Assembly: GCF_009749385.1 (NCBI RefSeq)
Contig: NZ_WBIN01000001.1
Coordinates: 310,001 to 374,000, forward strand
Source of the DNA: Agromyces allii
Lineage (GTDB): Bacteria; Actinomycetota; Actinomycetes; Actinomycetales; Microbacteriaceae
Reading direction: 5' to 3'
DNA: 64,000 nucleotides
The translations under genes were made by a program, and so were the position numbers. Within the stretch, counting starts at the first letter, position 1. The number at the start of each line of letters is the position of its first letter. Shown here one piece after another: positions 1-64,000 of the stretch. The notes under the pieces were generated by a model. The model had not been told where the DNA came from. It worked only from the letters and a program-made list of their open reading frames with translations, and searched no databases.

Positions 1-278
1 CAGGCGGGCCCGCGCCCGGTGCCGACGCGTTCGCCGTTGAAGAGCATGGGTGCGGCGTCCTTCTCGCCCTCGCCGATGACGACGACGCCGTCGAAGTTGA
101 CCGTGCCGAGGAAGGCCCGCATCGCGTCGACCGCCGCCCCGTCGGCGCCGAGCTTGTCGCCCCGGCCGATCCACGGGTAGGAGCGGATCGCCGCGGCCTC
201 GGTGGCCCGCACGAGCTCGAGCGCGATGTTGCGGTCGGGGTGCAGGTAGAGGCTGTCGTCGGCAGGGGTCATCATCAT
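1..278 (-). CDS. glpX: Class II fructose-1,6-bisphosphatase (GlpX), N-terminal part
   Basis: GlpX hydrolyses fructose 1,6-bisphosphate to fructose 6-phosphate in the cytoplasm, the committed step of gluconeogenesis. The 92 visible residues show the family N-terminus ([18 protein letters not shown], then [17 protein letters not shown]) and the metal-binding motif [11 protein letters not shown] near residues 73-83. The gene runs off the left edge, so the C-terminus is missing. Three ATG codons stand in a row; GGAGGA lies just upstream. The 143 bp before it hold a possible minus-strand -10 box TAGGCT at 355-360. A second GlpX-type gene sits directly upstream on the same strand. Family assignment is secure; which of the two is the physiological enzyme is inferred from the closer match here to the mycobacterial protein. 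Confidence 0.93.
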
Positions 279-421
279 CGGGCGGTCCTCCGGTTCGTGC
301 GCCCGGCCCTGGGTGGCCCCTCGCGAGCCGAGGATCCGTGCGCGCTCACCGTCAAGCCTAGGCACGCACCCCCGGTTTCCGGCGGTTTCTGCACGAACGT
401 GCGCCGAAAGAACCTCGATTC

Positions 422-1414
422 TTAACCGTCGGTCAAGGCCGCGGTCACCAGGTCGGGGCTCGCGCCGTCGACGAGCACGAGGTCGGTGCGGGCGGGCGCG
501 AGCGCGCACGCGGTCACGGGCGAGATCACGACGAGGGCGGATGCCGCGCACAGCCCGGCGAGCACGACTCCCCCGGCAGCGACGAACCCGCGCTCGACGG
601 CGTCCTCGGCGAGCCCGGCCGTGTAGCCGGCGATGCGCGCCCGCTCGGCCGTGGACTGCGGCGCGAACCGTGCGAGCATGACGCCGCCGTGCGCGCGCAC
701 GATCGCCGCCTCGAGCAGCCCCTCGGGCGCACCGCCGATGCCGAGGAGCAGGTCGAGGTCGCCGCCGGGCGCTGCGGCGTGCGCGACGCGCTCGATGTCG
801 CCGTGCTCGAACTCGTGCAGGCTCGCACCCGCCGCGCGCACGGCGTCGGCGACGGCCGTGTTGCGGGGGCGCCGCTGCACCGCGACGCGCAGAGTCGAGA
901 CCGGGCGCCCGTGCGCGGCCGCGAGCCGGTCGAGGTTCTCCTCGACGGAGCGGTCGAGCGCGAGGCCCGGGTCCGCGCTCGCCGCGCCCGCGGGCCGCTC
1001 GGACCTGGCGTGCACGAGCTTGTCGAGGTAGAAGGCCGGCCCGGGGTCGGCGTACGAGCCGCGCGGGGCGACCGCGAGGATCGCCATGGCGCCCGGGCGC
1101 CCCGCCGCCGCGAGACGAGTCCCGTCGACCGGGTCGACGACGAGGTCGAGCGCCGGGCCGACGCCGGTGCCGAACCGCTCGCCCGGGTGCAGCATGGGCG
1201 CGTCGTCCTTCTCGCCCTCGCCCGAGACCACGCGGATGTCGGCGGGCACGCCCGCGAGCGCGATGCGCAGCGCGTCGACGGCCGCAGCGTCGACCGCGTC
1301 GCCGTCGCCGCCGCCCACGAGCGGCCGGGCCGCATCGGCCGCGGCACGCACGGCCACGAGCAGTGCGTCGCGCAGGGCGGAATCGAACGGCGAGGGCGGG
1401 GAGAACCGGGTCAC
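422..1414 (-). CDS. GlpX-family phosphatase, second paralogue
   Basis: A 330-residue protein with the class II fructose-bisphosphatase fold. The metal and phosphate motifs are present: [11 protein letters not shown] at about 65-75 and [10 protein letters not shown] at 91-100, followed by the GAMAILAV strand. It starts at GTG; a nearby ATG is out of frame. It lies immediately upstream of the canonical glpX on the same strand, separated by 143 bp, so it is probably an old tandem duplicate. Its N-terminus and C-terminus are richer in Ala, Arg and Asp than glpX. Substrate may be fructose bisphosphate, sedoheptulose bisphosphate or another sugar bisphosphate; the sequence does not decide. Confidence 0.82.
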
Positions 1415-1462
1415 CGACCCATCATCGCCCAGCCCGCGGCATCCGCACGCCTCGTGACGCAC

Positions 1463-1491
1463 GTGAGCACTCCTCGCGACCTCGGTAGACT
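1463..1491 (+). promoter_or_regulatory. Probable fba promoter
   Basis: GTGAGC (1463-1468) and TAGACT (1486-1491) are separated by 17 bp. A start near 1498 would precede the Shine-Dalgarno GAAGGAG (1514-1520) and make the in-frame upstream ATG at 1496 unusable. Confidence 0.5.
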
Positions 1492-1525
1492 CAGCATGAA
1501 TCCTGTTGCCTTCCGAAGGAGCGCC

Positions 1526-2557
<1,032 letters not shown>

Positions 2558-2568
2558 GGCGCGATCAG

Positions 2569-3204
2569 ATGACGCACGACGAGGCCGCTCGCACGACCGG
2601 AGCCGCAGGGCAGGATTCGCCCACGACTCCCCCGATCGACGAGCGGCCTCGTCCGCGGTACGGCGAGTACGCGCCCGAAGGGTGGACCTGGCAACCGCCG
2701 GTCGACCCGAAGGCGGTTCCGGATGCCGCGGCCGACGCCGCGACGACCGGACCGTCCGCGGCATCCGCCCCCGCACCCCTCGCGGCCCCCGTCGCGGGGC
2801 AGGCGACCGCCGCCGCCCCGCCGCGGGATCGCCTCTGGACCATCGCGCTGCTCGTCTTCGGCGTGTTCGGCCTGTTCTACAACATCATGGCGCTCGTGCA
2901 GCTGCCCGCGACGGCGCTCGAATCGGCGAAGCTCTCGTCGCAGATGCTCGGCATCGACGGGCCGACCTCGTTCACGCCGGGCCCTGCGGTGCCGTCGATC
3001 ATCGCGACCGGCGTCGTGCTGCAGATCGTCCTCTGGCTCGGCGCCCTGCTCTGGTCGCGCGCACGCCTGCGCGCCCGGCGGCTCTCGTGGTGGATCCCGC
3101 TGGTCGCGGGCGTCGCCGCGTTCTTCGTCGTGACGATCGTCGGCATGCTCGTGTTCGCGAGCGACCCCGACTTCCTGGCCTCGCTCAGCACGGCGAGCGT
3201 CTAG
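2569..3204 (+). CDS. DUF6264-like membrane protein
   Basis: A 211-residue protein of unknown function. The first 85 residues are a Pro/Ala-rich cytoplasmic tail containing RYGEYAPEGWTWQPP, a pattern I associate with small Microbacteriaceae membrane proteins annotated DUF6264. Three hydrophobic segments follow, at about 88-108, 140-163 and 175-200. It begins 11 bp after the fba stop and is probably co-transcribed with it. It ends just before a strong bidirectional terminator. No catalytic motif is visible. The DUF number is recalled, not searched. Confidence 0.7.
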   Translation: MTHDEAARTTGAAGQDSPTTPPIDERPRPRYGEYAPEGWTWQPPVDPKAVPDAAADAATTGPSAASAPAPLAAPVAGQATAAAPPRDRLWTIALLVFGVFGLFYNIMALVQLPATALESAKLSSQMLGIDGPTSFTPGPAVPSIIATGVVLQIVLWLGALLWSRARLRARRLSWWIPLVAGVAAFFVVTIVGMLVFASDPDFLASLSTASV

Positions 3205-3240
3205 ACCCGGCCCTCCGGGCCGAGCACCCCGAGACAGCAC

Positions 3241-3275
3241 GACGCCCGCGGCAGAACGGATCTGCCGCGGGCGTC
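3241..3275. terminator. Bidirectional terminator hairpin
   Basis: A perfect 15-bp inverted repeat (3241-3255 and 3261-3275) with a 5-base loop lies between the convergent ends of the DUF6264-like gene and ispH. There is no long T-run, as is usual in high-GC actinobacteria. Confidence 0.8.
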
Positions 3276-3299
3276 GGTGTCTCTGTCGACGGATGCCGA

Positions 3300-4379
3300 T
3301 CAGGCCGGCGGTGCCGTTCGGGTGCGCCCGCCGAGCGCGCGCTCCTCGCGGTTGCCGGCGAGATCGCGACGCAGCTCCTTCGGGAGCGAGAACATCAGGT
3401 CCTCTTCGGCGGTCTTCACCTCGGTGACCTCGCCGTAGCCGGCATCTGCCAGGGCCTCGAGCAGTTCGTGCACGAGCTCCTCGGGAACGGATGCGCCGCT
3501 CGTGACGCCGACCGTGGCGACGCCGTCGAGCCACTCCTGCTTGACCTCGCTCGCGTAGTCGACCCGGTAGGCGGCCTTCGCGCCGTACTCGAGGGCGACC
3601 TCGACGAGGCGAACGCTGTTCGAGGAGTTCGCCGAGCCGACGACGATCACGAGCTCGGCATCCTGCGCGACCTTCTTGATCGCGACCTGGCGGTTCTGGG
3701 TGGCGTAGCAGATGTCGTCGCTGGGCGGGTCGGCGAGGTTCGGGAACCGCTCGCGCAGGCGGCGCACGGTCTCCATGGTCTCGTCGACCGAGAGCGTCGT
3801 CTGCGAGAGCCACACGACCTTGTCGGGGTCGCGCACGTCGATGTTCGGCACGTCGTCGGGGCTGTTCACGATGGTGACGTGGTCGGGCGCCTCGCCCGCG
3901 GTGCCCTCGACCTCTTCGTGGCCCTCGTGGCCGATGAGCAGGATCTCGAAGTCGTCGCGTGCGAAGCGCACGGCCTCGCGGTGCACCTTCGTGACGAGCG
4001 GGCAGGTCGCGTCGATCGCGTGCAGCCCGCGGTCGGAGGCCGCGTTCACGACGGCCGGCGAGACGCCGTGCGCGCTGAAGACGATGTGGGCGCCCTCGGG
4101 CACCTCGTCGACCTCGTCGACGAAGATCGCGCCCTTGGCCTCGAGCTCGGTCACGACGTGGATGTTGTGCACGATCTGCTTGCGCACGTACACGGGGGCG
4201 CCGTAGTGCTCGAGGGCCTTCTCGACGGCGATCACGGCGCGGTCGACGCCCGCGCAGTATCCGCGAGGGGCGGCGAGCAGCACGCGCTTGTGTCCGAGGA
4301 CGGGGATATCCTTGAGCCGGCCGCGCAGGCCGGGCACGCGGGGCATGCCGAGGCCGATTCTGGGGGTGGTGGTCGTCAC
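3300..4379 (-). CDS. ispH: 4-hydroxy-3-methylbut-2-enyl diphosphate reductase
   Basis: IspH (LytB) is the iron-sulfur enzyme for the last step of the MEP isoprenoid pathway, giving IPP and DMAPP. 359 residues. The three cluster cysteines are in their usual contexts: GYCAGVDRA (Cys42), DATCPLV (Cys126) and ICYATQNRQ (Cys224). Substrate-binding HNIHVV, SAHG and SANSSNS motifs are also present. The start is GTG at 4379: a TAGACT box ends exactly six bases upstream, pointing to a leaderless mRNA, and no Shine-Dalgarno precedes the ATG eleven codons further in. It is divergent from xseA, the arrangement I recall from M. tuberculosis. Confidence 0.96.
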
Positions 4380-4385
4380 CCGCCC

Positions 4386-4391
4386 AGTCTA
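4386..4391 (-). promoter_or_regulatory. -10 box for leaderless ispH
   Basis: TAGACT on the minus strand, six bases before the GTG at 4379. No convincing -35 is visible. Confidence 0.5.
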
Positions 4392-4476
4392 CGTGCGCAC
4401 GGCTGGGCACCCGCCGACCACGGCCCCGTCGATCGCACGAACCCGAGCCACGCCGACCGAACCTGAGGAGAACACG

Positions 4477-5805
4477 ATGACGGATGCCACGGCGACCCGC
4501 GACGCCCCGTGGCCGGTCTCGACGCTCTCGAACAAGCTGAAGGACTGGATCGAACGACTCGGCATGGTCTGGGTCGAGGGCGAGATCACGCAGTGGGGCG
4601 GTTCGGGCGGCAACGTCTACGGCAAGCTGAAAGATCTCGAGGCCGACGCCACGATCTCGTTCACGATGTGGTCGTCGGTGCGCGCGAAGCTCACCGAGCA
4701 GTTCAAGCAGGGCGACCACGCGGTGCTGCTCGTGAAGCCGACGTGGTGGGTCAAGGGCGGCTCGCTCTCGTTCCAGGTGTACGACATGAAGCACGTCGGC
4801 CTCGGCGACCTGCTCGAGCGCCTCGAGCGCCTGCGCGCCACCCTCGCCGCCGAGGGCCTGTTCGCGGCGTCCCGCAAGCGACCCCTGCCGTTCCTGCCCG
4901 GAGTCGTGGGCCTCATCACCGGGCGCGACAGCGACGCCGAGAAGGACGTGCTGCGCAACGCCCGCCTGCGCTGGCCCGCGGTCGAGTTCCGCACCGCCTA
5001 CGCGACCGTGCAGGGCGACCGCACGCCGACCGAGGTGGTCGCGGCGATCCAGAAGCTCGACGCCGACCCCGAGGTCGAGGTCATCATCATCGCTCGCGGC
5101 GGCGGCGACTTCCAGAACCTGCTGGGCTTCAGCGACGAGCGAGTGGTGCGCGCGGCCGCGGCGGCGACCACCCCGATCGTCTCGGCCATCGGGCACGAGG
5201 CCGACCGGCCGCTGCTCGACGAGGTCGCCGATCTCAGGGCCTCGACCCCGACCGATGCCGCGAAGCGCGTGATCCCCGACGTCGGCGAAGAACTGGCCCG
5301 CGTCGACCAGGTGCGCGCGCGCCTCGGCATGCGCCTCTCGTCGATCCTCACGCGCGAGATCGACCGCATCGGGCACCTGCGCATGCGGCCCGTGCTCGCC
5401 GACGGCACCTGGATCGTCGACCGCCGGGCCGAGGAGCTCACCCGCTGGGTCGCCCGCGGCTCCGAGCTCGTCGACCGCCACATCGAGCGGCAGTCCTCGC
5501 GCATCGGCGAACTCCGCGGGCACCTGCGCGCGCTCTCGCCGCAGGCGACGCTCGACCGCGGCTACGCGATCGTGCAGGGGCCCGACGGGCACGTGGTCAG
5601 GGGCCCGGCCGGCGCGCCCGCCGCGACCCGGCTCACGGTCACGCTCGCCGACGGCACGATCGCGGCCGACTCGCTCGGCGCGCTCGACGCGGGGGCGACG
5701 CCGCACGCACCCGACGACGCGCTCGACGACGCGCTCGAGCCCACGACCTCCACCGCCGCCCGGCGCGTGACGGCGGCCGACGAACCTGTCAGCGGCGCCG
5801 AATAG
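4477..5805 (+). CDS. xseA: Exodeoxyribonuclease VII large subunit
   Basis: Catalytic subunit of ExoVII, which degrades single-stranded DNA into short oligonucleotides during mismatch and damage repair. 442 residues. An N-terminal OB-fold (about 10-105) contains WVEGEITQW and the strand-binding aromatic residues. The catalytic domain follows, with [19 protein letters not shown] and the diagnostic [19 protein letters not shown] (about 205-223) and [23 protein letters not shown]. The long C-terminal part ends in the [11 protein letters not shown] segment. The ATG has GAGGAG nine bases upstream. Its stop overlaps the promoter element of xseB. Confidence 0.95.
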
Positions 5806-5808
5806 AAT
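5803..5808 (+). promoter_or_regulatory. Possible internal -10 box for xseB
   Basis: TAGAAT overlaps the xseA stop codon and ends seven bases before the ATG at 5816. This favours that ATG as a leaderless start over the ATG at 5807, which lies partly inside the box. Confidence 0.35.
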
Positions 5809-5815
5809 GGCGCCC

Positions 5816-6070
5816 ATGCCCCCCACCACGGATGTCTCCGAGCTGAGCTACGAGCAGGCGCGCGACGAACTCGTGCAGGTCGTCTCCGAACTCGAGCAGG
5901 GGTCCGCGACCCTCGAGCACTCGCTCGCCCTCTGGGAGCGCGGCGAGGCGCTGGCCGCGCGCTGCGAAGAGTGGCTGGTCGGCGCGAAGGCCAGGCTCGA
6001 CGCGGCACGCACTGCGGCGGCGACGGGCGCGAACGGCCGCGCCGCGGCATCCGACGAGGGAGCGCTCTGA
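5816..6070 (+). CDS. xseB: Exodeoxyribonuclease VII small subunit
   Basis: Small helical subunit of ExoVII, several copies of which bind the C-terminal region of XseA. 84 residues, the normal size. The family pattern [37 protein letters not shown] is clear (split here only for description) and spans most of the protein. A further in-frame ATG at 5807 would add three residues. The stop overlaps the start of the DUF4245 gene by one base (TGATG), indicating translational coupling. Confidence 0.92.
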
Positions 6071-6714
6071 TGGCCGAACCCGGCCAGGGGCCGATCGTCG
6101 CCGAGCTCGGCCGCCCTGAGACCCCGCAGGAGACGGCCGCCCGCAAGGCGAAGAACTCCCGCGAGTACCGCGAGCGCAAGACGGTCAGCAACCTCGTGTA
6201 CGCGCTCGTGGCGTGCGTCGCGGTCGTCGTGGTCATCGTGCTCGCGGTGCCGCGCGGCGATCAGCCCCTGCACCCCGACATCGACGTCCCGGCCATCGCC
6301 GCGCAGGCCCAGGCGGGCAGCGACGGGCCGCTCGCCGTGCCCGACCTGCCCGACGGCTGGAGCGCGAACGCCGCCGAGCTGCGCCGCAGCCAGACCGACG
6401 GCATCACCGCCTGGTACACCGGCTACCTGACCCCGAGCGACGAGTTCATCGGGCTGTACCAGGGCCTCGACGCGAACGCGACGTGGTCGGCCGAGCTGCT
6501 CGCGCGCACGCTCGCGACGGGCACCGTGCAGATCGACGGCGTCGACTGGACCATCTACGACAACCGCGATTCGACCGACGACCTCGGCAACGCACGCTAC
6601 GGCCTCGTCACCGAGGCGGGCAGCACGGTGTTCGTGCTCGTCGGCACCGCGACCGACGCCGAGTTCGCGACCCTGGCCGCCGCGATCGCCGACACCGTGC
6701 AGGCGCAGCAGTGA
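6070..6714 (+). CDS. DUF4245 membrane-anchored protein
   Basis: A 214-residue actinobacterial protein of unknown function. The N-terminal 45 residues are charged (AARKAKNSREYRERKT), then one transmembrane helix at about 43-60 (VYALVACVAVVVVIVLAV) leaves a soluble domain of about 150 residues outside. That domain has LPDGWSANAAELR and WYTGYLTPSDEFIGL, typical of DUF4245. It overlaps xseB by one base and is probably in the same operon. In M. tuberculosis a DUF4245 gene sits next to glpX; here the same genes are within 6 kb. Confidence 0.85.
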   Translation: MAEPGQGPIVAELGRPETPQETAARKAKNSREYRERKTVSNLVYALVACVAVVVVIVLAVPRGDQPLHPDIDVPAIAAQAQAGSDGPLAVPDLPDGWSANAAELRRSQTDGITAWYTGYLTPSDEFIGLYQGLDANATWSAELLARTLATGTVQIDGVDWTIYDNRDSTDDLGNARYGLVTEAGSTVFVLVGTATDAEFATLAAAIADTVQAQQ

Positions 6715-6802
6715 GCTGCGCCGACGGCGCCCGCCGCGCGGCACCCCGCACCTCCGCACGCACCATCCGCTGAGCACCGCCCCATCTTCACGAGGAGCCG
6801 CT

Positions 6803-7456
6803 GTGACCGAATCCCCCGCTCGTCCCACCTCACCGGCCGAGACCTGGCGCGAACTGCGTCGCGGCAACGTGCGCTTCGTCTCGGGCAAGCCCCAGCACCC
6901 GCACCAAGACGTCGAGCGGCGCGCCTCGCTCGCCGAGGGCCAGCGCCCGCTCGTCGCGATCTTCGGCTGCAGCGACTCGCGGCTCTCGGCCGAGATCATC
7001 TTCGACGTCGGCCTCGGCGACGCCTTCGTCGTGCGCAACGCCGGCCAGGTGATCTCCTCGTCGGTCGTCGGCTCGCTCGAGTACGCCGTGGGCGTGCTGA
7101 ACGTGCCGCTGATCATCGTGCTCGGCCACGACGCCTGCGGTGCGGTGGGCGCCGCGATCACCTCGCAGACGGCCGACGCCGAGCAGCTGCCGCCGCACAT
7201 CGCGAGTCTCATCTCGAGCATCATCCCCTCGGTGCGGCGCGTCGCCGGCGGCGACCCGGCGGCACCCATCGACTCCTCGAAGGTCGACGCGGGGTTCGTC
7301 GGCCGTGAGCACCTGCGCTCGTCGGTTTCGCGCCTGCTCGAGGAATCCGAGATGATCAGCGACGCGATCGCAGCGGGTACGCTGGCCATCGTGGGCGCGA
7401 ACTACCGCCTCTCCGAGGGACTGGTCGACACCGACGTCGTCGTCGGGCAGATCTGA
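6803..7456 (+). CDS. Beta-class carbonic anhydrase
   Basis: Catalyses reversible hydration of CO2 to bicarbonate. 217 residues. The zinc ligands and catalytic pair are all present: Cys56, Asp58 and Arg60 in FGCSDSRLS, and His109 and Cys112 in [10 protein letters not shown]. The VRNAGQVI segment that closes the active site is at about 77-84. The start is GTG at 6803 with GAGGAG eight bases upstream. It lies between the DUF4245 gene and fumarase on the same strand; bicarbonate supply to anaplerotic carboxylases would fit the surrounding central metabolism, but that link is inference. Confidence 0.95.
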
Positions 7457-7563
7457 CAGCCGTCAGAACCGCCGAGTCCGACCAGACGCCCGCCCGAGGC
7501 ATCCGCCACACACATCCCGCCCGCTGCACGAGCTCCACGGGCACGCGAACCGGAAGGAACACC

Positions 7564-8979
7564 TTGGTCGACAACACCGCCGACTACCGCATCGAACACG
7601 ACACGATGGGCGAGGTGCGGGTTCCCGCGGCCGCCCTGTACCGTGCGCAGACCCAGCGCGCCGTCGAGAACTTCCCGATCTCGGGCAAGGGACTCGAGCC
7701 GGCCCAGATCGCCGCGCTCGCGCGCATCAAGAAGGCCGCCGCTCAGGCCAACGCCCAGCTCGGCGTGCTCGACGGCGCGATCGCCGACGCGATCGTCGCG
7801 GCCGCCGACGAGGTCATCGCCGGCACCCACGGGTTCGTCGAGCACTTCCCGGTCGACACGTACCAGACCGGCTCGGGCACCTCGTCGAACATGAACATGA
7901 ACGAGGTCCTCGCGACCGTCGCGACGCAGAAGCTCGGTGCCGAGGTGCACCCGAACGACCACGTCAACGCGTCGCAGTCCTCGAACGACGTGTTCCCGAC
8001 CTCGGTGCACATCGCCGTCACCGCCGCGCTCATCGACGACCTGATCCCCGCGCTCGACCACCTCGCCGTGGCCCTCGAGGCCAAGGCCGAGGCGTGGGCC
8101 GAGGTCGTCAAGTCGGGCCGCACGCACCTCATGGACGCCACGCCCGTCACGCTCGGCCAGGAGTTCGGCGGCTACGCCCGCCAGATCCGCCTTGGCATCG
8201 AGCGCGTGCGCACCGCCCTCCCCCGCGTGGCCGAGGTCCCGCTCGGCGGCACCGCCGTCGGCACCGGCATCAACACCCCCGCCGGCTTCCCGCAGCTCGT
8301 CATCGAGATCCTGCAGCGCGAGACCGAGTTGCCGATCACCGAGGCGGCCGACCACTTCGAGGCGCAGGCCAACCGCGACGGCCTTGTCGACGCATCGGGC
8401 GCGCTGCGCACGATCGCCGTGAGCCTCACGAAGATCTGCAACGACATCCGCTGGATGGGCTCCGGCCCCAACACGGGTCTCGGCGAGCTGCACATCCCCG
8501 ACCTGCAGCCCGGCTCGTCGATCATGCCCGGCAAGGTCAACCCCGTCATCCCCGAGGCGGTGCTCATGGTCGCCGCGCGCGTCATCGGCAACGACGCCAC
8601 GGTCGCCTGGGCCGGCGCCTCGGGCTCGTTCGAGCTCAACGTGCAGATCCCCGTGATGGGCACCGCACTGCTCGAGTCGATCCGCCTGCTCTCGAACGCG
8701 TCGCGCGTGCTCGCCGACAAGACCGTCGACGGCCTCGAGGCCAACCTCGAGCGCCTCACGGCCCTGGCGGGCATGTCGCCGTCGATCGTCACGCCGCTCA
8801 ACAAGCTCATCGGCTACGAGGCCGCGGCGAAGATCGCCAAGCACTCGGTGAAGCAGGGCATCACCGTGCGCGAGGCCGTCGTCGACCTCGGCTACGTCGA
8901 GCGCGGCGACCTCACCGAGGAGCAGCTCGACACCGCGCTCGACCTGCTCTCGATGACCCGCCCGCCCCAGGCGAAGTAG
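7564..8979 (+). CDS. fumC: Class II fumarate hydratase
   Basis: Converts fumarate to L-malate in the TCA cycle; iron-independent homotetramer. 471 residues. Superfamily signature [11 protein letters not shown] is at about 318-328. Other active-site segments: [29 protein letters not shown], and [17 protein letters not shown]. The start codon is TTG at 7564, supported by GGAAGGA nine bases upstream and by no better candidate. The gene ends before a hairpin terminator made from two inverted copies of the GGATGCC motif. Confidence 0.96.
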
Positions 8980-9002
8980 TCGCACGGGCGATTCGATCGA
9001 AC

Positions 9003-9039
9003 CGGATGCCTCGGGCCGCACGTCGGCCCGAGGCATCCG
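9003..9039 (+). terminator. Terminator after fumC, built from the GGATGCC motif
   Basis: A 15-bp perfect stem (9003-9017 with 9025-9039) and 7-base loop. Each arm ends in GGATGCC or its complement, so the terminator carries two inverted copies of the dispersed motif. Confidence 0.75.
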
Positions 9040-9136
9040 TCGTCTCGTCCGCTCCCGAGGGCAGGCAGGCTCGAACCTTGCGGGTTCTGACCGGAGTTCG
9101 ACGGTGGAGCCCGCGACGTGCGCAGAGGTCCGGGCG

Positions 9137-9142
9137 TAGGTT
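9137..9142 (+). promoter_or_regulatory. -10 box for leaderless flavoprotein gene
   Basis: TAGGTT, six bases before the ATG at 9149. No Shine-Dalgarno is present between them. Confidence 0.45.
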
Positions 9143-9148
9143 GGCGGT

Positions 9149-9775
9149 ATGGATCACGGAGGCACGCCCATCACGTCGGTCGCCGAGCTCGAGGAGCTCG
9201 TCGGCACTCCGCTGCCGGCCGTTCGCGACAAGTCCCGACCGTTCCTGCACGACATCGACCGGCTGTGGCTCGAGGCCTCGCCGCTCTGCTTCGTGGCGAC
9301 GGCCGATGCCGCCGGCAACCAGGACGTCTCGCCCAAGGGCGATCCGGCCGGATTCGCGATCGTGCTCGACGAGCAGACGATCGCGATCCCCGAGCGCCCC
9401 GGCAACCGGCGGGCCGACGGGTTCCACAACCTGCTCGAGAACCCGCGCATCGGCCTCATCTTCGTGATTCCGGGGCGCGGCGACACGCTGCGCGTGAACG
9501 GCACGGCGCGCGTCCTGCGCGACGCCCCGTACGCCGAGCACATGCGGGTACGCGGTCACGTGCCGAGCCTCGTCGTCGAGGTGGCCGTCGAGGAGGTCTT
9601 CTCGCACTGCTCGAAGGCGTTCCTGCGCTCGCAGGCCTGGGTTCCCGAGAGCTGGCACCCCGATGCTGCGCCGCCCCGTGCGGTCATCGCGAAGGCGCTC
9701 GAGCGCCCCGACGACGACCTCGCCGTCCTCGAGGAGTACTACGGCCCGTCGTACGCCGAGAAGATCTACGGCTGA
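9149..9775 (+). CDS. MSMEG_1061-type FMN-dependent PPOX-fold flavoprotein
   Basis: A 208-residue split-barrel flavoprotein of the pyridoxamine-phosphate-oxidase superfamily. Diagnostic pieces: SPLCFVATADAAGNQDVSPKGD (read as two strands at about 46-68), IPERPGNRRADGFHNLLENPRIGLIF (about 89-114) and GDTLRVNGTARVL. Proteins of this subfamily bind FMN or F420; the substrate is unknown. The C-terminus has HCSKAFLRSQAW, also typical. The gene appears to be transcribed alone and leaderless, ending in a strong hairpin shared with convergent phoH. Confidence 0.85.
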   Translation: MDHGGTPITSVAELEELVGTPLPAVRDKSRPFLHDIDRLWLEASPLCFVATADAAGNQDVSPKGDPAGFAIVLDEQTIAIPERPGNRRADGFHNLLENPRIGLIFVIPGRGDTLRVNGTARVLRDAPYAEHMRVRGHVPSLVVEVAVEEVFSHCSKAFLRSQAWVPESWHPDAAPPRAVIAKALERPDDDLAVLEEYYGPSYAEKIYG

Positions 9776-9788
9776 CGGTCGACCTTCA

Positions 9789-9831
9789 CGGCGGATGCCG
9801 GTGGCAGGTCGCCCGCCACCGGCATCCGCCG
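9789..9831. terminator. Bidirectional terminator built from the GGATGCC motif
   Basis: A 17-bp perfect inverted repeat (9789-9805 and 9815-9831) with a 9-base loop between two convergent genes. Both arms contain the dispersed motif (9793-9799 and 9821-9827). Confidence 0.75.
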
Positions 9832-9862
9832 TTCGAATCGAGGATTCGGCCGATTCGACCGA

Positions 9863-11242
9863 TCAGGCGAGCTCGTTGCCGTCGAGCATCTCGCTGACGA
9901 GCGCCGCGATGGCCGAGCGCTCCGATCGCGTGAGCGTGATGTGCGCGAACAGCGGGTGCCCCTTCAGCGTCTCGATGACGGAGGCGACGCCGTCGTGGCG
10001 ACCGACGCGCAGGTTGTCGCGCTGCGCGACATCGTGGGTGAGCACGACGCGGGAGTTCTGCCCGATGCGCGAGAGCACGGTGAGCAGCACGTTGCGTTCG
10101 AGCGACTGGGCTTCGTCGACGATGACGAACGCGTCGTGCAGCGAGCGCCCGCGGATGTGCGTGAGCGGCAGCACCTCGAGGATGCCGCGGTCGACGACCT
10201 CGTCGAGCACGTTGTCGGAGACCACCGAGCCGAGCGTGTCGAAGACCGCCTGCCCCCAGGGGTTCATCTTCTCGCCCTGGTCGCCGGGGAGGTACCCGAG
10301 CTCCTGCCCGCCGACCGCGTAGAGCGGGCGGAACACCATGATCTTCTTGTGCTGCTGCCGTTCGAGCACGGCCTCGAGTCCGGCGCAGAGCGCGAGCGCC
10401 GACTTGCCGGTGCCGGCTCGTCCGCCGAGCGAGAGGATCCCGATCTCGGGGTCGAGCAGCAGGTCGATCGCGAGGCGCTGCTCGGCCGAGCGGCCGTGCA
10501 GGCCGAACACGTCGCGGTCGCCGCGCACGAGCCGCACCTCGCGCTCCCCCACGACGCGGGCGAGCGCCGACCCGCGATCCGAGTGGATGACGAGCCCGGT
10601 GTTCACGGGCACGCCCTCGACCTCGGCGACCGAGAGGTGCTCGTGCTCGTAGAGCTTGGCCATGTCGTTGGAGCCGAGCGTGAGCTCGCTCATGCCCGTC
10701 CAGCCGGAGTCGAGCGCGAGCTCGGCGCGGTACTCCTGCGCGTCGAGGCCGATCGAGGCCGCCTTGACGCGCAGCGGGAGGTCCTTGGAGACCACGGTCA
10801 CGGCGACGCCGTCGTTCGCGAGGTTCGCGGCGCACGCGAGGATGCGCGTGTCGTTGTCGTTCAGCTGCAGGCCGCTCGGCAGCACGGACATGCTGGAGTG
10901 GTTGAGCTCGACACGCAGCGATCCGCCCTCGCCGACCGGGATCGGGAAGTCGAGCCGCTCGTGCTCGATGCGGAGTTCGTCGAGGATCCGCAGCGCCTGG
11001 CGCGCGAAGTAGCCGATCTCGGGGTCGTTGCGCTTGGCCTCGAGCTCCGTGATCACGATCACCGGCAGCACGACCGAATGCTCGGCGAACCGGAACAGCG
11101 CCTTCGGATCCGACAGCAGAACCGAGGTGTCCAACACGTAGGTGCGCTCGTCCTGCGCGACGCCGTGGGGCGATGCGGCATCGGGTCGCTGCTGGCGACC
11201 GGTGGACGTTGCGTCGGACTGGGAGGTTTCGAGTGAGGCCAC
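9863..11242 (-). CDS. PIN-PhoH fusion protein (PhoH2 type)
   Basis: A 459-residue protein combining an N-terminal PIN ribonuclease domain (about 33-165; acidic residues in YVLDTS, ITELE and VSKDLPLR) with a C-terminal PhoH ATPase (about 240-455). The Walker A motif is GRAGTGKSA (274-282) and the Walker B is VIVDEAQ. PhoH2 proteins in mycobacteria are reported to be RNA helicase/ribonucleases, sometimes with a small antitoxin-like partner; I see no such partner gene upstream. Start is GTG at 11242 with GGAG six bases before it. A GAAA-tetraloop hairpin sits just upstream of that site. The 292 bp up to the next gene hold no coding sequence I can support. Confidence 0.92.
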
Positions 11243-11255
11243 GACCGCTCCTGCC

Positions 11256-11273
11256 CCGAGCGTTTCCGCTCGG
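11256..11273 (-). promoter_or_regulatory. 5-prime leader hairpin of phoH
   Basis: A 7-bp perfect stem (11256-11262 with 11267-11273) closing a GAAA tetraloop on the phoH strand. It is followed at once by the Shine-Dalgarno (11249-11252), so it could protect the mRNA end or modulate initiation. Confidence 0.4.
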
Positions 11274-11534
11274 CTCTCGCGCCGGCCGGCGAATCCTCCT
11301 ACACGAGCGCTTCACGAGCCGACTCGTTCGGGCACCTTGCCCGATGCCTGCGACGCTACGTCCGCGTCGCGGAAACCCCGAGAGCGACACGCGGCGAAAT
11401 CTCCGCACGTCACGCACTGTTCACAATTCGACGCGAACGGATGCCGCGTGCGGGCGATGACCGCGCGGCAGCGACGCGCGATCGAGCACGCCCGGTCGAG
11501 CGGATACCGCTGGCGGGCGCCGGCCCGCCCTGCC

Positions 11535-12653
11535 TCAGTAGGTCGCGGCCGACCCGAACGACACGAACGCGGATCGCAGCATGTCGAGCGTCTCGGCATC
11601 CGTTCCGGCGTGGGCGCTGAGTCGCACCTGCCCGAGCCTCGTCGAAGCCGTGACGCCGTGGTTGTGCAGCGACGCGGTGAGCACCGAGAGCTGGTCGGCG
11701 GGCGGTTCGAGCACGACGATGCCGGCGCGCTCCTGCTCGTTGCGCGAGGAGACGACCGCGATCGCGAACTCGTCGGCGAGGTCGATGATGCGGCTGACGT
11801 TCTCGGCGATCGCGCTGTTGACGTTCTCGACGCCGACCTCGGCGAGCTCCTCCATGGCGGCCGCGAAGCGCGCCTGGGCGATCGGGTCGGGGTTGGAGAC
11901 CCGGAACGCCTTCGCCCCCGGAGCGGGCGGCGGCACGAAGCCCCACGGCTCCGTCTCCTCGGTGGCGGCGAAGCCCGAGAACACGGGCGTCAGGCGGTCG
12001 ATCGCACGATCGGACAGGGCGAGGAAGCCGGTGCCCCATCCGGAACGGCACCACTTCTGGCCGCCGGTGACGACCACGTCGGCCGCCTGCCACGGGGCGT
12101 CGACCACGCCGAAGCCCTGGATCGCGTCGACGATGAGCAGCCGGTCGCCGATGACCTGGCGGATGCCCTCGATGTCGCAGAGGTAGCCCGTGCGCGAGTC
12201 GACGAGGCTCACGGCGACGGCGCCCACGCCGTGCTCGAGCTGGTCGCGGATCTGCCCGGGCGTCACCTTGCCGTGGTCGGTCTCGAGCCAGACCGGCTGC
12301 ACGACGTTCAGCGCCTCCTGTGCACGGACGGCGGCGATCGTCACGCTCGGGAACTCCTCCGCCGAGAGCAGCACGCCACCGGTGAGCCCGAACATCGCGT
12401 GCATGAGGCCCGTGCTGGTGTTGGGCTCGAAGACGATCTGGTCGGCCGGGAACCCCGTGAGCGCCGAGGCCGCCTCGCGTACCCTGGCATCCTGTTCGAC
12501 GAAGATCGACGAGCTGCCGTGCCTGGCGCGCTCGAGCACGTGGGTGAGGGCGTTGCTCTCCTCGGCGGCGACGCGCGAGAGCGGACCGAACCGGCCGAAA
12601 TCGAGATACCCGGGTTCCTCTCGGAACCCGTCGACGAATGCGTCGATTCCCAT
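11535..12653 (-). CDS. Class V aminotransferase (PLP-dependent)
   Basis: A 372-residue fold-type I PLP enzyme of the class V/cysteine-desulfurase-like family. The PLP lysine is Lys200 in VVVTGGQKWCRSGWGTGFL, and the ring-nitrogen Asp is Asp176 in IVDAIQG. EPNTSTGLMHAMFGL binds the cofactor phosphate. There is no desulfurase cysteine loop, so an aminotransferase or lyase is more likely than NifS. Start ATG at 12653, preceded by a purine-rich GAAGAAGG. It lies 60 bp downstream of uppS on the same strand and may be co-transcribed. Substrate not predictable. Confidence 0.82.
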   Translation of the reverse strand: MGIDAFVDGFREEPGYLDFGRFGPLSRVAAEESNALTHVLERARHGSSSIFVEQDARVREAASALTGFPADQIVFEPNTSTGLMHAMFGLTGGVLLSAEEFPSVTIAAVRAQEALNVVQPVWLETDHGKVTPGQIRDQLEHGVGAVAVSLVDSRTGYLCDIEGIRQVIGDRLLIVDAIQGFGVVDAPWQAADVVVTGGQKWCRSGWGTGFLALSDRAIDRLTPVFSGFAATEETEPWGFVPPPAPGAKAFRVSNPDPIAQARFAAAMEELAEVGVENVNSAIAENVSRIIDLADEFAIAVVSSRNEQERAGIVVLEPPADQLSVLTASLHNHGVTASTRLGQVRLSAHAGTDAETLDMLRSAFVSFGSAATY

Positions 12654-12713
12654 TCATGCCCCCTTCTTCGAGCCATATCATGGCAGACCGCGGCGAACCG
12701 CGTACGGCGGATC

Positions 12714-13499
12714 TCAGCTGCCGAAGCGCCGGTGCCGTCTCGCGTAGTCGCGGATGGCCCGCAGGAAGTCGACCTGCCGGAGGTCGGGGCCGAGCGCCTC
12801 GACGAAGTAGAACTCGCTGTGGGCGGCCTGCCAGAGCATGAAGTCGCTGAGGCGCTGCTCGCCCGACGTCCGGATCACGAGATCGGGGTCGGGCTGCCCG
12901 CCGGTGTAGAGGTGCAGGCCGATGAGCTCGGGCGTGAGCCGGTCGGCGAGGTCTTCGAGGCTGCCGCCCTCGGCGTGGTGCGCGGCGACGATCGAGCGCA
13001 TGGCGTCGACGATCTCCTTGCGCCCGCCGTAGCCGACGGCGAGATTGACGTGCATGCCGCGCTTGTCGGCGGTGCGGTGCTCGGCGGCGTCGAGCGCGGC
13101 CACGAGCGGCTCCGGCAGGCCTGCATCAGACCCGACGTGCTGCACGCGCCAGTCGCGGTAGTGCGAGAGCTCCTCGGCCAGTTCGGCGATGATCTCGATG
13201 AGCGCCGCGAGCTCGTCGCTCGCGCGGTTGCCGAGGTTGTCGCTCGAGAGCAGGTAGAGCGTCACCACCTGGATGTCGAGGTCGTCGCACCACTCGAGGA
13301 ACTCGCGCACCTTCGCGGCCCCGGCGCGGTGGCCGTGGGCGGCGGTGTCGTAGCCGAGCTGCTTGGCCCACCGGCGGTTGCCGTCGATGATCATCGCGAC
13401 ATGTCGAGGCAGCGACTCCTGCTCGAGTCCGCGTCGCAGGCGGCGCTGATACAGCCGGTAGAGGATGCCGCGACCGAGGGACGGATCGCTGGATTGCAC
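12714..13499 (-). CDS. uppS: Cis-prenyltransferase (isoprenyl diphosphate synthase)
   Basis: Adds IPP units in Z configuration to make polyprenyl diphosphate for cell-wall lipid carriers. 261 residues. The catalytic Asp is Asp39 in AMIIDGNRRWAK; the C-terminal RTSGEQRLSDFMLWQ and AHSEFYF motifs bind IPP. Actinobacteria usually carry two such enzymes, a short-chain Z-farnesyl synthase and a long-chain one; position next to trhA matches the mycobacterial Rv1086-type short-chain enzyme, so product length is uncertain. GTG start at 13499 is supported by a TAGCGT box six bases upstream. Confidence 0.92.
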   Translation of the reverse strand: MQSSDPSLGRGILYRLYQRRLRRGLEQESLPRHVAMIIDGNRRWAKQLGYDTAAHGHRAGAAKVREFLEWCDDLDIQVVTLYLLSSDNLGNRASDELAALIEIIAELAEELSHYRDWRVQHVGSDAGLPEPLVAALDAAEHRTADKRGMHVNLAVGYGGRKEIVDAMRSIVAAHHAEGGSLEDLADRLTPELIGLHLYTGGQPDPDLVIRTSGEQRLSDFMLWQAAHSEFYFVEALGPDLRQVDFLRAIRDYARRHRRFGS

Positions 13500-13505
13500 G
13501 GGACT

Positions 13506-13511
13506 ACGCTA
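13506..13511 (-). promoter_or_regulatory. -10 box for leaderless uppS
   Basis: TAGCGT on the minus strand, six bases before the GTG at 13499. Confidence 0.45.
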
Positions 13512-13560
13512 CCGCGACTGGGGCCCCGACACTCACAGCCGGTCGTGACCGGCAAGGCTC

Positions 13561-13566
13561 TACGCT
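13561..13566 (+). promoter_or_regulatory. -10 box for leaderless trhA
   Basis: TACGCT, six bases before the ATG at 13573. It is divergent from the uppS box only 50 bp away. Confidence 0.5.
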
Positions 13567-13572
13567 GTCTGC

Positions 13573-14379
13573 ATGACCCCTGAGCACCACCGCGACTCCG
13601 ACGATCTCGTGCACGAGCTGTCCAAGCCCGTCGCCTCGGAGGACCCGGCGGATGCCGAGATCGACCGCGATCTGCACGGCCCCGATCTGCCCAACATCCC
13701 GCTGCTCGACGACTCGATGGCGCACCCGACCGAAGAGGTCAAGCCGACGTGGCGCGGGTGGATCCACGCGGGCACGTTCCCGTTCACGATCGCGGCCGGC
13801 ATCGTGCTCATCGTGCTCGCCGAAGGCGCCCCCGCGAAGTGGGCGTCGGCCGTGTTCACGCTCACGTCGATGCTGCTGTTCGGCAACTCGGCCCTGTACC
13901 ACCGCTTCAACTGGAAGCCGCGCACCAAGCTCGTGCTGAAGCGCATCGACCACGCGAACATCTTCCTGCTCATCGCCGGCACCTACACGCCGCTCGCGAT
14001 CCTCGCGCTTCCTCCCGAGAAGGGCTGGACCCTGCTCGCGATCGTGTGGGGCGGCGCGCTGCTCGGCATCGGCTTCCGCGTGTTCTGGATCACGGCGCCG
14101 CGCTGGCTGTACGTGCCCATCTACCTGCTGCTCGGCTGGGCCGCGGTCATGTACCTCGGCGACCTGCTCGCGGTCAGCGTGGCGATGATGGTGCTCGTCG
14201 TCGTCGGCGGCCTGCTCTACTCGGGCGGCGCGGTCGTCTACGCGCTGAAGAAGCCGAACCCCGTTCCGGGCGTGTTCGGGTTCCACGAGATCTTCCACAC
14301 CTGCACGGTCCTGGCCTTCATGTGCCACTGGACGGCGACGCTCATCATCGCGATCGCCCCGGCGTACCACCTGGGCTGA
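13573..14379 (+). CDS. trhA: Hemolysin III / PAQR family membrane protein
   Basis: A 268-residue seven-helix membrane protein of the TrhA/YqfA/hemolysin III branch of the PAQR superfamily, linked in other bacteria to membrane lipid homeostasis. An acidic cytoplasmic tail of about 65 residues precedes the first helix. The metal-site signatures are present: SALYHRFNW, the DHANIFLLIAGTYTP segment (about 118-132), and HEIFHTCTV near the C-terminus, giving the conserved Ser, His, Asp and His pair. Divergent from uppS with a 73-bp gap holding both promoters. Confidence 0.93.
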   Translation: MTPEHHRDSDDLVHELSKPVASEDPADAEIDRDLHGPDLPNIPLLDDSMAHPTEEVKPTWRGWIHAGTFPFTIAAGIVLIVLAEGAPAKWASAVFTLTSMLLFGNSALYHRFNWKPRTKLVLKRIDHANIFLLIAGTYTPLAILALPPEKGWTLLAIVWGGALLGIGFRVFWITAPRWLYVPIYLLLGWAAVMYLGDLLAVSVAMMVLVVVGGLLYSGGAVVYALKKPNPVPGVFGFHEIFHTCTVLAFMCHWTATLIIAIAPAYHLG

Positions 14380-14413
14380 GCCCGGCGCCCGGCACCGTCG
14401 GCGCGAGCATCGC

Positions 14414-14803
14414 TCAGCGGGAGGTCTGGTCTCCGGATGCCGCGTCGGGACCGGTCGCGTCGGGGCCCGCTGCGTTCGGGCCGGCGTCGTTCGGCTCGGC
14501 GTCGACGATCGGGGTGCCGGATGCCGCGGCCTCCGCCTGCGCGATCTGCTCCAGCTTCGCCGCGTCGGCCTCGGCCATCTCGCGCGCGAGCTCCTGCTGC
14601 ACCTCGGCGCGGTAGTTCGTGCGGCGGATGCGGCGGGTCATGTCGAGCACGAGCAGCACCACGGCGACCATGATCGCGAACGTGATGACGAAGCCCCAGA
14701 CGCCCGGCGTGACGTCGTTGGGGTCGAACTCCTTGTCGTCGGCCGCGCGCACCAGCGGGGCGAGCGCGACCTGTGCGGCGAGCAGTGCCGTCGCCGCGCT
14801 CAC
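14414..14803 (-). CDS. Small membrane protein of unknown function
   Basis: A 129-residue protein with a hydrophobic N-terminal segment that may be a signal peptide (about 1-21), a stretch DDKEFDPNDVTPGVWGF, a transmembrane helix at about 35-55, then a basic RRIRRTNYRAE segment, a short helical region and an Ala/Asp/Gly/Pro-rich tail. I do not recognise a family, though small membrane proteins occupy the same slot beside trhA in mycobacteria. GTG start at 14803. It is divergent from the DUF4307 gene, and the 131-bp gap holds a palindrome. Confidence 0.65.
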   Translation of the reverse strand: MSAATALLAAQVALAPLVRAADDKEFDPNDVTPGVWGFVITFAIMVAVVLLVLDMTRRIRRTNYRAEVQQELAREMAEADAAKLEQIAQAEAAASGTPIVDAEPNDAGPNAAGPDATGPDAASGDQTSR

Positions 14804-14887
14804 AGACGAATCCGGCGGGGGGAACTGGCGGGCACGGAGCGCATCGGACTCTCTCTCACAGCGGATTCGGGCTTGACCCCTGCGGGT

Positions 14888-14908
14888 TAGGCTTGAAAGG
14901 CAAGCCTA
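14888..14908. promoter_or_regulatory. Palindrome between divergent membrane-protein genes
   Basis: TAGGCTTG and CAAGCCTA arms of 8 bp separated by five bases (14888-14895 and 14901-14908). TAGGCT could be a -10 box on either strand, so this may be paired promoters or a repressor site. Spacing does not fit a DtxR/IdeR box. Confidence 0.4.
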
Positions 14909-14934
14909 GACGATCCGACCCGCGAGGAATCCGA

Positions 14935-15345
14935 GTGACCACCCCCGACACCGACCCGCTCGCCACGCGCTACGGGCGCACCCGAACGCGTCGACGCCGC
15001 GACGTCGGGATCATGATCGGCGCGGGCATCGCCTTCGCAATCGTGCTCGTCTCGTGGGTCGTGTGGGCCGGGCTCGACGGGCAGCAGGCGGTCGTGCAGG
15101 CCACCGACACCTCGCACGTCGTGCACAACGACGAGCGCTCCGTCGAGGTCACCTGGACCCTGTCGGTGCCGGCGGGCGAGACCACCGCCTGCGCCGTCAA
15201 GGCGCTCGACGAGGACTTCACCGTCGTCGGCTGGAAGATCGTCGAGATCCCGGCGTCCGAGCGCCATCTGCGCAGTCTCACGGAGTCGGTTCGCACCGCG
15301 CGCGACGCCGCGACGGGTTTGATTTCGAGCTGCTGGCTCACCTAA
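14935..15345 (+). CDS. DUF4307 membrane protein
   Basis: A 136-residue actinobacterial protein of unknown function. It has RYGRTRTRRRR, one transmembrane helix at about 28-48 (GIMIGAGIAFAIVLVSWVVWAG), and an extracytoplasmic domain with VEVTWTLSVPAGETTACAVKALDEDFTVVGW, the DUF4307 pattern, where a conserved Cys precedes Ala-Val. The start is GTG at 14935 with GAGGAA eight bases upstream. In mycobacteria this gene lies between greA and mca; here greA follows but mca is absent. Confidence 0.82.
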   Translation: MTTPDTDPLATRYGRTRTRRRRDVGIMIGAGIAFAIVLVSWVVWAGLDGQQAVVQATDTSHVVHNDERSVEVTWTLSVPAGETTACAVKALDEDFTVVGWKIVEIPASERHLRSLTESVRTARDAATGLISSCWLT

Positions 15346-15430
15346 CATGGGGCATTCGCCTCGACAGTCGTCGGGGCGTCACGTCTATTCGGACGCGTTC
15401 GCCAACGACGCGTCCCCGCAGGAGGGCACC

Positions 15431-15922
15431 ATGGCGCAGGACGCCACCGTCACCTGGCTCACGCAGGATGCGTACGACCGGCTCGCCGCCGAGCTGGAGC
15501 AGCTCTCGACCACGGGTCGCGAGGAGATCGCGAAGCGCATCGAAGCGGCGCGCGAAGAGGGCGACCTGAAGGAGAACGGCGGCTACCACGCCGCGAAAGA
15601 CGAGCAGGGCAAGATCGAGGCCCGCATCCGCCAGCTCAAGGGCCTGCTGAAGTCGGCCGAGGTCGGCGAGGCGCCCGCGTCGAAGGGCATCGTCGAGTCC
15701 GGCACGGTCATCACCGCGGTCATCGCGGGCGACGAGGAGACCTTCCTCATCGGCAGCCGCGAGATCGCCGGCGACTCCGAGCTCGACGTGTGGAGCGAGC
15801 AGAGCCCGCTCGGTGCCGCGATCCTCGGCCTGAAGGTCGGCGACAAGACCAGCTACACCGCGCCCAACGGCCGCGAGATCGCGGTCGAGGTCACGGCCGT
15901 CGACACCTGGGGCGGCCAGTAG
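15431..15922 (+). CDS. greA: Transcription elongation factor GreA
   Basis: Stimulates cleavage of backtracked RNA in the RNA polymerase secondary channel. 163 residues. The N-terminal coiled coil (about 8-75) carries the acidic tip EEGDLKENGGYHAAKDEQG, with the Asp-Leu-x-Glu-Asn residues at 44-48. The C-terminal FKBP-like domain holds YTAPNGREIAVEV. The N-terminus (TVTWLTQDAYDRLAAEL) is the actinobacterial form. GGAGGG lies three to eight bases upstream of the ATG. A strong terminator follows. Confidence 0.96.
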   Translation: MAQDATVTWLTQDAYDRLAAELEQLSTTGREEIAKRIEAAREEGDLKENGGYHAAKDEQGKIEARIRQLKGLLKSAEVGEAPASKGIVESGTVITAVIAGDEETFLIGSREIAGDSELDVWSEQSPLGAAILGLKVGDKTSYTAPNGREIAVEVTAVDTWGGQ

Positions 15923-15939
15923 CCGCACCCTCCGCGAAC

Positions 15940-15979
15940 CGCGAAACGGCGCCGACCCGAGGGTCGGCGCCGTTTCGCG
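15940..15979 (+). terminator. Terminator between greA and ilvA
   Basis: A near-perfect 19-bp inverted repeat (15940-15958 with 15961-15979) with almost no loop, located between convergent greA and ilvA, so it may serve both. Confidence 0.75.
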
Positions 15980-16018
15980 TTCCACGGCGCGGCTCGCGCG
16001 AGCGCGTTCTGCCGGGCG

Positions 16019-17257
16019 CTACTCCGAGACGATCTTGGGCTCGTACCCGGCGCGACGCAGCACGTCGACCACCGATGCCCGATGCGCCGGGCCGCGGGTC
16101 TCGACCGAGAGGCGCAGCGCCACTTCGGAGATCTGGAGGCCGTTGCCGTGCCGCGTGTGCAGCACCTCGATCACGTTCGCGTTCGCCTCGGCGAGCAGTT
16201 CGGCGATGCGGGCGAGCTGCCCGGGGCGGTCGGGCAGGCCGATCTCGAGCGTGAGGTAGCGGTCGGATGCCGCGAGGCCGTGCGCGATCACGCGCTGCAT
16301 GAGCAGCGGGTCGATGTTGCCGCCCGAGAGCAGGGCGACGACCGGCCCGTCGGACTGGATGCGCCCGCTCATGAGTGCTGCGACCGAGACGCCGCCGGCG
16401 GGTTCGACGACGAGCTTCGCGCGCTCGAGGAGCACGAGCAGCGCACGCGCGATGTCGTCGTCGCTCACCGTGATGACCTCGTCGACGGTCTCGCGGATGA
16501 TCTCGAGCGTGAGCTCGCCGGGCTTGTAGACGGCGATGCCGTCGGCGATCGTCGGCACGACGGGCACCTGCACGGCGTGGCCCTGCGCGAGCGAGGGCAC
16601 GAACGGGGAGGCGTTCTCGGCCTGCACGCCGATCACGCGGATCGTGCGGCCCTCGAGGGCGGCACGCTGCTTCACCGCACTGGCGACGCCGGCCGCGAGA
16701 CCGCCGCCGCCGATGGGCACGACGATCGTCGCGGCATCCGGAACGTCGTCGAGCACCTCGAGGCCGAGCGTGCCCTGCCCGGCGATGACGTCGGCGTGGT
16801 CGAACGGCGGGATCACGACGGCGCCGGTGTCGACCGCGAACGCGTTCGCCGCCTCGAGCGTCTCGCCGATCGAGTCGCCGTGGAGCACCACGTCGGCACC
16901 GTAGGCGCGGGTCGCGTCGAGCTTCGGCAGTGCGACGCCGACCGGCATGAAGATCGTGGCCTTGATGCCGAGCTCGCGGGCGGCGAAGGCGACCCCCTGC
17001 GCGTGATTGCCGGCGGAGGCGGCGACGACCCCCCGGGCGCGCTCTTCAGGACTCAGCGCACTCAGGCGGTTGAAGGCGCCGCGGAGCTTGTACGACCCGG
17101 TGCGCTGCAGGTTCTCGCACTTGAGGAAGACCGGGACGCCGAGCCGGTCGGCGAGGAACTGCGAGGACTCCATGGGCGTTCGGCGGACGGCCGCCGAGAC
17201 GACCTCGCGCGCACGGGCGAAGTCGGCGAGGTCGGGTCCCGGGATGGTGCTGATCAC
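16019..17257 (-). CDS. ilvA: Threonine ammonia-lyase with ACT domain
   Basis: PLP enzyme converting L-threonine to 2-oxobutanoate, the entry to isoleucine synthesis, or a catabolic counterpart. 412 residues. The PLP lysine is Lys57 in GSYKLRGAFN; ASAGNHAQGVAFAA and the glycine loop PIGGGGLAAG bind cofactor. A single ACT regulatory domain begins near 335 (LEIGLPDRPGQLARIAELL). One ACT-like domain is typical of the short IlvA/TdcB forms, as opposed to the double domain of E. coli IlvA. GTG start at 17257 with GAGGAG upstream. It begins four bases after the AI-2E-family gene ends. Confidence 0.93.
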   Translation of the reverse strand: MISTIPGPDLADFARAREVVSAAVRRTPMESSQFLADRLGVPVFLKCENLQRTGSYKLRGAFNRLSALSPEERARGVVAASAGNHAQGVAFAARELGIKATIFMPVGVALPKLDATRAYGADVVLHGDSIGETLEAANAFAVDTGAVVIPPFDHADVIAGQGTLGLEVLDDVPDAATIVVPIGGGGLAAGVASAVKQRAALEGRTIRVIGVQAENASPFVPSLAQGHAVQVPVVPTIADGIAVYKPGELTLEIIRETVDEVITVSDDDIARALLVLLERAKLVVEPAGGVSVAALMSGRIQSDGPVVALLSGGNIDPLLMQRVIAHGLAASDRYLTLEIGLPDRPGQLARIAELLAEANANVIEVLHTRHGNGLQISEVALRLSVETRGPAHRASVVDVLRRAGYEPKIVSE

Positions 17258-17261
17258 GCGT

Positions 17262-18509
17262 TCATTCTCCTCGTTGATAACCGGGTCGTTGCGGGACGGT
17301 TCGCCAGAGCGGCGAGGACACGTCGCCGAGCACCGGTGGGGCGTCGTGCTTCCACGAACCGCTCGCGACGGAATTGATCATGACGTTCAGCACGGCGGCG
17401 AGCGGCACCGCGAAGAACGCGCCGGCGATGCCCGCGAGGAACGAGCCGGCCGCGACGGCGAGCACGACGCCGAGCGGATGCACCTTGACCGCGGTGCCCA
17501 TGATGAGCGGCTGCAGCACGTGCCCCTCGAGCTGCTGCACGAGCAGCACGACGCCGAGCATGATGAGCGCGATCACCGGCCCGTTGTAGACGAGGGCGAC
17601 GAACACCGCGAGCGCGCCGGTGGCGACGGCACCCACGATCGGGATGAACGACCCGAGGAAGACGAGGATGCCGATCGGCACCGCGAGCGGGACGCCGAGG
17701 AGGAACGCGCCGAGGCCGATGCCGACGGCGTCGATCGTGGCCACGAGGATCTGCACCTTGACGAAGTTCTGCAGCGTCGTCCAGCCGGCGATGCCCGCGC
17801 CGTCGACCGCGGCCCGCGCGCGGCGCGGGAAGATGCGCACGACCCACGCCCAGATGCCGCGGCCGTCGATGAGGATGAACAGCGTGGTGAAGAGCGCCAG
17901 CAGCATTCCCGTCAGGACGTGGCCGAGCGTCGTGCCGACCGAGAGCGCTCCCGTGACGAGAACGCCGCTGCCGGACTGCACGGTCTCGACGGCCTGCTTC
18001 ACGAAGTCGTTCAGCTGCGCGTCGGTGAGGTGGAAGGGGCCTTCTTCGAGCCACTGCCGGAAGTCGTTCCAGGCGATGACCGACTGGGCCGCCAGCTCGT
18101 CGGACCCCCGCACGATCTGCCAGATGCCGAGCGTCAGCAGTCCGCCGACGACGGCGAGGGCGCTCAGCATGGCCGTCGTGATGGCGAGCCACTTGGGCCA
18201 TCGATGACGCTGCAGGAAGCTCGAGAACGGCACCAGGAGGGCGCCGATGATCACGGCGACGAGCACCGGGATGACGATGAGCCGCAACTGGATGATCAGG
18301 AAGATCACGACGGCGACGACGCCGCCGACCAGCAGCAGTCGCCACGACCAGGCGGCCGCGAGGCGCATGCCGAACGGGATCGACGCGTCGACGTCGGGCT
18401 TCGGCTCGGGCGCGGCCCCGGATGCCGGCGCGAGCAGGCTGCCCTGGCGCTCGGGCGCGCGATCGACCGCGCGTCTTCTGCCGACGAACCTGCCCCGACC
18501 CTGGCCCAT
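17262..18509 (-). CDS. AI-2E family transporter (UPF0118)
   Basis: A 415-residue polytopic membrane protein of the AI-2E exporter family. Paired helices at about 52-85, a helix near 105-125, a periplasmic or cytoplasmic insertion of about 70 residues (WNDFRQWLEEGPFHL), then five or six helices to 375. The conserved family region GSFIPIVGAVATGALAVFVAL and VQQLEGHVLQPLIMG are present. Members export quorum signals, Na+ or other solutes; substrate unknown. ATG start at 18509 with a TAGACT box six bases upstream. ilvA follows with a four-base gap, so the two are probably one operon. Confidence 0.88.
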   Translation of the reverse strand: MGQGRGRFVGRRRAVDRAPERQGSLLAPASGAAPEPKPDVDASIPFGMRLAAAWSWRLLLVGGVVAVVIFLIIQLRLIVIPVLVAVIIGALLVPFSSFLQRHRWPKWLAITTAMLSALAVVGGLLTLGIWQIVRGSDELAAQSVIAWNDFRQWLEEGPFHLTDAQLNDFVKQAVETVQSGSGVLVTGALSVGTTLGHVLTGMLLALFTTLFILIDGRGIWAWVVRIFPRRARAAVDGAGIAGWTTLQNFVKVQILVATIDAVGIGLGAFLLGVPLAVPIGILVFLGSFIPIVGAVATGALAVFVALVYNGPVIALIMLGVVLLVQQLEGHVLQPLIMGTAVKVHPLGVVLAVAAGSFLAGIAGAFFAVPLAAVLNVMINSVASGSWKHDAPPVLGDVSSPLWRTVPQRPGYQRGE

Positions 18510-18515
18510 CGCTCC

Positions 18516-18521
18516 AGTCTA
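18516..18521 (-). promoter_or_regulatory. -10 box for leaderless AI-2E family gene
   Basis: TAGACT on the minus strand, six bases before the ATG at 18509. Confidence 0.5.
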
Positions 18522-18584
18522 GGCGGGGGGCATGCGCCGCACGGCATGCACGATGTCGGCGGTGATCGATACAGTTCCAACACC

Positions 18585-19796
18585 ATGGTCGAACGTGTCA
18601 GTCCCCCACTCGCCCGCCGCATCGCGCTCGCCGCGCAGGGGTTCGGGCGCCCAGCGCCCGCGGGGCCGGGCGTTCGTCAGGTGGGCGGTGTGCTCGACCG
18701 CCTCGGACTCCTGCAGATCGACTCGGTCAACGTGTTCGAGCGCAGCCACTACCTGCCCGTGTTCAGCCGCCTCGGCGCGTACGACAAGGCGACGCTCGAC
18801 CGGGTCACCACCGGCAGGCGCGGCCGTACGCTCGAATACTGGGCGCATGAGGCGGCCTTCGTGCCGCGCGAGCTCTGGCCGCTGTTCGAGTTCCGCCGCG
18901 ACGAGTACCGTCAGCGGGGCGAGGCCTGGGGCGGGTGGCTCGTCGAGAACCGTCAACTCGCCGACTGGCTCAAGGCCGAGCTCGCGGCCAACGGCCCGAT
19001 GCGCGCGAGCGAGATCGAGCACGACGCCAACCAGCGCCGCGGCCCGTGGTGGGGCTGGTCCGCGGTCAAGCGCACGCTCGAGTGGATGTTCCGCGTCGGC
19101 GAGGTCGTCTGCATCGAACGCCGGCGCTTCGAACGCGTCTACGCCCTGCCCGAACAGGCGCTCGCACCCGAGCTGCTCGCAACGCCGCCCGCCGAGGCCG
19201 ACGCCATCCGGGTGCTCGTCGAGCGCGCGGCATCCGCACTCGGCATCGCCACCGAGGCCGACCTCGCCGACTACTGGCGCATGAAGCGCGTGCAGGTGCG
19301 GGGAGCCGTCCGCGATCTCGAAGACGAGGGCGTGCTCGTGCCCGTCGAGGTGCCCGGTTGGAGTGTCGGCGGCCGCCCCGCACCCACCTGGGTGCATCGT
19401 GACGCCCGACGCCCGCGCCGTATCGAGACCGCGACGGTGCTCTCGCCGTTCGACCCCGTGGTGTGGTTCCGCCCGCGCGCCGAGCGCATGTTCGACTTCC
19501 ACTACCGCATCGAGATCTACACGCCCGAGCCGCAGCGCGTGTTCGGCTACTACTCGCTGCCGGTGCTCATCGACGACGACGTCGTCGGCCGCGTCGACCT
19601 CAAGAACGACCGCAAGAACCGCGTGCTCCGCGTGCAGTCGGCGTGGAGCGAGGCCACGGCCCCTGCAGACACCGCGGCCCGTCTCGTCCCGGCATTGCAG
19701 CGCGCAGCCGCCTGGCAGGGTCTCGACGAGATCGTCGTGGCCGACCGCGGCAACCTCGCGCATGCGCTGCGACCCGAGCTCGCGGCATCCGCCTGA
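18585..19796 (+). CDS. YcaQ-like winged-helix protein (HTH_42)
   Basis: A 403-residue protein of the winged-helix DNA-binding domain-containing family that includes the E. coli DNA crosslink glycosylase YcaQ and Streptomyces AlkZ. N-terminal features: LARRIALAAQGF, then LGLLQIDSVNVFERSHYLPVFSRLG (about 42-66). The catalytic-type motif of AlkZ/YcaQ, a QxQ or QxD pair, appears here as LQIDSVN. Later LSPFDPVVWFRPRAERMFDFHYRIEIY and GYYSLPVLIDD complete the family pattern. A role in unhooking interstrand crosslinks or alkyl damage is inferred from relatives. TACAGT lies nine bases upstream of the ATG. Confidence 0.85.
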   Translation: MVERVSPPLARRIALAAQGFGRPAPAGPGVRQVGGVLDRLGLLQIDSVNVFERSHYLPVFSRLGAYDKATLDRVTTGRRGRTLEYWAHEAAFVPRELWPLFEFRRDEYRQRGEAWGGWLVENRQLADWLKAELAANGPMRASEIEHDANQRRGPWWGWSAVKRTLEWMFRVGEVVCIERRRFERVYALPEQALAPELLATPPAEADAIRVLVERAASALGIATEADLADYWRMKRVQVRGAVRDLEDEGVLVPVEVPGWSVGGRPAPTWVHRDARRPRRIETATVLSPFDPVVWFRPRAERMFDFHYRIEIYTPEPQRVFGYYSLPVLIDDDVVGRVDLKNDRKNRVLRVQSAWSEATAPADTAARLVPALQRAAAWQGLDEIVVADRGNLAHALRPELAASA

Positions 19797-19809
19797 CGCG
19801 CAGGAACCG

Positions 19810-20685
19810 CTAGAACGCGCCGCCCATGTTCTCGAGGCGCTTGACGCGTTCCTCGATCGGCGGGTGCGTGGCGAAGAGCCGGCTGAGCGCGCCGGGCTTC
19901 AGCGGGTCGGCGATCCAGAGGTGGGCCATCGACGAGTTCTGGCGCTTCATGGGCCGGCCGTACTGCTCGAGCTTCTCGAGCGCGCTGGCGAGTGCGTCGG
20001 GATGCCGCGTCGTCATCGCACCCGTCGCATCGGCGAGGTACTCGCGCTGGCGTGACACCGCGAGCTGCACGAGGCTCGCCACGAGCGGCGCGATGAGCAT
20101 GGCGACGAGGCCGACGACCATCATGATCGGGTTGCCGTTGTTGTTGTTGCGGCCGAAGAACGCCATGCGCACGAACATGTCGGAGATGAAGCCGACCGCG
20201 ACGACGAGCCCGAAGACGATCATCGACAGGCGGATGTCGTAGTTGCGCACGTGCCCCAGTTCGTGCGCCATGACGCCCTCGAGCTCGGCGTCGTCCATGA
20301 TCTCGAGGAGGCCCGTGGTGGCCGCGACGACCGCGTGCTCGGGGTCGCGACCCGTGGCGAACGCGTTCGGCGCCGGATCGGAGACGACGAACACGCGCGG
20401 CATCGGCGTGCCCGTGGCGATCGAGAGGTTCTCGACCGTGCGCCAGAGGCGCGGGTGGTCGGCCTTGCTGTGCACCTCGACCGCTCCCGACATCGCGAGC
20501 GCCTGACGGTCGGCGGTGAAGTACTGGAACGCCGCGTACGCCGACGCGATGACCACGGTGACGACGACGATCGTGAGATCGCCGTAGATGACCGCGGCGA
20601 GCCACCCGAGCCCGCCGACGATGGCCAGGAAGAACAGGATGATGAAGAAGGTGTTGCGCTTGTTCTTGGCGATCGCTCGGTACAT
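19810..20685 (-). CDS. htpX: Membrane zinc metalloprotease HtpX
   Basis: M48 protease that degrades misfolded membrane proteins. 291 residues. Two N-terminal helices (about 13-33 and 36-55), the zinc motif HELGH at 141-145, and the third ligand Glu in SRQREYLADATGA after a second pair of helices (about 155-175 and 190-210). The C-terminus has LFATHPPIEERVKRLENM, the usual ending. It lies downstream of lemA on the same strand, the common lemA-htpX pairing, separated by a repeat element. Confidence 0.95.
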   Translation of the reverse strand: MYRAIAKNKRNTFFIILFFLAIVGGLGWLAAVIYGDLTIVVVTVVIASAYAAFQYFTADRQALAMSGAVEVHSKADHPRLWRTVENLSIATGTPMPRVFVVSDPAPNAFATGRDPEHAVVAATTGLLEIMDDAELEGVMAHELGHVRNYDIRLSMIVFGLVVAVGFISDMFVRMAFFGRNNNNGNPIMMVVGLVAMLIAPLVASLVQLAVSRQREYLADATGAMTTRHPDALASALEKLEQYGRPMKRQNSSMAHLWIADPLKPGALSRLFATHPPIEERVKRLENMGGAF

Positions 20686-20700
20686 CAGCTGCCCCGGGGA

Positions 20701-20740
20701 GTCTCGATACGCTCCACGCTGCGCGCGGTGCTACTCGACC
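20701..20740. repeat. REP-like intergenic element
   Basis: A 40-bp stretch beginning GTCTCGATACGCTCC and ending CTACTCGACC, between lemA and htpX, with imperfect dyad symmetry. I recognise this pattern as a dispersed palindromic repeat common between genes in Microbacteriaceae. Only one copy is in the window. Confidence 0.5.
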
Positions 20741-20764
20741 TTGATGGGCGCCTGACGGCCCCCA

Positions 20765-21331
20765 TCAAAACTGCACGCGCGGCGGCTCGGCGATGGCCGC
20801 CGGCTCGGTGACCTCGAAGAAGTCGCGCTCGTTGAACCCGAGGCCGCGCACGAACAGCGTGTTCGGGAAGACCTTGATCTTCGTGTTGAGCTCGCGGACG
20901 CCGCCGTTGTAGAACCGGCGCGAAGCCTGGATCTTGTCTTCGGTGTCGACCAGCTCGGACTGGAGCGCGAGGAAGTTCTGGCTCGCCTGCAGCTGCGGGT
21001 AGGCCTCGGCGACCGCGAAGATCGACTTCAGCGCCTGCTGCATGTGGTTCTCGGCCGCGGAGGCATCGGCCGGGCCCTGCGCCTGCAGGGTCTCGGCACG
21101 CGCGCGCGTCACGTTCTCGAACACGGCCTTCTCATGCGCCGCATAGCCCTTGACCGAGTCGATGAGGTTCGGGATCAGGTCGGCACGGCGCTTGAGCTGC
21201 ACCGTGATGTCGCTCCAGGCCTCGTCGACGCGCACGTTGAGCGTGACGAGGGAGTTGTACGTGGCCCACAGGTAGATGCCGATGACCAGCACGAGCGCGA
21301 CGACGATGATGACGGGGATGAGCCATTCCAT
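20765..21331 (-). CDS. lemA: LemA family protein
   Basis: A 188-residue membrane-anchored helical protein. One N-terminal transmembrane helix (about 3-23) is followed by YNSLVTLNVRVDEAWSDITVQLKRRADLIPNLIDSVKGYAAHE, the LemA hallmark (described in pieces: VDEAW, QLKRRADLIPNL, VKGY). The rest is a coiled four-helix domain. Often found next to HtpX; function unclear, possibly a protease adaptor. AGGAG precedes the ATG, and a TAGAAT box on the minus strand (21376-21381) is a likely promoter. Confidence 0.93.
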   Translation of the reverse strand: MEWLIPVIIVVALVLVIGIYLWATYNSLVTLNVRVDEAWSDITVQLKRRADLIPNLIDSVKGYAAHEKAVFENVTRARAETLQAQGPADASAAENHMQQALKSIFAVAEAYPQLQASQNFLALQSELVDTEDKIQASRRFYNGGVRELNTKIKVFPNTLFVRGLGFNERDFFEVTEPAAIAEPPRVQF

Positions 21332-21524
21332 GGCACGGACTCCTAGCGCTGCTGCGACGATCTCGGATGCCCATCATTCTATCGATCGGCTGAGAGCGCG
21401 TCCGGGGTTCCCATGAGACTCGAAGCAAGCGGAGAGTCCCCTCTCGGTTGACGTTCGGATGTCGCGGCGCCCGTCTCGGCGGTTCTGCTCGACACGCGCC
21501 CCGCGCAGGCGAAGAATCACCCCC

Positions 21525-22412
21525 ATGATGAACAGTGCGGACGCCGCCACAGGTGCGGCCGTCATCGTCGACGACCTGCATGTGAAGCGCGGCGGCACCG
21601 CCGTGCTCGACGGGCTCTCGCTCGCCGTGCCGTCGGGTGCGATCGTGGGGTTGCTGGGGCCGAGCGGCAGCGGCAAGACGACGCTCATGCGCTCCATCGT
21701 GGGCGTGCAGGTCGTGGCGTCGGGGTCGATCGAGGTGCTCGGGCTGCCCGCGGGCAGTGCGCCGCTGCGCACGCGCGTCGCCTACGTGACGCAGCAGGCG
21801 AGCGTCTACGACGACCTCACGGTGCGCCAGAACCTGGCCTACTTCCGCCGGGTGCTCGGCGCGCCGGCATCCGACGTCGACCGCGTCATCGAGCGCACCG
21901 ACCTCGGCACGGTCGTCGACCGGCTCGTCGGCTCGCTGTCGGGCGGGCAGCGCGGACGGGTCTCGCTCGCGGCCGCCCTGCTCGGCGAACCCGAGGTGCT
22001 CGTGCTCGACGAGCCGACCGTCGGCCTCGACCCGGTGCTGCGCGTACAGCTCTGGGAGCTCTTCCGGAGCCTCGCCGACGACGGCGCCACCCTGCTCGTC
22101 TCGAGCCACGTCATGGACGAGGCCAAGCGCTGCGACCGGCTGCTGCTCATGCGCGACGGCGAACTGCTCGCCGACGACACGGTCGAGGGCCTGCTCGCCT
22201 TCACCGGCACCGACGACGTCGAGACGGCGTTCCTGCGGCTCATCGAACGCGGAGCGCCCGACCTGCCGTCACGGGAGCCGGACCGGCCGCGGCGCGCGCG
22301 ACATGCCGCCGAACCCGAGGAGCCCGAGCACCTCGACGCGGCCGACGGCGAGGTCTCCCCCGGGACATCGCCCGGGACCTCCGCCGAATCCGGACCGGAG
22401 GCGACCCGATGA
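21525..22412 (+). CDS. ABC transporter ATP-binding protein
   Basis: A 295-residue ATPase of the ABC-2/DrrA-type exporter family. Walker A GPSGSGKTT (about 44-52), Q-loop TQQASVYDDLTV, signature LSGGQRGRVSLA, Walker B VLVLDEPTVGLD and the switch His in VSSHVMDEA are intact. After about residue 240 comes a Pro/Glu/Asp-rich tail of about 50 residues absent from most relatives. Two ATG codons are adjacent (21525 and 21528). The stop overlaps the permease start by four bases (ATGA). Drug or lipid efflux is likely; substrate unknown. Confidence 0.92.
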   Translation: MMNSADAATGAAVIVDDLHVKRGGTAVLDGLSLAVPSGAIVGLLGPSGSGKTTLMRSIVGVQVVASGSIEVLGLPAGSAPLRTRVAYVTQQASVYDDLTVRQNLAYFRRVLGAPASDVDRVIERTDLGTVVDRLVGSLSGGQRGRVSLAAALLGEPEVLVLDEPTVGLDPVLRVQLWELFRSLADDGATLLVSSHVMDEAKRCDRLLLMRDGELLADDTVEGLLAFTGTDDVETAFLRLIERGAPDLPSREPDRPRRARHAAEPEEPEHLDAADGEVSPGTSPGTSAESGPEATR

Positions 22413-23143
22413 ACCTCGCACGCACCTTCGCGACCACCGGCCGAGTGCTCTCGCAGATCCGCCACGATCCGCGCACCATCGGCCTGCTGCTCGTCGTGCC
22501 GAGCCTGCTGATCGGGCTCGTCGCCTGGATCTTCACCGACACCGACGTCTTCGACCAGATCGGGCCGGCGATGATCGCCCTCTTCCCGTTCATCGTGATG
22601 TTCCTCGTGACGAGCATCGCGACGCTCCGCGAACGCCGCAGCGGCACGCTCGAGCGCCTGCTCTCGATGCCCATGGGCCGAGGCGACTTCCTGCTCGGCT
22701 ACGCGCTCGCGTTCGGCCTGCTCGCAGTCGCGCAGACGGCGATCGCCGTGTCGTTCGCGGTCTGGGTGTGCGGTCTCGACATCACCGGCTCGATCTGGCT
22801 GCTCTTCGCGGTCGCCGTCGCCGACGCCGTGCTCGGCACCGCGCTCGGCCTGCTCGCGAGCGCGTTTGCACGCACCGAGTTCCAGGTCGTGCAGTTCATG
22901 CCGCTGCTCGTGCTGCCGCAGATCCTGCTCTGCGGCATCTTCATCCCGCGCGACCAGCTGCCGCCCGTGCTCGAGACGATCAGCGAGTGGCTGCCGCTCA
23001 GCTTCGCGATCGACGCGCTGCAAGCCGTGGCCGCCGACTCCGAGAGCGCCGAGTGGATCCTGTCGAAGGTGCTCGTGATCGTCGCGTGGATCGTCGGCTC
23101 GATCGTGCTCGGCTCGATCACGCTGCGTCGACGGACGCCCTGA
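22409..23143 (+). CDS. ABC-2 type transporter permease
   Basis: A 244-residue permease with six hydrophobic segments (about 24-44, 54-78, 94-122, 128-152, 160-182, 218-238). The family motif RERRSGTLERLLSMPM follows the second helix, and the segment LCGIFIPRDQLPPVLETISEWLPLSFAIDAL before the last helix is typical of DrrB/NodJ-type subunits. Partner of the overlapping ATPase. Its 3-prime end overlaps that of the convergent lactone oxidase gene by 26 bp. Confidence 0.92.
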   Translation: MNLARTFATTGRVLSQIRHDPRTIGLLLVVPSLLIGLVAWIFTDTDVFDQIGPAMIALFPFIVMFLVTSIATLRERRSGTLERLLSMPMGRGDFLLGYALAFGLLAVAQTAIAVSFAVWVCGLDITGSIWLLFAVAVADAVLGTALGLLASAFARTEFQVVQFMPLLVLPQILLCGIFIPRDQLPPVLETISEWLPLSFAIDALQAVAADSESAEWILSKVLVIVAWIVGSIVLGSITLRRRTP

Positions 23144-24452
23144 CCCCGAGCACCCGGTCGAGGTACGGGTTGCGGAACACGCCCTCGGGGTCGAACTCGT
23201 CGCGGACCGCGACGAAGTCGTCGAACCGGGGGTACTTCTCGCGAAGCGTGGCATCCGTCTGCGTGTGCATCTTGCCCCAGTGCGGACGCCCGCCGTGGTC
23301 GTCCATGATCGCCTCGACCTCGGTGAAGTACTCGGTCGGGTCCTCCCGGAAGTAGCGGTGCACGGCGATGTAGCCTGTGTCGCGCCCATAGGCGGTCGAG
23401 AGCCAGTTCTCGTCGGCCGCCGCCGCCCGCACCTCGAGCGGGAAGCTCACGCGGAGGCCCTTGCGCTCGATGAGCGAGCGCACCGCGCCGAACGCCGAGG
23501 GCACGGCTTCGAGGGGCACGGCGTACTCCATCTCGCGGAACCGCACCGTGCGGTTCGTCGTGAAGACCGCGGGCGAGAAGTCGCTGAAGTCCCGGTCGCC
23601 CGTGAAGCGGTCGAGCTGGCGCGCGAAGAACGGCGTCGTCGAGGGCGCGACCTTTCCGAGCGCGCAGATGCCCCGGTACAGGCCGTTCGCGAGCAGTTCG
23701 TCGTCGACCCAGCGGGAGACCCGGCCGAGCGGGTCGCGCGGGGCGTCGCCGGGCAGGCGCGTGTTCGTCTTGGTCATGGCGGTGCCCGTGTGCGGGAACC
23801 AGTAGAACTCGAAGTGGTCGGCGCCGGCGACGCGCTCGGTCCATCGGCCGAGCACGGCGTCGAGCGGTTCGACGCGTTCGACGGCGTGCAGCACGAAGGC
23901 GGGCACGAGCTGGAGGGTCACCTCGACGAGCACGCCGAGCGCGCCGAGTCCGACGCGGACCGCCGGCAGCAGTTCGGGCCGGCTCGTCTCGCTCACCTCG
24001 ACGAGCTCGCCCGTGCCCGTCACGAGCTTCGCGGCGACGATCTGGGTCGCGAGTCCGCCGAACCCGAGCCCCGTGCCGTGCGTGCCGGTCGAGGTCGCCC
24101 CTGCGATGGTCTGCTGGTCGATGTCGCCCATGTTCTGGAGGGCCAGCCCGTACGGTGCGAGCAGTCGCGGCAGGTCGTAGAGCCGCGTGCCGGCGCCGAG
24201 CGTGACCCGGCCGGTCGCGGGGTCGGCGGCGATGACCCCCGAGACGTCCGCGAGGTCGAGCTGCACGCCGGGCGCCACGGCGATGCCGGTGAAGCTGTGC
24301 CCGGCGCCGACCGGCTTGATGCGGAGTCCGGATGCCGCGGCCGCCGTCACGGCTCGCTGCACCGCACCGGTCGAGTCGGGTCGTTCGACCCGCACGGGCC
24401 GCACCGATTCGGTCCGGCCCCAGTTGCGCCAGGTGGCTCCGGTCGCCGTCAC
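23118..24452 (-). CDS. D-arabinono-1,4-lactone oxidase family FAD enzyme
   Basis: A 444-residue flavoprotein oxidase of the aldonolactone/alditol oxidase family. The N-terminal PCMH FAD-binding domain shows VRPVRVERPDS and KPVGAGHSFTGIAV; the His of GHS is the usual site of covalent FAD attachment. NMGDIDQQTIAGATSTGTHGTG binds the pyrophosphate. The C-terminal ALO domain ends in HWGKMHTQTDATLREKYPRFDDF and DPEGVFRNPYLDRVLG. GTG start overlaps the stop of the upstream PLP enzyme by four bases. Substrate probably a polyol or aldonolactone, which is inference. Confidence 0.9.
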   Translation of the reverse strand: MTATGATWRNWGRTESVRPVRVERPDSTGAVQRAVTAAAASGLRIKPVGAGHSFTGIAVAPGVQLDLADVSGVIAADPATGRVTLGAGTRLYDLPRLLAPYGLALQNMGDIDQQTIAGATSTGTHGTGLGFGGLATQIVAAKLVTGTGELVEVSETSRPELLPAVRVGLGALGVLVEVTLQLVPAFVLHAVERVEPLDAVLGRWTERVAGADHFEFYWFPHTGTAMTKTNTRLPGDAPRDPLGRVSRWVDDELLANGLYRGICALGKVAPSTTPFFARQLDRFTGDRDFSDFSPAVFTTNRTVRFREMEYAVPLEAVPSAFGAVRSLIERKGLRVSFPLEVRAAAADENWLSTAYGRDTGYIAVHRYFREDPTEYFTEVEAIMDDHGGRPHWGKMHTQTDATLREKYPRFDDFVAVRDEFDPEGVFRNPYLDRVLGVRASVDAA

Positions 24453-25723
24453 AGGAACACCTTGCCCTCGCCGCGGTAGGTGGGAAGCGCGTCGACGATG
24501 CGGTCGTCGTCGACGAGCTGGAACTCGTTCAGGTGCTCGGAGAGCTCGCCCGACTTCGTGTGGCGGAACCACACGCGGTCGCCGGCCCGGAGCTGCGCGG
24601 CCGCGGGGCCGGTGCCGGGGGTCTGCACCTCGCCGGCCGCCTCGCGCGGCAGCATCTCGAGGCCCTCGGGCCAGACGATGCGCGGCAGGCGGTCGGGTGC
24701 GGGCGGGCCGGAGGCGATCCATCCGCCGCCCAGGATCGTCGCGTGGCGCGAGCTCGGACGCCGGACGACGTCGAAGGCGAACGCGGCCGCCGGCGCGGGC
24801 GTGAAGTGCGCGTACCCGTCGAACAGGTGACCGCCGAAGAGTCCGGATCCGGCCGCGACCTCGGTCACCGAGGGGTCGGCCGAGGTGACCTCGAGCGAAC
24901 CCGTGCCGCCGCCGTTCACGAACTCGAGGTCGGCGTGCTCGCGCACCGCGGCGACCGCCCGGGTGCGGCGTTCGACGAGTTCGGGCATCGAGCGCGACTG
25001 CATCCAGCGGTTGACGACGCCGTCGACGGGCTTGCCCGCCGGGCGGTTCGTGACGCCTGCGATCTGCGCCTCGTACCCCATCATGCCGACGAGCCGGAAC
25101 CCCGGACGGGTCGCGATGTAGGCCGCGAGCGCACCCGCATCGGCGGGCTCGTGCACGGGAGAGCGGCGCACGCCGAGGTGGCCCAGCACCGGCGCGTTCC
25201 ACGAGGCGTCGAGTTCGAGCGCGATGCGGATCGGTTCGCGCTCGCTCGGCGCGATGACCGCGTCGACGAGGTCGAGCTGCGCGATCGAGTCGACCATGAG
25301 CGTGATGCGGCCGGCGAGCTGCGGATCGGTCGCGAGACGGCGGATGCTGCCGCGCTCGGCGGTCGGGTAGCCGACGACGATGTCGTCGATCGTGTCGGCC
25401 AGCCAGATCGCCTCGGCGAGCGTGTAGGCGAGCACGCCGTGGTAACCGGGGAGGCGCAGCAGCGCCTCGATGACGCTCCGAACCCGGATCGACTTCGACG
25501 CGACGCGGATCGGCATGCCGTTCGCACGACGCAGCATGTCGTGCGCGTTGTGGCGCAGCGCCCCGAGGTGCAGCACGCCGACCGGGGTGTCGAGGTGGGC
25601 GGTCGCGGCGGTGAGCGCCGGCCAGTAGCGCGAGGGAGTCGCCCATGGCGCGGCATCCGTCGCCTTCGTGATCGTCGTCGTCTTCGAGGTCTGGCCCGTC
25701 TCGGGCCTCGACAGATCGAGCAT
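24449..25723 (-). CDS. Alanine-racemase-fold PLP enzyme (amino acid deaminase/aldolase type)
   Basis: A 424-residue fold-type III PLP protein. The PLP lysine lies in PIRVASKSIRVRSV (about 65-78); LELDASWNAP, MGYEAQIAGV and FVNGGGTGSLE match the alanine-racemase N-terminal barrel used by D-threonine aldolase and related enzymes. The C-terminal part ends RAGDRVWFRHTKSGELSEHLNEF, also typical of that group. It sits inside a tight operon with an MFS transporter and an FAD oxidase, joined by ATGA or GTGA overlaps. A hydroxy-amino-acid or amino-sugar-derived substrate is possible but not shown. Confidence 0.85.
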   Translation of the reverse strand: MLDLSRPETGQTSKTTTITKATDAAPWATPSRYWPALTAATAHLDTPVGVLHLGALRHNAHDMLRRANGMPIRVASKSIRVRSVIEALLRLPGYHGVLAYTLAEAIWLADTIDDIVVGYPTAERGSIRRLATDPQLAGRITLMVDSIAQLDLVDAVIAPSEREPIRIALELDASWNAPVLGHLGVRRSPVHEPADAGALAAYIATRPGFRLVGMMGYEAQIAGVTNRPAGKPVDGVVNRWMQSRSMPELVERRTRAVAAVREHADLEFVNGGGTGSLEVTSADPSVTEVAAGSGLFGGHLFDGYAHFTPAPAAAFAFDVVRRPSSRHATILGGGWIASGPPAPDRLPRIVWPEGLEMLPREAAGEVQTPGTGPAAAQLRAGDRVWFRHTKSGELSEHLNEFQLVDDDRIVDALPTYRGEGKVFL

Positions 25724-26985
25724 CAGCGCACACTCCGAACCCGCGAGACCGCGATCGCACCTGCGAACGCGAACACCGCGCTCAAGACGAAGACCAGCAC
25801 GAACGAGCCCGTCAGCACGACCGCGGCGGCGCCGATCAGCGGCGCGATCGCCTGCGGGACGGCCGTCGCGATGTTCATGATGCCGAGGTCCTTGCCGCGC
25901 GACGCGGCATCGGGCAGCACCTGCGTGGCGAGGGCCTGGTCGACCGAGAGGAAGCAGCCGTACCCGAGGCCGAGGATGCCGGCCGCGACGATCGCGACCG
26001 AGAGGTCGGGCACGAGCGCGAGCAGCAGCGCGGCGACGGCCTGCAGGGTGGAGGCGACGAACACGAACGCCTTGCGGCGCCCGAGCCGGTCGGAGAGCCG
26101 CCCGCCGAAGAGCGAGGCGCCCACCACGAAGACCATGTAGACGAGCGTGAGGATGATCAGGTCGTCCTCTGCGTTGTCGTCGCCGAGCCCGAACATGAGG
26201 AAGTAGAGCAGCAGGCTCGTGCCGAGCGCGTTGCCGACCGAGACGAGCACGCGGCTGAGCAGGGTCCAGCCGAAGTCGGGGTACTTCCGGGGGCTGATCC
26301 AGAGGCTCGCGATGACGCCCTTCGCCGTGACCCGGGTGCGCTCGGCGGCGGCGAGCGGCTGGTCGTGGCGCAGGAGGAACGGCACGGCGAGCACGAGCAG
26401 CACGACGCCGAGCACGACGTAGCCGAGCGCCTGGTCGGTGACGAGCTCGGTCACGAGCAGGAGGCCGACGATGATGCCGACCGCCTGCGGCGCCGACATC
26501 CACCCCGACACGAAGCCGCGCTGGCCGACCGGGACCTGGTCGGAGATCGTCGCGGTGAGCGCCGCGGTCATGATGCAGAAGCCGACGGATGCCGCGACCC
26601 ACGCCGCACCGATGCCCCAGATGTCCGTCTGGAGTCCGAGCGCCGCGAGGGAGGCCGCGAACAGGACGGCGCCGATGACGATCCACGGGCGGCGGCGGCC
26701 GAAGCGCGAGGTCGTGCGGTCGGAGGCCGCGCCCGTGAGCGGGTACGCGATGATCGTCGCGATGGCCGCGATGCCCGAGATCACGCCGAACGCGACGACG
26801 CTGTCGACCCAGTTCTCGGGGTGCAGCGTCGCGTCGATCTGCGCGGGCAGGAGCAGCTGCACGGGCGTCAACTGCGCCATCCAGATCGCGAACCAGATGG
26901 TCGCGAACGAGGCGATCCACCCGGCGGGCACCCGCCGCGTGGGTTCGTCGAGCGCCGCGGGCGGCGTGAGGTCGAGGCTCGTCAT
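25723..26985 (-). CDS. MFS transporter
   Basis: A 420-residue major facilitator with about twelve hydrophobic segments. Motif A appears in both halves: GAASDRTTSRFGRRRPW after helix 2 and GGRLSDRLGRRKAFVF after helix 8. The first motif variant with TTSRFGRRRP resembles glycoside-pentoside-hexuronide and sugar transporters. It starts at ATG 26985, overlapping the TetR stop by four bases, and its stop overlaps the start of the PLP enzyme by one base. Probably imports the substrate handled by the two downstream enzymes. Confidence 0.9.
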   Translation of the reverse strand: MTSLDLTPPAALDEPTRRVPAGWIASFATIWFAIWMAQLTPVQLLLPAQIDATLHPENWVDSVVAFGVISGIAAIATIIAYPLTGAASDRTTSRFGRRRPWIVIGAVLFAASLAALGLQTDIWGIGAAWVAASVGFCIMTAALTATISDQVPVGQRGFVSGWMSAPQAVGIIVGLLLVTELVTDQALGYVVLGVVLLVLAVPFLLRHDQPLAAAERTRVTAKGVIASLWISPRKYPDFGWTLLSRVLVSVGNALGTSLLLYFLMFGLGDDNAEDDLIILTLVYMVFVVGASLFGGRLSDRLGRRKAFVFVASTLQAVAALLLALVPDLSVAIVAAGILGLGYGCFLSVDQALATQVLPDAASRGKDLGIMNIATAVPQAIAPLIGAAAVVLTGSFVLVFVLSAVFAFAGAIAVSRVRSVR

Positions 26986-27578
26986 CGGGGTTCGGCCATT
27001 CTCGAGAGGGCGTCGGCGGCCGCGTGGGCGACCGCCAGGGCTGCGGCGTCGTCGCGGTCGACGAGCCAGGTGACGGTGAGCCCGTCGGTGAACGCGACGA
27101 GCGTGCGGGCGACACGCGTCACGGGAACGGTCCACGTCGAGTGCGAGCGTTCGGCCGCGATCGCGAGCGACTGCTCGGCGAGCTCGACGTACCGCGCGTA
27201 CTGCGCACGGGCCAGCGGGTGGCGTTCGGGCGACCGCAGCGCGTACTGGGTGAGTTCGAGCATCGCCTGCTCGTGCTCGGGGTCGGCCTTGAGGTGCTCG
27301 AAGTAGCGCACGATGCCGGCCTCGAGCACGTCGACGAGCGTGCCCTCGACGAGCACCTCGGGCATCACGGCGCCGCGCGTGCGGTCGATGACCGTCGAGA
27401 TGAGTTCGTCGATCAGCTCGTCGCGCGAGTCGAAGGCGTAGTGGAAGCTCGCGAGGCTCATGCCGGCCTCGGCGACGATCGCGCGCGTGGTGGCCTGCGC
27501 GATGCCGTTGCGGGAGACGACGCGGAGTGCCGCCTCGATGAGCGCGACACGACGCTCGGGCGCGGGGATGCGGGTCAC
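26982..27578 (-). CDS. TetR-family regulator
   Basis: A 198-residue regulator. The HTH occupies about 8-55 (RRVALIEAALRVVSRNGIAQ, then IVAEAGMSLASFHYAFDSRDELI). The C-terminal ligand domain contains HEQAMLELTQYALRSP. GTG start at 27578 with GGAGAGGAG upstream. First gene of the TetR-MFS-PLP enzyme-oxidase operon, so probably an autoregulated local repressor. It is divergent from the ppx gene, with 105 bp between them. Confidence 0.9.
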   Translation of the reverse strand: MTRIPAPERRVALIEAALRVVSRNGIAQATTRAIVAEAGMSLASFHYAFDSRDELIDELISTVIDRTRGAVMPEVLVEGTLVDVLEAGIVRYFEHLKADPEHEQAMLELTQYALRSPERHPLARAQYARYVELAEQSLAIAAERSHSTWTVPVTRVARTLVAFTDGLTVTWLVDRDDAAALAVAHAAADALSRMAEPR

Positions 27579-27671
27579 TCGGGCTCCTCTCCGACGACGC
27601 TGCCGATGCTCGGACGGGCGACCGAGCGAACTGGGACATGTGACCCAGTTCGAACAGTATGCACCACGCGC

Positions 27672-27677
27672 TACGCT
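27672..27677 (+). promoter_or_regulatory. -10 box for leaderless ppx
   Basis: TACGCT, six bases before the ATG at 27684. Confidence 0.45.
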
Positions 27678-27683
27678 CGCACC

Positions 27684-28609
27684 ATGCGTCTCGGGGTCCT
27701 GGATGTCGGATCGAACACCGTCCACCTGCTCGTCGTCGACGCACACCCGGGCGCACGACCCATCCCGGCAGCCTCGCACCGGTCCGTCCTGCGCGTGATG
27801 CGGTACCTCGAGCCCGACGGATCGATCGGCTCCGACGGGGTCGAGGCGATCCTCACCGCCGTCGGCGACGCCGTGCGGGTCGCCCGCGAATCGGGCATCG
27901 ACGAACTGCTCGCGTTCGCGACCTCCGCCATCCGCGAGGCGGCGAACGGCGAGGCCGTGCTCGCACGCGTGACCGCCGAGACCGGGGTCGAGCTGCAGGT
28001 GCTCTCGGGCGCCGACGAGGCGCGCATCACGTTCCTCGCCGTGCGTCGCTGGTACGGCTGGTCGGCCGAGCGCATCCTGCTCTTCGACATCGGCGGCGGC
28101 TCGCTCGAGATCGCGAACGGCATCGACGAGATCCCGGATGTCGCGCGCTCGCTCCCCCTCGGCGCCGGACGCTCGACGATCGCGTTCCTCCCCGACGACC
28201 CGCCCGCCCCCGAGCAGGTGCAACGACTCCGCGATCACGCCGCCTCGGTGCTGCGCCCCGCCCTCGAGGAGTTCGCGCATCTGCCGAAGCCGTCGCACGT
28301 GGTCGGCTCGTCGAAGACGATCCGCTCGCTCGCCCGCCTCGCCGGCTGGACCGAGGAGGGCGTCGGCCCGGACGAGCGCAGCATCATGCGCCGCAAGGGG
28401 CTCGACGACTGGATCCCCGTCTCGCGCGCATCCCCGCCGACGCACGACCCGCTCTGCCGGGCATCACCGCCGACCGCACGTTCCAGATCGTCGCGGGCGC
28501 CGTCGTGCTCTCGGAGGCCATGCGCGCGTTCGGCGTGAACGAGCTCGAGGTCTCGCCGTGGGCGCTCCGCGAGGGGCTCATCCTCCGGCGCCTCGACCGC
28601 ATGTCCTGA
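27684..28609 (+). pseudogene. Ppx/GppA exopolyphosphatase family, frameshifted
   Basis: The first 245 codons read as a Ppx/GppA phosphatase (LGVLDVGSNTVHLLVVD, GADEARITFLAVRR, LLFDIGGGSLEIANG). After GLDDWIP the frame runs into nonsense, while the -1 frame continues the family sequence (LARIPADARPALPGITADRTFQIVAGA...) to a stop at 28607-28609. Adding one C to the CCCC run at 28415-28418 restores a 308-residue protein. Such proteins hydrolyse polyphosphate or pppGpp; mycobacterial Ppx2 is the syntenic relative. Because the rest of the gene is intact and the break is in a homopolymer, a sequencing error is as likely as a true mutation. Confidence 0.8.
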
Positions 28610-28624
28610 GTCGGGCTCGCAGCC

Positions 28625-29407
28625 CTAGGAGGGCTCGGTCGCCTCGGCGGCCGCGCTGCCGGCATCCGGTTCGATGGGTGCCAGATCGAAGCCGACGGTG
28701 TACCTGCGCTTCGGATCGAGTTCGTCGATGAGTGCGACGAGCGCCCGCTGGATCTCGATGAGTCGACGATGGTCGCCCGCCGCGACGAGCTCCATGCCGC
28801 TGTCGACGGGCGTGAACCAGCCGCGGAAGTCGACATCGTCGCGGAAGCGCGCCGCGAACGACGCGTACCCCATGACCCGAGGGATCCGGGCGTTCGCGTC
28901 GGCCGAGTTCTCCCAACTGAGCATGAGCTCGCCGATCGCCCGCTGCTCGGTCGTGAAGAACAGGAACCCCTCGCTGTGCTCGCTCCGGCGCAGCGTCTGC
29001 AGCACCAGGTCGATCAGGCGCTGCACCGCGATGTCGCGACCGCCCTCGCCGCTCGACGAGAGCACCGCCTGCCGCCTGGCCTCGATCCAGCCGAAGTAGT
29101 TCGCGAACAGGTACGCCGTGCTCGTCACGGCGTAGTCGCCGTGGCTCTTGTAGCGCTGCACGAGCGGAACCCAGCCGGTCTCGACGATGTTGAAGATGCG
29201 CGACTGCAGTTCGGCGGCGGCCATCGCGAGCGGTTCGTAGACCCGCTCGGCGGCCTTCAACGCGGACTGCGTCTCGAGGCGCTGCTCGCGCTCGGCATCG
29301 AGCTCCGACGCGAGGCGGGCCGTGCGCACCGAGAACAGGCCCGTGACGACCACGCTCGCGCCGCTCAGCACGAGCGCGACGATCGTCAGGACGGCATCGA
29401 TGCCCAC
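28625..29407 (-). CDS. Hypothetical membrane-anchored protein
   Basis: 260 residues, no family recognised. One N-terminal transmembrane helix (about 5-27) is followed by a charged helical, probably coiled-coil segment (ARLASELDAEREQRLETQSALKAAERVYEP, about 31-60). The remaining soluble region is helical, with conserved-looking aromatic motifs (NYFGWIEARRQ, FLFFTTEQRAIGELML, VDFRGWFTPV). The charge pattern suggests the C-terminal domain is cytoplasmic. GTG start at 29407, with a TAGCAT box seven bases upstream. It converges with ppx across a 15-bp gap. Confidence 0.65.
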   Translation of the reverse strand: MGIDAVLTIVALVLSGASVVVTGLFSVRTARLASELDAEREQRLETQSALKAAERVYEPLAMAAAELQSRIFNIVETGWVPLVQRYKSHGDYAVTSTAYLFANYFGWIEARRQAVLSSSGEGGRDIAVQRLIDLVLQTLRRSEHSEGFLFFTTEQRAIGELMLSWENSADANARIPRVMGYASFAARFRDDVDFRGWFTPVDSGMELVAAGDHRRLIEIQRALVALIDELDPKRRYTVGFDLAPIEPDAGSAAAEATEPS

Positions 29408-29414
29408 AGTGCCG

Positions 29415-29420
29415 ATGCTA
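29415..29420 (-). promoter_or_regulatory. -10 box for the leaderless hypothetical gene
   Basis: TAGCAT on the minus strand, seven bases before the GTG at 29407. Confidence 0.35.
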
Positions 29421-29451
29421 CTGCCGAAGCAGCCCGGCTACTGAGACATCC

Positions 29452-30045
29452 TCACCAGGTGCCGACGTAGTCCGAGACCGGCAGGACCGAGCTGCGCACC
29501 ACCGGAAGGCCGCGCTCGATCGCCTGATCGATGCGGGCGCGCAGGTCGGCGGAGTCGACCTGGTAGTCGACGAAGTCGGTGTCGCTCGCGTAGACGCCGA
29601 TCGGCAGCGTGAGCGCCTGGAAGAACGAGAAGAGCGGCCGGAACTGGTGCTCGAGGATCAGCGAGTGGCGGTCGCTGCCGCCCGTCGCCGCGAGCAGCAC
29701 GGGCTTGTCGATGAGCGCGTACTGCCCCACGAAGTCGAACACGTGCTTGAACAGGCCCGTGAACGACGCCCGGTAGACCGGGCTCGCGACGATGAGCAGC
29801 GTCGCCGACTCGATGCGACGCAGCGCCTCCTCTGCGGCCGGCGGCAGCGCGTCGCGGCTCAACACGCCGGCGAACTCGGGGCCGATCTCGGACAGCTCGA
29901 TGAGGTGCGTGTCGATCTCGAGATCGCGCCCGTTCCCCGAACGGAGCGCGGTCGCGAACCCCTCGAGGATCTCGCGCGTGAGGACGGTGGTCTTCGACGG
30001 CGCGTGCAGGCTTCCGGAGACGGCGACGATGTTGATGGTGGGCAT
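29452..30045 (-). CDS. NAD(P)H-dependent FMN reductase
   Basis: A 197-residue flavodoxin-fold reductase of the SsuE/MsuE type, which supplies reduced FMN to two-component monooxygenases. The FMN phosphate loop is SGSLHAPSKT (about 10-19); SPVYRASFTGLFKHVFDFV (about 88-106) and AATGGSDRHS bind the isoalloxazine ring. ATG at 30045, preceded by a TAGTGT box at six bases. No monooxygenase partner gene is adjacent, so its partner must be elsewhere or it acts as a general reductase. Confidence 0.88.
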   Translation of the reverse strand: MPTINIVAVSGSLHAPSKTTVLTREILEGFATALRSGNGRDLEIDTHLIELSEIGPEFAGVLSRDALPPAAEEALRRIESATLLIVASPVYRASFTGLFKHVFDFVGQYALIDKPVLLAATGGSDRHSLILEHQFRPLFSFFQALTLPIGVYASDTDFVDYQVDSADLRARIDQAIERGLPVVRSSVLPVSDYVGTW

Positions 30046-30051
30046 GGGGCG

Positions 30052-30057
30052 ACACTA
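30052..30057 (-). promoter_or_regulatory. -10 box for leaderless FMN reductase gene
   Basis: TAGTGT on the minus strand, six bases before the ATG at 30045. Confidence 0.45.
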
Positions 30058-30263
30058 ACCCCGCATCCCGAACGCCGAAAACGACCGCGACTCCCGCGGT
30101 AAACGGGCGCAACACGCCTTCACAGTGCGTCGCCGGATGACGTCTGCCCACCCGCCGCCGACGCGCCGGAGACTCGACGCCCGACGTCTTCCCTGTGGAC
30201 GGATCGCGGCTATACGATCAACCCGAGCGCCGTCGACGGCGCACCGTCGAGGGGGAATTCGGC

Positions 30264-30332
30264 ATGAACGATCGACTCGAGAGCCTACGGCTCGCAGTGA
30301 CATCCGCCCGCTCGAGGGGCGCGGTCGCATGA
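30264..30332 (+). CDS. Possible 22-residue leader ORF of the P-type ATPase gene
   Basis: ATG at 30264 follows a GGGGGAA Shine-Dalgarno-like run (30250-30256) and reads 22 codons, MNDRLESLRLAV then TSARSRGAVA, to a TGA that overlaps the ATPase start as ATGA. The overlap implies translational coupling. The peptide is basic and has no recognised family; it contains the rare leucine codon CTA. It may be a leader peptide or just an accidental frame. Confidence 0.35.
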   Translation: MNDRLESLRLAVTSARSRGAVA

Positions 30333-33058
30333 CGACGACCGAGGGAAGCCCGCAGACGCAATCCGACGCGAAGCCCGAGACCGCCTGGTGGTCGCTCCCG
30401 CCGAGCGAGATCACGGCTCGGCTCGAGACCGACGACCGCGCCGGACTCGCGGCGACGGAGGCCGCCCGCAGGCTCGCCGATCTCGGTCCCAATGCGCTGC
30501 ACAGCGCGCCGCCGCCGAGTGTCTGGCGCATCGCCCTCAGCCAGGTGCTCGAGCTGATGACGCTCATGCTCATCGCGGTGACGATCGTCTCGCTGCTGAT
30601 CGGGCAGGTCACGACGGCGATCATCGTGGCGGTCCTCGTGCTCTTCAACGTCATCACGGGCACCCAGCAGGAGGTGAAGGCCCGCCGCAGCGTCGATGCG
30701 CTCGCGAAGCTGCAGACCCCGAAGGCGCGCGTCATCCGCGACGGGGTGCTGCTCCAGATCGATGCCACCGAGCTCGTGACCGGCGACATCGTCGATCTCG
30801 AGTCCGGCGACCTCGTGCCGGCCGACGGCCGGATCCTCCGCTCGGCCAACCTCGAGACGCAGGAGTCCTCGCTCACGGGCGAGTCGCTGCCGATCCCGAA
30901 GGGACCGGCCGAGAACGGGGCGGGAACGGCGCTCGCGGATCGCACGGCGATGGTGTTCCAGAACACCTCGGTCACCCGCGGAACGGCGCGCATCGTGGTC
31001 GTCGAGACCGGGATGCGCACCCAGATGGGTCGCATCGCGTCGCTGCTCACCGAGGTCGGCGACAAGAAGTCGCCGCTCCAGCTCGAGCTCGACGGCCTGA
31101 CGAAGGTGCTCGGCATCATCGCATGGAGCGCCGTGCTCGTCATCGTGCTCATCGGCTTCGCGCGCGGGCAGAGTCTCGACGAACTGCTGTTCCTCGCGAC
31201 GGCCGTCGCGATCTCCGCGATCCCGACCGGCCTGCCGGTCTTCGTGCAGAGCCTCCTCGCATGGGGCGCGTCGAAGCTCGCGAAGGAGCAGGCGATCGTC
31301 ACGTCGCTGAACGACGTCGAGACGCTCGGCGCCACCAGCGCGATCTGCTCCGACAAGACCGGCACGCTCACGCTGAACATGATGACCGTGCGCACGGCCT
31401 GGTTCGGCGGCAGCACCTACCGGGTCACGGGTGAGGGCTACTCGTTCGACGGCCACGTGCTCGGCACGTCCGACGAGCCGATCGACGCGCCCACGCTCGG
31501 ACTCGCCATCGGGCTGCCGAACGACGCGACGGTGTCGTCGGAGGGCGAGGTGGTTGGCGACCCGACCGAGGCCGCGCTCGTCGTGCTCGCCGCCCGGCTC
31601 GGCATCGACGCCGACCAGGCCCGCAAGGACTACCCGCGCATCGCGGAGGTTCCGTTCGACTCCGACTACAAGTTCATGGCCACCCTCCAGCGCATCCCGT
31701 ACCGCGGCGAACAGCGTCTCGTGCTCATCGTGAAGGGTGCGCCCGATGTCGTGCTGGGGCGCTGCACGACGATGCTCAGCGAGACCCGCGAGGTCGTGCC
31801 CGTGGGGTCCGAAGCCGCGACGACGGAGCTCGAGCGCATGTCGGCCACGGGGCTCCGCACGCTCGCGCTCGCCGCGCGTTTCCTCGACGACGCCGATGAG
31901 GCCGGCGTCACGGCCGAGCCGATGTCGTGGGTCGACCAGCTGACCCTCGTCGGCATCGTCGGCATCGTCGACCCGCTGCGCACCGAGGCGAAGGACGCCG
32001 TCGCGGTCGCGCACAACGCGGGCATCGACGTGCGCATGATCACGGGCGACCACGCCGTGACCGCCGGCGCCATCGGCGCAGAGCTCGGGCTCGGCACCGG
32101 GGCGGTGAGCGGCGCCGACCTGAAGCGGATGGACGACGAGGAGCTCGCGCGCCGGCTGCCCGACCTGCACGTGTTCGGCCGGGTCACGCCCGACGACAAG
32201 CTGCGGCTCGTCCGCCTCCTGCAGGCCGACGGTGCGATCGTCGCGATGACGGGCGACGCCGTGAACGACGCTGCCGCGATCAAGCAGGCGAACATCGGCG
32301 TCGCGATGGGCTCCGGCTCCGAGGTGACGAAGCAGGCCGCGAAGCTCGTCCTGACCGACGACAACTTCGCGACCCTGGTTCACGCGGTCGAGATCGGCCG
32401 CATCGTCTACTCGAAGATCACGGCGTACCTGCGCTTCCAGATGACCCAGCTGCTCAGCCTGATCATGCTGTTCCTCGCCGCGAGCGCCTTCTCGATCGCC
32501 GAGGGCGTCGCCCTGTTCCCCGCCCAGGTGCTGTTCATCAACTTCTTCGTGGCCCTGTTCGCGGTGTTCGCGATCGCGGCCGACGCGAACCCGCCCGGCA
32601 TCATGAACCACCCGCCGCGCGACCCGAAGATCGGCGTGGTCAATCCCGTGTCGCTCACGGAGTGGCTGGTGTACGGCGCGGTGATCTTCCTGATCGCCCT
32701 CGTGCCGCTGCTGTGGGGCCCTGACGAGCCGAGCCCCGTCGAACCGACCGCATCGATGACCATGGCGTACGTCGTGCTCGGCCTGGCCACCGTGCTCAGC
32801 GCCCTGCTGATGCGCCGCACCCCCGAGTCGGGCCTGTTCCCGCCGATCGCCGCCGTCGCGAAGATCCTGCTCTGGCCGGTGCTGCTCATCGTCGCGTCCA
32901 CCGAGATCGGATTCCTCCAGCGCGCACTCGGCACGGTGTCGCTGACCGGCTGGCAGTGGCTGGGGTGCATCGGCCTCACCCTGGTCCTGCTCGTCGTCGT
33001 CGAGGGCGACAAGTGGTTCCGGCGGCGGCGTGCGGCCGCGCGCGCGAACCGCGTCTGA
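30329..33058 (+). CDS. Cation-translocating P-type ATPase, atypical transport site
   Basis: A 909-residue P2-like ATPase. The phosphorylated Asp is Asp342 in SDKTGTLT; TGES at 183-186 is the actuator loop; KGAPDVVL binds nucleotide; the hinge reads MTGDAVNDAAAIKQA where most relatives have TGDGVNDAPAL. Transport residues differ from Ca2+-ATPases: helix 4 is IPTGLP (Thr300 replaces the Glu of SERCA), and helix 6 is Asn738-Phe-Phe-Val-Ala instead of Asn-Leu-Val-Thr-Asp. I recall a similar actinobacterial subgroup annotated only as cation-translocating. The transported ion is therefore uncertain. A weak TACGAT promoter element lies near 30214. Confidence 0.9.
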   Translation: MTTTEGSPQTQSDAKPETAWWSLPPSEITARLETDDRAGLAATEAARRLADLGPNALHSAPPPSVWRIALSQVLELMTLMLIAVTIVSLLIGQVTTAIIVAVLVLFNVITGTQQEVKARRSVDALAKLQTPKARVIRDGVLLQIDATELVTGDIVDLESGDLVPADGRILRSANLETQESSLTGESLPIPKGPAENGAGTALADRTAMVFQNTSVTRGTARIVVVETGMRTQMGRIASLLTEVGDKKSPLQLELDGLTKVLGIIAWSAVLVIVLIGFARGQSLDELLFLATAVAISAIPTGLPVFVQSLLAWGASKLAKEQAIVTSLNDVETLGATSAICSDKTGTLTLNMMTVRTAWFGGSTYRVTGEGYSFDGHVLGTSDEPIDAPTLGLAIGLPNDATVSSEGEVVGDPTEAALVVLAARLGIDADQARKDYPRIAEVPFDSDYKFMATLQRIPYRGEQRLVLIVKGAPDVVLGRCTTMLSETREVVPVGSEAATTELERMSATGLRTLALAARFLDDADEAGVTAEPMSWVDQLTLVGIVGIVDPLRTEAKDAVAVAHNAGIDVRMITGDHAVTAGAIGAELGLGTGAVSGADLKRMDDEELARRLPDLHVFGRVTPDDKLRLVRLLQADGAIVAMTGDAVNDAAAIKQANIGVAMGSGSEVTKQAAKLVLTDDNFATLVHAVEIGRIVYSKITAYLRFQMTQLLSLIMLFLAASAFSIAEGVALFPAQVLFINFFVALFAVFAIAADANPPGIMNHPPRDPKIGVVNPVSLTEWLVYGAVIFLIALVPLLWGPDEPSPVEPTASMTMAYVVLGLATVLSALLMRRTPESGLFPPIAAVAKILLWPVLLIVASTEIGFLQRALGTVSLTGWQWLGCIGLTLVLLVVVEGDKWFRRRRAAARANRV

Positions 33059-33066
33059 CGGGTCGC

Positions 33067-33104
33067 GCGCACCGGAAGGCCCGCGGCGGGCCCTTCCGGT
33101 GCGC
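33067..33104. terminator. Terminator between P-type ATPase and MetE-like gene
   Basis: A 13-bp perfect stem (33067-33079 with 33092-33104) closed by an inner CCC/GGG pairing, between convergent genes. Confidence 0.75.
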
Positions 33105-33110
33105 GTCGGA

Positions 33111-34178
33111 TCAGGCCCGCGCGAGCGGCTCGGCGACCGCCGCGTGCACTGCGAGCAGCGGCAGCGTCGCCTCGGCCGGAGCACGGCCGATGCCGCACTC
33201 CGTCGCGACGCCGAAGCCGGCCACGTGGCGCTGCGCGGTCTCGATGCGGCGCTCGGCGCCCTCGACGCCGTCTTCGCGGTGCACGAGGCCGAGGTAGAGC
33301 TCGGTGCCCTCCGGCACGACGAGCGTCTCGAGCGGCGCGAAGTACGCGTCGTCGTCGCGCTCGATCGGCACGGGAAGGTGCAGCCAGTCGATGCGTCGGG
33401 GCGCCGCCTCGAAGAGGCGCTGCGCGAAGGACGCCAGGTTTGCGGCATCCATCGGCTCGACGTAGTGCTTCTCGCCGACGTCGCCGTAGCAGAGGTGGAA
33501 CCCGACCTCGACGTCGTCGGGCACGTGCGCGGCCTGTGCGACGGCACGCTCGATCACGCCCGCCCAGACGTCGTCGAACCACGGCAGGTATCCGGCACCG
33601 TCGCCCTTGAAGTAGCCGGCGTTCTCGATGTAGCCGAACTCGACCGCGCTGTCCCACTGGATCGCAAGCGCCGCATGCGGAATCGCCTCGAGGATCCGGT
33701 CGAGCTCGGCGAACAGCGCCGCCTCGTACACCGGCTCGAACCGGGCGCGGTCCTCGCTCACGATGAAGGCTCCCACGACTGCCGCGGGAGTCGGAAGCGA
33801 CACCTGGAAGCGCGTCTCGGGCGCGATCGCACCCTCCGCGCGCAGACGGTCGAAGACGCCCCACGATTCGATCGCGGCATCCGCATAGCCGAGGTTCGGC
33901 AGCACGAGATCGGATGCCTCGACCCCGTCGCTGATGCGCAGCGGGCGCACGTCGAGCACGCCGCCGATGAGGTAACCGGGCTCGCCGACCCGCTCGAGGC
34001 CCTCCGTCGGGGCGAGACGGTTCGGCTGCCACGCGATCCAGTGGAAGCGCTCGCCGACCTCGCCGTCGGGGATCCGGCGGACCCGATCGCCGAGGATCTC
34101 GGCGGCCGAACGCATGGTGGTCTCGGCGTCGGGCAGGTTGATGCTGCCGACGAGGTGCACGCCCTGGGGCTTGGTCAT
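33111..34178 (-). CDS. MetE-like (cobalamin-independent methionine synthase C-terminal fold) protein
   Basis: A 355-residue TIM-barrel protein resembling the catalytic half of MetE, without the N-terminal half. Zinc-ligand candidates are His and Cys in HLCYGDVGEKHY (about 228-239) and a Cys in TECGIGR (about 327), the arrangement that binds zinc in MetE. It opens with GVHLVGSINLPDAE and RIPDGEVGERFHWIAWQ. Single-domain relatives are usually of unknown function and may transfer methyl groups to thiols other than homocysteine. ATG at 34178 has AGGAAAG upstream. A 25-bp region with inverted GTTTCA arms lies 93 bp upstream. Confidence 0.78.
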   Translation of the reverse strand: MTKPQGVHLVGSINLPDAETTMRSAAEILGDRVRRIPDGEVGERFHWIAWQPNRLAPTEGLERVGEPGYLIGGVLDVRPLRISDGVEASDLVLPNLGYADAAIESWGVFDRLRAEGAIAPETRFQVSLPTPAAVVGAFIVSEDRARFEPVYEAALFAELDRILEAIPHAALAIQWDSAVEFGYIENAGYFKGDGAGYLPWFDDVWAGVIERAVAQAAHVPDDVEVGFHLCYGDVGEKHYVEPMDAANLASFAQRLFEAAPRRIDWLHLPVPIERDDDAYFAPLETLVVPEGTELYLGLVHREDGVEGAERRIETAQRHVAGFGVATECGIGRAPAEATLPLLAVHAAVAEPLARA

Positions 34179-34270
34179 GGGGATGCTCGCTTTCCTGCGG
34201 GCGCGGTCTCGACCGACGCCGTCGTCTCGGGAACCGCAGGCCGTGCCGGTGGGACCGGACGCGAGGCTTC

Positions 34271-34295
34271 GTTTCAACCTGCAGACGACTGAAAC
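34271..34295. promoter_or_regulatory. Inverted GTTTCA repeat upstream of the MetE-like gene
   Basis: GTTTCA (34271-34276) and TGAAAC (34290-34295) separated by 13 bp. It could be an operator for the MetE-like gene. The 208 bp between that gene and the tRNA hold nothing else I can support. Confidence 0.3.
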
Positions 34296-34386
34296 TCTGC
34301 CAGAGGGTTGGCCGTCCGGACAAACCGGATGTCGTCGCGCGACGCACACCGTCACACGGCGCGCGACCGGGGGGATCTCGCTTCGG

Positions 34387-34460
34387 TGCTCCCGCTGGGA
34401 TTCGAACCCAGACTGCGGCGAGTTTAAGTCGCCTGCCTCTGCCGATTGGGCTACGGGAGC
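34387..34460 (-). tRNA. tRNA with UAA anticodon (leucine) but a short variable loop
   Basis: A full cloverleaf: acceptor stem 34454-34460 with 34388-34394, anticodon stem GGCGA/TCGCC, T-arm with TTCGAAT loop, discriminator A. The seven-base anticodon loop CTTAAAC places UAA at 34424-34426, predicting leucine for UUA codons. The variable region is only about five bases, whereas bacterial leucine tRNAs normally carry a long extra arm. The D-stem has one mismatch. CCA is not encoded (CCG follows). The gene lies just upstream of the NDH-2 stop, on the same strand. Confidence 0.85.
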
Positions 34461-34509
34461 GCGACGCCGCCCGAAGGCGACGTCGCGTCATACCTGCTTC
34501 GCTGCGAGC

Positions 34510-35943
34510 CTACTTGGCGGCAGCAGCCTCTGCCTTGGGCTTCGACTCGGCCTTCGCCTTGGCGGGAGCCTTCTCGGCGGCCTTCGGCGCGGCGGGCGCC
34601 TCTGCCGGAGCCGCGGCGACCGCGGGCTTGGGACGAGCGGCGAACGCCTCGAACGCGGCGCGCGGCTGCTGGAGCGCGCTCAGCGAGACGAGGTCGCGAC
34701 CAAGGAAGAAGTTGTTCACCCAGCCCCAGAACACGCGGAACTTGCGCTCCCAGCTCGGCATCGCGAGACCGTGGTAGCCGCGGTGCGCGAACCAGGCGAT
34801 GAGGCCCTTGAGCGCGATCTTGCCCGACTGGAACACGCCCGAGCCGATGCCCAGACCCGCGACCGCGCCGAGGTTCTTGTGGAAGTACTGCTTCGGCTCC
34901 TCGCCGCGCAGGACGGCGACGATGTTCTTCGCGAGCAGCTTGCCCTGACGGACCGCGTGCTGCGCGTTCGGCACGCAGTAGCCGCCGACACCGCCGCCCG
35001 TGAGGTCGGGGACCGCCGAGATGTCGCCGGCAGCCCAGGCGTCGGCCACGATGTCGTCTTCGTCGCCCACGCGGAGGTCGGCGCGCGTCTTGATGCGGCC
35101 GCGCTCCTCGACCGGGAGGTCGCTCGTGCGGACGATCGCCGGGTTGGCCATGACGCCCGCGGTCCAGACGATGAGGTCGGACTCGAAGCTCTCACCGGTC
35201 GACAGCTCGATGACGCCGTCGACCGCGCTCTGCAGCTGCGTGTCGAGGTGGATCTCGGCACCGCGCTGCGCGAGGTGCTTGATGACCCAGTGGCTGGTCT
35301 CGAGCGAGACCTCGGGCATGATGCGGCCCATCGCCTCGATGAGGTGGAAGTGCGTGTCGTCGAACGAGAGCTGCGGGTAGAACTCGAGCAGCGAGCTCGC
35401 GAACGAACGCAGCTCGGCGAACACCTCGATGCCCGCGAATCCGCCGCCGACGACGACGAACGTGAGCAGACGGTCGCGCTCGGGACCGGCCGGGAGGTTC
35501 GAGGCCTTGTCGAAGTTCGTGAGCACGCGGTCGCGGATCGCGACGGCCTCCTCGATCGTCTTCAGGCCGATCGCGTTGTCGGCGATGCCCGGGATCGGGA
35601 ACGTGCGCGAGACGGCGCCACCGGTGACGACGACGACGTCGTACTCGAACTGCCAGGACTCACCGACCTCGGGCGTGATGGTCGCCGACTTGGACGCGTG
35701 GTCGATGCCGGTCACCTTCGCGGTGACGACGTTCGTCTTCTTGAGGTGGCGACGCTGGGCGACGACCGCGTGACGCGGCTCGATCGAGCCGGCAGCGACC
35801 TCGGGAAGGAACGGCTGGTAGGTCATGTACGGCAGCGGGTCGACGATCGTGACCTCTGCCTCGCCGGCACGCAGCCACTTCTCGAGCTTCCACGCCGTGT
35901 AGAACCCCGCATAGCCACCGCCGACGATGAGAATCTTGGGCAC
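34510..35943 (-). CDS. ndh: Type II NADH dehydrogenase (NDH-2)
   Basis: Single-subunit, non-proton-pumping NADH:quinone oxidoreductase on the inner face of the membrane. 477 residues. FAD-binding ILIVGGGYAGFYTAWKLEK at the N-terminus, NADH-binding TFVVVGGGFAGIEVFAEL (about 163-180), and the second FAD segment DAWAAGDISAVPDL. PYMTYQPFLPEVAAG is a typical quinone-side motif. The C-terminal 45 residues are an Ala/Lys/Pro-rich tail not found in most relatives. GTG start at 35943 with AGGAG ten bases upstream. In-frame sequence further upstream belongs to the subtilase gene region and is not part of it. Confidence 0.92.
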   Translation of the reverse strand: MPKILIVGGGYAGFYTAWKLEKWLRAGEAEVTIVDPLPYMTYQPFLPEVAAGSIEPRHAVVAQRRHLKKTNVVTAKVTGIDHASKSATITPEVGESWQFEYDVVVVTGGAVSRTFPIPGIADNAIGLKTIEEAVAIRDRVLTNFDKASNLPAGPERDRLLTFVVVGGGFAGIEVFAELRSFASSLLEFYPQLSFDDTHFHLIEAMGRIMPEVSLETSHWVIKHLAQRGAEIHLDTQLQSAVDGVIELSTGESFESDLIVWTAGVMANPAIVRTSDLPVEERGRIKTRADLRVGDEDDIVADAWAAGDISAVPDLTGGGVGGYCVPNAQHAVRQGKLLAKNIVAVLRGEEPKQYFHKNLGAVAGLGIGSGVFQSGKIALKGLIAWFAHRGYHGLAMPSWERKFRVFWGWVNNFFLGRDLVSLSALQQPRAAFEAFAARPKPAVAAAPAEAPAAPKAAEKAPAKAKAESKPKAEAAAAK

Positions 35944-35977
35944 GGTGAATGGACTCCTCAGTTTCTGATGGTTGCGA

Positions 35978-37243
35978 TCACTGCTCGCGAGTGCGAGCGG
36001 CCCGCCTGGTATGCCGAGCGGCACCGATGCCCAACAGCGCTGCTAGCGTACCAAATCCCGCGACCAGTGAGAGCGGGAGGGTGATGTAGGCCAGGGTCCA
36101 CGGAGTCGGCAGCAGGGTCTGCGTCTCGACGTCGACGGGCTGCGGAGGGTCGGCGATCGGCACGATCACCTGATCGTCGGGGGCATCCGTCTCGACCGGG
36201 GTGTCGGCCCGACGGTGCAGCGTGATCCACGCGGACAGGCTGCCCAGCGGGTTCTCGGCGACCGGATCGACCTTCGCCGTGAGCGACGCGACCGGGTCGA
36301 TGATGCCCCAGCCGTACAGCGGACTCGGCACCTCGTGGCCGTTCGGATCCGCGGTCGCCATGAGGCGTTTGATGACGTTCGCCGCGTCGAGGTCCGGATA
36401 CTCCGCCCGGATCAGCGCCACCAGGCCCGAGACGAGCGGCGCAGCACCGCTCGTGCCGCTCCACACCGCGTGCGACCCGTCGGGCAGGACGCCCACGAGG
36501 TCTTCGCTGGGCGCGGCGACGGCCAGCGTGATGCCCTGAGAACTCGCGTCGAAGCTCGCGTTCTTCTCCTTGTCGACGCCCGCGACCGCGACGACGCCCG
36601 GGATCGTCGCCGGCGCGCCGACCTCGCTCGTGCCGCTGCCGCGGTTGCCGGCGGCGGCGACCACCACGACGTCGTGCTCGAACGCGTACTGGAACGCCTC
36701 GTCCCAGCTCTCGGGCCAGGTCTGCGTGTTGCGCGTCAGGGACATGTTGATCACGTCGGCACCGTGGTCGACCGCCCACTTCACGGCCTCGGCGATCTGG
36801 TCGTCGTTCGACTTGTCGGCACCGGTCTCGACGCCGAACGCGACCGACACCGTGAGCAGGTCGGCCTCGGGCGCGACGCCGATCACGCCGTTGCCCGCGC
36901 CGGTTCCTCGGCCCGCGAGCAGCGAGGCCACCATGGTGCCGTGCGTCGGGTTGTCGCCGACCGGCGTCTGCCCGTCGGGAGTGCCGATGCCCGAGACATC
37001 CGTGCCTCCCTTGACGACGCCGCGCAGCTCGGCGACGTTGCCGTTCACGCCGGTGTCGATGACCGCGACCGTGACGCCCTTGCCCTTCGTGGTGTTCCAC
37101 GCGGTCGTGAAGCCGTAGTCGGCCAGCCAGTACTGGTAGTCGCGCACGGTGTCGGCCTGCGCGGGAGCGGCCCCCGCGAGCGCCACGACGGCGCCCACGG
37201 CGACGGCTGCGACCAGCCGGGCGACCGTGCGTGCGGCGGTCAC
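35978..37243 (-). CDS. Membrane-anchored subtilisin-like serine protease (S8, mycosin-like)
   Basis: 421 residues with a signal peptide (cleavage likely after AQA at 30), a catalytic S8 domain and one C-terminal transmembrane helix (about 382-405) followed by a basic tail. The triad is Asp63 in AVIDTG, His101 in NPTHGTMVASLLAG and Ser265 in SGTSGAAP; Asn200 forms the oxyanion hole. This layout matches mycosins of type VII secretion, yet no ESX gene is in the window. Its GTG start overlaps the DUF501 stop by four bases, so it is translated with the divIC-DUF501 genes. That suggests a cell-envelope or division-linked role, which is inference. Confidence 0.9.
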   Translation of the reverse strand: MTAARTVARLVAAVAVGAVVALAGAAPAQADTVRDYQYWLADYGFTTAWNTTKGKGVTVAVIDTGVNGNVAELRGVVKGGTDVSGIGTPDGQTPVGDNPTHGTMVASLLAGRGTGAGNGVIGVAPEADLLTVSVAFGVETGADKSNDDQIAEAVKWAVDHGADVINMSLTRNTQTWPESWDEAFQYAFEHDVVVVAAAGNRGSGTSEVGAPATIPGVVAVAGVDKEKNASFDASSQGITLAVAAPSEDLVGVLPDGSHAVWSGTSGAAPLVSGLVALIRAEYPDLDAANVIKRLMATADPNGHEVPSPLYGWGIIDPVASLTAKVDPVAENPLGSLSAWITLHRRADTPVETDAPDDQVIVPIADPPQPVDVETQTLLPTPWTLAYITLPLSLVAGFGTLAALLGIGAARHTRRAARTREQ

Positions 37244-37830
37244 GCCGACTCGCGCCCGTCGGAGTCCGAGCCGCCGACTCCGCCGGACCCGGCGAGGCCG
37301 GCCGCCGCATCGACGTCGTCGACGCCGTAGTCGGGGCACTGGCACACGTCGGGCGACCACGTCGACCGCTCGAGCGCGATGTCGCCGATCGGGTTCGCGC
37401 CTGGACCCGCCGAGAGCGAGTGCGCGACGACCGCGTGCAGGCACTTCACACGCGTCGGCATGCCGCCCGCCGAGATGCCGACCAGCTCGGGCACCACGCC
37501 GAACGACTCGCGGTCGTCGAGGTAGTCGCGGTGCGCCTGCGCGTAGCCCTCGGCGACGGATGCGTCGGCCGCGAGCAGCTCGTTGCACTCGACCATGAGC
37601 TGGGCGGCCTCGAGGAAGGACATCGCCGACGTCGCCGCAGGATGCGACAGGTAGTAGAACGTCGGGAACGGCGTGCCGTCGGCGAGCCGCGGCGACGTGG
37701 CCACCACGGTCGGCGCACCGCACACGCAGCGAGCCGGAATGCCCACGACGTCGCGGGCCTGACGGCCGAGCTGGGCGGACACGATGCGGATGTCCCGCTC
37801 GGTCACGGGGTCGAACGGCGGTCGCGTCAT
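37240..37830 (-). CDS. DUF501 protein
   Basis: A 196-residue actinobacterial protein of unknown function. Family features: VSAQLGRQARDVVGIPARCVCGAPTVV with two cysteines (about 32-34), LADGTPFPTFYYLSHP, AQAHRDYLDDRESFG and GGMPTRVKCLHAVVAHSL. A CQCPDYG near residue 166 adds another cysteine pair, so metal binding is possible. It overlaps divIC by four bases and the subtilase gene by four, forming one transcription unit. The mycobacterial relative is Rv1025, in the same order beside eno. Confidence 0.88.
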   Translation of the reverse strand: MTRPPFDPVTERDIRIVSAQLGRQARDVVGIPARCVCGAPTVVATSPRLADGTPFPTFYYLSHPAATSAMSFLEAAQLMVECNELLAADASVAEGYAQAHRDYLDDRESFGVVPELVGISAGGMPTRVKCLHAVVAHSLSAGPGANPIGDIALERSTWSPDVCQCPDYGVDDVDAAAGLAGSGGVGGSDSDGRESA

Positions 37831-38516
37831 CCGGCACCTCCTGCTGCGGGCGCGAGGCCCGCGGTCATCACGGAGGAGAGGATCGTGCTCATCCAGTCCC
37901 CCTTCGTTTCGGTCACGTCTGCCGAGACCTCGGTCGTGGCATCCGCCCTGGCCGCCTCGGATCGATCGTCGATGACGAGGTAGCTCACCTCGCCAGGCAT
38001 CACGTACGTCAGCCGCTCGCGCGCCTGGGTCGTGATGAAGGTCTCGTCGTTCCAGCGCTCGCGCTCGTCGCGCAGGCGCTGCACCTCGGACTCCTGCTGC
38101 GAGACCGTGGCCTGCAACTCGGCGATCTTCTGGCGCTGTTCCGCGAGCTGCGCGATGGTCGGTGCGAGCACCACGAGCGCGAGCACGAGGACACCCATCA
38201 TGATGAGCGAGAAACCTGAGAATCGGATGCCGCCGAGCCACCCGGCTGCGCTCCGCCCCGCGGAGGCGCGCGGCGGCGTGGGCTTGCCGGCCGGCTTCGC
38301 GCGCGACACGGCGGGTCGTGCGGAGGTCGTGCTCTTCGCCCGCGGCTTGGAGGCGGCGGGGGCGGGAGCGGACTTCGAGGCTGCGGCCTTCGACGGGCCG
38401 GCGGCCTTCGAGGTGTTCGCTGGCTTCGAGGTGTTCGCGGACTTCGAGGTGTTCGCGGACTTCGCCGCCGCTGAGGGCCTCGCCGTGGTCGCGGGTTTCG
38501 CCGGTCTCTTCGCCAT
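37827..38516 (-). CDS. divIC: FtsB/DivIC-family septum formation initiator
   Basis: A 229-residue bitopic divisome protein. The first 95 residues are a basic, Ala/Ser/Lys-rich cytoplasmic tail that includes three copies of a six-residue SANTSK-like repeat. One transmembrane helix (about 101-122) is followed by a coiled coil (QLAEQRQKIAELQATVSQQE, about 122-145) and RERLTYVMPGEVSYLVID, the FtsB/DivIC ending. ATG at 38516 is preferred over the adjacent GTG at 38519 because GGAGG is better spaced. It follows eno after a terminator and couples to DUF501. Confidence 0.88.
   Translation of the reverse strand: MAKRPAKPATTARPSAAAKSANTSKSANTSKPANTSKAAGPSKAAASKSAPAPAASKPRAKSTTSARPAVSRAKPAGKPTPPRASAGRSAAGWLGGIRFSGFSLIMMGVLVLALVVLAPTIAQLAEQRQKIAELQATVSQQESEVQRLRDERERWNDETFITTQARERLTYVMPGEVSYLVIDDRSEAARADATTEVSADVTETKGDWMSTILSSVMTAGLAPAAGGAG
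38406..38459. repeat. Three tandem 18-bp units inside divIC
   Basis: Units start at 38406, 38424 and 38442 (CTTCGAGGTGTTCGC plus three bases). They encode a repeated six-residue Ser-Ala-Asn-Thr-Ser-Lys-like unit in the disordered tail, and copy number could vary by slippage. Confidence 0.75.
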
Positions 38517-38565
38517 CACCCCTCCTCACCTCACCCCGTGCATCGCCTGACCCCGGACGCGAACC

Positions 38566-38595
38566 GGCGGGGGCGGCCATTCGGCCACCCCCGCC
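38566..38595 (-). terminator. Terminator after eno
   Basis: GGCGGGGG and GGCC pair with GGCC and CCCCCGCC around an ATTC loop, with one mismatch. It lies between eno and divIC on their strand. Confidence 0.65.
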
Positions 38596-38616
38596 AGTCT
38601 GTGCAGTCGGAGCCGA

Positions 38617-39976
<1,360 letters not shown>

Positions 39977-40017
39977 GCATGACGTTCCACGTCGCCCTCC
40001 GCGCTGCTCGCACGGGG

Positions 40018-40080
40018 CCTCGAGAAGTCGCAGATGGCGACTCCAAGGGCCGCATCATCGCCATCCGAGACTTCTCGAGG
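40018..40080. repeat. Long inverted repeat, copy 1, downstream of the endonuclease gene
   Basis: Arms 40018-40040 and 40058-40080 match at 21 of 23 positions around a 17-base loop. The core TCGCAGATGGCGA / TCGCCATC is the same as in the element at 41073-41129. It ends three bases before the endonuclease stop codon. Confidence 0.8.
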
Positions 40081-40083
40081 GGG

Positions 40084-41004
40084 TCAGCTGCCCCGACAGC
40101 GCAGTGCGATGACATCTCGAACTCGCGCGACGAAGTCGGCAGGGTCGACGAACAGGTCATGTGACGTCACCCGGATGACCGCCCATCCGGCGGCCTCGAA
40201 GTCGCGCTGCCGACGGATGTCGCGCTGCCACTGCGATCGACTCGTCCGGTGCCCGTCGCCCTCGTACTCGAGAACGATTCGCCAGCGCTCCCATTTGAGG
40301 TCGGGATGGAGGACCAGTCCGGCGCGTACCGGCGTCGGATCGTTCGCGATCGGCTCGGGGAGATGGTGCTCGACGAGCAGCAGCCGCGTGAGCGACTCGG
40401 GTCGAGACTCCGCTCCGACGCGAACGCGGAGCAACGCCCACGCGAGATTGCGTGCACCTCGCCCGCTGCCCCATGTCCGCACGGCACCACGGAGGTCGTC
40501 GAGCGTCGCCAGCGCCGACGCCCGGTTCCGGCCTCCGCGCCGCCCGGTCACGAGGGCGTCCCCGACGGCGCCGAGATCCTCCCGCCGCAGCGAAGCGGCG
40601 AGCTGACACCACACGATGGCGGGTGGCACGACGGGCAGCCCGTGGACGACGCGGATCGGAACCGCCGTGCGGGTCGTATGACCGGTCACGCCGCGGGAAC
40701 GCGGTCGCGCCGAACCGATTCTGGCCAGGACGTGCACGGATCGCGAAGGGCTGGGAAGCGGAAGGCCGTACAGCCCCGCGGCGGTCTCGTGGCTGAAGGC
40801 ATCGCCCTGTCGCAACAGTGGCTCGTAGGCACGACAGCGATCGAGCACGGCCTCGAGGTCGAGCCCGACGGCGCGCACCCCGGTGAACGGACGCTGCACG
40901 TCACGTCCGCGGAGTCGGCTTCGCGTCGCCTCGTGGAAGTGCACGTCGGAGGCGAGGAACGCGGCACCCTGCAGATGCGAGGGCAGCCTGGACGCGGGAA
41001 CCAT
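40084..41004 (-). CDS. Vsr-fold (DUF559-like) endonuclease domain protein
   Basis: A 306-residue protein of a family common in actinobacteria. The N-terminal two thirds contain AFLASDVHFHEATRSRLRGRDV and FSHETAAGLYGLPLPS, a pattern shared with abortive-infection-like AbiEi-type proteins. The C-terminal 90 residues resemble a very-short-patch-repair nuclease fold: LEYEGDGHRTSRSQW and RDFEAAGWAVIRVTSHDLFVDP. ATG at 41004 is the best start but has only weak support. It interrupts the otherwise housekeeping eno-hisS region and is flanked on both sides by related inverted repeats, hinting at acquisition as a unit. Confidence 0.75.
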   Translation of the reverse strand: MVPASRLPSHLQGAAFLASDVHFHEATRSRLRGRDVQRPFTGVRAVGLDLEAVLDRCRAYEPLLRQGDAFSHETAAGLYGLPLPSPSRSVHVLARIGSARPRSRGVTGHTTRTAVPIRVVHGLPVVPPAIVWCQLAASLRREDLGAVGDALVTGRRGGRNRASALATLDDLRGAVRTWGSGRGARNLAWALLRVRVGAESRPESLTRLLLVEHHLPEPIANDPTPVRAGLVLHPDLKWERWRIVLEYEGDGHRTSRSQWQRDIRRQRDFEAAGWAVIRVTSHDLFVDPADFVARVRDVIALRCRGS

Positions 41005-41072
41005 GCCATCGATGCTGCTGGACCCCCGCGATTCGCGGGCAAGCTCTCCACAGCCCCGCAACCCGACACCAT

Positions 41073-41129
41073 CGAGACGTCGCAGATGGCGACAATCAGC
41101 GCACGGATGTCGCCATCTGCGACCTCTCG
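41073..41129. repeat. Long inverted repeat, copy 2, upstream of the endonuclease gene
   Basis: Arms 41073-41093 and 41109-41129 match at 20 of 21 positions around a 15-base loop. Both arms carry GTCGCAGATGGCGA or its complement, as in copy 1 about one kilobase away. Confidence 0.8.
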
Positions 41130-41153
41130 CGGAGAGGCCGGGCGGGCGGCGGG

Positions 41154-42422
41154 TCAGGCGGTGAGGTCGCGGAACGCGAGGGACGCGGCATCCGTCGTCT
41201 CGAGGGTCACGTTCGCGACGGCGTCGAAGCCGTCGGCCGTGACGCGCTCGAACAGGGCGCGTGCGTTCTTCACGCGGCGCTCGAAGCGCACGCGGGTTCC
41301 GGATGCCACGAGCTCGTGCTTGAGCTTCAGCAGCGTCGCGGGCTCCACGGCGGGGTCGTAGACCAGCACGACCGAGCGGGGGCGGCCCTCGTCGCGCACG
41401 GCGAGCAGGTCGACGATGCGCTCGAAGCCGATCGAGAAGCCGCACGCCGGCACGTCTTGGCCGAGGAAGCGGCCGATCATGCCGTCGTAGCGGCCGCCGC
41501 CGCCGAGGGAGTAGCCGAAGTCGGGGTGAGCGATCTCGAAGATCGTGCCCGTGTAGTAGCCCATGCCTCGCACGAGGGTCGGGTCGAACTCGATCTTCGC
41601 GTGCGGCATGGTCTGGCGCAGCGCGAGCAGGTCGGCGTACGCGTCGCGGTCGAGCCAGGTGGGCGGCGGCACGACGCCGTCGTACAGGTGCCAGTCGGCG
41701 GTGGTGAGCGCCTCGAGCTCGGCCGCGACATCCGCCCCGTCGTCGACGATGCCGAGGTCGCGGAGCTCGGCCGCGACTCCCCCGGTGCCGATCTTGTCGA
41801 GCTTGTCGATCGTGATGAGCGCGCGCTCGCGAAGCTCTTCTGCCACACCCCAGGAGCCGAGGATGCCCTGCAGGACTCGCCGGTCGTTGAGGCGGATCGT
41901 GCAGCCGCCGAGGCCGAGCGCGTCGAGCGTCGCGACCGTCGCGGTGAGCAGCTCGAGCTCGGCGAGCGGACCCGCCTCGCCGATGATGTCGATGTCGCAC
42001 TGCACGAACTGGCGGTAGCGGCCCTTCTGCGGTCGCTCGGCGCGCCACACGGGCGCGATCTGGATCGAGCGGAACACCGGGGGCAGCGCCGCGCGGTGCG
42101 TCGCGTAGAACCGCGCGAGCGGCACGGTCAGGTCGTAGCGGAGGCCGAGGTCGGCGAGTGAGAGGGCGTCGCCTGATGTCGCGGCCGCCGTCAGGTCGTC
42201 GGGCGTGATGCCGCGCTTCATGACCGCGAACGCGAGCTTCTCGTTGTCGCCGCCGAGGCCGGCGTGCAGGCGGGACGCGTCTTCCATGACGGGCGTCTCG
42301 ATCTCGTCGAAGCCGTGCGACGAGTAGACGCCACGGATCACGCCGAGCGCGTGCTCGCGACGGGCCTTCTCGGCGGGGAGGAAGTCGCGCATTCCGCGCG
42401 GAGGGGTGACGGTTGCGGCCAT
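41154..42422 (-). CDS. hisS: Histidine-tRNA ligase
   Basis: Class II aminoacyl-tRNA synthetase that charges tRNA-His. 422 residues from this start. Motif 1 region PRGMRDFLPAEKARREHALGVIR, motif 2 region FRSIQIAPVWRAERPQKGRYRQFVQCDID, the histidine-specific GMGYYTGTIFEIA and GGGGRYDGMI, and motif 3 (ACGFSIGFERIVDLL) are all present; a C-terminal anticodon-binding domain follows. An ATG at 42431 would add three residues, but GGAAGA is correctly spaced only for 42422. Confidence 0.95.
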   Translation of the reverse strand: MAATVTPPRGMRDFLPAEKARREHALGVIRGVYSSHGFDEIETPVMEDASRLHAGLGGDNEKLAFAVMKRGITPDDLTAAATSGDALSLADLGLRYDLTVPLARFYATHRAALPPVFRSIQIAPVWRAERPQKGRYRQFVQCDIDIIGEAGPLAELELLTATVATLDALGLGGCTIRLNDRRVLQGILGSWGVAEELRERALITIDKLDKIGTGGVAAELRDLGIVDDGADVAAELEALTTADWHLYDGVVPPPTWLDRDAYADLLALRQTMPHAKIEFDPTLVRGMGYYTGTIFEIAHPDFGYSLGGGGRYDGMIGRFLGQDVPACGFSIGFERIVDLLAVRDEGRPRSVVLVYDPAVEPATLLKLKHELVASGTRVRFERRVKNARALFERVTADGFDAVANVTLETTDAASLAFRDLTA

Positions 42423-42444
42423 GCCGTCCATTCTTCCAGCACCG

Positions 42445-42482
42445 CGGCGCGGCTCACGAACCGTCGGCGCGGCTCACGAACC
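42445..42482. repeat. Direct 18-bp duplication at the mazG 3-prime end
   Basis: CGGCGCGGCTCACGAACC occurs at 42445-42462 and again at 42465-42482. The second copy contains the mazG stop codon; the first lies just beyond it, so a duplication has doubled the end of the gene. Confidence 0.75.
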
Positions 42483-43157
42483 CGCGGCGACCTCGGCCGA
42501 CCGCACCTCGTCCTCGAACGCGCGCACGGCTCCGCGCAGCGCGCGCTCGGCATCGAGGCCCTGCGCCTTCGCCGACGCGGCGAGCGCGAACAGCAGGTCG
42601 CCGAGCTCGGCCTCGGTCGCGGGAGCCGTGACGTCGCGCGCGGCATCCGACCCGACTCCGGCCTTCTCGGCCTTGGCGAGCACCTTCTGGGCGAGTGCGA
42701 GCGCGGGCATGCCGCGCGGCACGCCGTCGAGCACGCTCGTGCGGTGCGGCTTCTCCTCGGCCTTGAGATCCTCCCAGAACGCGACGACATCTTCTGCCGT
42801 CGACGCCTCGCGATCGCCGAACACGTGCGGATGCCGCGACACCATCTTCGCCGTCATGTGCCGTGCGACGTCGTCGATGTCGAAGCGCTCGCCGTCGGTG
42901 TGTACGGCGATGTCGGCGTGGAAGAGCACCTGGTAGAGCACGTCGCCGAGCTCCTCGATCATCTCGGCGCGGTCGCCCGACTCGATCGCGTCGATGAGCT
43001 CCCAGCTCTCCTCGACGAGGTACTGCACGAGGCTCTCGTGCGTCTGGTCGGCGTCCCACGGGCATCCGCCGGGCGCACGCAGCAGGGCGACCGTGGCGAT
43101 GAGCTCGTCGAGCCCGGGATGGGGCGACTCGACCGAGGATGCGGCTGTGTGCGTCAT
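42474..43157 (-). CDS. mazG: Nucleoside triphosphate pyrophosphohydrolase MazG
   Basis: Hydrolyses NTPs and damaged nucleotides to monophosphates. 227 residues. The signature LRAPGGCPWDADQTHESL is followed by the metal-binding helices VEESWELIDAIESGDRAEMIEELGDVLYQVLFHADI (acidic residues in EESWE and EELGD). The second MazG-like region is degenerate (TEAELGDLLFALAASA), as in mycobacterial MazG. ATG at 43157 has a TAGGCT box six bases upstream, so it is probably leaderless. It sits next to hisS on the same strand. Confidence 0.94.
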   Translation of the reverse strand: MTHTAASSVESPHPGLDELIATVALLRAPGGCPWDADQTHESLVQYLVEESWELIDAIESGDRAEMIEELGDVLYQVLFHADIAVHTDGERFDIDDVARHMTAKMVSRHPHVFGDREASTAEDVVAFWEDLKAEEKPHRTSVLDGVPRGMPALALAQKVLAKAEKAGVGSDAARDVTAPATEAELGDLLFALAASAKAQGLDAERALRGAVRAFEDEVRSAEVAAGS

Positions 43158-43163
43158 CCGTTC

Positions 43164-43169
43164 AGCCTA
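43164..43169 (-). promoter_or_regulatory. -10 box for leaderless mazG
   Basis: TAGGCT on the minus strand, six bases before the ATG at 43157. Confidence 0.5.
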
Positions 43170-43231
43170 GGCACGCGCCGCTCGATTCGACCACGGGTCG
43201 GGCGAACTCGGCGGCCGACGCGACACCCGGC

Positions 43232-43876
43232 TCAGTGGATCGCCGCGAGCGCGACGCCGACGGCGAGGAACAGCGAGCCGAACACGCGGTTCAGCACCGT
43301 CTGCCCGCGCGCCGACCTCGTCACCCGGCGGAACGACCGGGCCGCGACGGCGAAGAAGCCCCACATCACCGCGACGTCGACGAGGATCACGGTCGCGGCG
43401 ACGACGAGGTACTGCGGCAGCAGCGGCTCGCCGGGGCGGATGAACTGCGGCAGGAACGCGAGGAAGAACACGATCGCCTTCGGGTTCAGCAGGTTCACGA
43501 GCAGACCCCGGCGGAACAGCGACCAGCCCGACTCGCCGGCGGGCGAATCGACGGTCGATGCGACATCCGCGCCGTCGTCGCCCTCGACCACGGGCTTCGC
43601 GAGGAACTGCCGGATGCCGAGGTAGACGAGGTAGGCCGCGCCCGCGTAGCGGATCGCGTCGAACGCGACCGGCGAGTTCGCGACGAGCACGCCGAGGCCG
43701 GCCGCGACGATCACGATGTGCACGACGAGGGCCGCCTGCTGCCCGAGGATGCCCCAGAACGCACGGCCGAGACCGACCTTCAGGGCGTTGCCCATGGTGT
43801 TGATCGCACCCGCTCCGGGGGTGAACGAGATGACCACGCTCGCCGCGAGCAACGCGACCCAGACCGAGAACGACAC
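43232..43876 (-). CDS. LysE/RhtB family amino-acid exporter
   Basis: A 214-residue, six-helix transporter. The N-terminal family motif is ISFTPGAGAINTMGNALKVGLGRAFWGILGQQ (the Pro-Gly-Ala and the Gly-x-x-x-Gly pieces are conserved), and GLLVNLLNPKAIVFFLAFLPQF follows the cytoplasmic loop. Exported amino acid is not predictable; RhtB-type homoserine or threonine export is possible. GTG start at 43876 with a TACACT box six bases upstream. It is divergent from nhaA. Confidence 0.9.
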   Translation of the reverse strand: MSFSVWVALLAASVVISFTPGAGAINTMGNALKVGLGRAFWGILGQQAALVVHIVIVAAGLGVLVANSPVAFDAIRYAGAAYLVYLGIRQFLAKPVVEGDDGADVASTVDSPAGESGWSLFRRGLLVNLLNPKAIVFFLAFLPQFIRPGEPLLPQYLVVAATVILVDVAVMWGFFAVAARSFRRVTRSARGQTVLNRVFGSLFLAVGVALAAIH

Positions 43877-43882
43877 CGCACG

Positions 43883-43888
43883 AGTGTA
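43883..43888 (-). promoter_or_regulatory. -10 box for the leaderless LysE-family gene
   Basis: TACACT on the minus strand, six bases before the GTG at 43876. Confidence 0.5.
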
Positions 43889-44013
43889 CGTGCCCGATAG
43901 GCTTCCACGAGGAGTGCCGGGAAGTCTGGTCGGCCGGCGGGAGACCGCCGCAATCGCCCCGTCGACGCCTGCACACCATCGCATCCGCGTCGCACTCATG
44001 ATCGGAGTGCCCC

Positions 44014-45213
44014 ATGAACGTCCTCAGGTCCGAACGCTGGGCGGCCGTGCTGCTGCTCGTGGCCGCGATCCTCGGGCTCGTGCTCGCAAACCTGCCGTTC
44101 GGCTCGAGCCTGATCGACCTGCTCGACGCGCACATCGACCTGCCATGGCTGGGGCTCGACCTCTCGGTCGGCCACTGGATCAGCGACGGCCTGCTCGCGG
44201 TGTTCTTCTTCATCGTCGCCGTCGAGTTGAAACGCGAACTCGTCATCGGCGAGCTGAACACGCTCTCGAAGGCGCTGCTGCCGGCCATCGCGGCGCTCGG
44301 CGGCGTGGTCGTGCCGGCGCTGATCTTCGTGGGTTTCACGGCCGGCACCGACACGGTCGGCGGCTGGCCGATCCCGACGGCGACCGACATCGCGTTCGCA
44401 CTGGGCGTGCTCGCCGTGTTCGGCCGGTTCATCCCGACGCGGGTGCGCGTGTTCCTGCTCGCGCTCGCGGTGCTCGACGACCTCATCGCGATCCTCATCA
44501 TCGCGTTCTTCTTCACGGCCGACGCGAGCATGGCGTACCTCGGGCTCGCCGTGATCGCGATCGCGCTCTTCGGGGCCGTGAGCCGCATGCTCAAGCCGCG
44601 TTCGGCGTGGATCCTCTCGCGTCGCCCGCAGTGGCCGATCATGGCGGTGCTGTGGGTGCTCGCCGTGCTGGCCTGGTACTTCATCCTCCAGTCGGGCGTG
44701 CACGCCACGATCGCCGGCGTCGCGCTCGGCTTCGTGATGGCGCGCCGGCCCGGCGGCCGCGCGGTGCATGGGCTCGAACCCGTGTCGAACGGCGTGATCC
44801 TGCCGCTGTTCGCGCTCTCGGCGGCGATGGTCGCGATCCCGCAGGTGGCCGTCAGCGAGCTCTCCCCCGCCTTCTGGGGCATCGTCGTCGGCCTGCCCGT
44901 CGGCAAGCTCGTCGGCATCATGCTCGCGGGCGGCCTCGGCCTGCTCGTCGCGAGGCGTCGAACGGGTGCGACACTCACGATCGGCGATCTCGCGATGGTC
45001 GGCGCGCTCGGCGGCATCGGCTTCACGGTCTCGCTGCTCATGAACGAACTCGCGTTCGCCGGCACCCCCGAGGTCGCCGACGAGGGCACGCTCGCCGTGC
45101 TGCTCGGTTCGGGCATCGCGATCGTGCTGGCCGGCATCGCCGTGACCGTGCGGTCGCGGCAGTACCGAGCCGAGGGTGCGGTCGGCGGCCCGGGCGGCCC
45201 GTTCTCACGCTGA
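44014..45213 (+). CDS. nhaA: Na+/H+ antiporter NhaA
   Basis: Electrogenic antiporter that exports Na+ or Li+ in exchange for H+. 399 residues, about twelve helices. The ion-binding pair is Asp155-Asp156 in ALAVLDDLIAI; Asp125 lies in the discontinuous helix PTATDIAFALGV. The pH-sensor end VAVELKRELVIGEL is present, and the C-terminal GGIGFTVSLLMNELAF helix is typical. ATG at 44014 with GGAG upstream. Convergent with mfd. Confidence 0.95.
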   Translation: MNVLRSERWAAVLLLVAAILGLVLANLPFGSSLIDLLDAHIDLPWLGLDLSVGHWISDGLLAVFFFIVAVELKRELVIGELNTLSKALLPAIAALGGVVVPALIFVGFTAGTDTVGGWPIPTATDIAFALGVLAVFGRFIPTRVRVFLLALAVLDDLIAILIIAFFFTADASMAYLGLAVIAIALFGAVSRMLKPRSAWILSRRPQWPIMAVLWVLAVLAWYFILQSGVHATIAGVALGFVMARRPGGRAVHGLEPVSNGVILPLFALSAAMVAIPQVAVSELSPAFWGIVVGLPVGKLVGIMLAGGLGLLVARRRTGATLTIGDLAMVGALGGIGFTVSLLMNELAFAGTPEVADEGTLAVLLGSGIAIVLAGIAVTVRSRQYRAEGAVGGPGGPFSR

Positions 45214-45241
45214 GCGGATGCCGCGGGGCAGCCGCTCCCGG

Positions 45242-48200
45242 CTAGGCCGCGCCGCCCGCCGCGGGCGTCGCGCCCGTGGACTCGGCCGCTTCGGGCAGCG
45301 GGAAGATCGCGGTGATGAGGTTCGACACCCACTCGATGAGGTCGGCATCGGCCGGCATCTCGCCGCCGCGCACCGGGAACGGCACGAGGATCACGTCGCT
45401 TGCGGCCACGAGCTTCGCGCCGGGGTACATGCGCTCGAGGCGCACGCGCCGTGAATCGGGGATGTTCGCCGGGCCGATGCGGAGCTTGGTGCCCGTGGCG
45501 ATCACGTCGGAGAGCCCGGCGAACTGGGCGAGCCGTCGGAGCCTCGAGACCGCGACGAGGTTCTGCACGGCCTCGGGCGGGGCGCCGTAGCGGTCGACGA
45601 GCTCGTCGAGCACCTGGCCGATCTGCTCGTCTTTCGCGGCCGGACCGCTCGCCGCGGAGAGCTTCTGGTACGCCTCGAGGCGCAGGCGCTCGGAGTCGAC
45701 GTAGTCCTCGGGGATGTGCGCGTCGATGGGCAGCTCGAGCCGCAGCTCGGTCTGCCCCTCGGCCACGTCGCCGCGGAAGGTCGAGACGGCCTCGCCGATC
45801 ATGCGCAGGTACAGGTCGAAGCCGACGCCGGCGATGTGCCCGGCCTGCTCGCCGCCGAGCAGGTTGCCCGCGCCGCGGATCTCGAGGTCTTTCAGCGCCA
45901 CCTGCATGCCGGAGCCGAGGTCGTTGTTGGCCGCGATCGTCGAGAGTCGGTCGTGCGCGGTCTCGCTGAGCGGCTTCGCCGGGTCCCACAGGAAGTACGC
46001 GTAGGCGCGCTCGCGCCCACGGCCGACGCGGCCGCGCAGCTGGTGCAGCTGGCTGAGGCCGTACTTGTCGGCGCGGTCGATGATGATCGTGTTCGCGTTG
46101 GAGATGTCGAGCCCGGTCTCGATGATGGTCGTCGAGACGAGCACGTCGAACTTTCGCTCCCAGAAGTCGTTCACGATCTGCTCGAGCACATGCTCGTTGA
46201 GCTGGCCGTGCGCGACCGCGATGCGCGCCTCGGGCACGAGCTCCGACAGCTGCGCCGCGACCCGGTTGATCGACGAGACGCGGTTGTGCACGAAGAAGAC
46301 CTGCCCCTCGCGGAGCATCTCGCGGCGGATGGCGGCCGCGACCTGCTGCTCGGAGTAGGGGCCGACGAAGGTGAGGATCGGGTGCCGGTCTTCGGGCGGG
46401 GTCGCGAGGGTGGACATCTCGCGGATGCCCGTGACGGCCATCTCGAGGGAACGCGGGATCGGCGTCGCGCTCATCGCGAGGATGTCGACGTTGGTCTTGA
46501 GCTTCTTCAGCGCGTCCTTGTGCTCGACGCCGAACCGCTGCTCCTCGTCGATGATGACGAGGCCCACGTCTTTGAACACCACCTTCTCGGTGAGGATGCG
46601 GTGCGTGCCGATGACCATGTCGACCGTGCCGTCGCCGAGGCCGGCGATGGTCTCGCGCGCCTCCTTGTCGGTCTGGAAGCGGCTGAGGGCGCGCACGTGC
46701 ACGGGGAACCCGGCGAAGCGCTCGGTGAAGGTCTCGAGGTGCTGCTTCACGAGCAGCGTCGTCGGCACGAGCATCGCGACCTGCTTGCCGTCTTGGATGG
46801 CCTTGAACGCCGCACGCACCGCGACCTCGGTCTTGCCGAAGCCGACATCGCCCGCGAGCAGGCGGTCCATGGGGATCGGCCGCTCCATGTCGGCCTTGAT
46901 CTCGTCGATGGTCTGCACCTGGTCGGGCGTCTCGGTGAACGGGAACGCCTCTTCGAGCTCGTGCTGCCACGGGGTGTCGGGGCCGAACGCGTGGCCCTTC
47001 GCCGCCATGCGCGCCGAGTAGAGCTTCACGAGCTCGACGGCGATGTCGCGCACGGCCTTGCGGGCGCGGCCCTTGGCCTGCGCCCAGTCGCTGCCGCCCA
47101 TCTTGGAGAGCGAGGGAGCCTCGCCGCCGACGTACCGCGAGAGGAGGTCGAGCTGGTCGGTCGGCACGAACAGGCGGTCGCCCGCCTGGCCGCGCTTGGA
47201 GGCCGCGTACTCGAGCACGAGGTACTCGCGCACGGCCTTGGGCTGCTGGGCGATGCCCGCCCTGCGGCTCGGGCCGGTGGGGCGGCTGCCGGTCGCGACC
47301 TCGCGCTGCACCATCTCGACGAACCGGCCGATGCCGTGCGTCTGGTGCACGACGAAGTCGCCGGCCTTGAGCTGCAGGGGGTCGACGACGTTGCGCCGCC
47401 GCGGCGCGAGCTTGGCGCTGCGGCGCGCCTCGTAGCCTGCAGCGCGCCCGTAGAACTCGGCCTCGGAGAGGAGCCCCAGCTTGACCTCGGGCACCTCGAA
47501 TCCACGTGCGGCGCCCGCGCGGACGAGGTACGCGACACCCGGCTCGAGCTCGTCGGGCACGGCCTCGACGGTGCGCGCCGCGAACCCGGCCTCGGAGAGC
47601 ACGTCGCGGGCGCGTTCGACGAGCCCCTGGCCCTCGGATGCCACGACGAGGCTCCAGCCGTCGCGCAGGCGCTGCCCGACGTGCTCGACCGCACCCGCGA
47701 CGTTGCCCGCGAAGCTCGGCATGGCGTCGGCCGCCACGCGCACGTACTCGGATGCGAGGCGGGACGCGGACTCGGCCGCCTCACCGCCGGCCGACGCCGC
47801 GACGACGGCCGCGGCATCGCCCATGTCGAAGTTCGTGAAGGTCCACCAGGCGCGGTTCGGGTCGGGTTCGCCCGGCGCGCTGAACAGCACGGCCTCACGG
47901 AACTCGCGCACCGTGAGGAAATCGCCCGAGGCGAGGTCGATCGGCGCGTCGGCGCCGGCCGTGGCCGCGCTCCAGGCCGCACCGAGGAACTCGCGGTTGG
48001 TCTCGGCGAGGCTGACGGCACGACCCGAGACGCGCTCGGGGTGGAGCACGGCGACGGCCGCGCCGACCGGCAGGTAGTGCGCGAACGAGACGAGGCGTTC
48101 GAGCAGCGCGGGCGCCAGCGACTCCATGCCCTCGACGGGGATGCCCTCGGCGACCTTCTCGAGCATGCCGGCCATGCTCGGGAACTCGTGCACCATCTCG

Positions 48201-48952
48201 CGGGCGCGCTGGCGCACCGACGGCGTGAGCAGCAGTTCACGGCTGGGCGCGAGCTCGACGCGCTCGATGACGTCGGGCAGCGAGCGCTGGTCGGCGACCG
48301 AGAACGCGCGGAGCTCTTCGACCTCGTCGCCGAAGAACTCGACGCGCACCGGGTGGTCGGCGGTCGGGGGGAACACGTCGAGGATGCCGCCGCGGAGGGC
48401 GAACTCGCCACGCCTCGAGACCATGTCGACGCGCGCGTACGCGAGGTCGACGAGCGTGCGCGAGATCTCGGGCAGGTCGTAGCCGCGACCGCCCGGCACG
48501 AGTTCGATGGGCGCGTGGGCGGTGAGGTTGTCGGCGAGCGGTTGCAGGGCGGCGCGCACCGAGGCGACCACGACAAGCGGATGCCGCGAGCCGGCCGCCT
48601 GCCAGTCGTGCATGCGTCGGAGGGCGTGCAGCCTGCGGCCGACGGTCTCGGCCGACGGGCTGAGGCGTTCGTGCGGCAGGGTCTCCCATGCGGGGAACTC
48701 GAGCACCTCTGCGCCGTCGAGGTACGGCGCGATCGCGGTGCGAACCTGTTCGCCCTCGCGGCTCGTCGCCGTGATGACGAGCAGCGCCGGCGCGAGCCCG
48801 GCCTCGGTGCGGCGCTGCAGCAGGCCGGCCAGCAGCGGCGCGTCGATGCCGTCGGGCGCCGAGAAGTCGGCGCTCCGCAGGGCTTCGCCCAGGGCGCGGT
48901 CGATCGTGGAGGCGCGCGAAAGCGCCGTGTTCAAGCCCTGCAGAATCACCAT
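45242..48952 (-). CDS. mfd: Transcription-repair coupling factor Mfd
   Basis: 1,236-residue ATP-dependent translocase that removes RNA polymerase stalled at lesions and recruits UvrA. The N-terminal UvrB-like region spans about 1-480; the CarD-like RNA-polymerase-interacting domain follows (GDFVVHQTHGIGRFVEMV, about 520). The RecG-like motor has Walker A GDVGFGKTEVA (about 705), DEEQRFG (about 800), and LHQLRGRVGRGRERAYAYF. A C-terminal TRCF domain ends the protein. A TAGACT box lies six bases before the GTG at 48949 but only three before the ATG at 48952, so translation may begin at the second codon. The long plus-strand open frame across this gene is a shadow. Confidence 0.95.
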   Translation of the reverse strand: MVILQGLNTALSRASTIDRALGEALRSADFSAPDGIDAPLLAGLLQRRTEAGLAPALLVITATSREGEQVRTAIAPYLDGAEVLEFPAWETLPHERLSPSAETVGRRLHALRRMHDWQAAGSRHPLVVVASVRAALQPLADNLTAHAPIELVPGGRGYDLPEISRTLVDLAYARVDMVSRRGEFALRGGILDVFPPTADHPVRVEFFGDEVEELRAFSVADQRSLPDVIERVELAPSRELLLTPSVRQRAREMVHEFPSMAGMLEKVAEGIPVEGMESLAPALLERLVSFAHYLPVGAAVAVLHPERVSGRAVSLAETNREFLGAAWSAATAGADAPIDLASGDFLTVREFREAVLFSAPGEPDPNRAWWTFTNFDMGDAAAVVAASAGGEAAESASRLASEYVRVAADAMPSFAGNVAGAVEHVGQRLRDGWSLVVASEGQGLVERARDVLSEAGFAARTVEAVPDELEPGVAYLVRAGAARGFEVPEVKLGLLSEAEFYGRAAGYEARRSAKLAPRRRNVVDPLQLKAGDFVVHQTHGIGRFVEMVQREVATGSRPTGPSRRAGIAQQPKAVREYLVLEYAASKRGQAGDRLFVPTDQLDLLSRYVGGEAPSLSKMGGSDWAQAKGRARKAVRDIAVELVKLYSARMAAKGHAFGPDTPWQHELEEAFPFTETPDQVQTIDEIKADMERPIPMDRLLAGDVGFGKTEVAVRAAFKAIQDGKQVAMLVPTTLLVKQHLETFTERFAGFPVHVRALSRFQTDKEARETIAGLGDGTVDMVIGTHRILTEKVVFKDVGLVIIDEEQRFGVEHKDALKKLKTNVDILAMSATPIPRSLEMAVTGIREMSTLATPPEDRHPILTFVGPYSEQQVAAAIRREMLREGQVFFVHNRVSSINRVAAQLSELVPEARIAVAHGQLNEHVLEQIVNDFWERKFDVLVSTTIIETGLDISNANTIIIDRADKYGLSQLHQLRGRVGRGRERAYAYFLWDPAKPLSETAHDRLSTIAANNDLGSGMQVALKDLEIRGAGNLLGGEQAGHIAGVGFDLYLRMIGEAVSTFRGDVAEGQTELRLELPIDAHIPEDYVDSERLRLEAYQKLSAASGPAAKDEQIGQVLDELVDRYGAPPEAVQNLVAVSRLRRLAQFAGLSDVIATGTKLRIGPANIPDSRRVRLERMYPGAKLVAASDVILVPFPVRGGEMPADADLIEWVSNLITAIFPLPEAAESTGATPAAGGAA

Positions 48953-48955
48953 GCG

Positions 48956-48961
48956 AGTCTA
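48956..48961 (-). promoter_or_regulatory. -10 box for mfd
   Basis: TAGACT on the minus strand. The standard six-base spacing points to GTG at 48949 as the leaderless start. Confidence 0.45.
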
Positions 48962-49072
48962 CGCGCGGCCTCCGACACGGCCGCCGCCCGGCCACGACGG
49001 GACGGCGGTCGGGTTACGGTCGGTGCCGCCCGATACGATGGGCGCCGCACCGAACCCCCTGGAGGACACCCC

Positions 49073-49804
49073 GTGATCACTGCCGCCGCCGACGGATCCG
49101 CCCTCGGAAATCCCGGCCCCGCCGGGTGGGCCTGGTACGTCGACGACGACCGCTGGGGCGCAGGTGGCTGGAAGCACGCGACGAACAACCAGGGCGAGCT
49201 GAAGGCCGTGCTCGAACTCTTCCGCGCGACCGCGCACCTCGACGACGAGCTCCTCGTGCTGTGCGACAGCCAGTACGTCATCAACTGCATCACCAAGTGG
49301 ATGGCCGGCTGGAAGCGCAAGGGCTGGCGCAAGGCCGACGGCAAGCCCGTGCTGAACGTCGAGCTGCTGAAGGAGCTCGACGACGAGCTTGTCGGCCGCC
49401 GCTACCGCTTCGAATGGGTCAAGGGCCACGTCGGCCACCCGATGAACGAGGCCGCCGACACGCGCGCCCGCGCCGTCGCCGAGGCGTACCGCAGCGGCAA
49501 GCCGGTGCCGTCGGGCCCGGGCTGGCGCGACGAGGTCGGCGGGGCGGATGCCGCGGCATCCGCCGGACCGATCGACGACGTCGAACTCGAGCTCGACGCG
49601 GCATCCGTCATCGACGCGTCCGTGCCGGTCGTCGCCGACGCGGCCGCAGACGCCGACGACGACGCGCTGTTCTCGTTCGACGACGCGCCCGACGCCTGGC
49701 ACCAGCTCACGGTCGAGCTCTCGACCGAGGAGCACGACCGGCTGCACCGACTCGCCCGCGCCGCCGGCACCTCGCCCGAGGAGTACCTGCGCAGCCTGAT
49801 CTGA
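49073..49804 (+). CDS. Ribonuclease HI family protein with C-terminal extension
   Basis: Cleaves the RNA strand of RNA-DNA hybrids. 243 residues. The catalytic acids are Asp7 (ADGSALGNPGPAG), Glu42 (NNQGELKAV), Asp65 (LCDSQYVI) and Asp129 (NEAADTRAR), with His119 in KGHVGHP. The catalytic domain ends near 150; a linker rich in Ala and Asp leads to a ribbon-helix-helix-like tail, HQLTVELSTEEHDRLHRLARAAG. Start GTG at 49073 with CTGGAGGA upstream; a TACGAT box at 49034-49039 is a possible promoter. Divergent from mfd. Confidence 0.9.
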   Translation: MITAAADGSALGNPGPAGWAWYVDDDRWGAGGWKHATNNQGELKAVLELFRATAHLDDELLVLCDSQYVINCITKWMAGWKRKGWRKADGKPVLNVELLKELDDELVGRRYRFEWVKGHVGHPMNEAADTRARAVAEAYRSGKPVPSGPGWRDEVGGADAAASAGPIDDVELELDAASVIDASVPVVADAAADADDDALFSFDDAPDAWHQLTVELSTEEHDRLHRLARAAGTSPEEYLRSLI

Positions 49805-49813
49805 TTCGGATGG

Positions 49814-49836
49814 GGCGTGCCGGTCGCCGGCACGCC
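49814..49836. terminator. Terminator between RNase H and pth
   Basis: A 10-bp perfect stem (49814-49823 with 49827-49836) and a three-base loop between convergent genes. Confidence 0.65.
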
Positions 49837-49850
49837 GCCGCGAAGGGCGA

Positions 49851-50483
49851 TCAGGCCGGCGAGTGGAACTTCTGCTGCGCCGCCACGAGACCCAGGTCGG
49901 CGATCGCCTCGACGGCGTCTGCGGCATCCGAGATCAGGTTGGGCAGCGTCGCACGCTCGGCGCCTGAGAAGTCCTTGAGCACGAAGTCGGCCGCGTCCTG
50001 GCGGCCGGGCGGGCGCCCGACACCGACGCGCACGCGCGTGAAGTCGACGTTGCCGGTGGCCTTCAGGATGTCGCGGAGGCCGTTGTGCCCGCCGTGCCCG
50101 CCGCCGGCCTTCAGTCGCACGGTGTCGAACGGGATGTCGAGCTCGTCGTGCACGACGATGAGCCGGTCGGGCTCGAGGCCGTAGAACTTGAGGAGCGCCG
50201 AGACCGGCCCGCCCGAGGTGTTCATGTACCCGTTCGACTTCGCGAGCACGAGCTTGGGGCCGCCGGGGCGCAGGAAGCCCTCGGCCACGCGCGACGGCGT
50301 CTTGTGCGTCTTGAAGCTCGCGCCGATGCGGTTCGCGAGCTCGTCGACGACCATCTGCCCGACGTTGTGCCGGTTGGCGGCGTACTGGGCTCCGGGATTG
50401 CCGAGGCCCACGACGAGCCAGGTGTTCGCGGCCACGGTGGGGTCTTCCTTCCGGCGGAGGCGGAACAGGTCGGTCAGGCCCAT
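49851..50483 (-). CDS. pth: Peptidyl-tRNA hydrolase
   Basis: Releases tRNA from stalled peptidyl-tRNA. 210 residues. Catalytic His39 lies in NRHNVGQMVVDEL, ten residues after Asn29 of VGLGNPGAQY, matching the spacing in E. coli Pth. VHDELDIPFDTVRLKAGGGHGGHNGLRDI contributes the catalytic Asp and substrate Asn. A 20-residue N-terminal extension (MGLTDLFRLRRKEDP) precedes the core. ATG at 50483 has GGAGAC upstream. It follows rplY, the usual order. Confidence 0.96.
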   Translation of the reverse strand: MGLTDLFRLRRKEDPTVAANTWLVVGLGNPGAQYAANRHNVGQMVVDELANRIGASFKTHKTPSRVAEGFLRPGGPKLVLAKSNGYMNTSGGPVSALLKFYGLEPDRLIVVHDELDIPFDTVRLKAGGGHGGHNGLRDILKATGNVDFTRVRVGVGRPPGRQDAADFVLKDFSGAERATLPNLISDAADAVEAIADLGLVAAQQKFHSPA

Positions 50484-50604
50484 GCGGTCGTCTCCGTTCG
50501 TTGCTGGGCGAGCTCCGCTCGCGAGTCGGTGGGTGCCGGCGCTGCGCCCGGATGCGGGCGGTAAGTGGTGCTGCCTGCGCCCGAACGGGAACGGGCCCGC
50601 GGCC

Positions 50605-50628
50605 CGCATCCGAGCGTACCCGGATGCG
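50605..50628 (-). terminator. Weak terminator after rplY
   Basis: CGCATCCG pairs with CGGATGCG (50605-50612 and 50621-50628) downstream of rplY and before pth. Confidence 0.4.
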
Positions 50629-50663
50629 ATGCCGCAGGCCCGATCGGCGTGCGTGCGCTGAGA

Positions 50664-51284
50664 TTACTCGGCGGCAGCCTCTTCGGAGGGAGCCTCGGCA
50701 GCAGCCTCGGTCTCGGCCTCTTCGGCCTCTTCGCCGAGGTCGGCCTTCTGCGGGGTGTGCACGTTGACGACGAGCGAGTCGCCGTCGGTGATGAGCGAGG
50801 CGCCCTTGGGCAGCTCGACGTCCTTGGCGTGGATCTGCGAGCCCTCTTCGAGGCCCTCGACCGAGACGACGACGCTCTCGGGGATGTGGGTCGCCTCGAC
50901 CTCGAGGAGCAGGGTGTGCGAGTCGACGTCGGCGATGGTGCCGGCGGCGGTCTCGCCCTCGAGGTGCACGGGGACCTCGACCTGAACCTTCTCGCCCTTC
51001 TTGATGACGATGAGGTCCATGTGCTCGATGATCTGGTGCACGGGGTCCTTCTGGACGTCCTTGACGAGCACGAGCTGGCTCTTGCCCGCGATGTCGAGGT
51101 CGAGCACGGCGTTCGCCTTGCGGATGAGCAGCGCGACCTGGTGGCCGGGCAGCGTGACGTGCTGGGGCTCGGTGCCGTGGCCGTAGATCACGGCGGGGAT
51201 CTTGCCCACGGCGCGGATCTTGCGGGCAGCGCCCTTGCCGAACGCCTCGCGGACGTCTGCGGTGACCTTGTTGTCGTCAGCCAT
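50664..51284 (-). CDS. rplY: 50S ribosomal protein L25 (Ctc form)
   Basis: Binds 5S rRNA in the large subunit. 206 residues, the long general-stress (Ctc) form. The L25 domain covers about 1-95 (VREAFGKGAARKIRAVGKIPAVIYGHG, then LVLVKDVQKDPV), followed by the beta-domain of TL5/Ctc proteins and a Glu/Ala-rich tail (EEAEEAETEAAAEAPSEEA). ATG at 51284 with AAGGAGA upstream. The nearest TAGACT box is at 51479-51484, implying a leader of about 190 nt. Confidence 0.95.
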   Translation of the reverse strand: MADDNKVTADVREAFGKGAARKIRAVGKIPAVIYGHGTEPQHVTLPGHQVALLIRKANAVLDLDIAGKSQLVLVKDVQKDPVHQIIEHMDLIVIKKGEKVQVEVPVHLEGETAAGTIADVDSHTLLLEVEATHIPESVVVSVEGLEEGSQIHAKDVELPKGASLITDGDSLVVNVHTPQKADLGEEAEEAETEAAAEAPSEEAAAE

Positions 51285-51478
51285 GATGTTTCTCCTTGCG
51301 GGCGCAGTCGGCCCAGATCGTGTGTCTGATGTCTTCAACTCGAACGCCGCTGCATGCACGATGCGCGGATGCGTGAGGAAATAGCCGTGGAGCCTGCTCC
51401 CACCGCGTCGATCACGGATGCCGCATGCCGCCCGATCTCTCGGTTGGCCGGGGCATCCCTCGCCGAAGTTCGCAGGCA

Positions 51479-51484
51479 AGTCTA
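51479..51484 (-). promoter_or_regulatory. Possible rplY promoter with a long leader
   Basis: Minus-strand TAGACT, about 190 bases before the rplY ATG. The 240-bp gap between rplY and the next gene holds no ORF I can support, so the transcript may have a structured 5-prime leader. Confidence 0.35.
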
Positions 51485-51524
51485 CCCGATGTCGCGCGGC
51501 GCGGAATCGCCCGCGTCGCGACGC

Positions 51525-52559
51525 TCACTCGCCGGTGAAGTCGAGCAGCACCTTCGACGAGACGGAGGCGTCGGCTGCGACGCCGAACGCCTCGATCGCC
51601 CGGTCGGCGGGGAGCACGTGCGTGACGATGCCCGAGACGTCGAGCGAGCCGTCGGCGAGCGCCGCGATGACGTCGTCGAACTCGTCGGCGAAGCGGAACG
51701 AGCCGACGATCGTGAGCTCGCGCGTGATCGCGGTGGCCACGGCTGCGGGAACGTCGCCGGCGCGCTGGAGTCCGAGCAGCACCACGGTTCCGCCGCGGCG
51801 GGCGGCCTCGATCGCACTCGCGAGGCCGGGCACGGTGCCGCTCGACTCGACGACGACGTCGGCGTTCAGCTCGGCGACGGCCGCGGCATCCGTCGCCGGG
51901 AGCGTGCTCGCGCCGTGCTGCTCGGCGATCCGCCGCGGCAGGTCGTGCAGGTCGGTGGCGATGACCTCGGCGGCGCCGTGGTGGCGGGCCACGGCGACGA
52001 CGAGCTGGCCGATGGGTCCGGCGCCGATGACGAGCACGCGCTTGCCGCGCACGTCGCCCGCGCGCTCGAGGCCGTGCCAGGCGACGGCGGCCGGTTCGGC
52101 GAGCGCGGCCACATCGAGGGGCAGGGCGTCGGGCACGGCGTGCAGCAGGCGTGCGGGCAGTGCGACGCGGCGGGCGAACCCGCCCTGCGTGTGCGGCAGG
52201 TGCAGCGCCGAGCCGAGGTAGCTCGACGCGGGCGCGAGGTTCGGGCGGTCTGCGGGCCAGGGCGTGCGCCCGTCGCCGTGCGGCGTGAGCGGGTGCACGG
52301 CGACGCGCGTGCCGGCCGCGGGGCCGGTTCCGTCGGCGGCGGCCACCACGACGGTGCCCGCGATCTCGTGGCCGAGCACCATGGGCTCGCGCAGCACCGA
52401 GGCGCCGGCGGCACCGTGGCGCCAGTAGTGCAGGTCGGAGCCGCACACGCCGCCGAAGGCGATCTCGAGCACCGCCTCGTCGGCTGCGGGCACGGGTTCG
52501 GGCAGCGCTTCGATGCGCAAGTCGTCGGCCGCGTGGGCGACGACGCCGAGGTTCGGCAT
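51525..52559 (-). CDS. L-idonate 5-dehydrogenase-type MDR alcohol dehydrogenase
   Basis: A 344-residue zinc-dependent medium-chain dehydrogenase closest in pattern to L-idonate 5-dehydrogenase. Catalytic zinc ligands are Cys39 (GGVCGSDLHYWRHG), His64 and Glu65 (VLGHEIAG), and a Glu in AEPAAVAWHGLERAG. NAD(P) binding: VLVIGAGPIGQLVV. The four cysteines of the structural zinc lobe found in IdnD and sorbitol dehydrogenase are missing (the region reads VHPLTPHGDGRTPWPADRP). Last gene of the cluster on this strand, 25 bp after the FAH-family gene. Confidence 0.85.
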   Translation of the reverse strand: MPNLGVVAHAADDLRIEALPEPVPAADEAVLEIAFGGVCGSDLHYWRHGAAGASVLREPMVLGHEIAGTVVVAAADGTGPAAGTRVAVHPLTPHGDGRTPWPADRPNLAPASSYLGSALHLPHTQGGFARRVALPARLLHAVPDALPLDVAALAEPAAVAWHGLERAGDVRGKRVLVIGAGPIGQLVVAVARHHGAAEVIATDLHDLPRRIAEQHGASTLPATDAAAVAELNADVVVESSGTVPGLASAIEAARRGGTVVLLGLQRAGDVPAAVATAITRELTIVGSFRFADEFDDVIAALADGSLDVSGIVTHVLPADRAIEAFGVAADASVSSKVLLDFTGE

Positions 52560-52584
52560 GGGTCCTCCGAGTTCTGGGCGCCGG

Positions 52585-53316
52585 TCAGCGCGTTGGGGTG
52601 ACGAGTCGCACGCCGGCGACCACGATCTCGACGACGGCGCCCGGATCGATGGGGGCCTGCGAGGTCGGGGCTCCGGTCATGACGACGTCGCCCGGGCCGA
52701 GCGTGGTCCACTCGGCGAGGTACGCGAGGCACGCACGCGGCGACGACGGCAGCGCGCGACTGCTGGTCGCGCCCGCGGGCACGCCGTCGACGAAGAACTC
52801 GAGCGACACGTCGTCGAGGTCGGCCCCGGTGTCGATCACCGGGCCGAGGGGCGTGTACCCCTCCCCCGCCTTGGGCTCGAAGTTGCGCGGGTCGACCGCC
52901 GCCCGGTCTGGGCTCGACAGGTCGTTCACCGCGGTGACGCCCAGCACGTACTCGTGCGCATTCTCGGCCGTGAGCCCGGTCGTCTCCCGGCCGATGACGA
53001 GCGCGATCTCGCCCTCGGCGACGGTCGTGCCCGCGTCGCGGCGCAGCGTCACGGGGACGCCGGATGCCACGACCGACCGCGGGCTCTTCAGCCACGCCTG
53101 CACGGGCGAGGCGTGCTCGGGCCCGTTCTGCGCGATGCCCACGACGACGAGCGGCGTGCACGGAGGGAGGAGCTCGCCGAGGATCGGGGCACCGGCGTCG
53201 ACCGGTCCCCTCCCCTCGGCGAACGCGGTGTAGGGGTCCTCGATCGGCACCCAGCCGTCGACGGACTCCCGAACGTGGACCGGCCCGGCGGGCGTGGCGA
53301 GTCTGGCAATGCGCAT
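52585..53316 (-). CDS. Fumarylacetoacetate hydrolase family protein
   Basis: A 243-residue FAH-fold protein. Relatives hydrolyse or decarboxylate 2-oxo acids such as 2-keto-3-deoxy sugar acids. Family segments: VVGIAQNGPEHA, VAEGEIALVIGRE (metal-binding Glu), VTAVNDLSSPDRAA, PLGPVIDTGAD and GDVVMTGAP. The usual catalytic Arg-Asp pair after NDLS is replaced by Pro-Asp-Arg. It starts at ATG 53316 overlapping the SDR stop by one base. In this cluster it may cleave a dehydrated aldonate, which is inference. Confidence 0.85.
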   Translation of the reverse strand: MRIARLATPAGPVHVRESVDGWVPIEDPYTAFAEGRGPVDAGAPILGELLPPCTPLVVVGIAQNGPEHASPVQAWLKSPRSVVASGVPVTLRRDAGTTVAEGEIALVIGRETTGLTAENAHEYVLGVTAVNDLSSPDRAAVDPRNFEPKAGEGYTPLGPVIDTGADLDDVSLEFFVDGVPAGATSSRALPSSPRACLAYLAEWTTLGPGDVVMTGAPTSQAPIDPGAVVEIVVAGVRLVTPTR

Positions 53317-54089
53317 CAGACCACCGCCGTCATGCCGCCGTCGACGTAGATCGTCTGGCCGTTCACGAAGTCGCTCGCGCTGCTCGCGAGGAAGACGAGG
53401 GCGCCGACGAGGTCGTCGACCTCGCCCCAGCGCCCGGCTGGGGTGCGCCCCCGCACCCACGCCGAGAACGTCTCGTCGGCGACGAGCGCCTGCGTGAGCT
53501 CGGTCGCGAAGTACCCGGGGGCGATCGCGTTGGCCTGCACGCCGTGCGGCGCGAGGTCGGCGCAGAGCCCCTTCGTCAGCATCACGATCGCCCCCTTCGT
53601 CGCCGCGTACGGCGCGATCGAGGGTCGGGCGAGCTGGGACTGCACACTGCCGATCTGGATGAGCTTGCCCGAACCGCGCTCGATCATGCCGCGGGCCACG
53701 CGCCGCGAGAGGTGGAACGCGCTCGAGAGGTTCGTCTCGACGAGCTCATGCCAGTCGGCGTCGCTGAACTCCGCGATCGGCGCCCGGCGCTGGATGCCGG
53801 CGTTGTTCACGACGATGTCGGGCGTGCCGAGCTCGGCCTCGACGGCGGCGATGCCCGCGTCGACCGCCGCGGCATCCGTCACGTCGAAGACGGCGCTGAG
53901 GGTGCGCGCGCCGGTCGCGGAGGCGATCTCGTCGGCCGTGCGCGCCGCCTTGGCCGCGTCGCGACCGTGCACGACGACCGTGGCGCCGGATGCCGCGAGG
54001 CCCGCGGCGAGCGCCCGCCCGAGGCCCTGGCTCGACCCCGTGACGAGCGCGGTGCGCCCGGTCAGGTCGAAGGCGGCGGGGCCGGTCAC
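53316..54089 (-). CDS. SDR family oxidoreductase (gluconate 5-dehydrogenase-like)
   Basis: A 257-residue classical short-chain dehydrogenase. TGSSQGLGRALA binds the cofactor; NNAG is intact; the catalytic Ser, Tyr and Lys are in IGSVQSQLARPSIAPYAATKGAIVML; PGYFATELT follows. An Arg-rich site after the second strand (VVVHGRDAAKA) favours NADP(H). In idonate pathways an SDR reduces 5-keto-D-gluconate to D-gluconate, which fits the neighbouring idonate-type dehydrogenase. GTG start overlaps the transporter stop by four bases. Confidence 0.88.
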   Translation of the reverse strand: MTGPAAFDLTGRTALVTGSSQGLGRALAAGLAASGATVVVHGRDAAKAARTADEIASATGARTLSAVFDVTDAAAVDAGIAAVEAELGTPDIVVNNAGIQRRAPIAEFSDADWHELVETNLSSAFHLSRRVARGMIERGSGKLIQIGSVQSQLARPSIAPYAATKGAIVMLTKGLCADLAPHGVQANAIAPGYFATELTQALVADETFSAWVRGRTPAGRWGEVDDLVGALVFLASSASDFVNGQTIYVDGGMTAVV

Positions 54090-55498
54090 CACTGGATCGT
54101 CCGGATCGAGAGCGTGGTCGCGTCGACGTCGTCGCCGGATTCGGTGCTCGAGACCTTGATGGCGTCGTCGGTGCGGGTGAGGTCGCGGCGGAGCGTCTCG
54201 GGCACGAGGAACGTCGACGCCGTGGTGATGAGCGCGAGCACGACCATGTAGATCGCGAGCAGGATCCAGTTGCCGCCGCTCACGGCGATCAGGTAGGCGC
54301 CGAGCACACCGGCGACGCCGCCGGCCAGCACGGCCGAGAGCTCGCGCGCCATCGCGACGCCGAGGTAGCGGTGACGGTTGCCGAAGAGTTCGGGCAGCAT
54401 GGCGCACTGCGGGCCGAGCATGGTGTTCACGGCGATGCCGATGCCGACCGCGACCGCGGCGATCGCGATGGGGTAGCTGCCGAGCGAGATGAGCCACCAC
54501 GCGGGCACCGCGTAGAGCAGCATGAACACGGCGCCGAAGCGGTAGACCTTGCGGCGGCCGACGCGGTCGGAGATCGCCCCCGTGAGCGGAACGGTGAAGA
54601 TGCCGAGCAGCGAGCCGAACGTGACGCCCCAGGTGAGCAGGCTCTTGTCGGCCTCGGGGCCGACGACCGACACGAAGAAGGCGAGCGCGAGCGCCTGGAA
54701 CATGTACGAGCCGCCGTTCTCGGCCATGCGCAGGCCGATGCCCACGATGACGCCGGGCAGGCCCTTCGTGAAGATCTCCTTGACGGGCTTCTCGGCGATC
54801 TGCTCGTGCTTCTCGAGCTCGACGAAGGTCGGCGTCTCCTTCAGGCGCATGCGGATGAAGAGCGCGACGAGGATCAGCAGGAACGACGCGAGGAACGGCA
54901 CGCGCCAGCCCCACGTGAGCAGCGCCTCCTCGGGCAGCAGCGTGATGAGGCTGAACACGAGCGCGGCGAGCAGCGTGCCGGCCTGGATGCCGATGAACGG
55001 CAGCGACGAGAAGAAGCCGCGGCGGCGCACGGGGGCGTACTCGGCCATCAGCACGGTCGAGCCGGCCTGTTCGGCACCCGCTCCGAACCCCTGCAGCAGG
55101 CGCATCGTGACGAGCAGGATCGGCGCCCAGATGCCGATGGCCTCGTAGGTCGGCAGCAGGCCGATGGCGGTCGAGGCGCCGCCCATGAGCATGATCGTGA
55201 CGACGAGCACCCACTTGCGGCCGAGCCGGTCGCCGAGGCGCCCGAAGAAGAGGCCGCCGAACGGGCGGGCGAGGAACCCGACGCCGTAGGTGGCGAACGC
55301 GGCGACGGTGGCCATGGCCGGGTCGTCCTGGGGGAAGAACAGCACGTTGAAGATGAGCGCCGTCGAGAGCCCGTAGAGCGCGAAGTCGAAGTACTCGAGC
55401 GCACTGCCGATGCTCGACGCGTAGGTCGCGCGCTTGAGGTTCGCGGCGTACTCGGGATCGTCGTTCACCGCGGTGGGTGCGGGGGCGGTACCGGTCAT
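54086..55498 (-). CDS. MFS transporter, metabolite:H+ symporter (MHS) type
   Basis: A 470-residue MHS-family symporter related to ProP and KgtP. The family hallmark ALEYFDFALYGLSTALIFNVLFFP is in helix 1, and motif A is FFGRLGDRLGRKWVLVVTI; the RRRGFFSSLPFIGIQAGTLLAAL segment is also typical. MHS members take up dicarboxylates, proline and aromatic or sugar acids. It is the first gene of the catabolic operon. ATG at 55498 with AAGGAG upstream. Promoter and operator lie at 55543-55581. Confidence 0.92.
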   Translation of the reverse strand: MTGTAPAPTAVNDDPEYAANLKRATYASSIGSALEYFDFALYGLSTALIFNVLFFPQDDPAMATVAAFATYGVGFLARPFGGLFFGRLGDRLGRKWVLVVTIMLMGGASTAIGLLPTYEAIGIWAPILLVTMRLLQGFGAGAEQAGSTVLMAEYAPVRRRGFFSSLPFIGIQAGTLLAALVFSLITLLPEEALLTWGWRVPFLASFLLILVALFIRMRLKETPTFVELEKHEQIAEKPVKEIFTKGLPGVIVGIGLRMAENGGSYMFQALALAFFVSVVGPEADKSLLTWGVTFGSLLGIFTVPLTGAISDRVGRRKVYRFGAVFMLLYAVPAWWLISLGSYPIAIAAVAVGIGIAVNTMLGPQCAMLPELFGNRHRYLGVAMARELSAVLAGGVAGVLGAYLIAVSGGNWILLAIYMVVLALITTASTFLVPETLRRDLTRTDDAIKVSSTESGDDVDATTLSIRTIQW

Positions 55499-55542
55499 GT
55501 CCCATCTCCTTTGATCGGCTCGCGGGTGTCGCGATGACGGCC

Positions 55543-55581
55543 ACTGTATCAACGTGTTGTACGCAGTTCAACCCCTTGAAC
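55543..55581 (-). promoter_or_regulatory. Operon promoter with IclR-type operator
   Basis: On the minus strand TTGAAC (-35, 55566-55571) and TACAGT (-10, 55543-55548) are 17 bp apart. A palindrome, GTTCA-N6-TGAAC (55566-55581 as GTTCAA/TTGAAC), covers the -35. A 33-bp block (55549-55581) matches 57701-57733 at 23 positions, including GTAC-N-ACA-N-GTTGA. Confidence 0.65.
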
Positions 55582-55714
55582 AAGATTCGAGCGAGCGGAT
55601 GCCGGTGGCGCGCGTCCGGGCGCGACGAAGCACGCCGTGTCGCACGGCGTGAACGACGGTGGCCGGATGCCGCGTGCGGGCGTCAGCCCTCGGCGCTCCC
55701 CCGAGCGCGGCCCG

Positions 55715-56521
55715 TCAGCCCCGGCTGCGCCCGGCGCTCAGCGGGTTCGTGAGCCGGGCGGCGGCGTCGACGAGCGCGGCGGCGACCGACGCGACCCGGC
55801 CGGGCGTCGCCTCGGCGACCGGCAGCGCGACGCCGAGCGCGAGGCTCGGGTCGCTCGGCGCCCAGCCCTCGAGCGGCACGGCGACCCCGACGATGCCGGG
55901 GAAGGACTCCCCGTCGTCGAGCGCCCAGCCGCGATCGCGGGCCGCGGCGAGCTTCACGAGCAGGTCGGGGATGTCGCGGATGCTGCGATCGGTGAGCCGT
56001 GGGAACGGCGCCTGGTCGGCGAGGAGCGCCGTGACATCCGCATCGTCCATCGGCATGAGCAGGGCGTTGCCCGTGGCACTGAGGGCCGCCGGCAGACGCG
56101 ACCCGAGGGGGGTGCCGAAGCGCACGCTGCGCGAGCCCTCGTGCCTGGCGAGGTAGAGCGCCTCGGTGTCATCGAGCATCGCGACCTGCACGACCTCGTG
56201 CACGAGCACGGGCGAGGTCTCGCAGACCGTGTAGAACTCGCGCACCTGGCTGAACTGCGACGCGTACGCCCCGCCGAGCTCGATCGTGCGGCGACCGAGC
56301 TGATAGCCCAGCGGCACGCGCTGCACCATCATGGCCGCCTCGAGCGCGAGGCAGAGGTTCGCGGTCGAGGACTTCGCGAGGCCGAGGCCGCTCGCGATCT
56401 CGGTGAGGGTCAGGGGCCCGGATGCCTCGGCCAGCAGCCCGAGGATGCGCAGGCTGCGCGTGACGGCGGGCGCGGGGTCGCGCCCCTGACGGTCGGCCTT
56501 CGCGTCGGACTCCTCGGACAT
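55715..56521 (-). CDS. IclR-family transcriptional regulator
   Basis: A 268-residue regulator. The winged HTH spans about 20-80 (TRSLRILGLLAEASGPLTLTEIASGLGLAKSSTANLCLALE). The C-terminal ligand domain begins near 95 and includes VHEVVQVAMLDDTEALYLARHEG and GRRT...GTPLGSRLPAALSATGNALL. Such proteins sense a sugar-acid or aromatic-acid intermediate. It lies between the transport/dehydrogenase operon and the D-2-hydroxyacid dehydrogenase, and is probably co-transcribed with the latter. The shared operator element makes it the likely local repressor. Confidence 0.9.
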   Translation of the reverse strand: MSEESDAKADRQGRDPAPAVTRSLRILGLLAEASGPLTLTEIASGLGLAKSSTANLCLALEAAMMVQRVPLGYQLGRRTIELGGAYASQFSQVREFYTVCETSPVLVHEVVQVAMLDDTEALYLARHEGSRSVRFGTPLGSRLPAALSATGNALLMPMDDADVTALLADQAPFPRLTDRSIRDIPDLLVKLAAARDRGWALDDGESFPGIVGVAVPLEGWAPSDPSLALGVALPVAEATPGRVASVAAALVDAAARLTNPLSAGRSRG

Positions 56522-56552
56522 GCCGCCCCTCTCGTCCGCGGGACCCGCGGGA

Positions 56553-57611
56553 TCAGTAGAACTCGACCGTGTCGACCACGCTGCGCATCGGCAGGCCGTC
56601 GAGCAACCGGGAGGCGTCGTCGGCGAACCGCCGCGCGATGCGCTCCTCCTCCTTGCGCGAGAGCGCCGCGGTGTGCGGACTCACGAGCACCGACGGGTGC
56701 GACCACAGCGGCGATGCCGCCGAGAGCGGCTCGGACTCGAAGACGTCCAGTGCGGCGAAGCCGACCCGCCCGTCGTCGAGCGCCGTGGTGAGCGCCGCCT
56801 CGTCGATCACCGTACCGCGCCCGACGTTCGCGACGATGACGCCGGGCCTGACGGCGCGGAAGACGCGCTCGCCGAGGAGGTGATGCGTGGCCTCGGTGCC
56901 GGGCAGCGTCGCCACGATCGCGTCGACGTGGGCGACGGCGTCTTCGAGCTCGTCGATCGGGATGAGGCGGTCGACGCCCTCGACGGCGTCGCCGCTGCGC
57001 GTGGTGCCCCAGACCCGCGCGCCGAGCGCGCTGAAGCGTCGTGCGCACTCGGCGCCGATGCCGCCGAGGCCGACCACGAGCACCGTCATCTCGTCGAGTT
57101 GGCGCATCTCCCACCGCTCGGGCCACTCGCGTGCCTGCTGGTCCGCGGTGAGGCGCGGCAGGTGCTTCGCGCCGGCGAGCACGCCGAACAGGGCGAACTC
57201 GGCGAGCGGGCCGCCGTGCACGCCCGCGCTCGTGGTGAAGGCGACGCGGTCGAGCTGCTCGCGTTCGAGGCCGGCCGCCTTGACCTGGCTGCCCCCGCCC
57301 GCGGCCATCGTCATCACCCACCGGAGGTTCGGGTTCGCCTTCGCCGTGCGTGCGAGCGCCGCCGGGTCGACGTCGGGAATGCCGAAGAGCACCTCGGCGG
57401 AGTCGATCATGGCGTCGAACGCGGCCTGCTCGTCGGCCGTGCGCACGTGCTCCGGGTCGCCCGACCAGTCGGCGGGGCCGCGCATCGGATGCGTCAGGGA
57501 GTGGTCGCGCACGAGGTCGATGCGCGGCTCGAGCTCTTCGATGAGCCGGCAGTGCGCCTCGGAGAGCGGCACTGCGACCACGGCTCGCAGGCGGTTCTGG
57601 GTGTCGGGCAT
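56553..57611 (-). CDS. D-2-hydroxyacid dehydrogenase
   Basis: A 352-residue NAD(P)-dependent 2-hydroxyacid dehydrogenase of the glyoxylate/hydroxypyruvate reductase type. Cofactor loop VLVVGLGGIGAECARRFSALGARV; catalytic Arg in NVGRGTVIDEAAL, Glu in DVFESEPL and His in SPHTAALS. It starts at ATG 57611 and is divergent from the 6-phosphogluconate-dehydrogenase-like gene, with the shared operator between. A role reducing a 2-oxo aldonate is consistent with the cluster, but the substrate is not determined. Confidence 0.88.
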   Translation of the reverse strand: MPDTQNRLRAVVAVPLSEAHCRLIEELEPRIDLVRDHSLTHPMRGPADWSGDPEHVRTADEQAAFDAMIDSAEVLFGIPDVDPAALARTAKANPNLRWVMTMAAGGGSQVKAAGLEREQLDRVAFTTSAGVHGGPLAEFALFGVLAGAKHLPRLTADQQAREWPERWEMRQLDEMTVLVVGLGGIGAECARRFSALGARVWGTTRSGDAVEGVDRLIPIDELEDAVAHVDAIVATLPGTEATHHLLGERVFRAVRPGVIVANVGRGTVIDEAALTTALDDGRVGFAALDVFESEPLSAASPLWSHPSVLVSPHTAALSRKEEERIARRFADDASRLLDGLPMRSVVDTVEFY

Positions 57612-57700
57612 CCGGTCTTCCCCTTCATTGCGGTCTGGCGACCGAGCGGCGCGGGCCCACGGGCCCCTCCGGCGCGGTCAGCACCCCCAGCATAGCGGAA

Positions 57701-57733
57701 GTTCAGCATATTGAACCCTGTACGACAGGTTGA
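57701..57733. promoter_or_regulatory. Second copy of the 33-bp operator element
   Basis: GTTCA-N6-TGAAC (57701-57716) followed by N3-GTAC-N-ACA-N-GTTGA to 57733, in the same orientation relative to its gene as the copy before the MHS transporter. It sits between two divergent dehydrogenase genes, so one site could serve both. Confidence 0.6.
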
Positions 57734-57741
57734 CGCTGAGG

Positions 57742-57747
57742 TACACT
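57742..57747 (+). promoter_or_regulatory. -10 box for a leaderless dehydrogenase gene
   Basis: TACACT, six bases before the ATG at 57754 and nine bases after the operator element. Confidence 0.5.
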
Positions 57748-57753
57748 GCTCGC

Positions 57754-58722
57754 ATGTCCAACGCCGAACATCCCGTTCCAGCCGCCGTCACGCCGGGCGG
57801 CGCACCCGACGAGGCACCCGACGACGCCTTGATCGGCGTCATCGGACTCGGCTCCATGGGCGCGCCGATGGCCCGCCGCCTCCTCGCCGCCGGGCGCCGC
57901 GTCGTGATCACCGCCCGCCGCCCGCGGCCCGACCTCACCGACCTCGGAGCCGAATGGGCCGAGACCCCGCGCGAGCTCGGCCGCCGCGTCGACGCCGTGC
58001 TCGCGATGCTGCCCGACCTGCCGCAACTCGACGAGGTCCTCGACGGATCCGACGGGCTGCTGGCCGGCCTGCTCGAACGCGGCCGCGACGGAGACGGCGC
58101 GCGCGACGCCCTGCTGCTGGTCGGATCGACCTCGTCGGCGCCGCAGGTGCGCGACCTCGCCGAGCGGCTCGCCGCGGCATCCGATGGTCGCATCCACGTC
58201 GTCGACTGCCCGGTCTCGGGCGGAGAAGACGGCGCGAAGGCCGGAACGCTCTCGATCATGCTCGGCGGCGACGAGGCCGACGCGACTCGCGCCGCGACCC
58301 TGCTCTCGCCCTGCGGCACCCCCGTGCACCTCGGGCCGCTCGGCGCGGGCGAGGTCGCGAAGGCGTGCAACCAGCTCATCGTCTCGGCCACGATCCTCGC
58401 GCTCGGCGAGGCCGCCGTGCTCGCCGAGCGATCCGGGCTCGACCTCGAGGCGCTCTTCGGCCTGCTCGCCGGCGGCTACGCCGGATCGAACCTGCTCGCG
58501 AGCCGAAAGGACAAGCTCGTCACGGGCGACGACTCCCCCTCCGGCGTCGCCGAGTACATGGTCAAGGACCTGCGCTTCGCCGCCGAGGCCGCCGCGGCCA
58601 CCGGCACCGACCCCGTGCTGCTCCCGACCCTGCGCGCGGCGTTCGACGAACTCGTCGAACGCGGACTCGGCGGCCGGGACATCTCCGTCGCCCGACGATT
58701 CATCGCCGAGCGGTCGCTGTGA
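57754..58722 (+). CDS. 3-hydroxyisobutyrate-dehydrogenase-type NAD(P)-dependent oxidoreductase
   Basis: A 322-residue beta-hydroxyacid dehydrogenase. IGVIGLGSMGAPMARRL is the nucleotide fold; CPVSGGEDGAKAGTLSIMLGG binds substrate; the catalytic Lys lies in LGAGEVAKACNQLI, followed by SNLLASRKD. Relatives include tartronate semialdehyde reductase and L-threonate or glycerate dehydrogenases. It is 120 bp upstream of gnd on the same strand. Its leaderless promoter abuts the IclR-type element, so it belongs to the sugar-acid regulon. Confidence 0.9.
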   Translation: MSNAEHPVPAAVTPGGAPDEAPDDALIGVIGLGSMGAPMARRLLAAGRRVVITARRPRPDLTDLGAEWAETPRELGRRVDAVLAMLPDLPQLDEVLDGSDGLLAGLLERGRDGDGARDALLLVGSTSSAPQVRDLAERLAAASDGRIHVVDCPVSGGEDGAKAGTLSIMLGGDEADATRAATLLSPCGTPVHLGPLGAGEVAKACNQLIVSATILALGEAAVLAERSGLDLEALFGLLAGGYAGSNLLASRKDKLVTGDDSPSGVAEYMVKDLRFAAEAAAATGTDPVLLPTLRAAFDELVERGLGGRDISVARRFIAERSL

Positions 58723-58774
58723 CCGCGTCGACGACGAGCGGTCGTCGACGACCTCTCAGCAACAGCGCGCAACG

Positions 58775-58797
58775 GTGAGCCTCGCTCACAGTACGCT
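58775..58797 (+). promoter_or_regulatory. gnd promoter with palindromic operator
   Basis: A perfect palindrome, GTGAGC-CTC-GCTCAC (58775-58789), ends two bases before TACGCT (58792-58797). A near-identical element precedes the -10 of eno. Confidence 0.5.
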
Positions 58798-58834
58798 TGA
58801 GACATCCCCACCCAACTTCACGAGGAGTGTGTTC

Positions 58835-60292
58835 GTGCCTGAAGCCGTAGCCAACATCGGAGTCGTGGGACTCGCCGTCATGGGGTCGAACCTCGCCCGC
58901 AACCTCGCGAGCCGCGAAGGCAACACGGTCGCCGTGTTCAACCGCTCCTACGAGCGCACCTCGACCCTGCTCGAAGAGCACCCCGAGGCCGGCTTCGTCG
59001 GCGCCTCGACCTACGACGAGTTCGTCGCCTCGCTCGCCAAGCCCCGCACCGCGATCATCATGGTGCAGGCCGGCAAGGGCACCGACGCCGTCATCTCCGA
59101 ACTCGCGAGCCGTTTCGAGCCGGGCGACATCATCGTCGACGGCGGCAACGCGCTCTTCACCGACACCATCCGTCGCGAGAAGGCCGTGCGCGAGACCGGC
59201 ATCAACTTCGTCGGCGCCGGCATCTCCGGCGGCGAAGAGGGCGCCCTCAACGGCCCCTCGATCATGCCCGGCGGCTCCGACGAGTCGTGGGTCACCCTCG
59301 GCCCGATCCTGAAGTCGATCGCCGCGGTCGCCGAGGGCGAGCCCTGCGTCACGCACATCGGCCACGACGGCGCCGGCCACTTCGTCAAGATGATCCACAA
59401 CGGCATCGAGTACGCCGACATGCAGCTCATCGCCGAGGCCTACGACCTCATCCGCCGCGGCACGGGCAAGTCCCCCGCCGAGATCGCCGAGGTCTTCGCC
59501 GAGTGGAACAAGGGCGAACTCGAGTCCTACCTCATCGAGATCACCGCAGAGGTGCTCAAGCAGGTCGACGCCGAGACCGGCAAGCCCCTCGTCGACGTCA
59601 TCCTCGACGAGGCGGGCTCGAAGGGCACCGGCGTCTGGACGGTGCAGACCGCCCTCAGCCTCGGCACCCCCGTCTCGAACATCGCCGAGGCCGTGTTCGC
59701 CCGCGGCCTGTCGTCGCACCCCGAGCAGCGCGCCGCCGCGAAGGGCCTCGCCGGCCCCGACGAGGCCGACCGCATCCCGGCCGACCAGGTCGACGCGTTC
59801 ATCGAAGACGTGCGCCTCGCGCTCTACGCCTCGAAGATCGTCGCCTACTCGCAGGGCTTCGACGCGATCCGCGCCGGCGCCGTCGAGTACGACTGGAACA
59901 TCGACCTCGGCGCCGTGTCGAAGATCTGGCGCGGCGGCTGCATCATCCGCGCGCAGTTCCTGAACCGCATCGCCGACGCCTACGACGAGACCCCGAACCT
60001 CGAGCTGCTGCTCTCGGCGCCGTACTTCGCCGAGGCGTTCACGCGCGCGCAGGCCGCCTGGCGCCGCGTCGTCGTGCGCTCGGTCGAGACCGGCATCCCG
60101 GCCCCGGCGTTCGGCTCGTCGCTCGCGTACTACGACGGCCTGCGCGCAGACCGCCTGCCGGCAGCGCTCGTGCAGGGCCAGCGCGACTTCTTCGGCGCGC
60201 ACACCTACAAGCGCATCGACAAGGAGGGCGTGTTCCACACCCTCTGGTCGGGCGACCGCACCGAGATCGCCACGACTCCCTCGACGCACTGA
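58835..60292 (+). CDS. gnd: 6-phosphogluconate dehydrogenase, decarboxylating
   Basis: Oxidative pentose phosphate enzyme giving ribulose 5-phosphate, CO2 and NADPH. 485 residues, the long dimeric type. Cofactor fold IGVVGLAVMGSNLARNLASREG with FNRSYERT; substrate residues in GISGGEEGALNGPSIMPGG; catalytic Lys and Asn in GHFVKMIHNGIEYADMQ; the C-terminal RDFFGAHTYKRID tail. GTG at 58835 with GAGGAG seven bases upstream; another in-frame GTG two codons earlier is too close. It ends with a strong terminator. 6-Phosphogluconate is also the usual exit of gluconate catabolism, which ties it to the preceding cluster. Confidence 0.96.
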   Translation: MPEAVANIGVVGLAVMGSNLARNLASREGNTVAVFNRSYERTSTLLEEHPEAGFVGASTYDEFVASLAKPRTAIIMVQAGKGTDAVISELASRFEPGDIIVDGGNALFTDTIRREKAVRETGINFVGAGISGGEEGALNGPSIMPGGSDESWVTLGPILKSIAAVAEGEPCVTHIGHDGAGHFVKMIHNGIEYADMQLIAEAYDLIRRGTGKSPAEIAEVFAEWNKGELESYLIEITAEVLKQVDAETGKPLVDVILDEAGSKGTGVWTVQTALSLGTPVSNIAEAVFARGLSSHPEQRAAAKGLAGPDEADRIPADQVDAFIEDVRLALYASKIVAYSQGFDAIRAGAVEYDWNIDLGAVSKIWRGGCIIRAQFLNRIADAYDETPNLELLLSAPYFAEAFTRAQAAWRRVVVRSVETGIPAPAFGSSLAYYDGLRADRLPAALVQGQRDFFGAHTYKRIDKEGVFHTLWSGDRTEIATTPSTH

Positions 60293-60312
60293 CCCGCCCT
60301 CGCGGGTAACCT

Positions 60313-60338
60313 TGGCCCCGGGCGGAAGCCCGGGGCCA
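60313..60338 (+). terminator. Terminator after gnd
   Basis: An 11-bp perfect stem (60313-60323 with 60328-60338) with a GGAA tetraloop. Confidence 0.8.
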
Positions 60339-60396
60339 CGTGCGTTCCAGCCGGGCCGTCCCGGGCTCCGGCCGGACCGACGACGAGTGAGGGTGC

Positions 60397-60753
60397 ATGC
60401 GCAAGCCGAACTGGCAGAGCGAGGGCGAAGACCCCGACTACCGCTTCACGCTGGCGAACGAACGCACCTTCCTCGCCTGGATCCGCACGGCGCTGGCGCT
60501 GCTCGCGGGCGGAGTGCTGCTCTTCGAGTTCGCCCAGCAGATCGGACCGCGCGTCGTCGTGCTGATCCTCGCGCTCGGACTCGCCGTCGTCGCAGCCGTG
60601 CTCGGCGGTCTCTCGTATGTCCGCTGGCGCGGCAACGAGATCGCCATGCGCACCGGCAGGCCGCTCCCCCGGAGCCTCGCGATCCCCCTCCTCTCGACCA
60701 TCGCCCTCCTGGCGGCGGCCGTGATCGCCGTGCTGATCCTGGTCTCCGGCTGA
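60397..60753 (+). CDS. YidH/DUF202 membrane protein
   Basis: A 118-residue, three-helix membrane protein. DUF202 signature: RFTLANERTFLAWIRTALALLAGGVLLF (about 16-44), then helices at about 50-70 and 92-115. Function unknown. ATG at 60397 with GAGGGTG upstream. First of three adjacent small membrane-protein genes with gaps of seven bases and an ATGA overlap, so one operon. Confidence 0.88.
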   Translation: MRKPNWQSEGEDPDYRFTLANERTFLAWIRTALALLAGGVLLFEFAQQIGPRVVVLILALGLAVVAAVLGGLSYVRWRGNEIAMRTGRPLPRSLAIPLLSTIALLAAAVIAVLILVSG

Positions 60754-60760
60754 GCCGCGC

Positions 60761-61102
60761 ATGTCCGCCGACACGAGCGCAGCAGTGCCCCGCGATCCCG
60801 GGCTCCAACCCGAACGCACCTCGCTGGCCTGGAGCCGCACCGGGCTCGCGATCGCCGTGAACGCCGTGCTCGCGCTGCGCAGCGGGTTCAGCTCCGAACA
60901 GCCGGCCCTCGCCGTCGCCGGAGTCGCGCTCTTCGTGCTCGCCGCGGTCGCGGTCGCGCACGGCACCGTGCGTCGGCGACAGCTCGATGCCCGGCACGAG
61001 CCCGTGCCGCCCTCCCCCGTGGTGATGCTCGGCGTCGCCGCCACCGTCCTGCTCGCGGCCCTCGCGGGCATCATCTCCATCTCGATCGAGGCCACCCGAT
61101 GA
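60761..61102 (+). CDS. Second DUF202 membrane protein
   Basis: A 113-residue protein with the DUF202 motif LQPERTSLAWSRTGLAIAVNAVLALR (about 16-41) and helices at about 48-67 and 86-108. YidG-like: in E. coli YidH and YidG are also adjacent. Function unknown. The stop overlaps the next start by four bases (ATGA). Confidence 0.85.
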   Translation: MSADTSAAVPRDPGLQPERTSLAWSRTGLAIAVNAVLALRSGFSSEQPALAVAGVALFVLAAVAVAHGTVRRRQLDARHEPVPPSPVVMLGVAATVLLAALAGIISISIEATR

Positions 61103-61461
61103 CCGACGACCATCCCGAACTCGCGGGTTACGAGCCCGTCGACCCCCCCCGACGCCCCGGACGCCAGCGCGCCATGCGCATCGCGGTGATGCTGGCACTC
61201 GCCGGCATGGTGCTCCCGATCGTGCTGTCCACGTTCTCGGTCGCGACCTCGACCGCCCGTTCGTCCTGCGCGACGTTCGCACTCGCTGCCGCGGGCGCCA
61301 CGGGCGGTGAGCTGTCGACGGATGCCCCGTTCGAGCTGTTCGCCGACGGCGGGCCGGGCTGGCAGTGCTACGTCACGACCGAGAACGGCTCGCGCCACCA
61401 CATCGCCAACTTCGGCCTCTTCCCGGCCGCCCCGCGCTACGGCGTCGGCACGCCGACCTGA
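61099..61461 (+). CDS. Hypothetical membrane-anchored protein
   Basis: A 120-residue protein of unknown function. A Pro/Arg-rich start is followed by one transmembrane helix (about 28-48) and an outside domain of about 65 residues with two cysteines (RSSCATFALAAAG and WQCYVTTENGS), which could form a disulfide. Translated from an ATG overlapping the DUF202 stop. No homologue recognised. Confidence 0.6.
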   Translation: MTDDHPELAGYEPVDPPRRPGRQRAMRIAVMLALAGMVLPIVLSTFSVATSTARSSCATFALAAAGATGGELSTDAPFELFADGGPGWQCYVTTENGSRHHIANFGLFPAAPRYGVGTPT

Positions 61462-61484
61462 TCGAGGTCGGAGCCCGCGAGGGG

Positions 61485-62036
61485 TCAGTCGGCGTCGCGG
61501 TGCGGTGCCTCAGCGCCCGCAACCTCGGTCTCGGGCTCGTGCTCGACCTCGGGCTCGGCCTCGAAGAACACGCGCTTGTAGGAGCGCCCGTCTGGCAGCG
61601 TCACGGTGCGGGCCTCGACGAGGCCGCGGTTCACGCGCTGGTAGATCGCGTTCGGCGTCACCCCGAGCCGTTTCGCAGCCTCGGAGACGCTCTCGCCCGG
61701 CAGGTCGGTTGGCACGCTCGACGGGCGTTCGCGCTTGCGACGCCGGCTCGCCTCCTGGCGGTCGGCGATCGTGTCGTCGTCGCCGGCCCAGCGGTACTTG
61801 GCCGCCGAGGCGCTGAGCCCGGCGGCGTCGGCGATGTCGTCCCAGCTCGCGCCGGTGTCGACCGCCTCGCGCGCGGCCTCGAGCGCGGCGGGGTCTGCCT
61901 CGAGCGCCGCCACGAGCGAGCGGATGCCGCGCAGCCGGTCGAGCGGCGGAACCCGGCCGGTCGATCCGTGCCCGCCGTCGAGGGCCGCGAGCGCCGCGAG
62001 GGCGGCCGCGGCATCCGGAGACAGGAACGACGACAC
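61485..62036 (-). CDS. Two-HTH DNA-binding protein
   Basis: A 183-residue protein, no named family recalled. Two helix-turn-helix segments: 64-83 (SWDDIADAAGLSASAAKYRW) and 115-139 (ESVSEAAKRLGVTPNAIYQRV), the second followed by a basic beta-wing-like stretch RTVTLPDGRSYKRVFF and an acidic tail. The linker (RRRKRERPS) is basic. Arrangement suggests a DNA-binding regulator or nucleoid-associated protein. GTG start at 62036 lies 14 bases after the fadD stop with CGGAG upstream, so it is in the prs-fadD operon. Confidence 0.7.
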   Translation of the reverse strand: MSSFLSPDAAAALAALAALDGGHGSTGRVPPLDRLRGIRSLVAALEADPAALEAAREAVDTGASWDDIADAAGLSASAAKYRWAGDDDTIADRQEASRRRKRERPSSVPTDLPGESVSEAAKRLGVTPNAIYQRVNRGLVEARTVTLPDGRSYKRVFFEAEPEVEHEPETEVAGAEAPHRDAD

Positions 62037-62050
62037 GGGCGTGCTCCGGC

Positions 62051-63751
62051 TCAGCCGGCCTGGAGGCGGTTGCGCACCTCGCGGCGGAGCACCTTGCCGA
62101 TGAGCGAACGCGGCAGTTCGTCGACCTCGACGATGCGCTTGGGCACCTTGTACGGCGTGAGTCGCTCGCGCGCGAACTCGCGGATCGCGGCCTCGTCGAG
62201 GCGCTGGCCGTCGGCGAGCACGACCGCGGCGACGACCTGCTCGCCCGAGTGCTCGTCGGGCAGGCCGACGACCGCGACGTCCTCGATGCCGGGGTAGGTG
62301 CGCAGCGCCTCCTCGACCTCGGTGGGCGCGACGTTGAAGCCGCCCGTGATGATGAGCTCCTTGATGCGGTCGACGACGTGCACGAAGCCCTCGGCGTCGA
62401 TCGAGACGATGTCGCCCGTGCGGAACCAGGGGGTGCCGCCGTCGGGATCGGCGACGAACACGGCGTCGGTCTCTTCGGGCTTCTTCCAGTACCCCTGGAA
62501 CACCTGCGGGCCGCGCACGACGAGCTCGCCCTCGCCGCCGGCCTCGACGTCGGCGGTGGGGTTCTCGGGGTCGACGACGCGGCACTCGGTCGACGGGAGC
62601 GGCAGGCCGATCGTGCCGGCCTTGCGATTGCCGGCGACCGGGTTCGCCGAGATGACGGGCGAGCACTCCGACAGGCCGTAGCCCTCGACGAGCACGCCAC
62701 CGGTCGCGGCCTCCCAGGGTTCGACGACCGCGGGGGTGAGCGCCATCGCGCCCGAGATCGCGATCTGGATGCCCTCGAGCGAGACGCCCTTGGCCGCGGC
62801 CGCCTTGGTCAGGCGGTCGTAGATCGGCGGCACGGCGGGCAGGAAGGTCGGCGGACGCTTCTTGATGACCGGCAGCACGAGGTCGGGGTCGAACTTCGGG
62901 AACAGCACGAGGCGCGCGCCCATGCTCATCGCGAACGTGAGGCAGAGCGTGAGCCCGTAGGCGTGGAACATCGGCAGCACCGCGTAGACCACGCAGTTGC
63001 CGCGCTCGATCGTCGGCACCCAGGCGCGCGACTGCGCCGCATTCGCGAGCAGGTTGAGGTGGGTGAGCGTCGCACCCTTGGGCGAACCGGTGGTGCCGCT
63101 CGTGTACTGGATGAGCGCGACATCGGATGCCTCGGGGGCGACGATGTGCGCGTCGATGCGGTCGGCGTCGACGAGGTCGGCCCACGTCGCGGTGCCCTTC
63201 GCGCCCGAGGTCAGGGCCGCGCGGGACTCGCGGGCCTTGGCGATCGGCAGCTTGAGCGCGGTGCGCGTGAGGAACGGCATCGCCCGCGTGACGTCGACCG
63301 AGACGACGTGCTTGACGCCGAGGTCTGCGGGGAAGGCGAGGACCGTCTCGACGACGTTGTCCCATGCGATCGCGAACCGCGCGCCGTGGTCCTCGAACTG
63401 GTGTCGCAGCTCTCGGGGCGTGTAGAGCGGGTTGTGCTCGATGACGATCGCGCCGAGTCGCAGCACGGCGTAGAACGCGACGATGTGCTGCGGGCAGTTC
63501 GGCAGCACGATGGCCACCGTGTCGCCCTTCTGCACGCCGAGCAGGCGCAGCCCCTCGGCCGCGCGCTCGACCTGCTCGCCGAGCTCGGCGTAGGTGGTCT
63601 CACGGCCGAAGAACTCGAGGGCGACGCTCGCCGGGTGCTCGGCGACCGAGGTCGCGAGCAGGTCGTAGAGCGAGCCCTCCGGCAGTTCGAGGTCGTGGGG
63701 CACGCCTTCGGCGTACCCGGCGAGCCACGGTCGCGGGGTCGTGATCGTCAT
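62051..63751 (-). CDS. Long-chain fatty acid-CoA ligase
   Basis: A 566-residue AMP-forming acyl-CoA synthetase. The P-loop YTSGTTGSPKGATLTH (about 219-234), VEGYGLSECSPV, the ATP/hinge segment PWFRTGDIVSIDAEGFVHVVDRIKELIITGGFNV, and the catalytic Lys in RSLIGKVLRREV near the C-terminus are intact. Activates fatty acids for beta-oxidation or lipid synthesis. In M. tuberculosis the gene in this place is Pks16 (Rv1013), an acyl-AMP/CoA ligase. ATG at 63751 follows the prs stop after four bases. Confidence 0.93.
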   Translation of the reverse strand: MTITTPRPWLAGYAEGVPHDLELPEGSLYDLLATSVAEHPASVALEFFGRETTYAELGEQVERAAEGLRLLGVQKGDTVAIVLPNCPQHIVAFYAVLRLGAIVIEHNPLYTPRELRHQFEDHGARFAIAWDNVVETVLAFPADLGVKHVVSVDVTRAMPFLTRTALKLPIAKARESRAALTSGAKGTATWADLVDADRIDAHIVAPEASDVALIQYTSGTTGSPKGATLTHLNLLANAAQSRAWVPTIERGNCVVYAVLPMFHAYGLTLCLTFAMSMGARLVLFPKFDPDLVLPVIKKRPPTFLPAVPPIYDRLTKAAAAKGVSLEGIQIAISGAMALTPAVVEPWEAATGGVLVEGYGLSECSPVISANPVAGNRKAGTIGLPLPSTECRVVDPENPTADVEAGGEGELVVRGPQVFQGYWKKPEETDAVFVADPDGGTPWFRTGDIVSIDAEGFVHVVDRIKELIITGGFNVAPTEVEEALRTYPGIEDVAVVGLPDEHSGEQVVAAVVLADGQRLDEAAIREFARERLTPYKVPKRIVEVDELPRSLIGKVLRREVRNRLQAG

Positions 63752-63757
63752 CGGAGG

Positions 63758-64000
63758 TTACGCAGCCCCGTCGAACATGCTCGTGACCGAGCCGTCTTCG
63801 AAGACCTCGTGGATGGCGCGGGCGAGCAGCGGCGCGATGGGCAGGACCGTGAGGCGGTCCCAGCGCTTGTCTTCGGGAACCGGCAGCGTGTCGGTCACGA
63901 CGACGCGGTCGATGAAGTCGGACTGCAGGATCTCGGTCGCAGGCGGCGAGAACACGGCGTGCGTCGCGGCGACGACGACGCCGATGGCGCCGGCGTCCTT
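63758..64000 (-). CDS. prs: Ribose-phosphate diphosphokinase, C-terminal part
   Basis: Makes PRPP from ribose 5-phosphate and ATP. Only the last 80 residues are in the window: KDAGAIGVVVAATHAVFSPPA, then VVVTDTLPVPEDK, and ending ARAIHEVFEDGSVTSMFDGA. The VAATHAVFS and VTDTLP motifs are characteristic. The N-terminus and the usual upstream glmU would lie beyond the right edge. It heads the fadD and HTH genes on the same strand. Confidence 0.93.
   Translation of the reverse strand, partial: KDAGAIGVVVAATHAVFSPPATEILQSDFIDRVVVTDTLPVPEDKRWDRLTVLPIAPLLARAIHEVFEDGSVTSMFDGAA

Follow-up and report, generated by a model that had tools for sequence, protein, structure and literature searches.

A strongly over-represented DNA word in Agromyces allii and other Microbacteriaceae, possibly a self-recognition signal of the DNA uptake sequence type

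Why does one short word recur throughout this stretch of the Agromyces allii genome, within and between genes and on both strands? The window, i.e., the whole stretch of 64,000 nucleotides that was analyzed, contains far more copies of CGGATGCC than the 5.4 expected from base composition (order 0), the 7.9 expected under an order-3 Markov model, or the 19.6 expected under an order-4 model:

1 to 64000, 36 copies on + and 28 on -: 64 scattered CGGATGCC copies, of which 48 overlap or fall inside called genes and 16 lie in the 7,019 intergenic bases.

Because no other 8-mer of the window is as extreme as CGGATGCC at Markov orders 2, 3, and 4, the over-representation claimed in a preliminary description of this DNA is confirmed, and the excess is larger than was given there. 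The shorter GGATGCC, which had been put at about 60 copies (roughly 33 and 28 by strand), occurs 81 times, 48 on + and 33 on -. The order-0 expectation of 15.2 agrees with the approximately 15 previously predicted from composition, and the count also exceeds the order-3 (19.5) and order-4 (40.2) expectations, so that the excess stood but the figure itself did not. CGGATGCCG is present in 45 copies (24 on + and 21 on -). The next word in the window, TAGAACTC, was set aside as ordinary, occurring six times inside called genes, on the minus strand of those genes, as Glu-Phe-Tyr codons. Across the whole 4.36-Mb genome, there are 4,113 CGGATGCC copies (2,125 on + and 1,988 on -), or about 1 per kb, compared with 230 copies of the reversed word (115 on each strand).

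The full unit is the asymmetric, nonpalindromic CGGATGCCnCG, found mainly as CGGATGCCGCG in this genome and as CGGATGCCTCG in a congener, a dialect within the genus in which position 9 is T instead of G. In 404 kb of the A. allii genome, CGGATGCCGCG occurs 215 times, compared with 1.5 expected from composition (an approximately 140-fold enrichment of the 11-mer) and 11.2 under an order-4 model. The profile of near-misses is graded. Among single-mismatch forms changed at positions 2 to 6, 11 of 15 in A. allii and 10 of 15 in the congener G021 do not exceed 1.1 times expectation; with the change at position 1, 7, 8, or 11, all 12 forms are raised in each genome. The neighbor CGGAcGCCnCG is depleted (0.41 in A. 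allii and 0.36 in G021), as might be expected if a methyltransferase and methylation-linked mismatch repair made and maintained the word. A precedent exists in HIP1, a word commonly abundant in cyanobacteria: its alternates go together with methyltransferases of their own, and a repair model has been put forward, as described in the available portion of PMC4390886. Such an origin is doubtful here, and we place it third among the alternatives: the word is not a palindrome, and CGGATGCCnCG and CGGAcGCCnCG together still number 231 in genes versus 44.6 expected, so that conversion of a single precursor cannot suffice.

Codon use does not account for the excess. Using home-made gene calls over the same 404 kb and synonymous shuffling as the null, we counted 162 CGGATGCCGCG copies in genes versus 8.0 after shuffling. 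The 437 coding GGATGCC copies exceed expectation in frame G-GAT-GCC (145 versus 24.8), in frame G-GCA-TCC (123 versus 5.2), in frame GGC-ATC-C (134 versus 103.5), and in the remaining three frames summed (35 versus 9.7). GCA encodes 6.0% of Ala residues and GAT encodes 11.2% of Asp residues, so the earlier remark that the word forces rare codons was right. Between xCG and GCC, Asp is encoded by GAT in 128 of 139 cases, compared with 474 of 6,157 in all other contexts. Neighboring codons are shifted too, with xCG preceding 139 of 657 Asp-GCC pairs but only 166 of 6,850 other Asp codons. In the congener G021, CGGATGCCnCG is found 231 times in genes versus 13.7 under the codon-shuffled null. A functionless codon-pair or mutational bias could appeal to two of the three main frames, in which the word is a synonymous version of the common Asp-Ala and Ala-Ser pairs. 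This explanation is effectively refuted by the survival of the excess under codon shuffling, by the shift in neighboring codons, and by 62 intergenic CGGATGCCGC copies where 0.9 are expected. It is therefore the DNA itself, on either strand, that is under selection or drive for the word, as had been proposed.

Of 411 CGGATGCC copies in the 404 kb, 319 lie within called genes, but the density is 2.4 times higher between genes than within them. Close inverted pairs are in excess (192 versus approximately 30 expected). In the A. allii genome, 33 of 38 copies in tandem gaps are closer to the 3' end of the upstream gene, and convergent gaps carry 53.2 copies per 10 kb compared with 13.6 in divergent gaps. 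Pairs and related arrangements in the window include the following:

2720 to 2767, no strand assigned: inverted pair of two full CGGATGCCGCG units inside a called gene (2569 to 3204).
9003 to 9039, + strand: inverted pair in a 16-bp hairpin (arms 9003 to 9010 and 9032 to 9039), downstream of a lyase/fumarase-like gene (7564 to 8979).
9792 to 9828, + strand: inverted pair in a long hairpin (arms 9792 to 9799 and 9821 to 9828), between convergent genes (9149 to 9775, +; 9863 to 11242, -).
49545 to 49562, no strand assigned: overlapping inverted pair CGGATGCCGCGGCATCCG, a palindrome recurring genome-wide (z = -2.8).
49600 to 49607, - strand: extra intergenic CGGATGCC adjoining the CGGATGCCGCGGCATCCG palindrome.
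51415 to 51458, + strand: imperfect inverted pair in an intergenic hairpin whose second arm, GGCATCC, lacks the outer G (z only -1.8).
55596 to 55671, + strand: two direct intergenic copies 68 bp apart.

Folding was applied to four candidate hairpins. Those at 9003 to 9039 (-37.5 kcal/mol, z = -7.6) and 9792 to 9828 (-43.5 kcal/mol, z = -8.3) are strong, which upholds the inverted pairs and positions reported earlier. Neither is followed by a T-run or passed the terminator scan, so the name terminator derives from their position. Copies are enriched at gene 3' ends, strongly in A. allii and weakly in G021. A termination hairpin turned repeated cassette would account for the strong hairpins and the preference for convergent gaps; it is very improbable, given the majority of copies inside genes. 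Among the inverted pairs listed, the inner stems vary between sites, which means that no cassette was copied.

The word is confined to the Microbacteriaceae, with enrichment of 10-fold or more in 64 of the 249 genomes. Eight genomes from eight other families (20 to 40 kb each) gave 0 to 8 CGGATGCC copies per genome and no clear comparable word; in G007, also from outside the family, CTCGGTCAGT and TGACCTCGGT are raised. Motif-poor genera may speak other dialects. The clear case, alongside the G-to-T change within the genus, is GGAGGCGCGG, which replaces the word in g128 (4 of 4 genomes), g124 (4 of 4), and g147 (1 of 4) and is also found in Frigoribacterium; GGATGCG- and GGATCC-type words occur in other relatives, as judged from at most 40 kb of each. 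In 40 kb each, no own word was found in four of six low genomes sampled (G345, G340, G305, and G353) or in three of nine further ones (G344, G069, and G328). G311 showed a GTGGGCG repeat only.

One gene of the window, which lies outside the motif system, served as an anchor for retrieving named relatives:

45242 to 48952, - strand: mfd-like gene.

Across 22 Agromyces loci, coding copies were retained in 176 of 277 comparisons, versus 15,387 of 49,372 for composition-matched 8-mers, a contrast that is less striking when set against one-mismatch forms (218 of 436 kept). Intergenic copies (22 of 95) were retained hardly better than controls (1,114 of 6,702). A probable island, C1:120-160 kb, is poor in the word, with 3 copies in 40 kb.

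A binding site for a nucleoid, partition, or segregation protein would be consistent with genome-wide dispersal, near-random spacing (coefficient of variation [CV] of 1.06 over 393 gaps), and dialects. However, in a closed genome (400 of 3,800 kb, origin not located), there was no polarity between chromosome halves (102:91 and 81:77), unlike the strong strand skew of KOPS/FtsK-orienting sites. Copies are not clustered, and parS sites cluster; the excess of close inverted pairs and a density of about 1 site per kb also fit such a role poorly. We regard it as unlikely and second among the alternatives.

Phages bear on a different intracellular role. Paopuvirus phages of Microbacterium carry 23 to 24 GGATGCC per 17 kb, and PaoPu has 23 copies in genes versus 9.9 under codon shuffling (maximum of 17 in 500 shuffles). 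The counts are 3 each in two small Arthrobacter phages and 8, versus a control of 8, in a small Gordonia phage, and megablast with 24 kb of the window as the query matched no phage. The 11-mer could act as a Chi-type signal that halts or diverts a nuclease acting on DNA ends, be it AdnAB or a different one, shielding self DNA and protecting carrier phages. The Paopuvirus phages, the scarcity of the word in the probable island, and its lineage-specific forms on both strands would all agree. The phage excess is nevertheless modest, RecC (PF04257) was found in 0 of 80 genomes by a search that detected it in Escherichia coli, the chromosome halves show no polarity, and the strands are equal over 249 genomes (116,071:116,181). 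To our knowledge, Chi features do not include a 140-fold 11-mer enrichment or hairpin pairing. A Chi-type signal is thus unlikely, although it stands first among the alternatives.

We consider it about an even chance (roughly 0.5) that CGGATGCCnCG is a self-recognition word of the DNA uptake sequence type, a reading that remains unproven. Free DNA would enter Microbacteriaceae via ComEA/ComEC plus a type IV filament, for which the topA-linked Flp locus is the candidate, and a surface protein would favor DNA bearing the word. Recombination of favored fragments may then have carried the word into sites that tolerate it, in the way proposed for Neisseria and Haemophilus, with an altered recognizing protein giving rise to dialects. 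ComEA, ComEC, and a Flp locus are indeed present. However, all 80 genomes tested for ComEC have it, whether motif-poor or not, and the motif-poor genomes G345, G388, and G305 share the Flp locus; the distribution of the machinery therefore does not follow that of the motif. A T2SSF search had suggested that this locus was absent from motif-poor genomes, but open reading frame listings showed it in G345 and G388, and it was dropped as a discriminator. Type IV pilus PilC was likewise dropped as a common factor, since, of seven genomes, G000 and G330 alone gave strong matches and motif-rich G021 and G351 did not. A short ComEC (574 amino acids) is found in motif-poor G388 and G495, and other motif-poor genomes have a full-length one. 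We know of no uptake bias in any motif-rich species. Elsewhere in the family, Rhodoluna lacicola and Aurantimicrobium photophilum are naturally transformable according to the available portion of PMC11577799.

Taken together, enrichment, codon independence, saturation, the near-miss profile, the higher intergenic density, inverted pairs, 3'-end placement in A. allii, retention of coding copies relative to composition-matched 8-mers, dialects, scarcity in the island, the machinery, and transformable family members make uptake the best reading. Against it stand the finding of candidate filament loci but no receptor, the failure of ComEC and Flp to track the motif, the weak 3'-end bias in G021, the weaker retention contrasts with one-mismatch forms and for intergenic copies, and the motif-poor genomes lacking a word of their own in 40 kb. 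A surface-uptake tag would also not predict phages such as Paopuvirus, which are among the results that fit an intracellular role. Single-precursor mutation, codon-pair bias, a copied terminator cassette, RecBCD-Chi, and polar segregation sites are disfavored. More tentatively, and with somewhat less confidence than for the uptake reading itself, the Microbacteriaceae may own an independently arisen uptake sequence system with GGA-core dialects between and within genera, read by a Flp-type competence pilus, through which many species of soils and plants would exchange genes sequence-selectively.

According to the available portion of PMC12616744, DNA uptake that is sequence selective is known from just two families, both proteobacterial. 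The titles and abstract openings of open-licence PMC papers reported neither this word nor an uptake sequence from actinobacteria. GGATGCC does occur in a probe in the portion of PMC12089995 that was available. If the uptake reading is true, this large Gram-positive family would supply a third and unrelated case of such uptake, one in which dialects exist even within a genus. That would indicate that the trait evolves repeatedly, make the debate over drive versus function testable, lead toward a DNA-reading pilus protein of a new kind, and offer a tag of practical use in transforming Agromyces and Microbacterium. Should the role be a different one, a 140-fold enriched DNA word still demands explanation.

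Among known systems, Chi sites are also lineage-specific over-represented words, but the word described here is longer, far more enriched, and without polarity or RecC. The uptake signal sequence (USS) of Pasteurellaceae is unrelated in sequence and has AT tracts in its flanks, which are absent from the flanks here. The USS is similar in being an enriched word of 9 to 12 nucleotides with a graded near-miss profile, as described in the available portions of PMC12616744 and PMC1939737. HIP1 and its alternates resemble the word in being highly iterated and taxon specific, with edge positions the most variable, but they are palindromic and tied to methyltransferases (PMC4390886, available portion). 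The DNA uptake sequence (DUS) of Neisseriaceae differs in phylum and sequence, having a CTG core compared with a GC-rich word with a GGA(TG) core here, and is read by a type IV pilus with ComP, whereas the candidate here is a Flp/Tad-type pilus. As in the DUS described in the available portion of PMC3630211, the word is short, is present in thousands of copies on both strands, forms inverted pairs at gene ends, and probably has sister-genus words around a conserved core. DUS dialects have been used to spot conjugative elements (PMC7371117, available portion), which parallels the scarcity of the word in the probable island. The likeness to Haemophilus and Neisseria uptake sequences noted in the preliminary description holds for length, density, inverted pairing, and, in the clear cases, dialects.

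The word GGATGCC occurs 81 times in the window (48 copies on the plus strand and 33 on the minus strand), with 64 copies of the extended form CGGATGCC and 45 of CGGATGCCG. The excess claimed in the preliminary description persists at higher Markov orders: the 64 copies of CGGATGCC compare with 7.9 (order 3) and 19.6 (order 4) expected, and CGGATGCC is the most extreme 8-mer of the window at orders 2, 3, and 4. Across the whole Agromyces allii genome (4,360,803 bases), CGGATGCC is found 4,113 times versus 230 for the reversed word, our count control. In a 404-kb sample of this genome (the window, L001 to L005, and L009 to L020, with L006 to L008 excluded), the column consensus around GGATGCC was CGGATGCCGCG (215 copies versus 11.2, order 4). 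The closed genome of the congener G021, from which 20 samples of 20 kb each were taken, prefers CGGATGCCTCG (136 versus 4.1, order 4). The form common to both is CGGATGCCnCG. CGGATGtCnCG is raised too (45 versus 7.1 in A. allii genes and 26 versus 7.6 in G021), so T is tolerated at position 7. Three head-to-tail CGGATGCC units in 7-bp steps lie in one intergenic stretch (L009, 5506 to 5527; contig C1, 165506 to 165527).

Codon use, which had been judged an unlikely cause, does not account for the word. When synonymous codons were shuffled inside each gene, CGGATGCC fell from 319 copies to 49.1 (standard deviation, 5.4; maximum, 62 in 100 shuffles) and CGGATGCCGCG from 162 to 8.0; in G021 genes, CGGATGCC fell from 283 to 48.3 (maximum, 60 in 30 shuffles). 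Gene borders are approximate, as the calls come from a simple script based on a codon model. GAT makes up 128 of 139 Asp codons between xCG and GCC versus 474 of 6,157 in contexts with neither a codon ending in G before nor GCC after, and GCA makes up 145 of 297 Ala codons before TCC versus 824 of 16,011 before non-Ser codons. Neighboring codons are shifted as well (xCG precedes 139 of 657 Asp-GCC pairs versus 166 of 6,850 other Asp codons), and the Gly-Ile frame GGC-ATC-C is barely raised (134 versus 103.5). Intergenic DNA (42,344 bases) carries 90 copies of CGGATGCC, or 21.3 per 10 kb, and genes carry 8.8 per 10 kb. Selection or drive thus acts on the DNA word itself. Window copies were compared with 22 Agromyces loci around mfd (in its best segment, the A. 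allii Mfd shares 90% identity with the Agromyces terreus protein). A coding CGGATGCC copy stayed intact in 176 of 277 comparisons; the figures were 218 of 436 for one-mismatch forms and 15,387 of 49,372 for composition-matched 8-mers. Intergenic copies were kept in 22 of 95 versus 1,114 of 6,702 controls. Because of shared ancestry these comparisons are not independent, and the controls are unmatched for frame.

At positions 2 to 6, single-mismatch forms of CGGATGCCnCG reach at most 1.1 times expectation in 11 of 15 cases in A. allii and 10 of 15 in G021. CGGAcGCC is depleted (0.41 and 0.36, respectively), CGGAgGCC stands at 0.93 and 0.11, and the highest forms are CcGATGCC (1.78, A. allii) and CGGATtCC (1.88, G021). 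At positions 1, 7, 8, and 11, all 12 mismatches exceed expectation in both genomes (1.4- to 16-fold), and for position 10 the values span 0- to 4-fold. Many of the near-miss counts are small. For uptake-enhancing sequences, passages of a 2007 analysis describe a drive graded by similarity (PMC1939737). A single mutational step from CGGAcGCCnCG was rejected as the explanation, since precursor and motif sum to 231 versus 44.6 expected. A repair process like that proposed for HIP1 is disfavored by the near-miss profile and by the asymmetry of the word.

In A. allii gaps of at least 20 bp, copies are densest between convergent genes (53.2 per 10 kb; 29 copies, 53 gaps), followed by tandem (20.3; 38 copies, 122 gaps) and divergent (13.6; 18 copies, 68 gaps) gaps, and 33 of the 38 tandem-gap copies lie closer to the 3' end of the upstream gene. 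The trend is weak in G021 (convergent, 18.1 [14 copies]; tandem, 11.9 [31]; divergent, 14.8 [17]; 19 of 31 nearer the 3' end). Inverted pairs (CGGATGCC-N0-30-GGCATCCG) number 192 versus 30 from random placement in A. allii, 197 versus 30 in G054, 71 versus 18 in G021, 73 versus 12 in G083, and 66 versus 32 in G351; none was found in G330 or G345. Among the pairs listed, many are the palindrome CGGATGCCGCGGCATCCG, and many others have site-specific inner parts that look self-complementary by eye. Two hairpins described earlier as terminators do fold (z < −7), but no T-run follows either; two more window pairs fold less strongly (z = −2.8 and −1.8). Spacing is near random (coefficient of variation, 1.06) save for an excess below 30 bp, where 23 neighbors are opposite and 5 are in the same orientation. 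Orientation is otherwise balanced: 145 sense and 174 antisense copies in genes, 102:91 and 81:77 between strands in the two halves of G021, and 116,071:116,181 over 249 family genomes. A RecBCD-Chi signal is disfavored, as no polarity was seen and no RecC was found in 80 genomes.

The order-level survey covered 297 genomes, 23 of them Microbacteriaceae; in the 274 from 19 other families, the ratio to the reversed word is at most about 4 (table read by eye). Within Microbacteriaceae (249 genomes, 85 genera) it ranges from 0.37 to 39 (median, 4.1), being at least 5 in 117 genomes, at least 10 in 64, and below 1.5 in 25. Among 80 loci of named relatives, GGATGCC is present in Agromyces, Microbacterium, Cryobacterium, Leifsonia, Humibacter, Salinibacterium, and Subtercola, among others; Frigoribacterium, Frondihabitans, and Labedella have 1 to 4 CGGATGCC per locus. 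The Frigoribacterium word is GGAGGCGCGG (73 versus 2.5 in 177 kb), a count inflated by shared descent because the eight loci are orthologous. Across the 249 family genomes, GGAGGCGCGG is raised against its reversed control in all four genomes of genus g128 (7.3- to 9.3-fold; spread across both strands in the 40 kb sampled), all four of g124 (3.6- to 6.7-fold), and one of four of g147 (2.8-fold); outside these genera, ratios above 2 rest on small counts. Weaker hints of words sharing GGA, from 40 kb each, are GGATGCG (G315), GGATCCT (G299), CGGATCCG (G329), GCAGGATC (G342), and GGAGGCGG (G349). No sister word was found in G344, G069, or G328 (40 kb each) or in G345, G340, G305, or G353, and G311 showed only a GTGGGCG repeat.

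Other repeats were seen as well. A GTGGGCGTGGGCGT-type repeat of about 15 copies in G311 (L148-L149) is perhaps a local tandem array. The palindrome TCCGGATC/GATCCGGATC lies at about eight separate places in 40 kb of G388 (genus g107; L023-L024), where GGATGCC is not enriched, and CTCGGTCAGT and TGACCTCGGT are strongly overrepresented in 40 kb of G007, from another family of the order (L206-L207). GGCGATCGCC, with the HIP1 octamer inside, is raised beside GGATGCC in G351 (L036-L037; 12 versus 1.4) and Humibacter albus (L065; 8 versus 0.8).

The A. allii genome encodes adjacent ComEA (SLBB and HHH_3) and ComEC (Competence and Lactamase_B), and the gene beside this pair resembles holA by eye. 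An Flp-type locus with T2SSE, T2SSF, and a DUF4244 pilin lies upstream of a topA-like gene, its TadE and Tad matches falling under their cutoffs. Gene and open reading frame listings, read by eye, place such a locus also in G021, G351, G330, G305, G345 (DUF4244 and T2SSE confirmed), and G388. By eye, the pilin N terminus resembles the Flp pilin of Micrococcus luteus, whose transformation requires Flp pili according to parts of the published study (PMC6370729). ComEC was found in 80 of 80 genomes; therefore, the means of uptake are present in the family and do not track the motif. ComEC is short (574 amino acids) in G388 and likewise in G495. Two family members, Rhodoluna lacicola and Aurantimicrobium photophilum, are described as naturally transformable in sections of another report (PMC11577799).

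A stretch of C1 (120 to 160 kb; L007-L008) with three word copies in 40 kb is a probable mobile island; its GC content is lower (0.64) and its called genes are sparser. In 421,292 bases from ten Microbacterium phage records, CGGATGCC occurs 58 times and the reversed word 25 times; 23 of the 58 lie in PaoPu and ManAs (17,362 bases each), whose motif places are nearly identical. GGATGCC heads the 7-mers of PaoPu (24 versus 2.9, order 3) and exceeds synonymous shuffling (23 versus 9.9; CGGATGCC, 12 versus 3.2); Publix has 24 copies and RoscoWindex 23. Phages of other hosts gave 1 versus 0 (Mendokysei) and 5 versus 0 (JuJu) for CGGATGCC, and GGATGCC counts of 3 and 3 in two small Arthrobacter phages and 8 versus 8 (control) in a small Gordonia phage. 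The phage copies hint at a benefit or process inside the cell and speak against surface uptake as the whole explanation. PaoPu (L194, MH045561), Publix, and RoscoWindex are 17-kb Microbacterium phages without an annotated integrase, and PaoPu has many GACATGTC palindromes.

Taken together, the three intracellular explanations (a Chi-type signal, HIP1-like repair, and a nucleoid or segregation site) are a serious possibility, though somewhat short of an even chance; if uptake is not the answer, this is a highly iterated asymmetric word made by some other process. Searches of open-licence PMC papers listed no earlier account of the word, nor any actinobacterial uptake sequence. By analogy, CGGATGCCnCG may be an uptake-type word (probability, roughly 0.5), which would make it a new, independent variant of known sequence-selective uptake. 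It resembles the DUS and USS of Neisseriaceae and Pasteurellaceae (described in part in PMC3630211) in length, density, presence on both strands, inverted pairs, and apparent dialects around a core, as well as in its scarcity in the probable island and the presence of competence genes.
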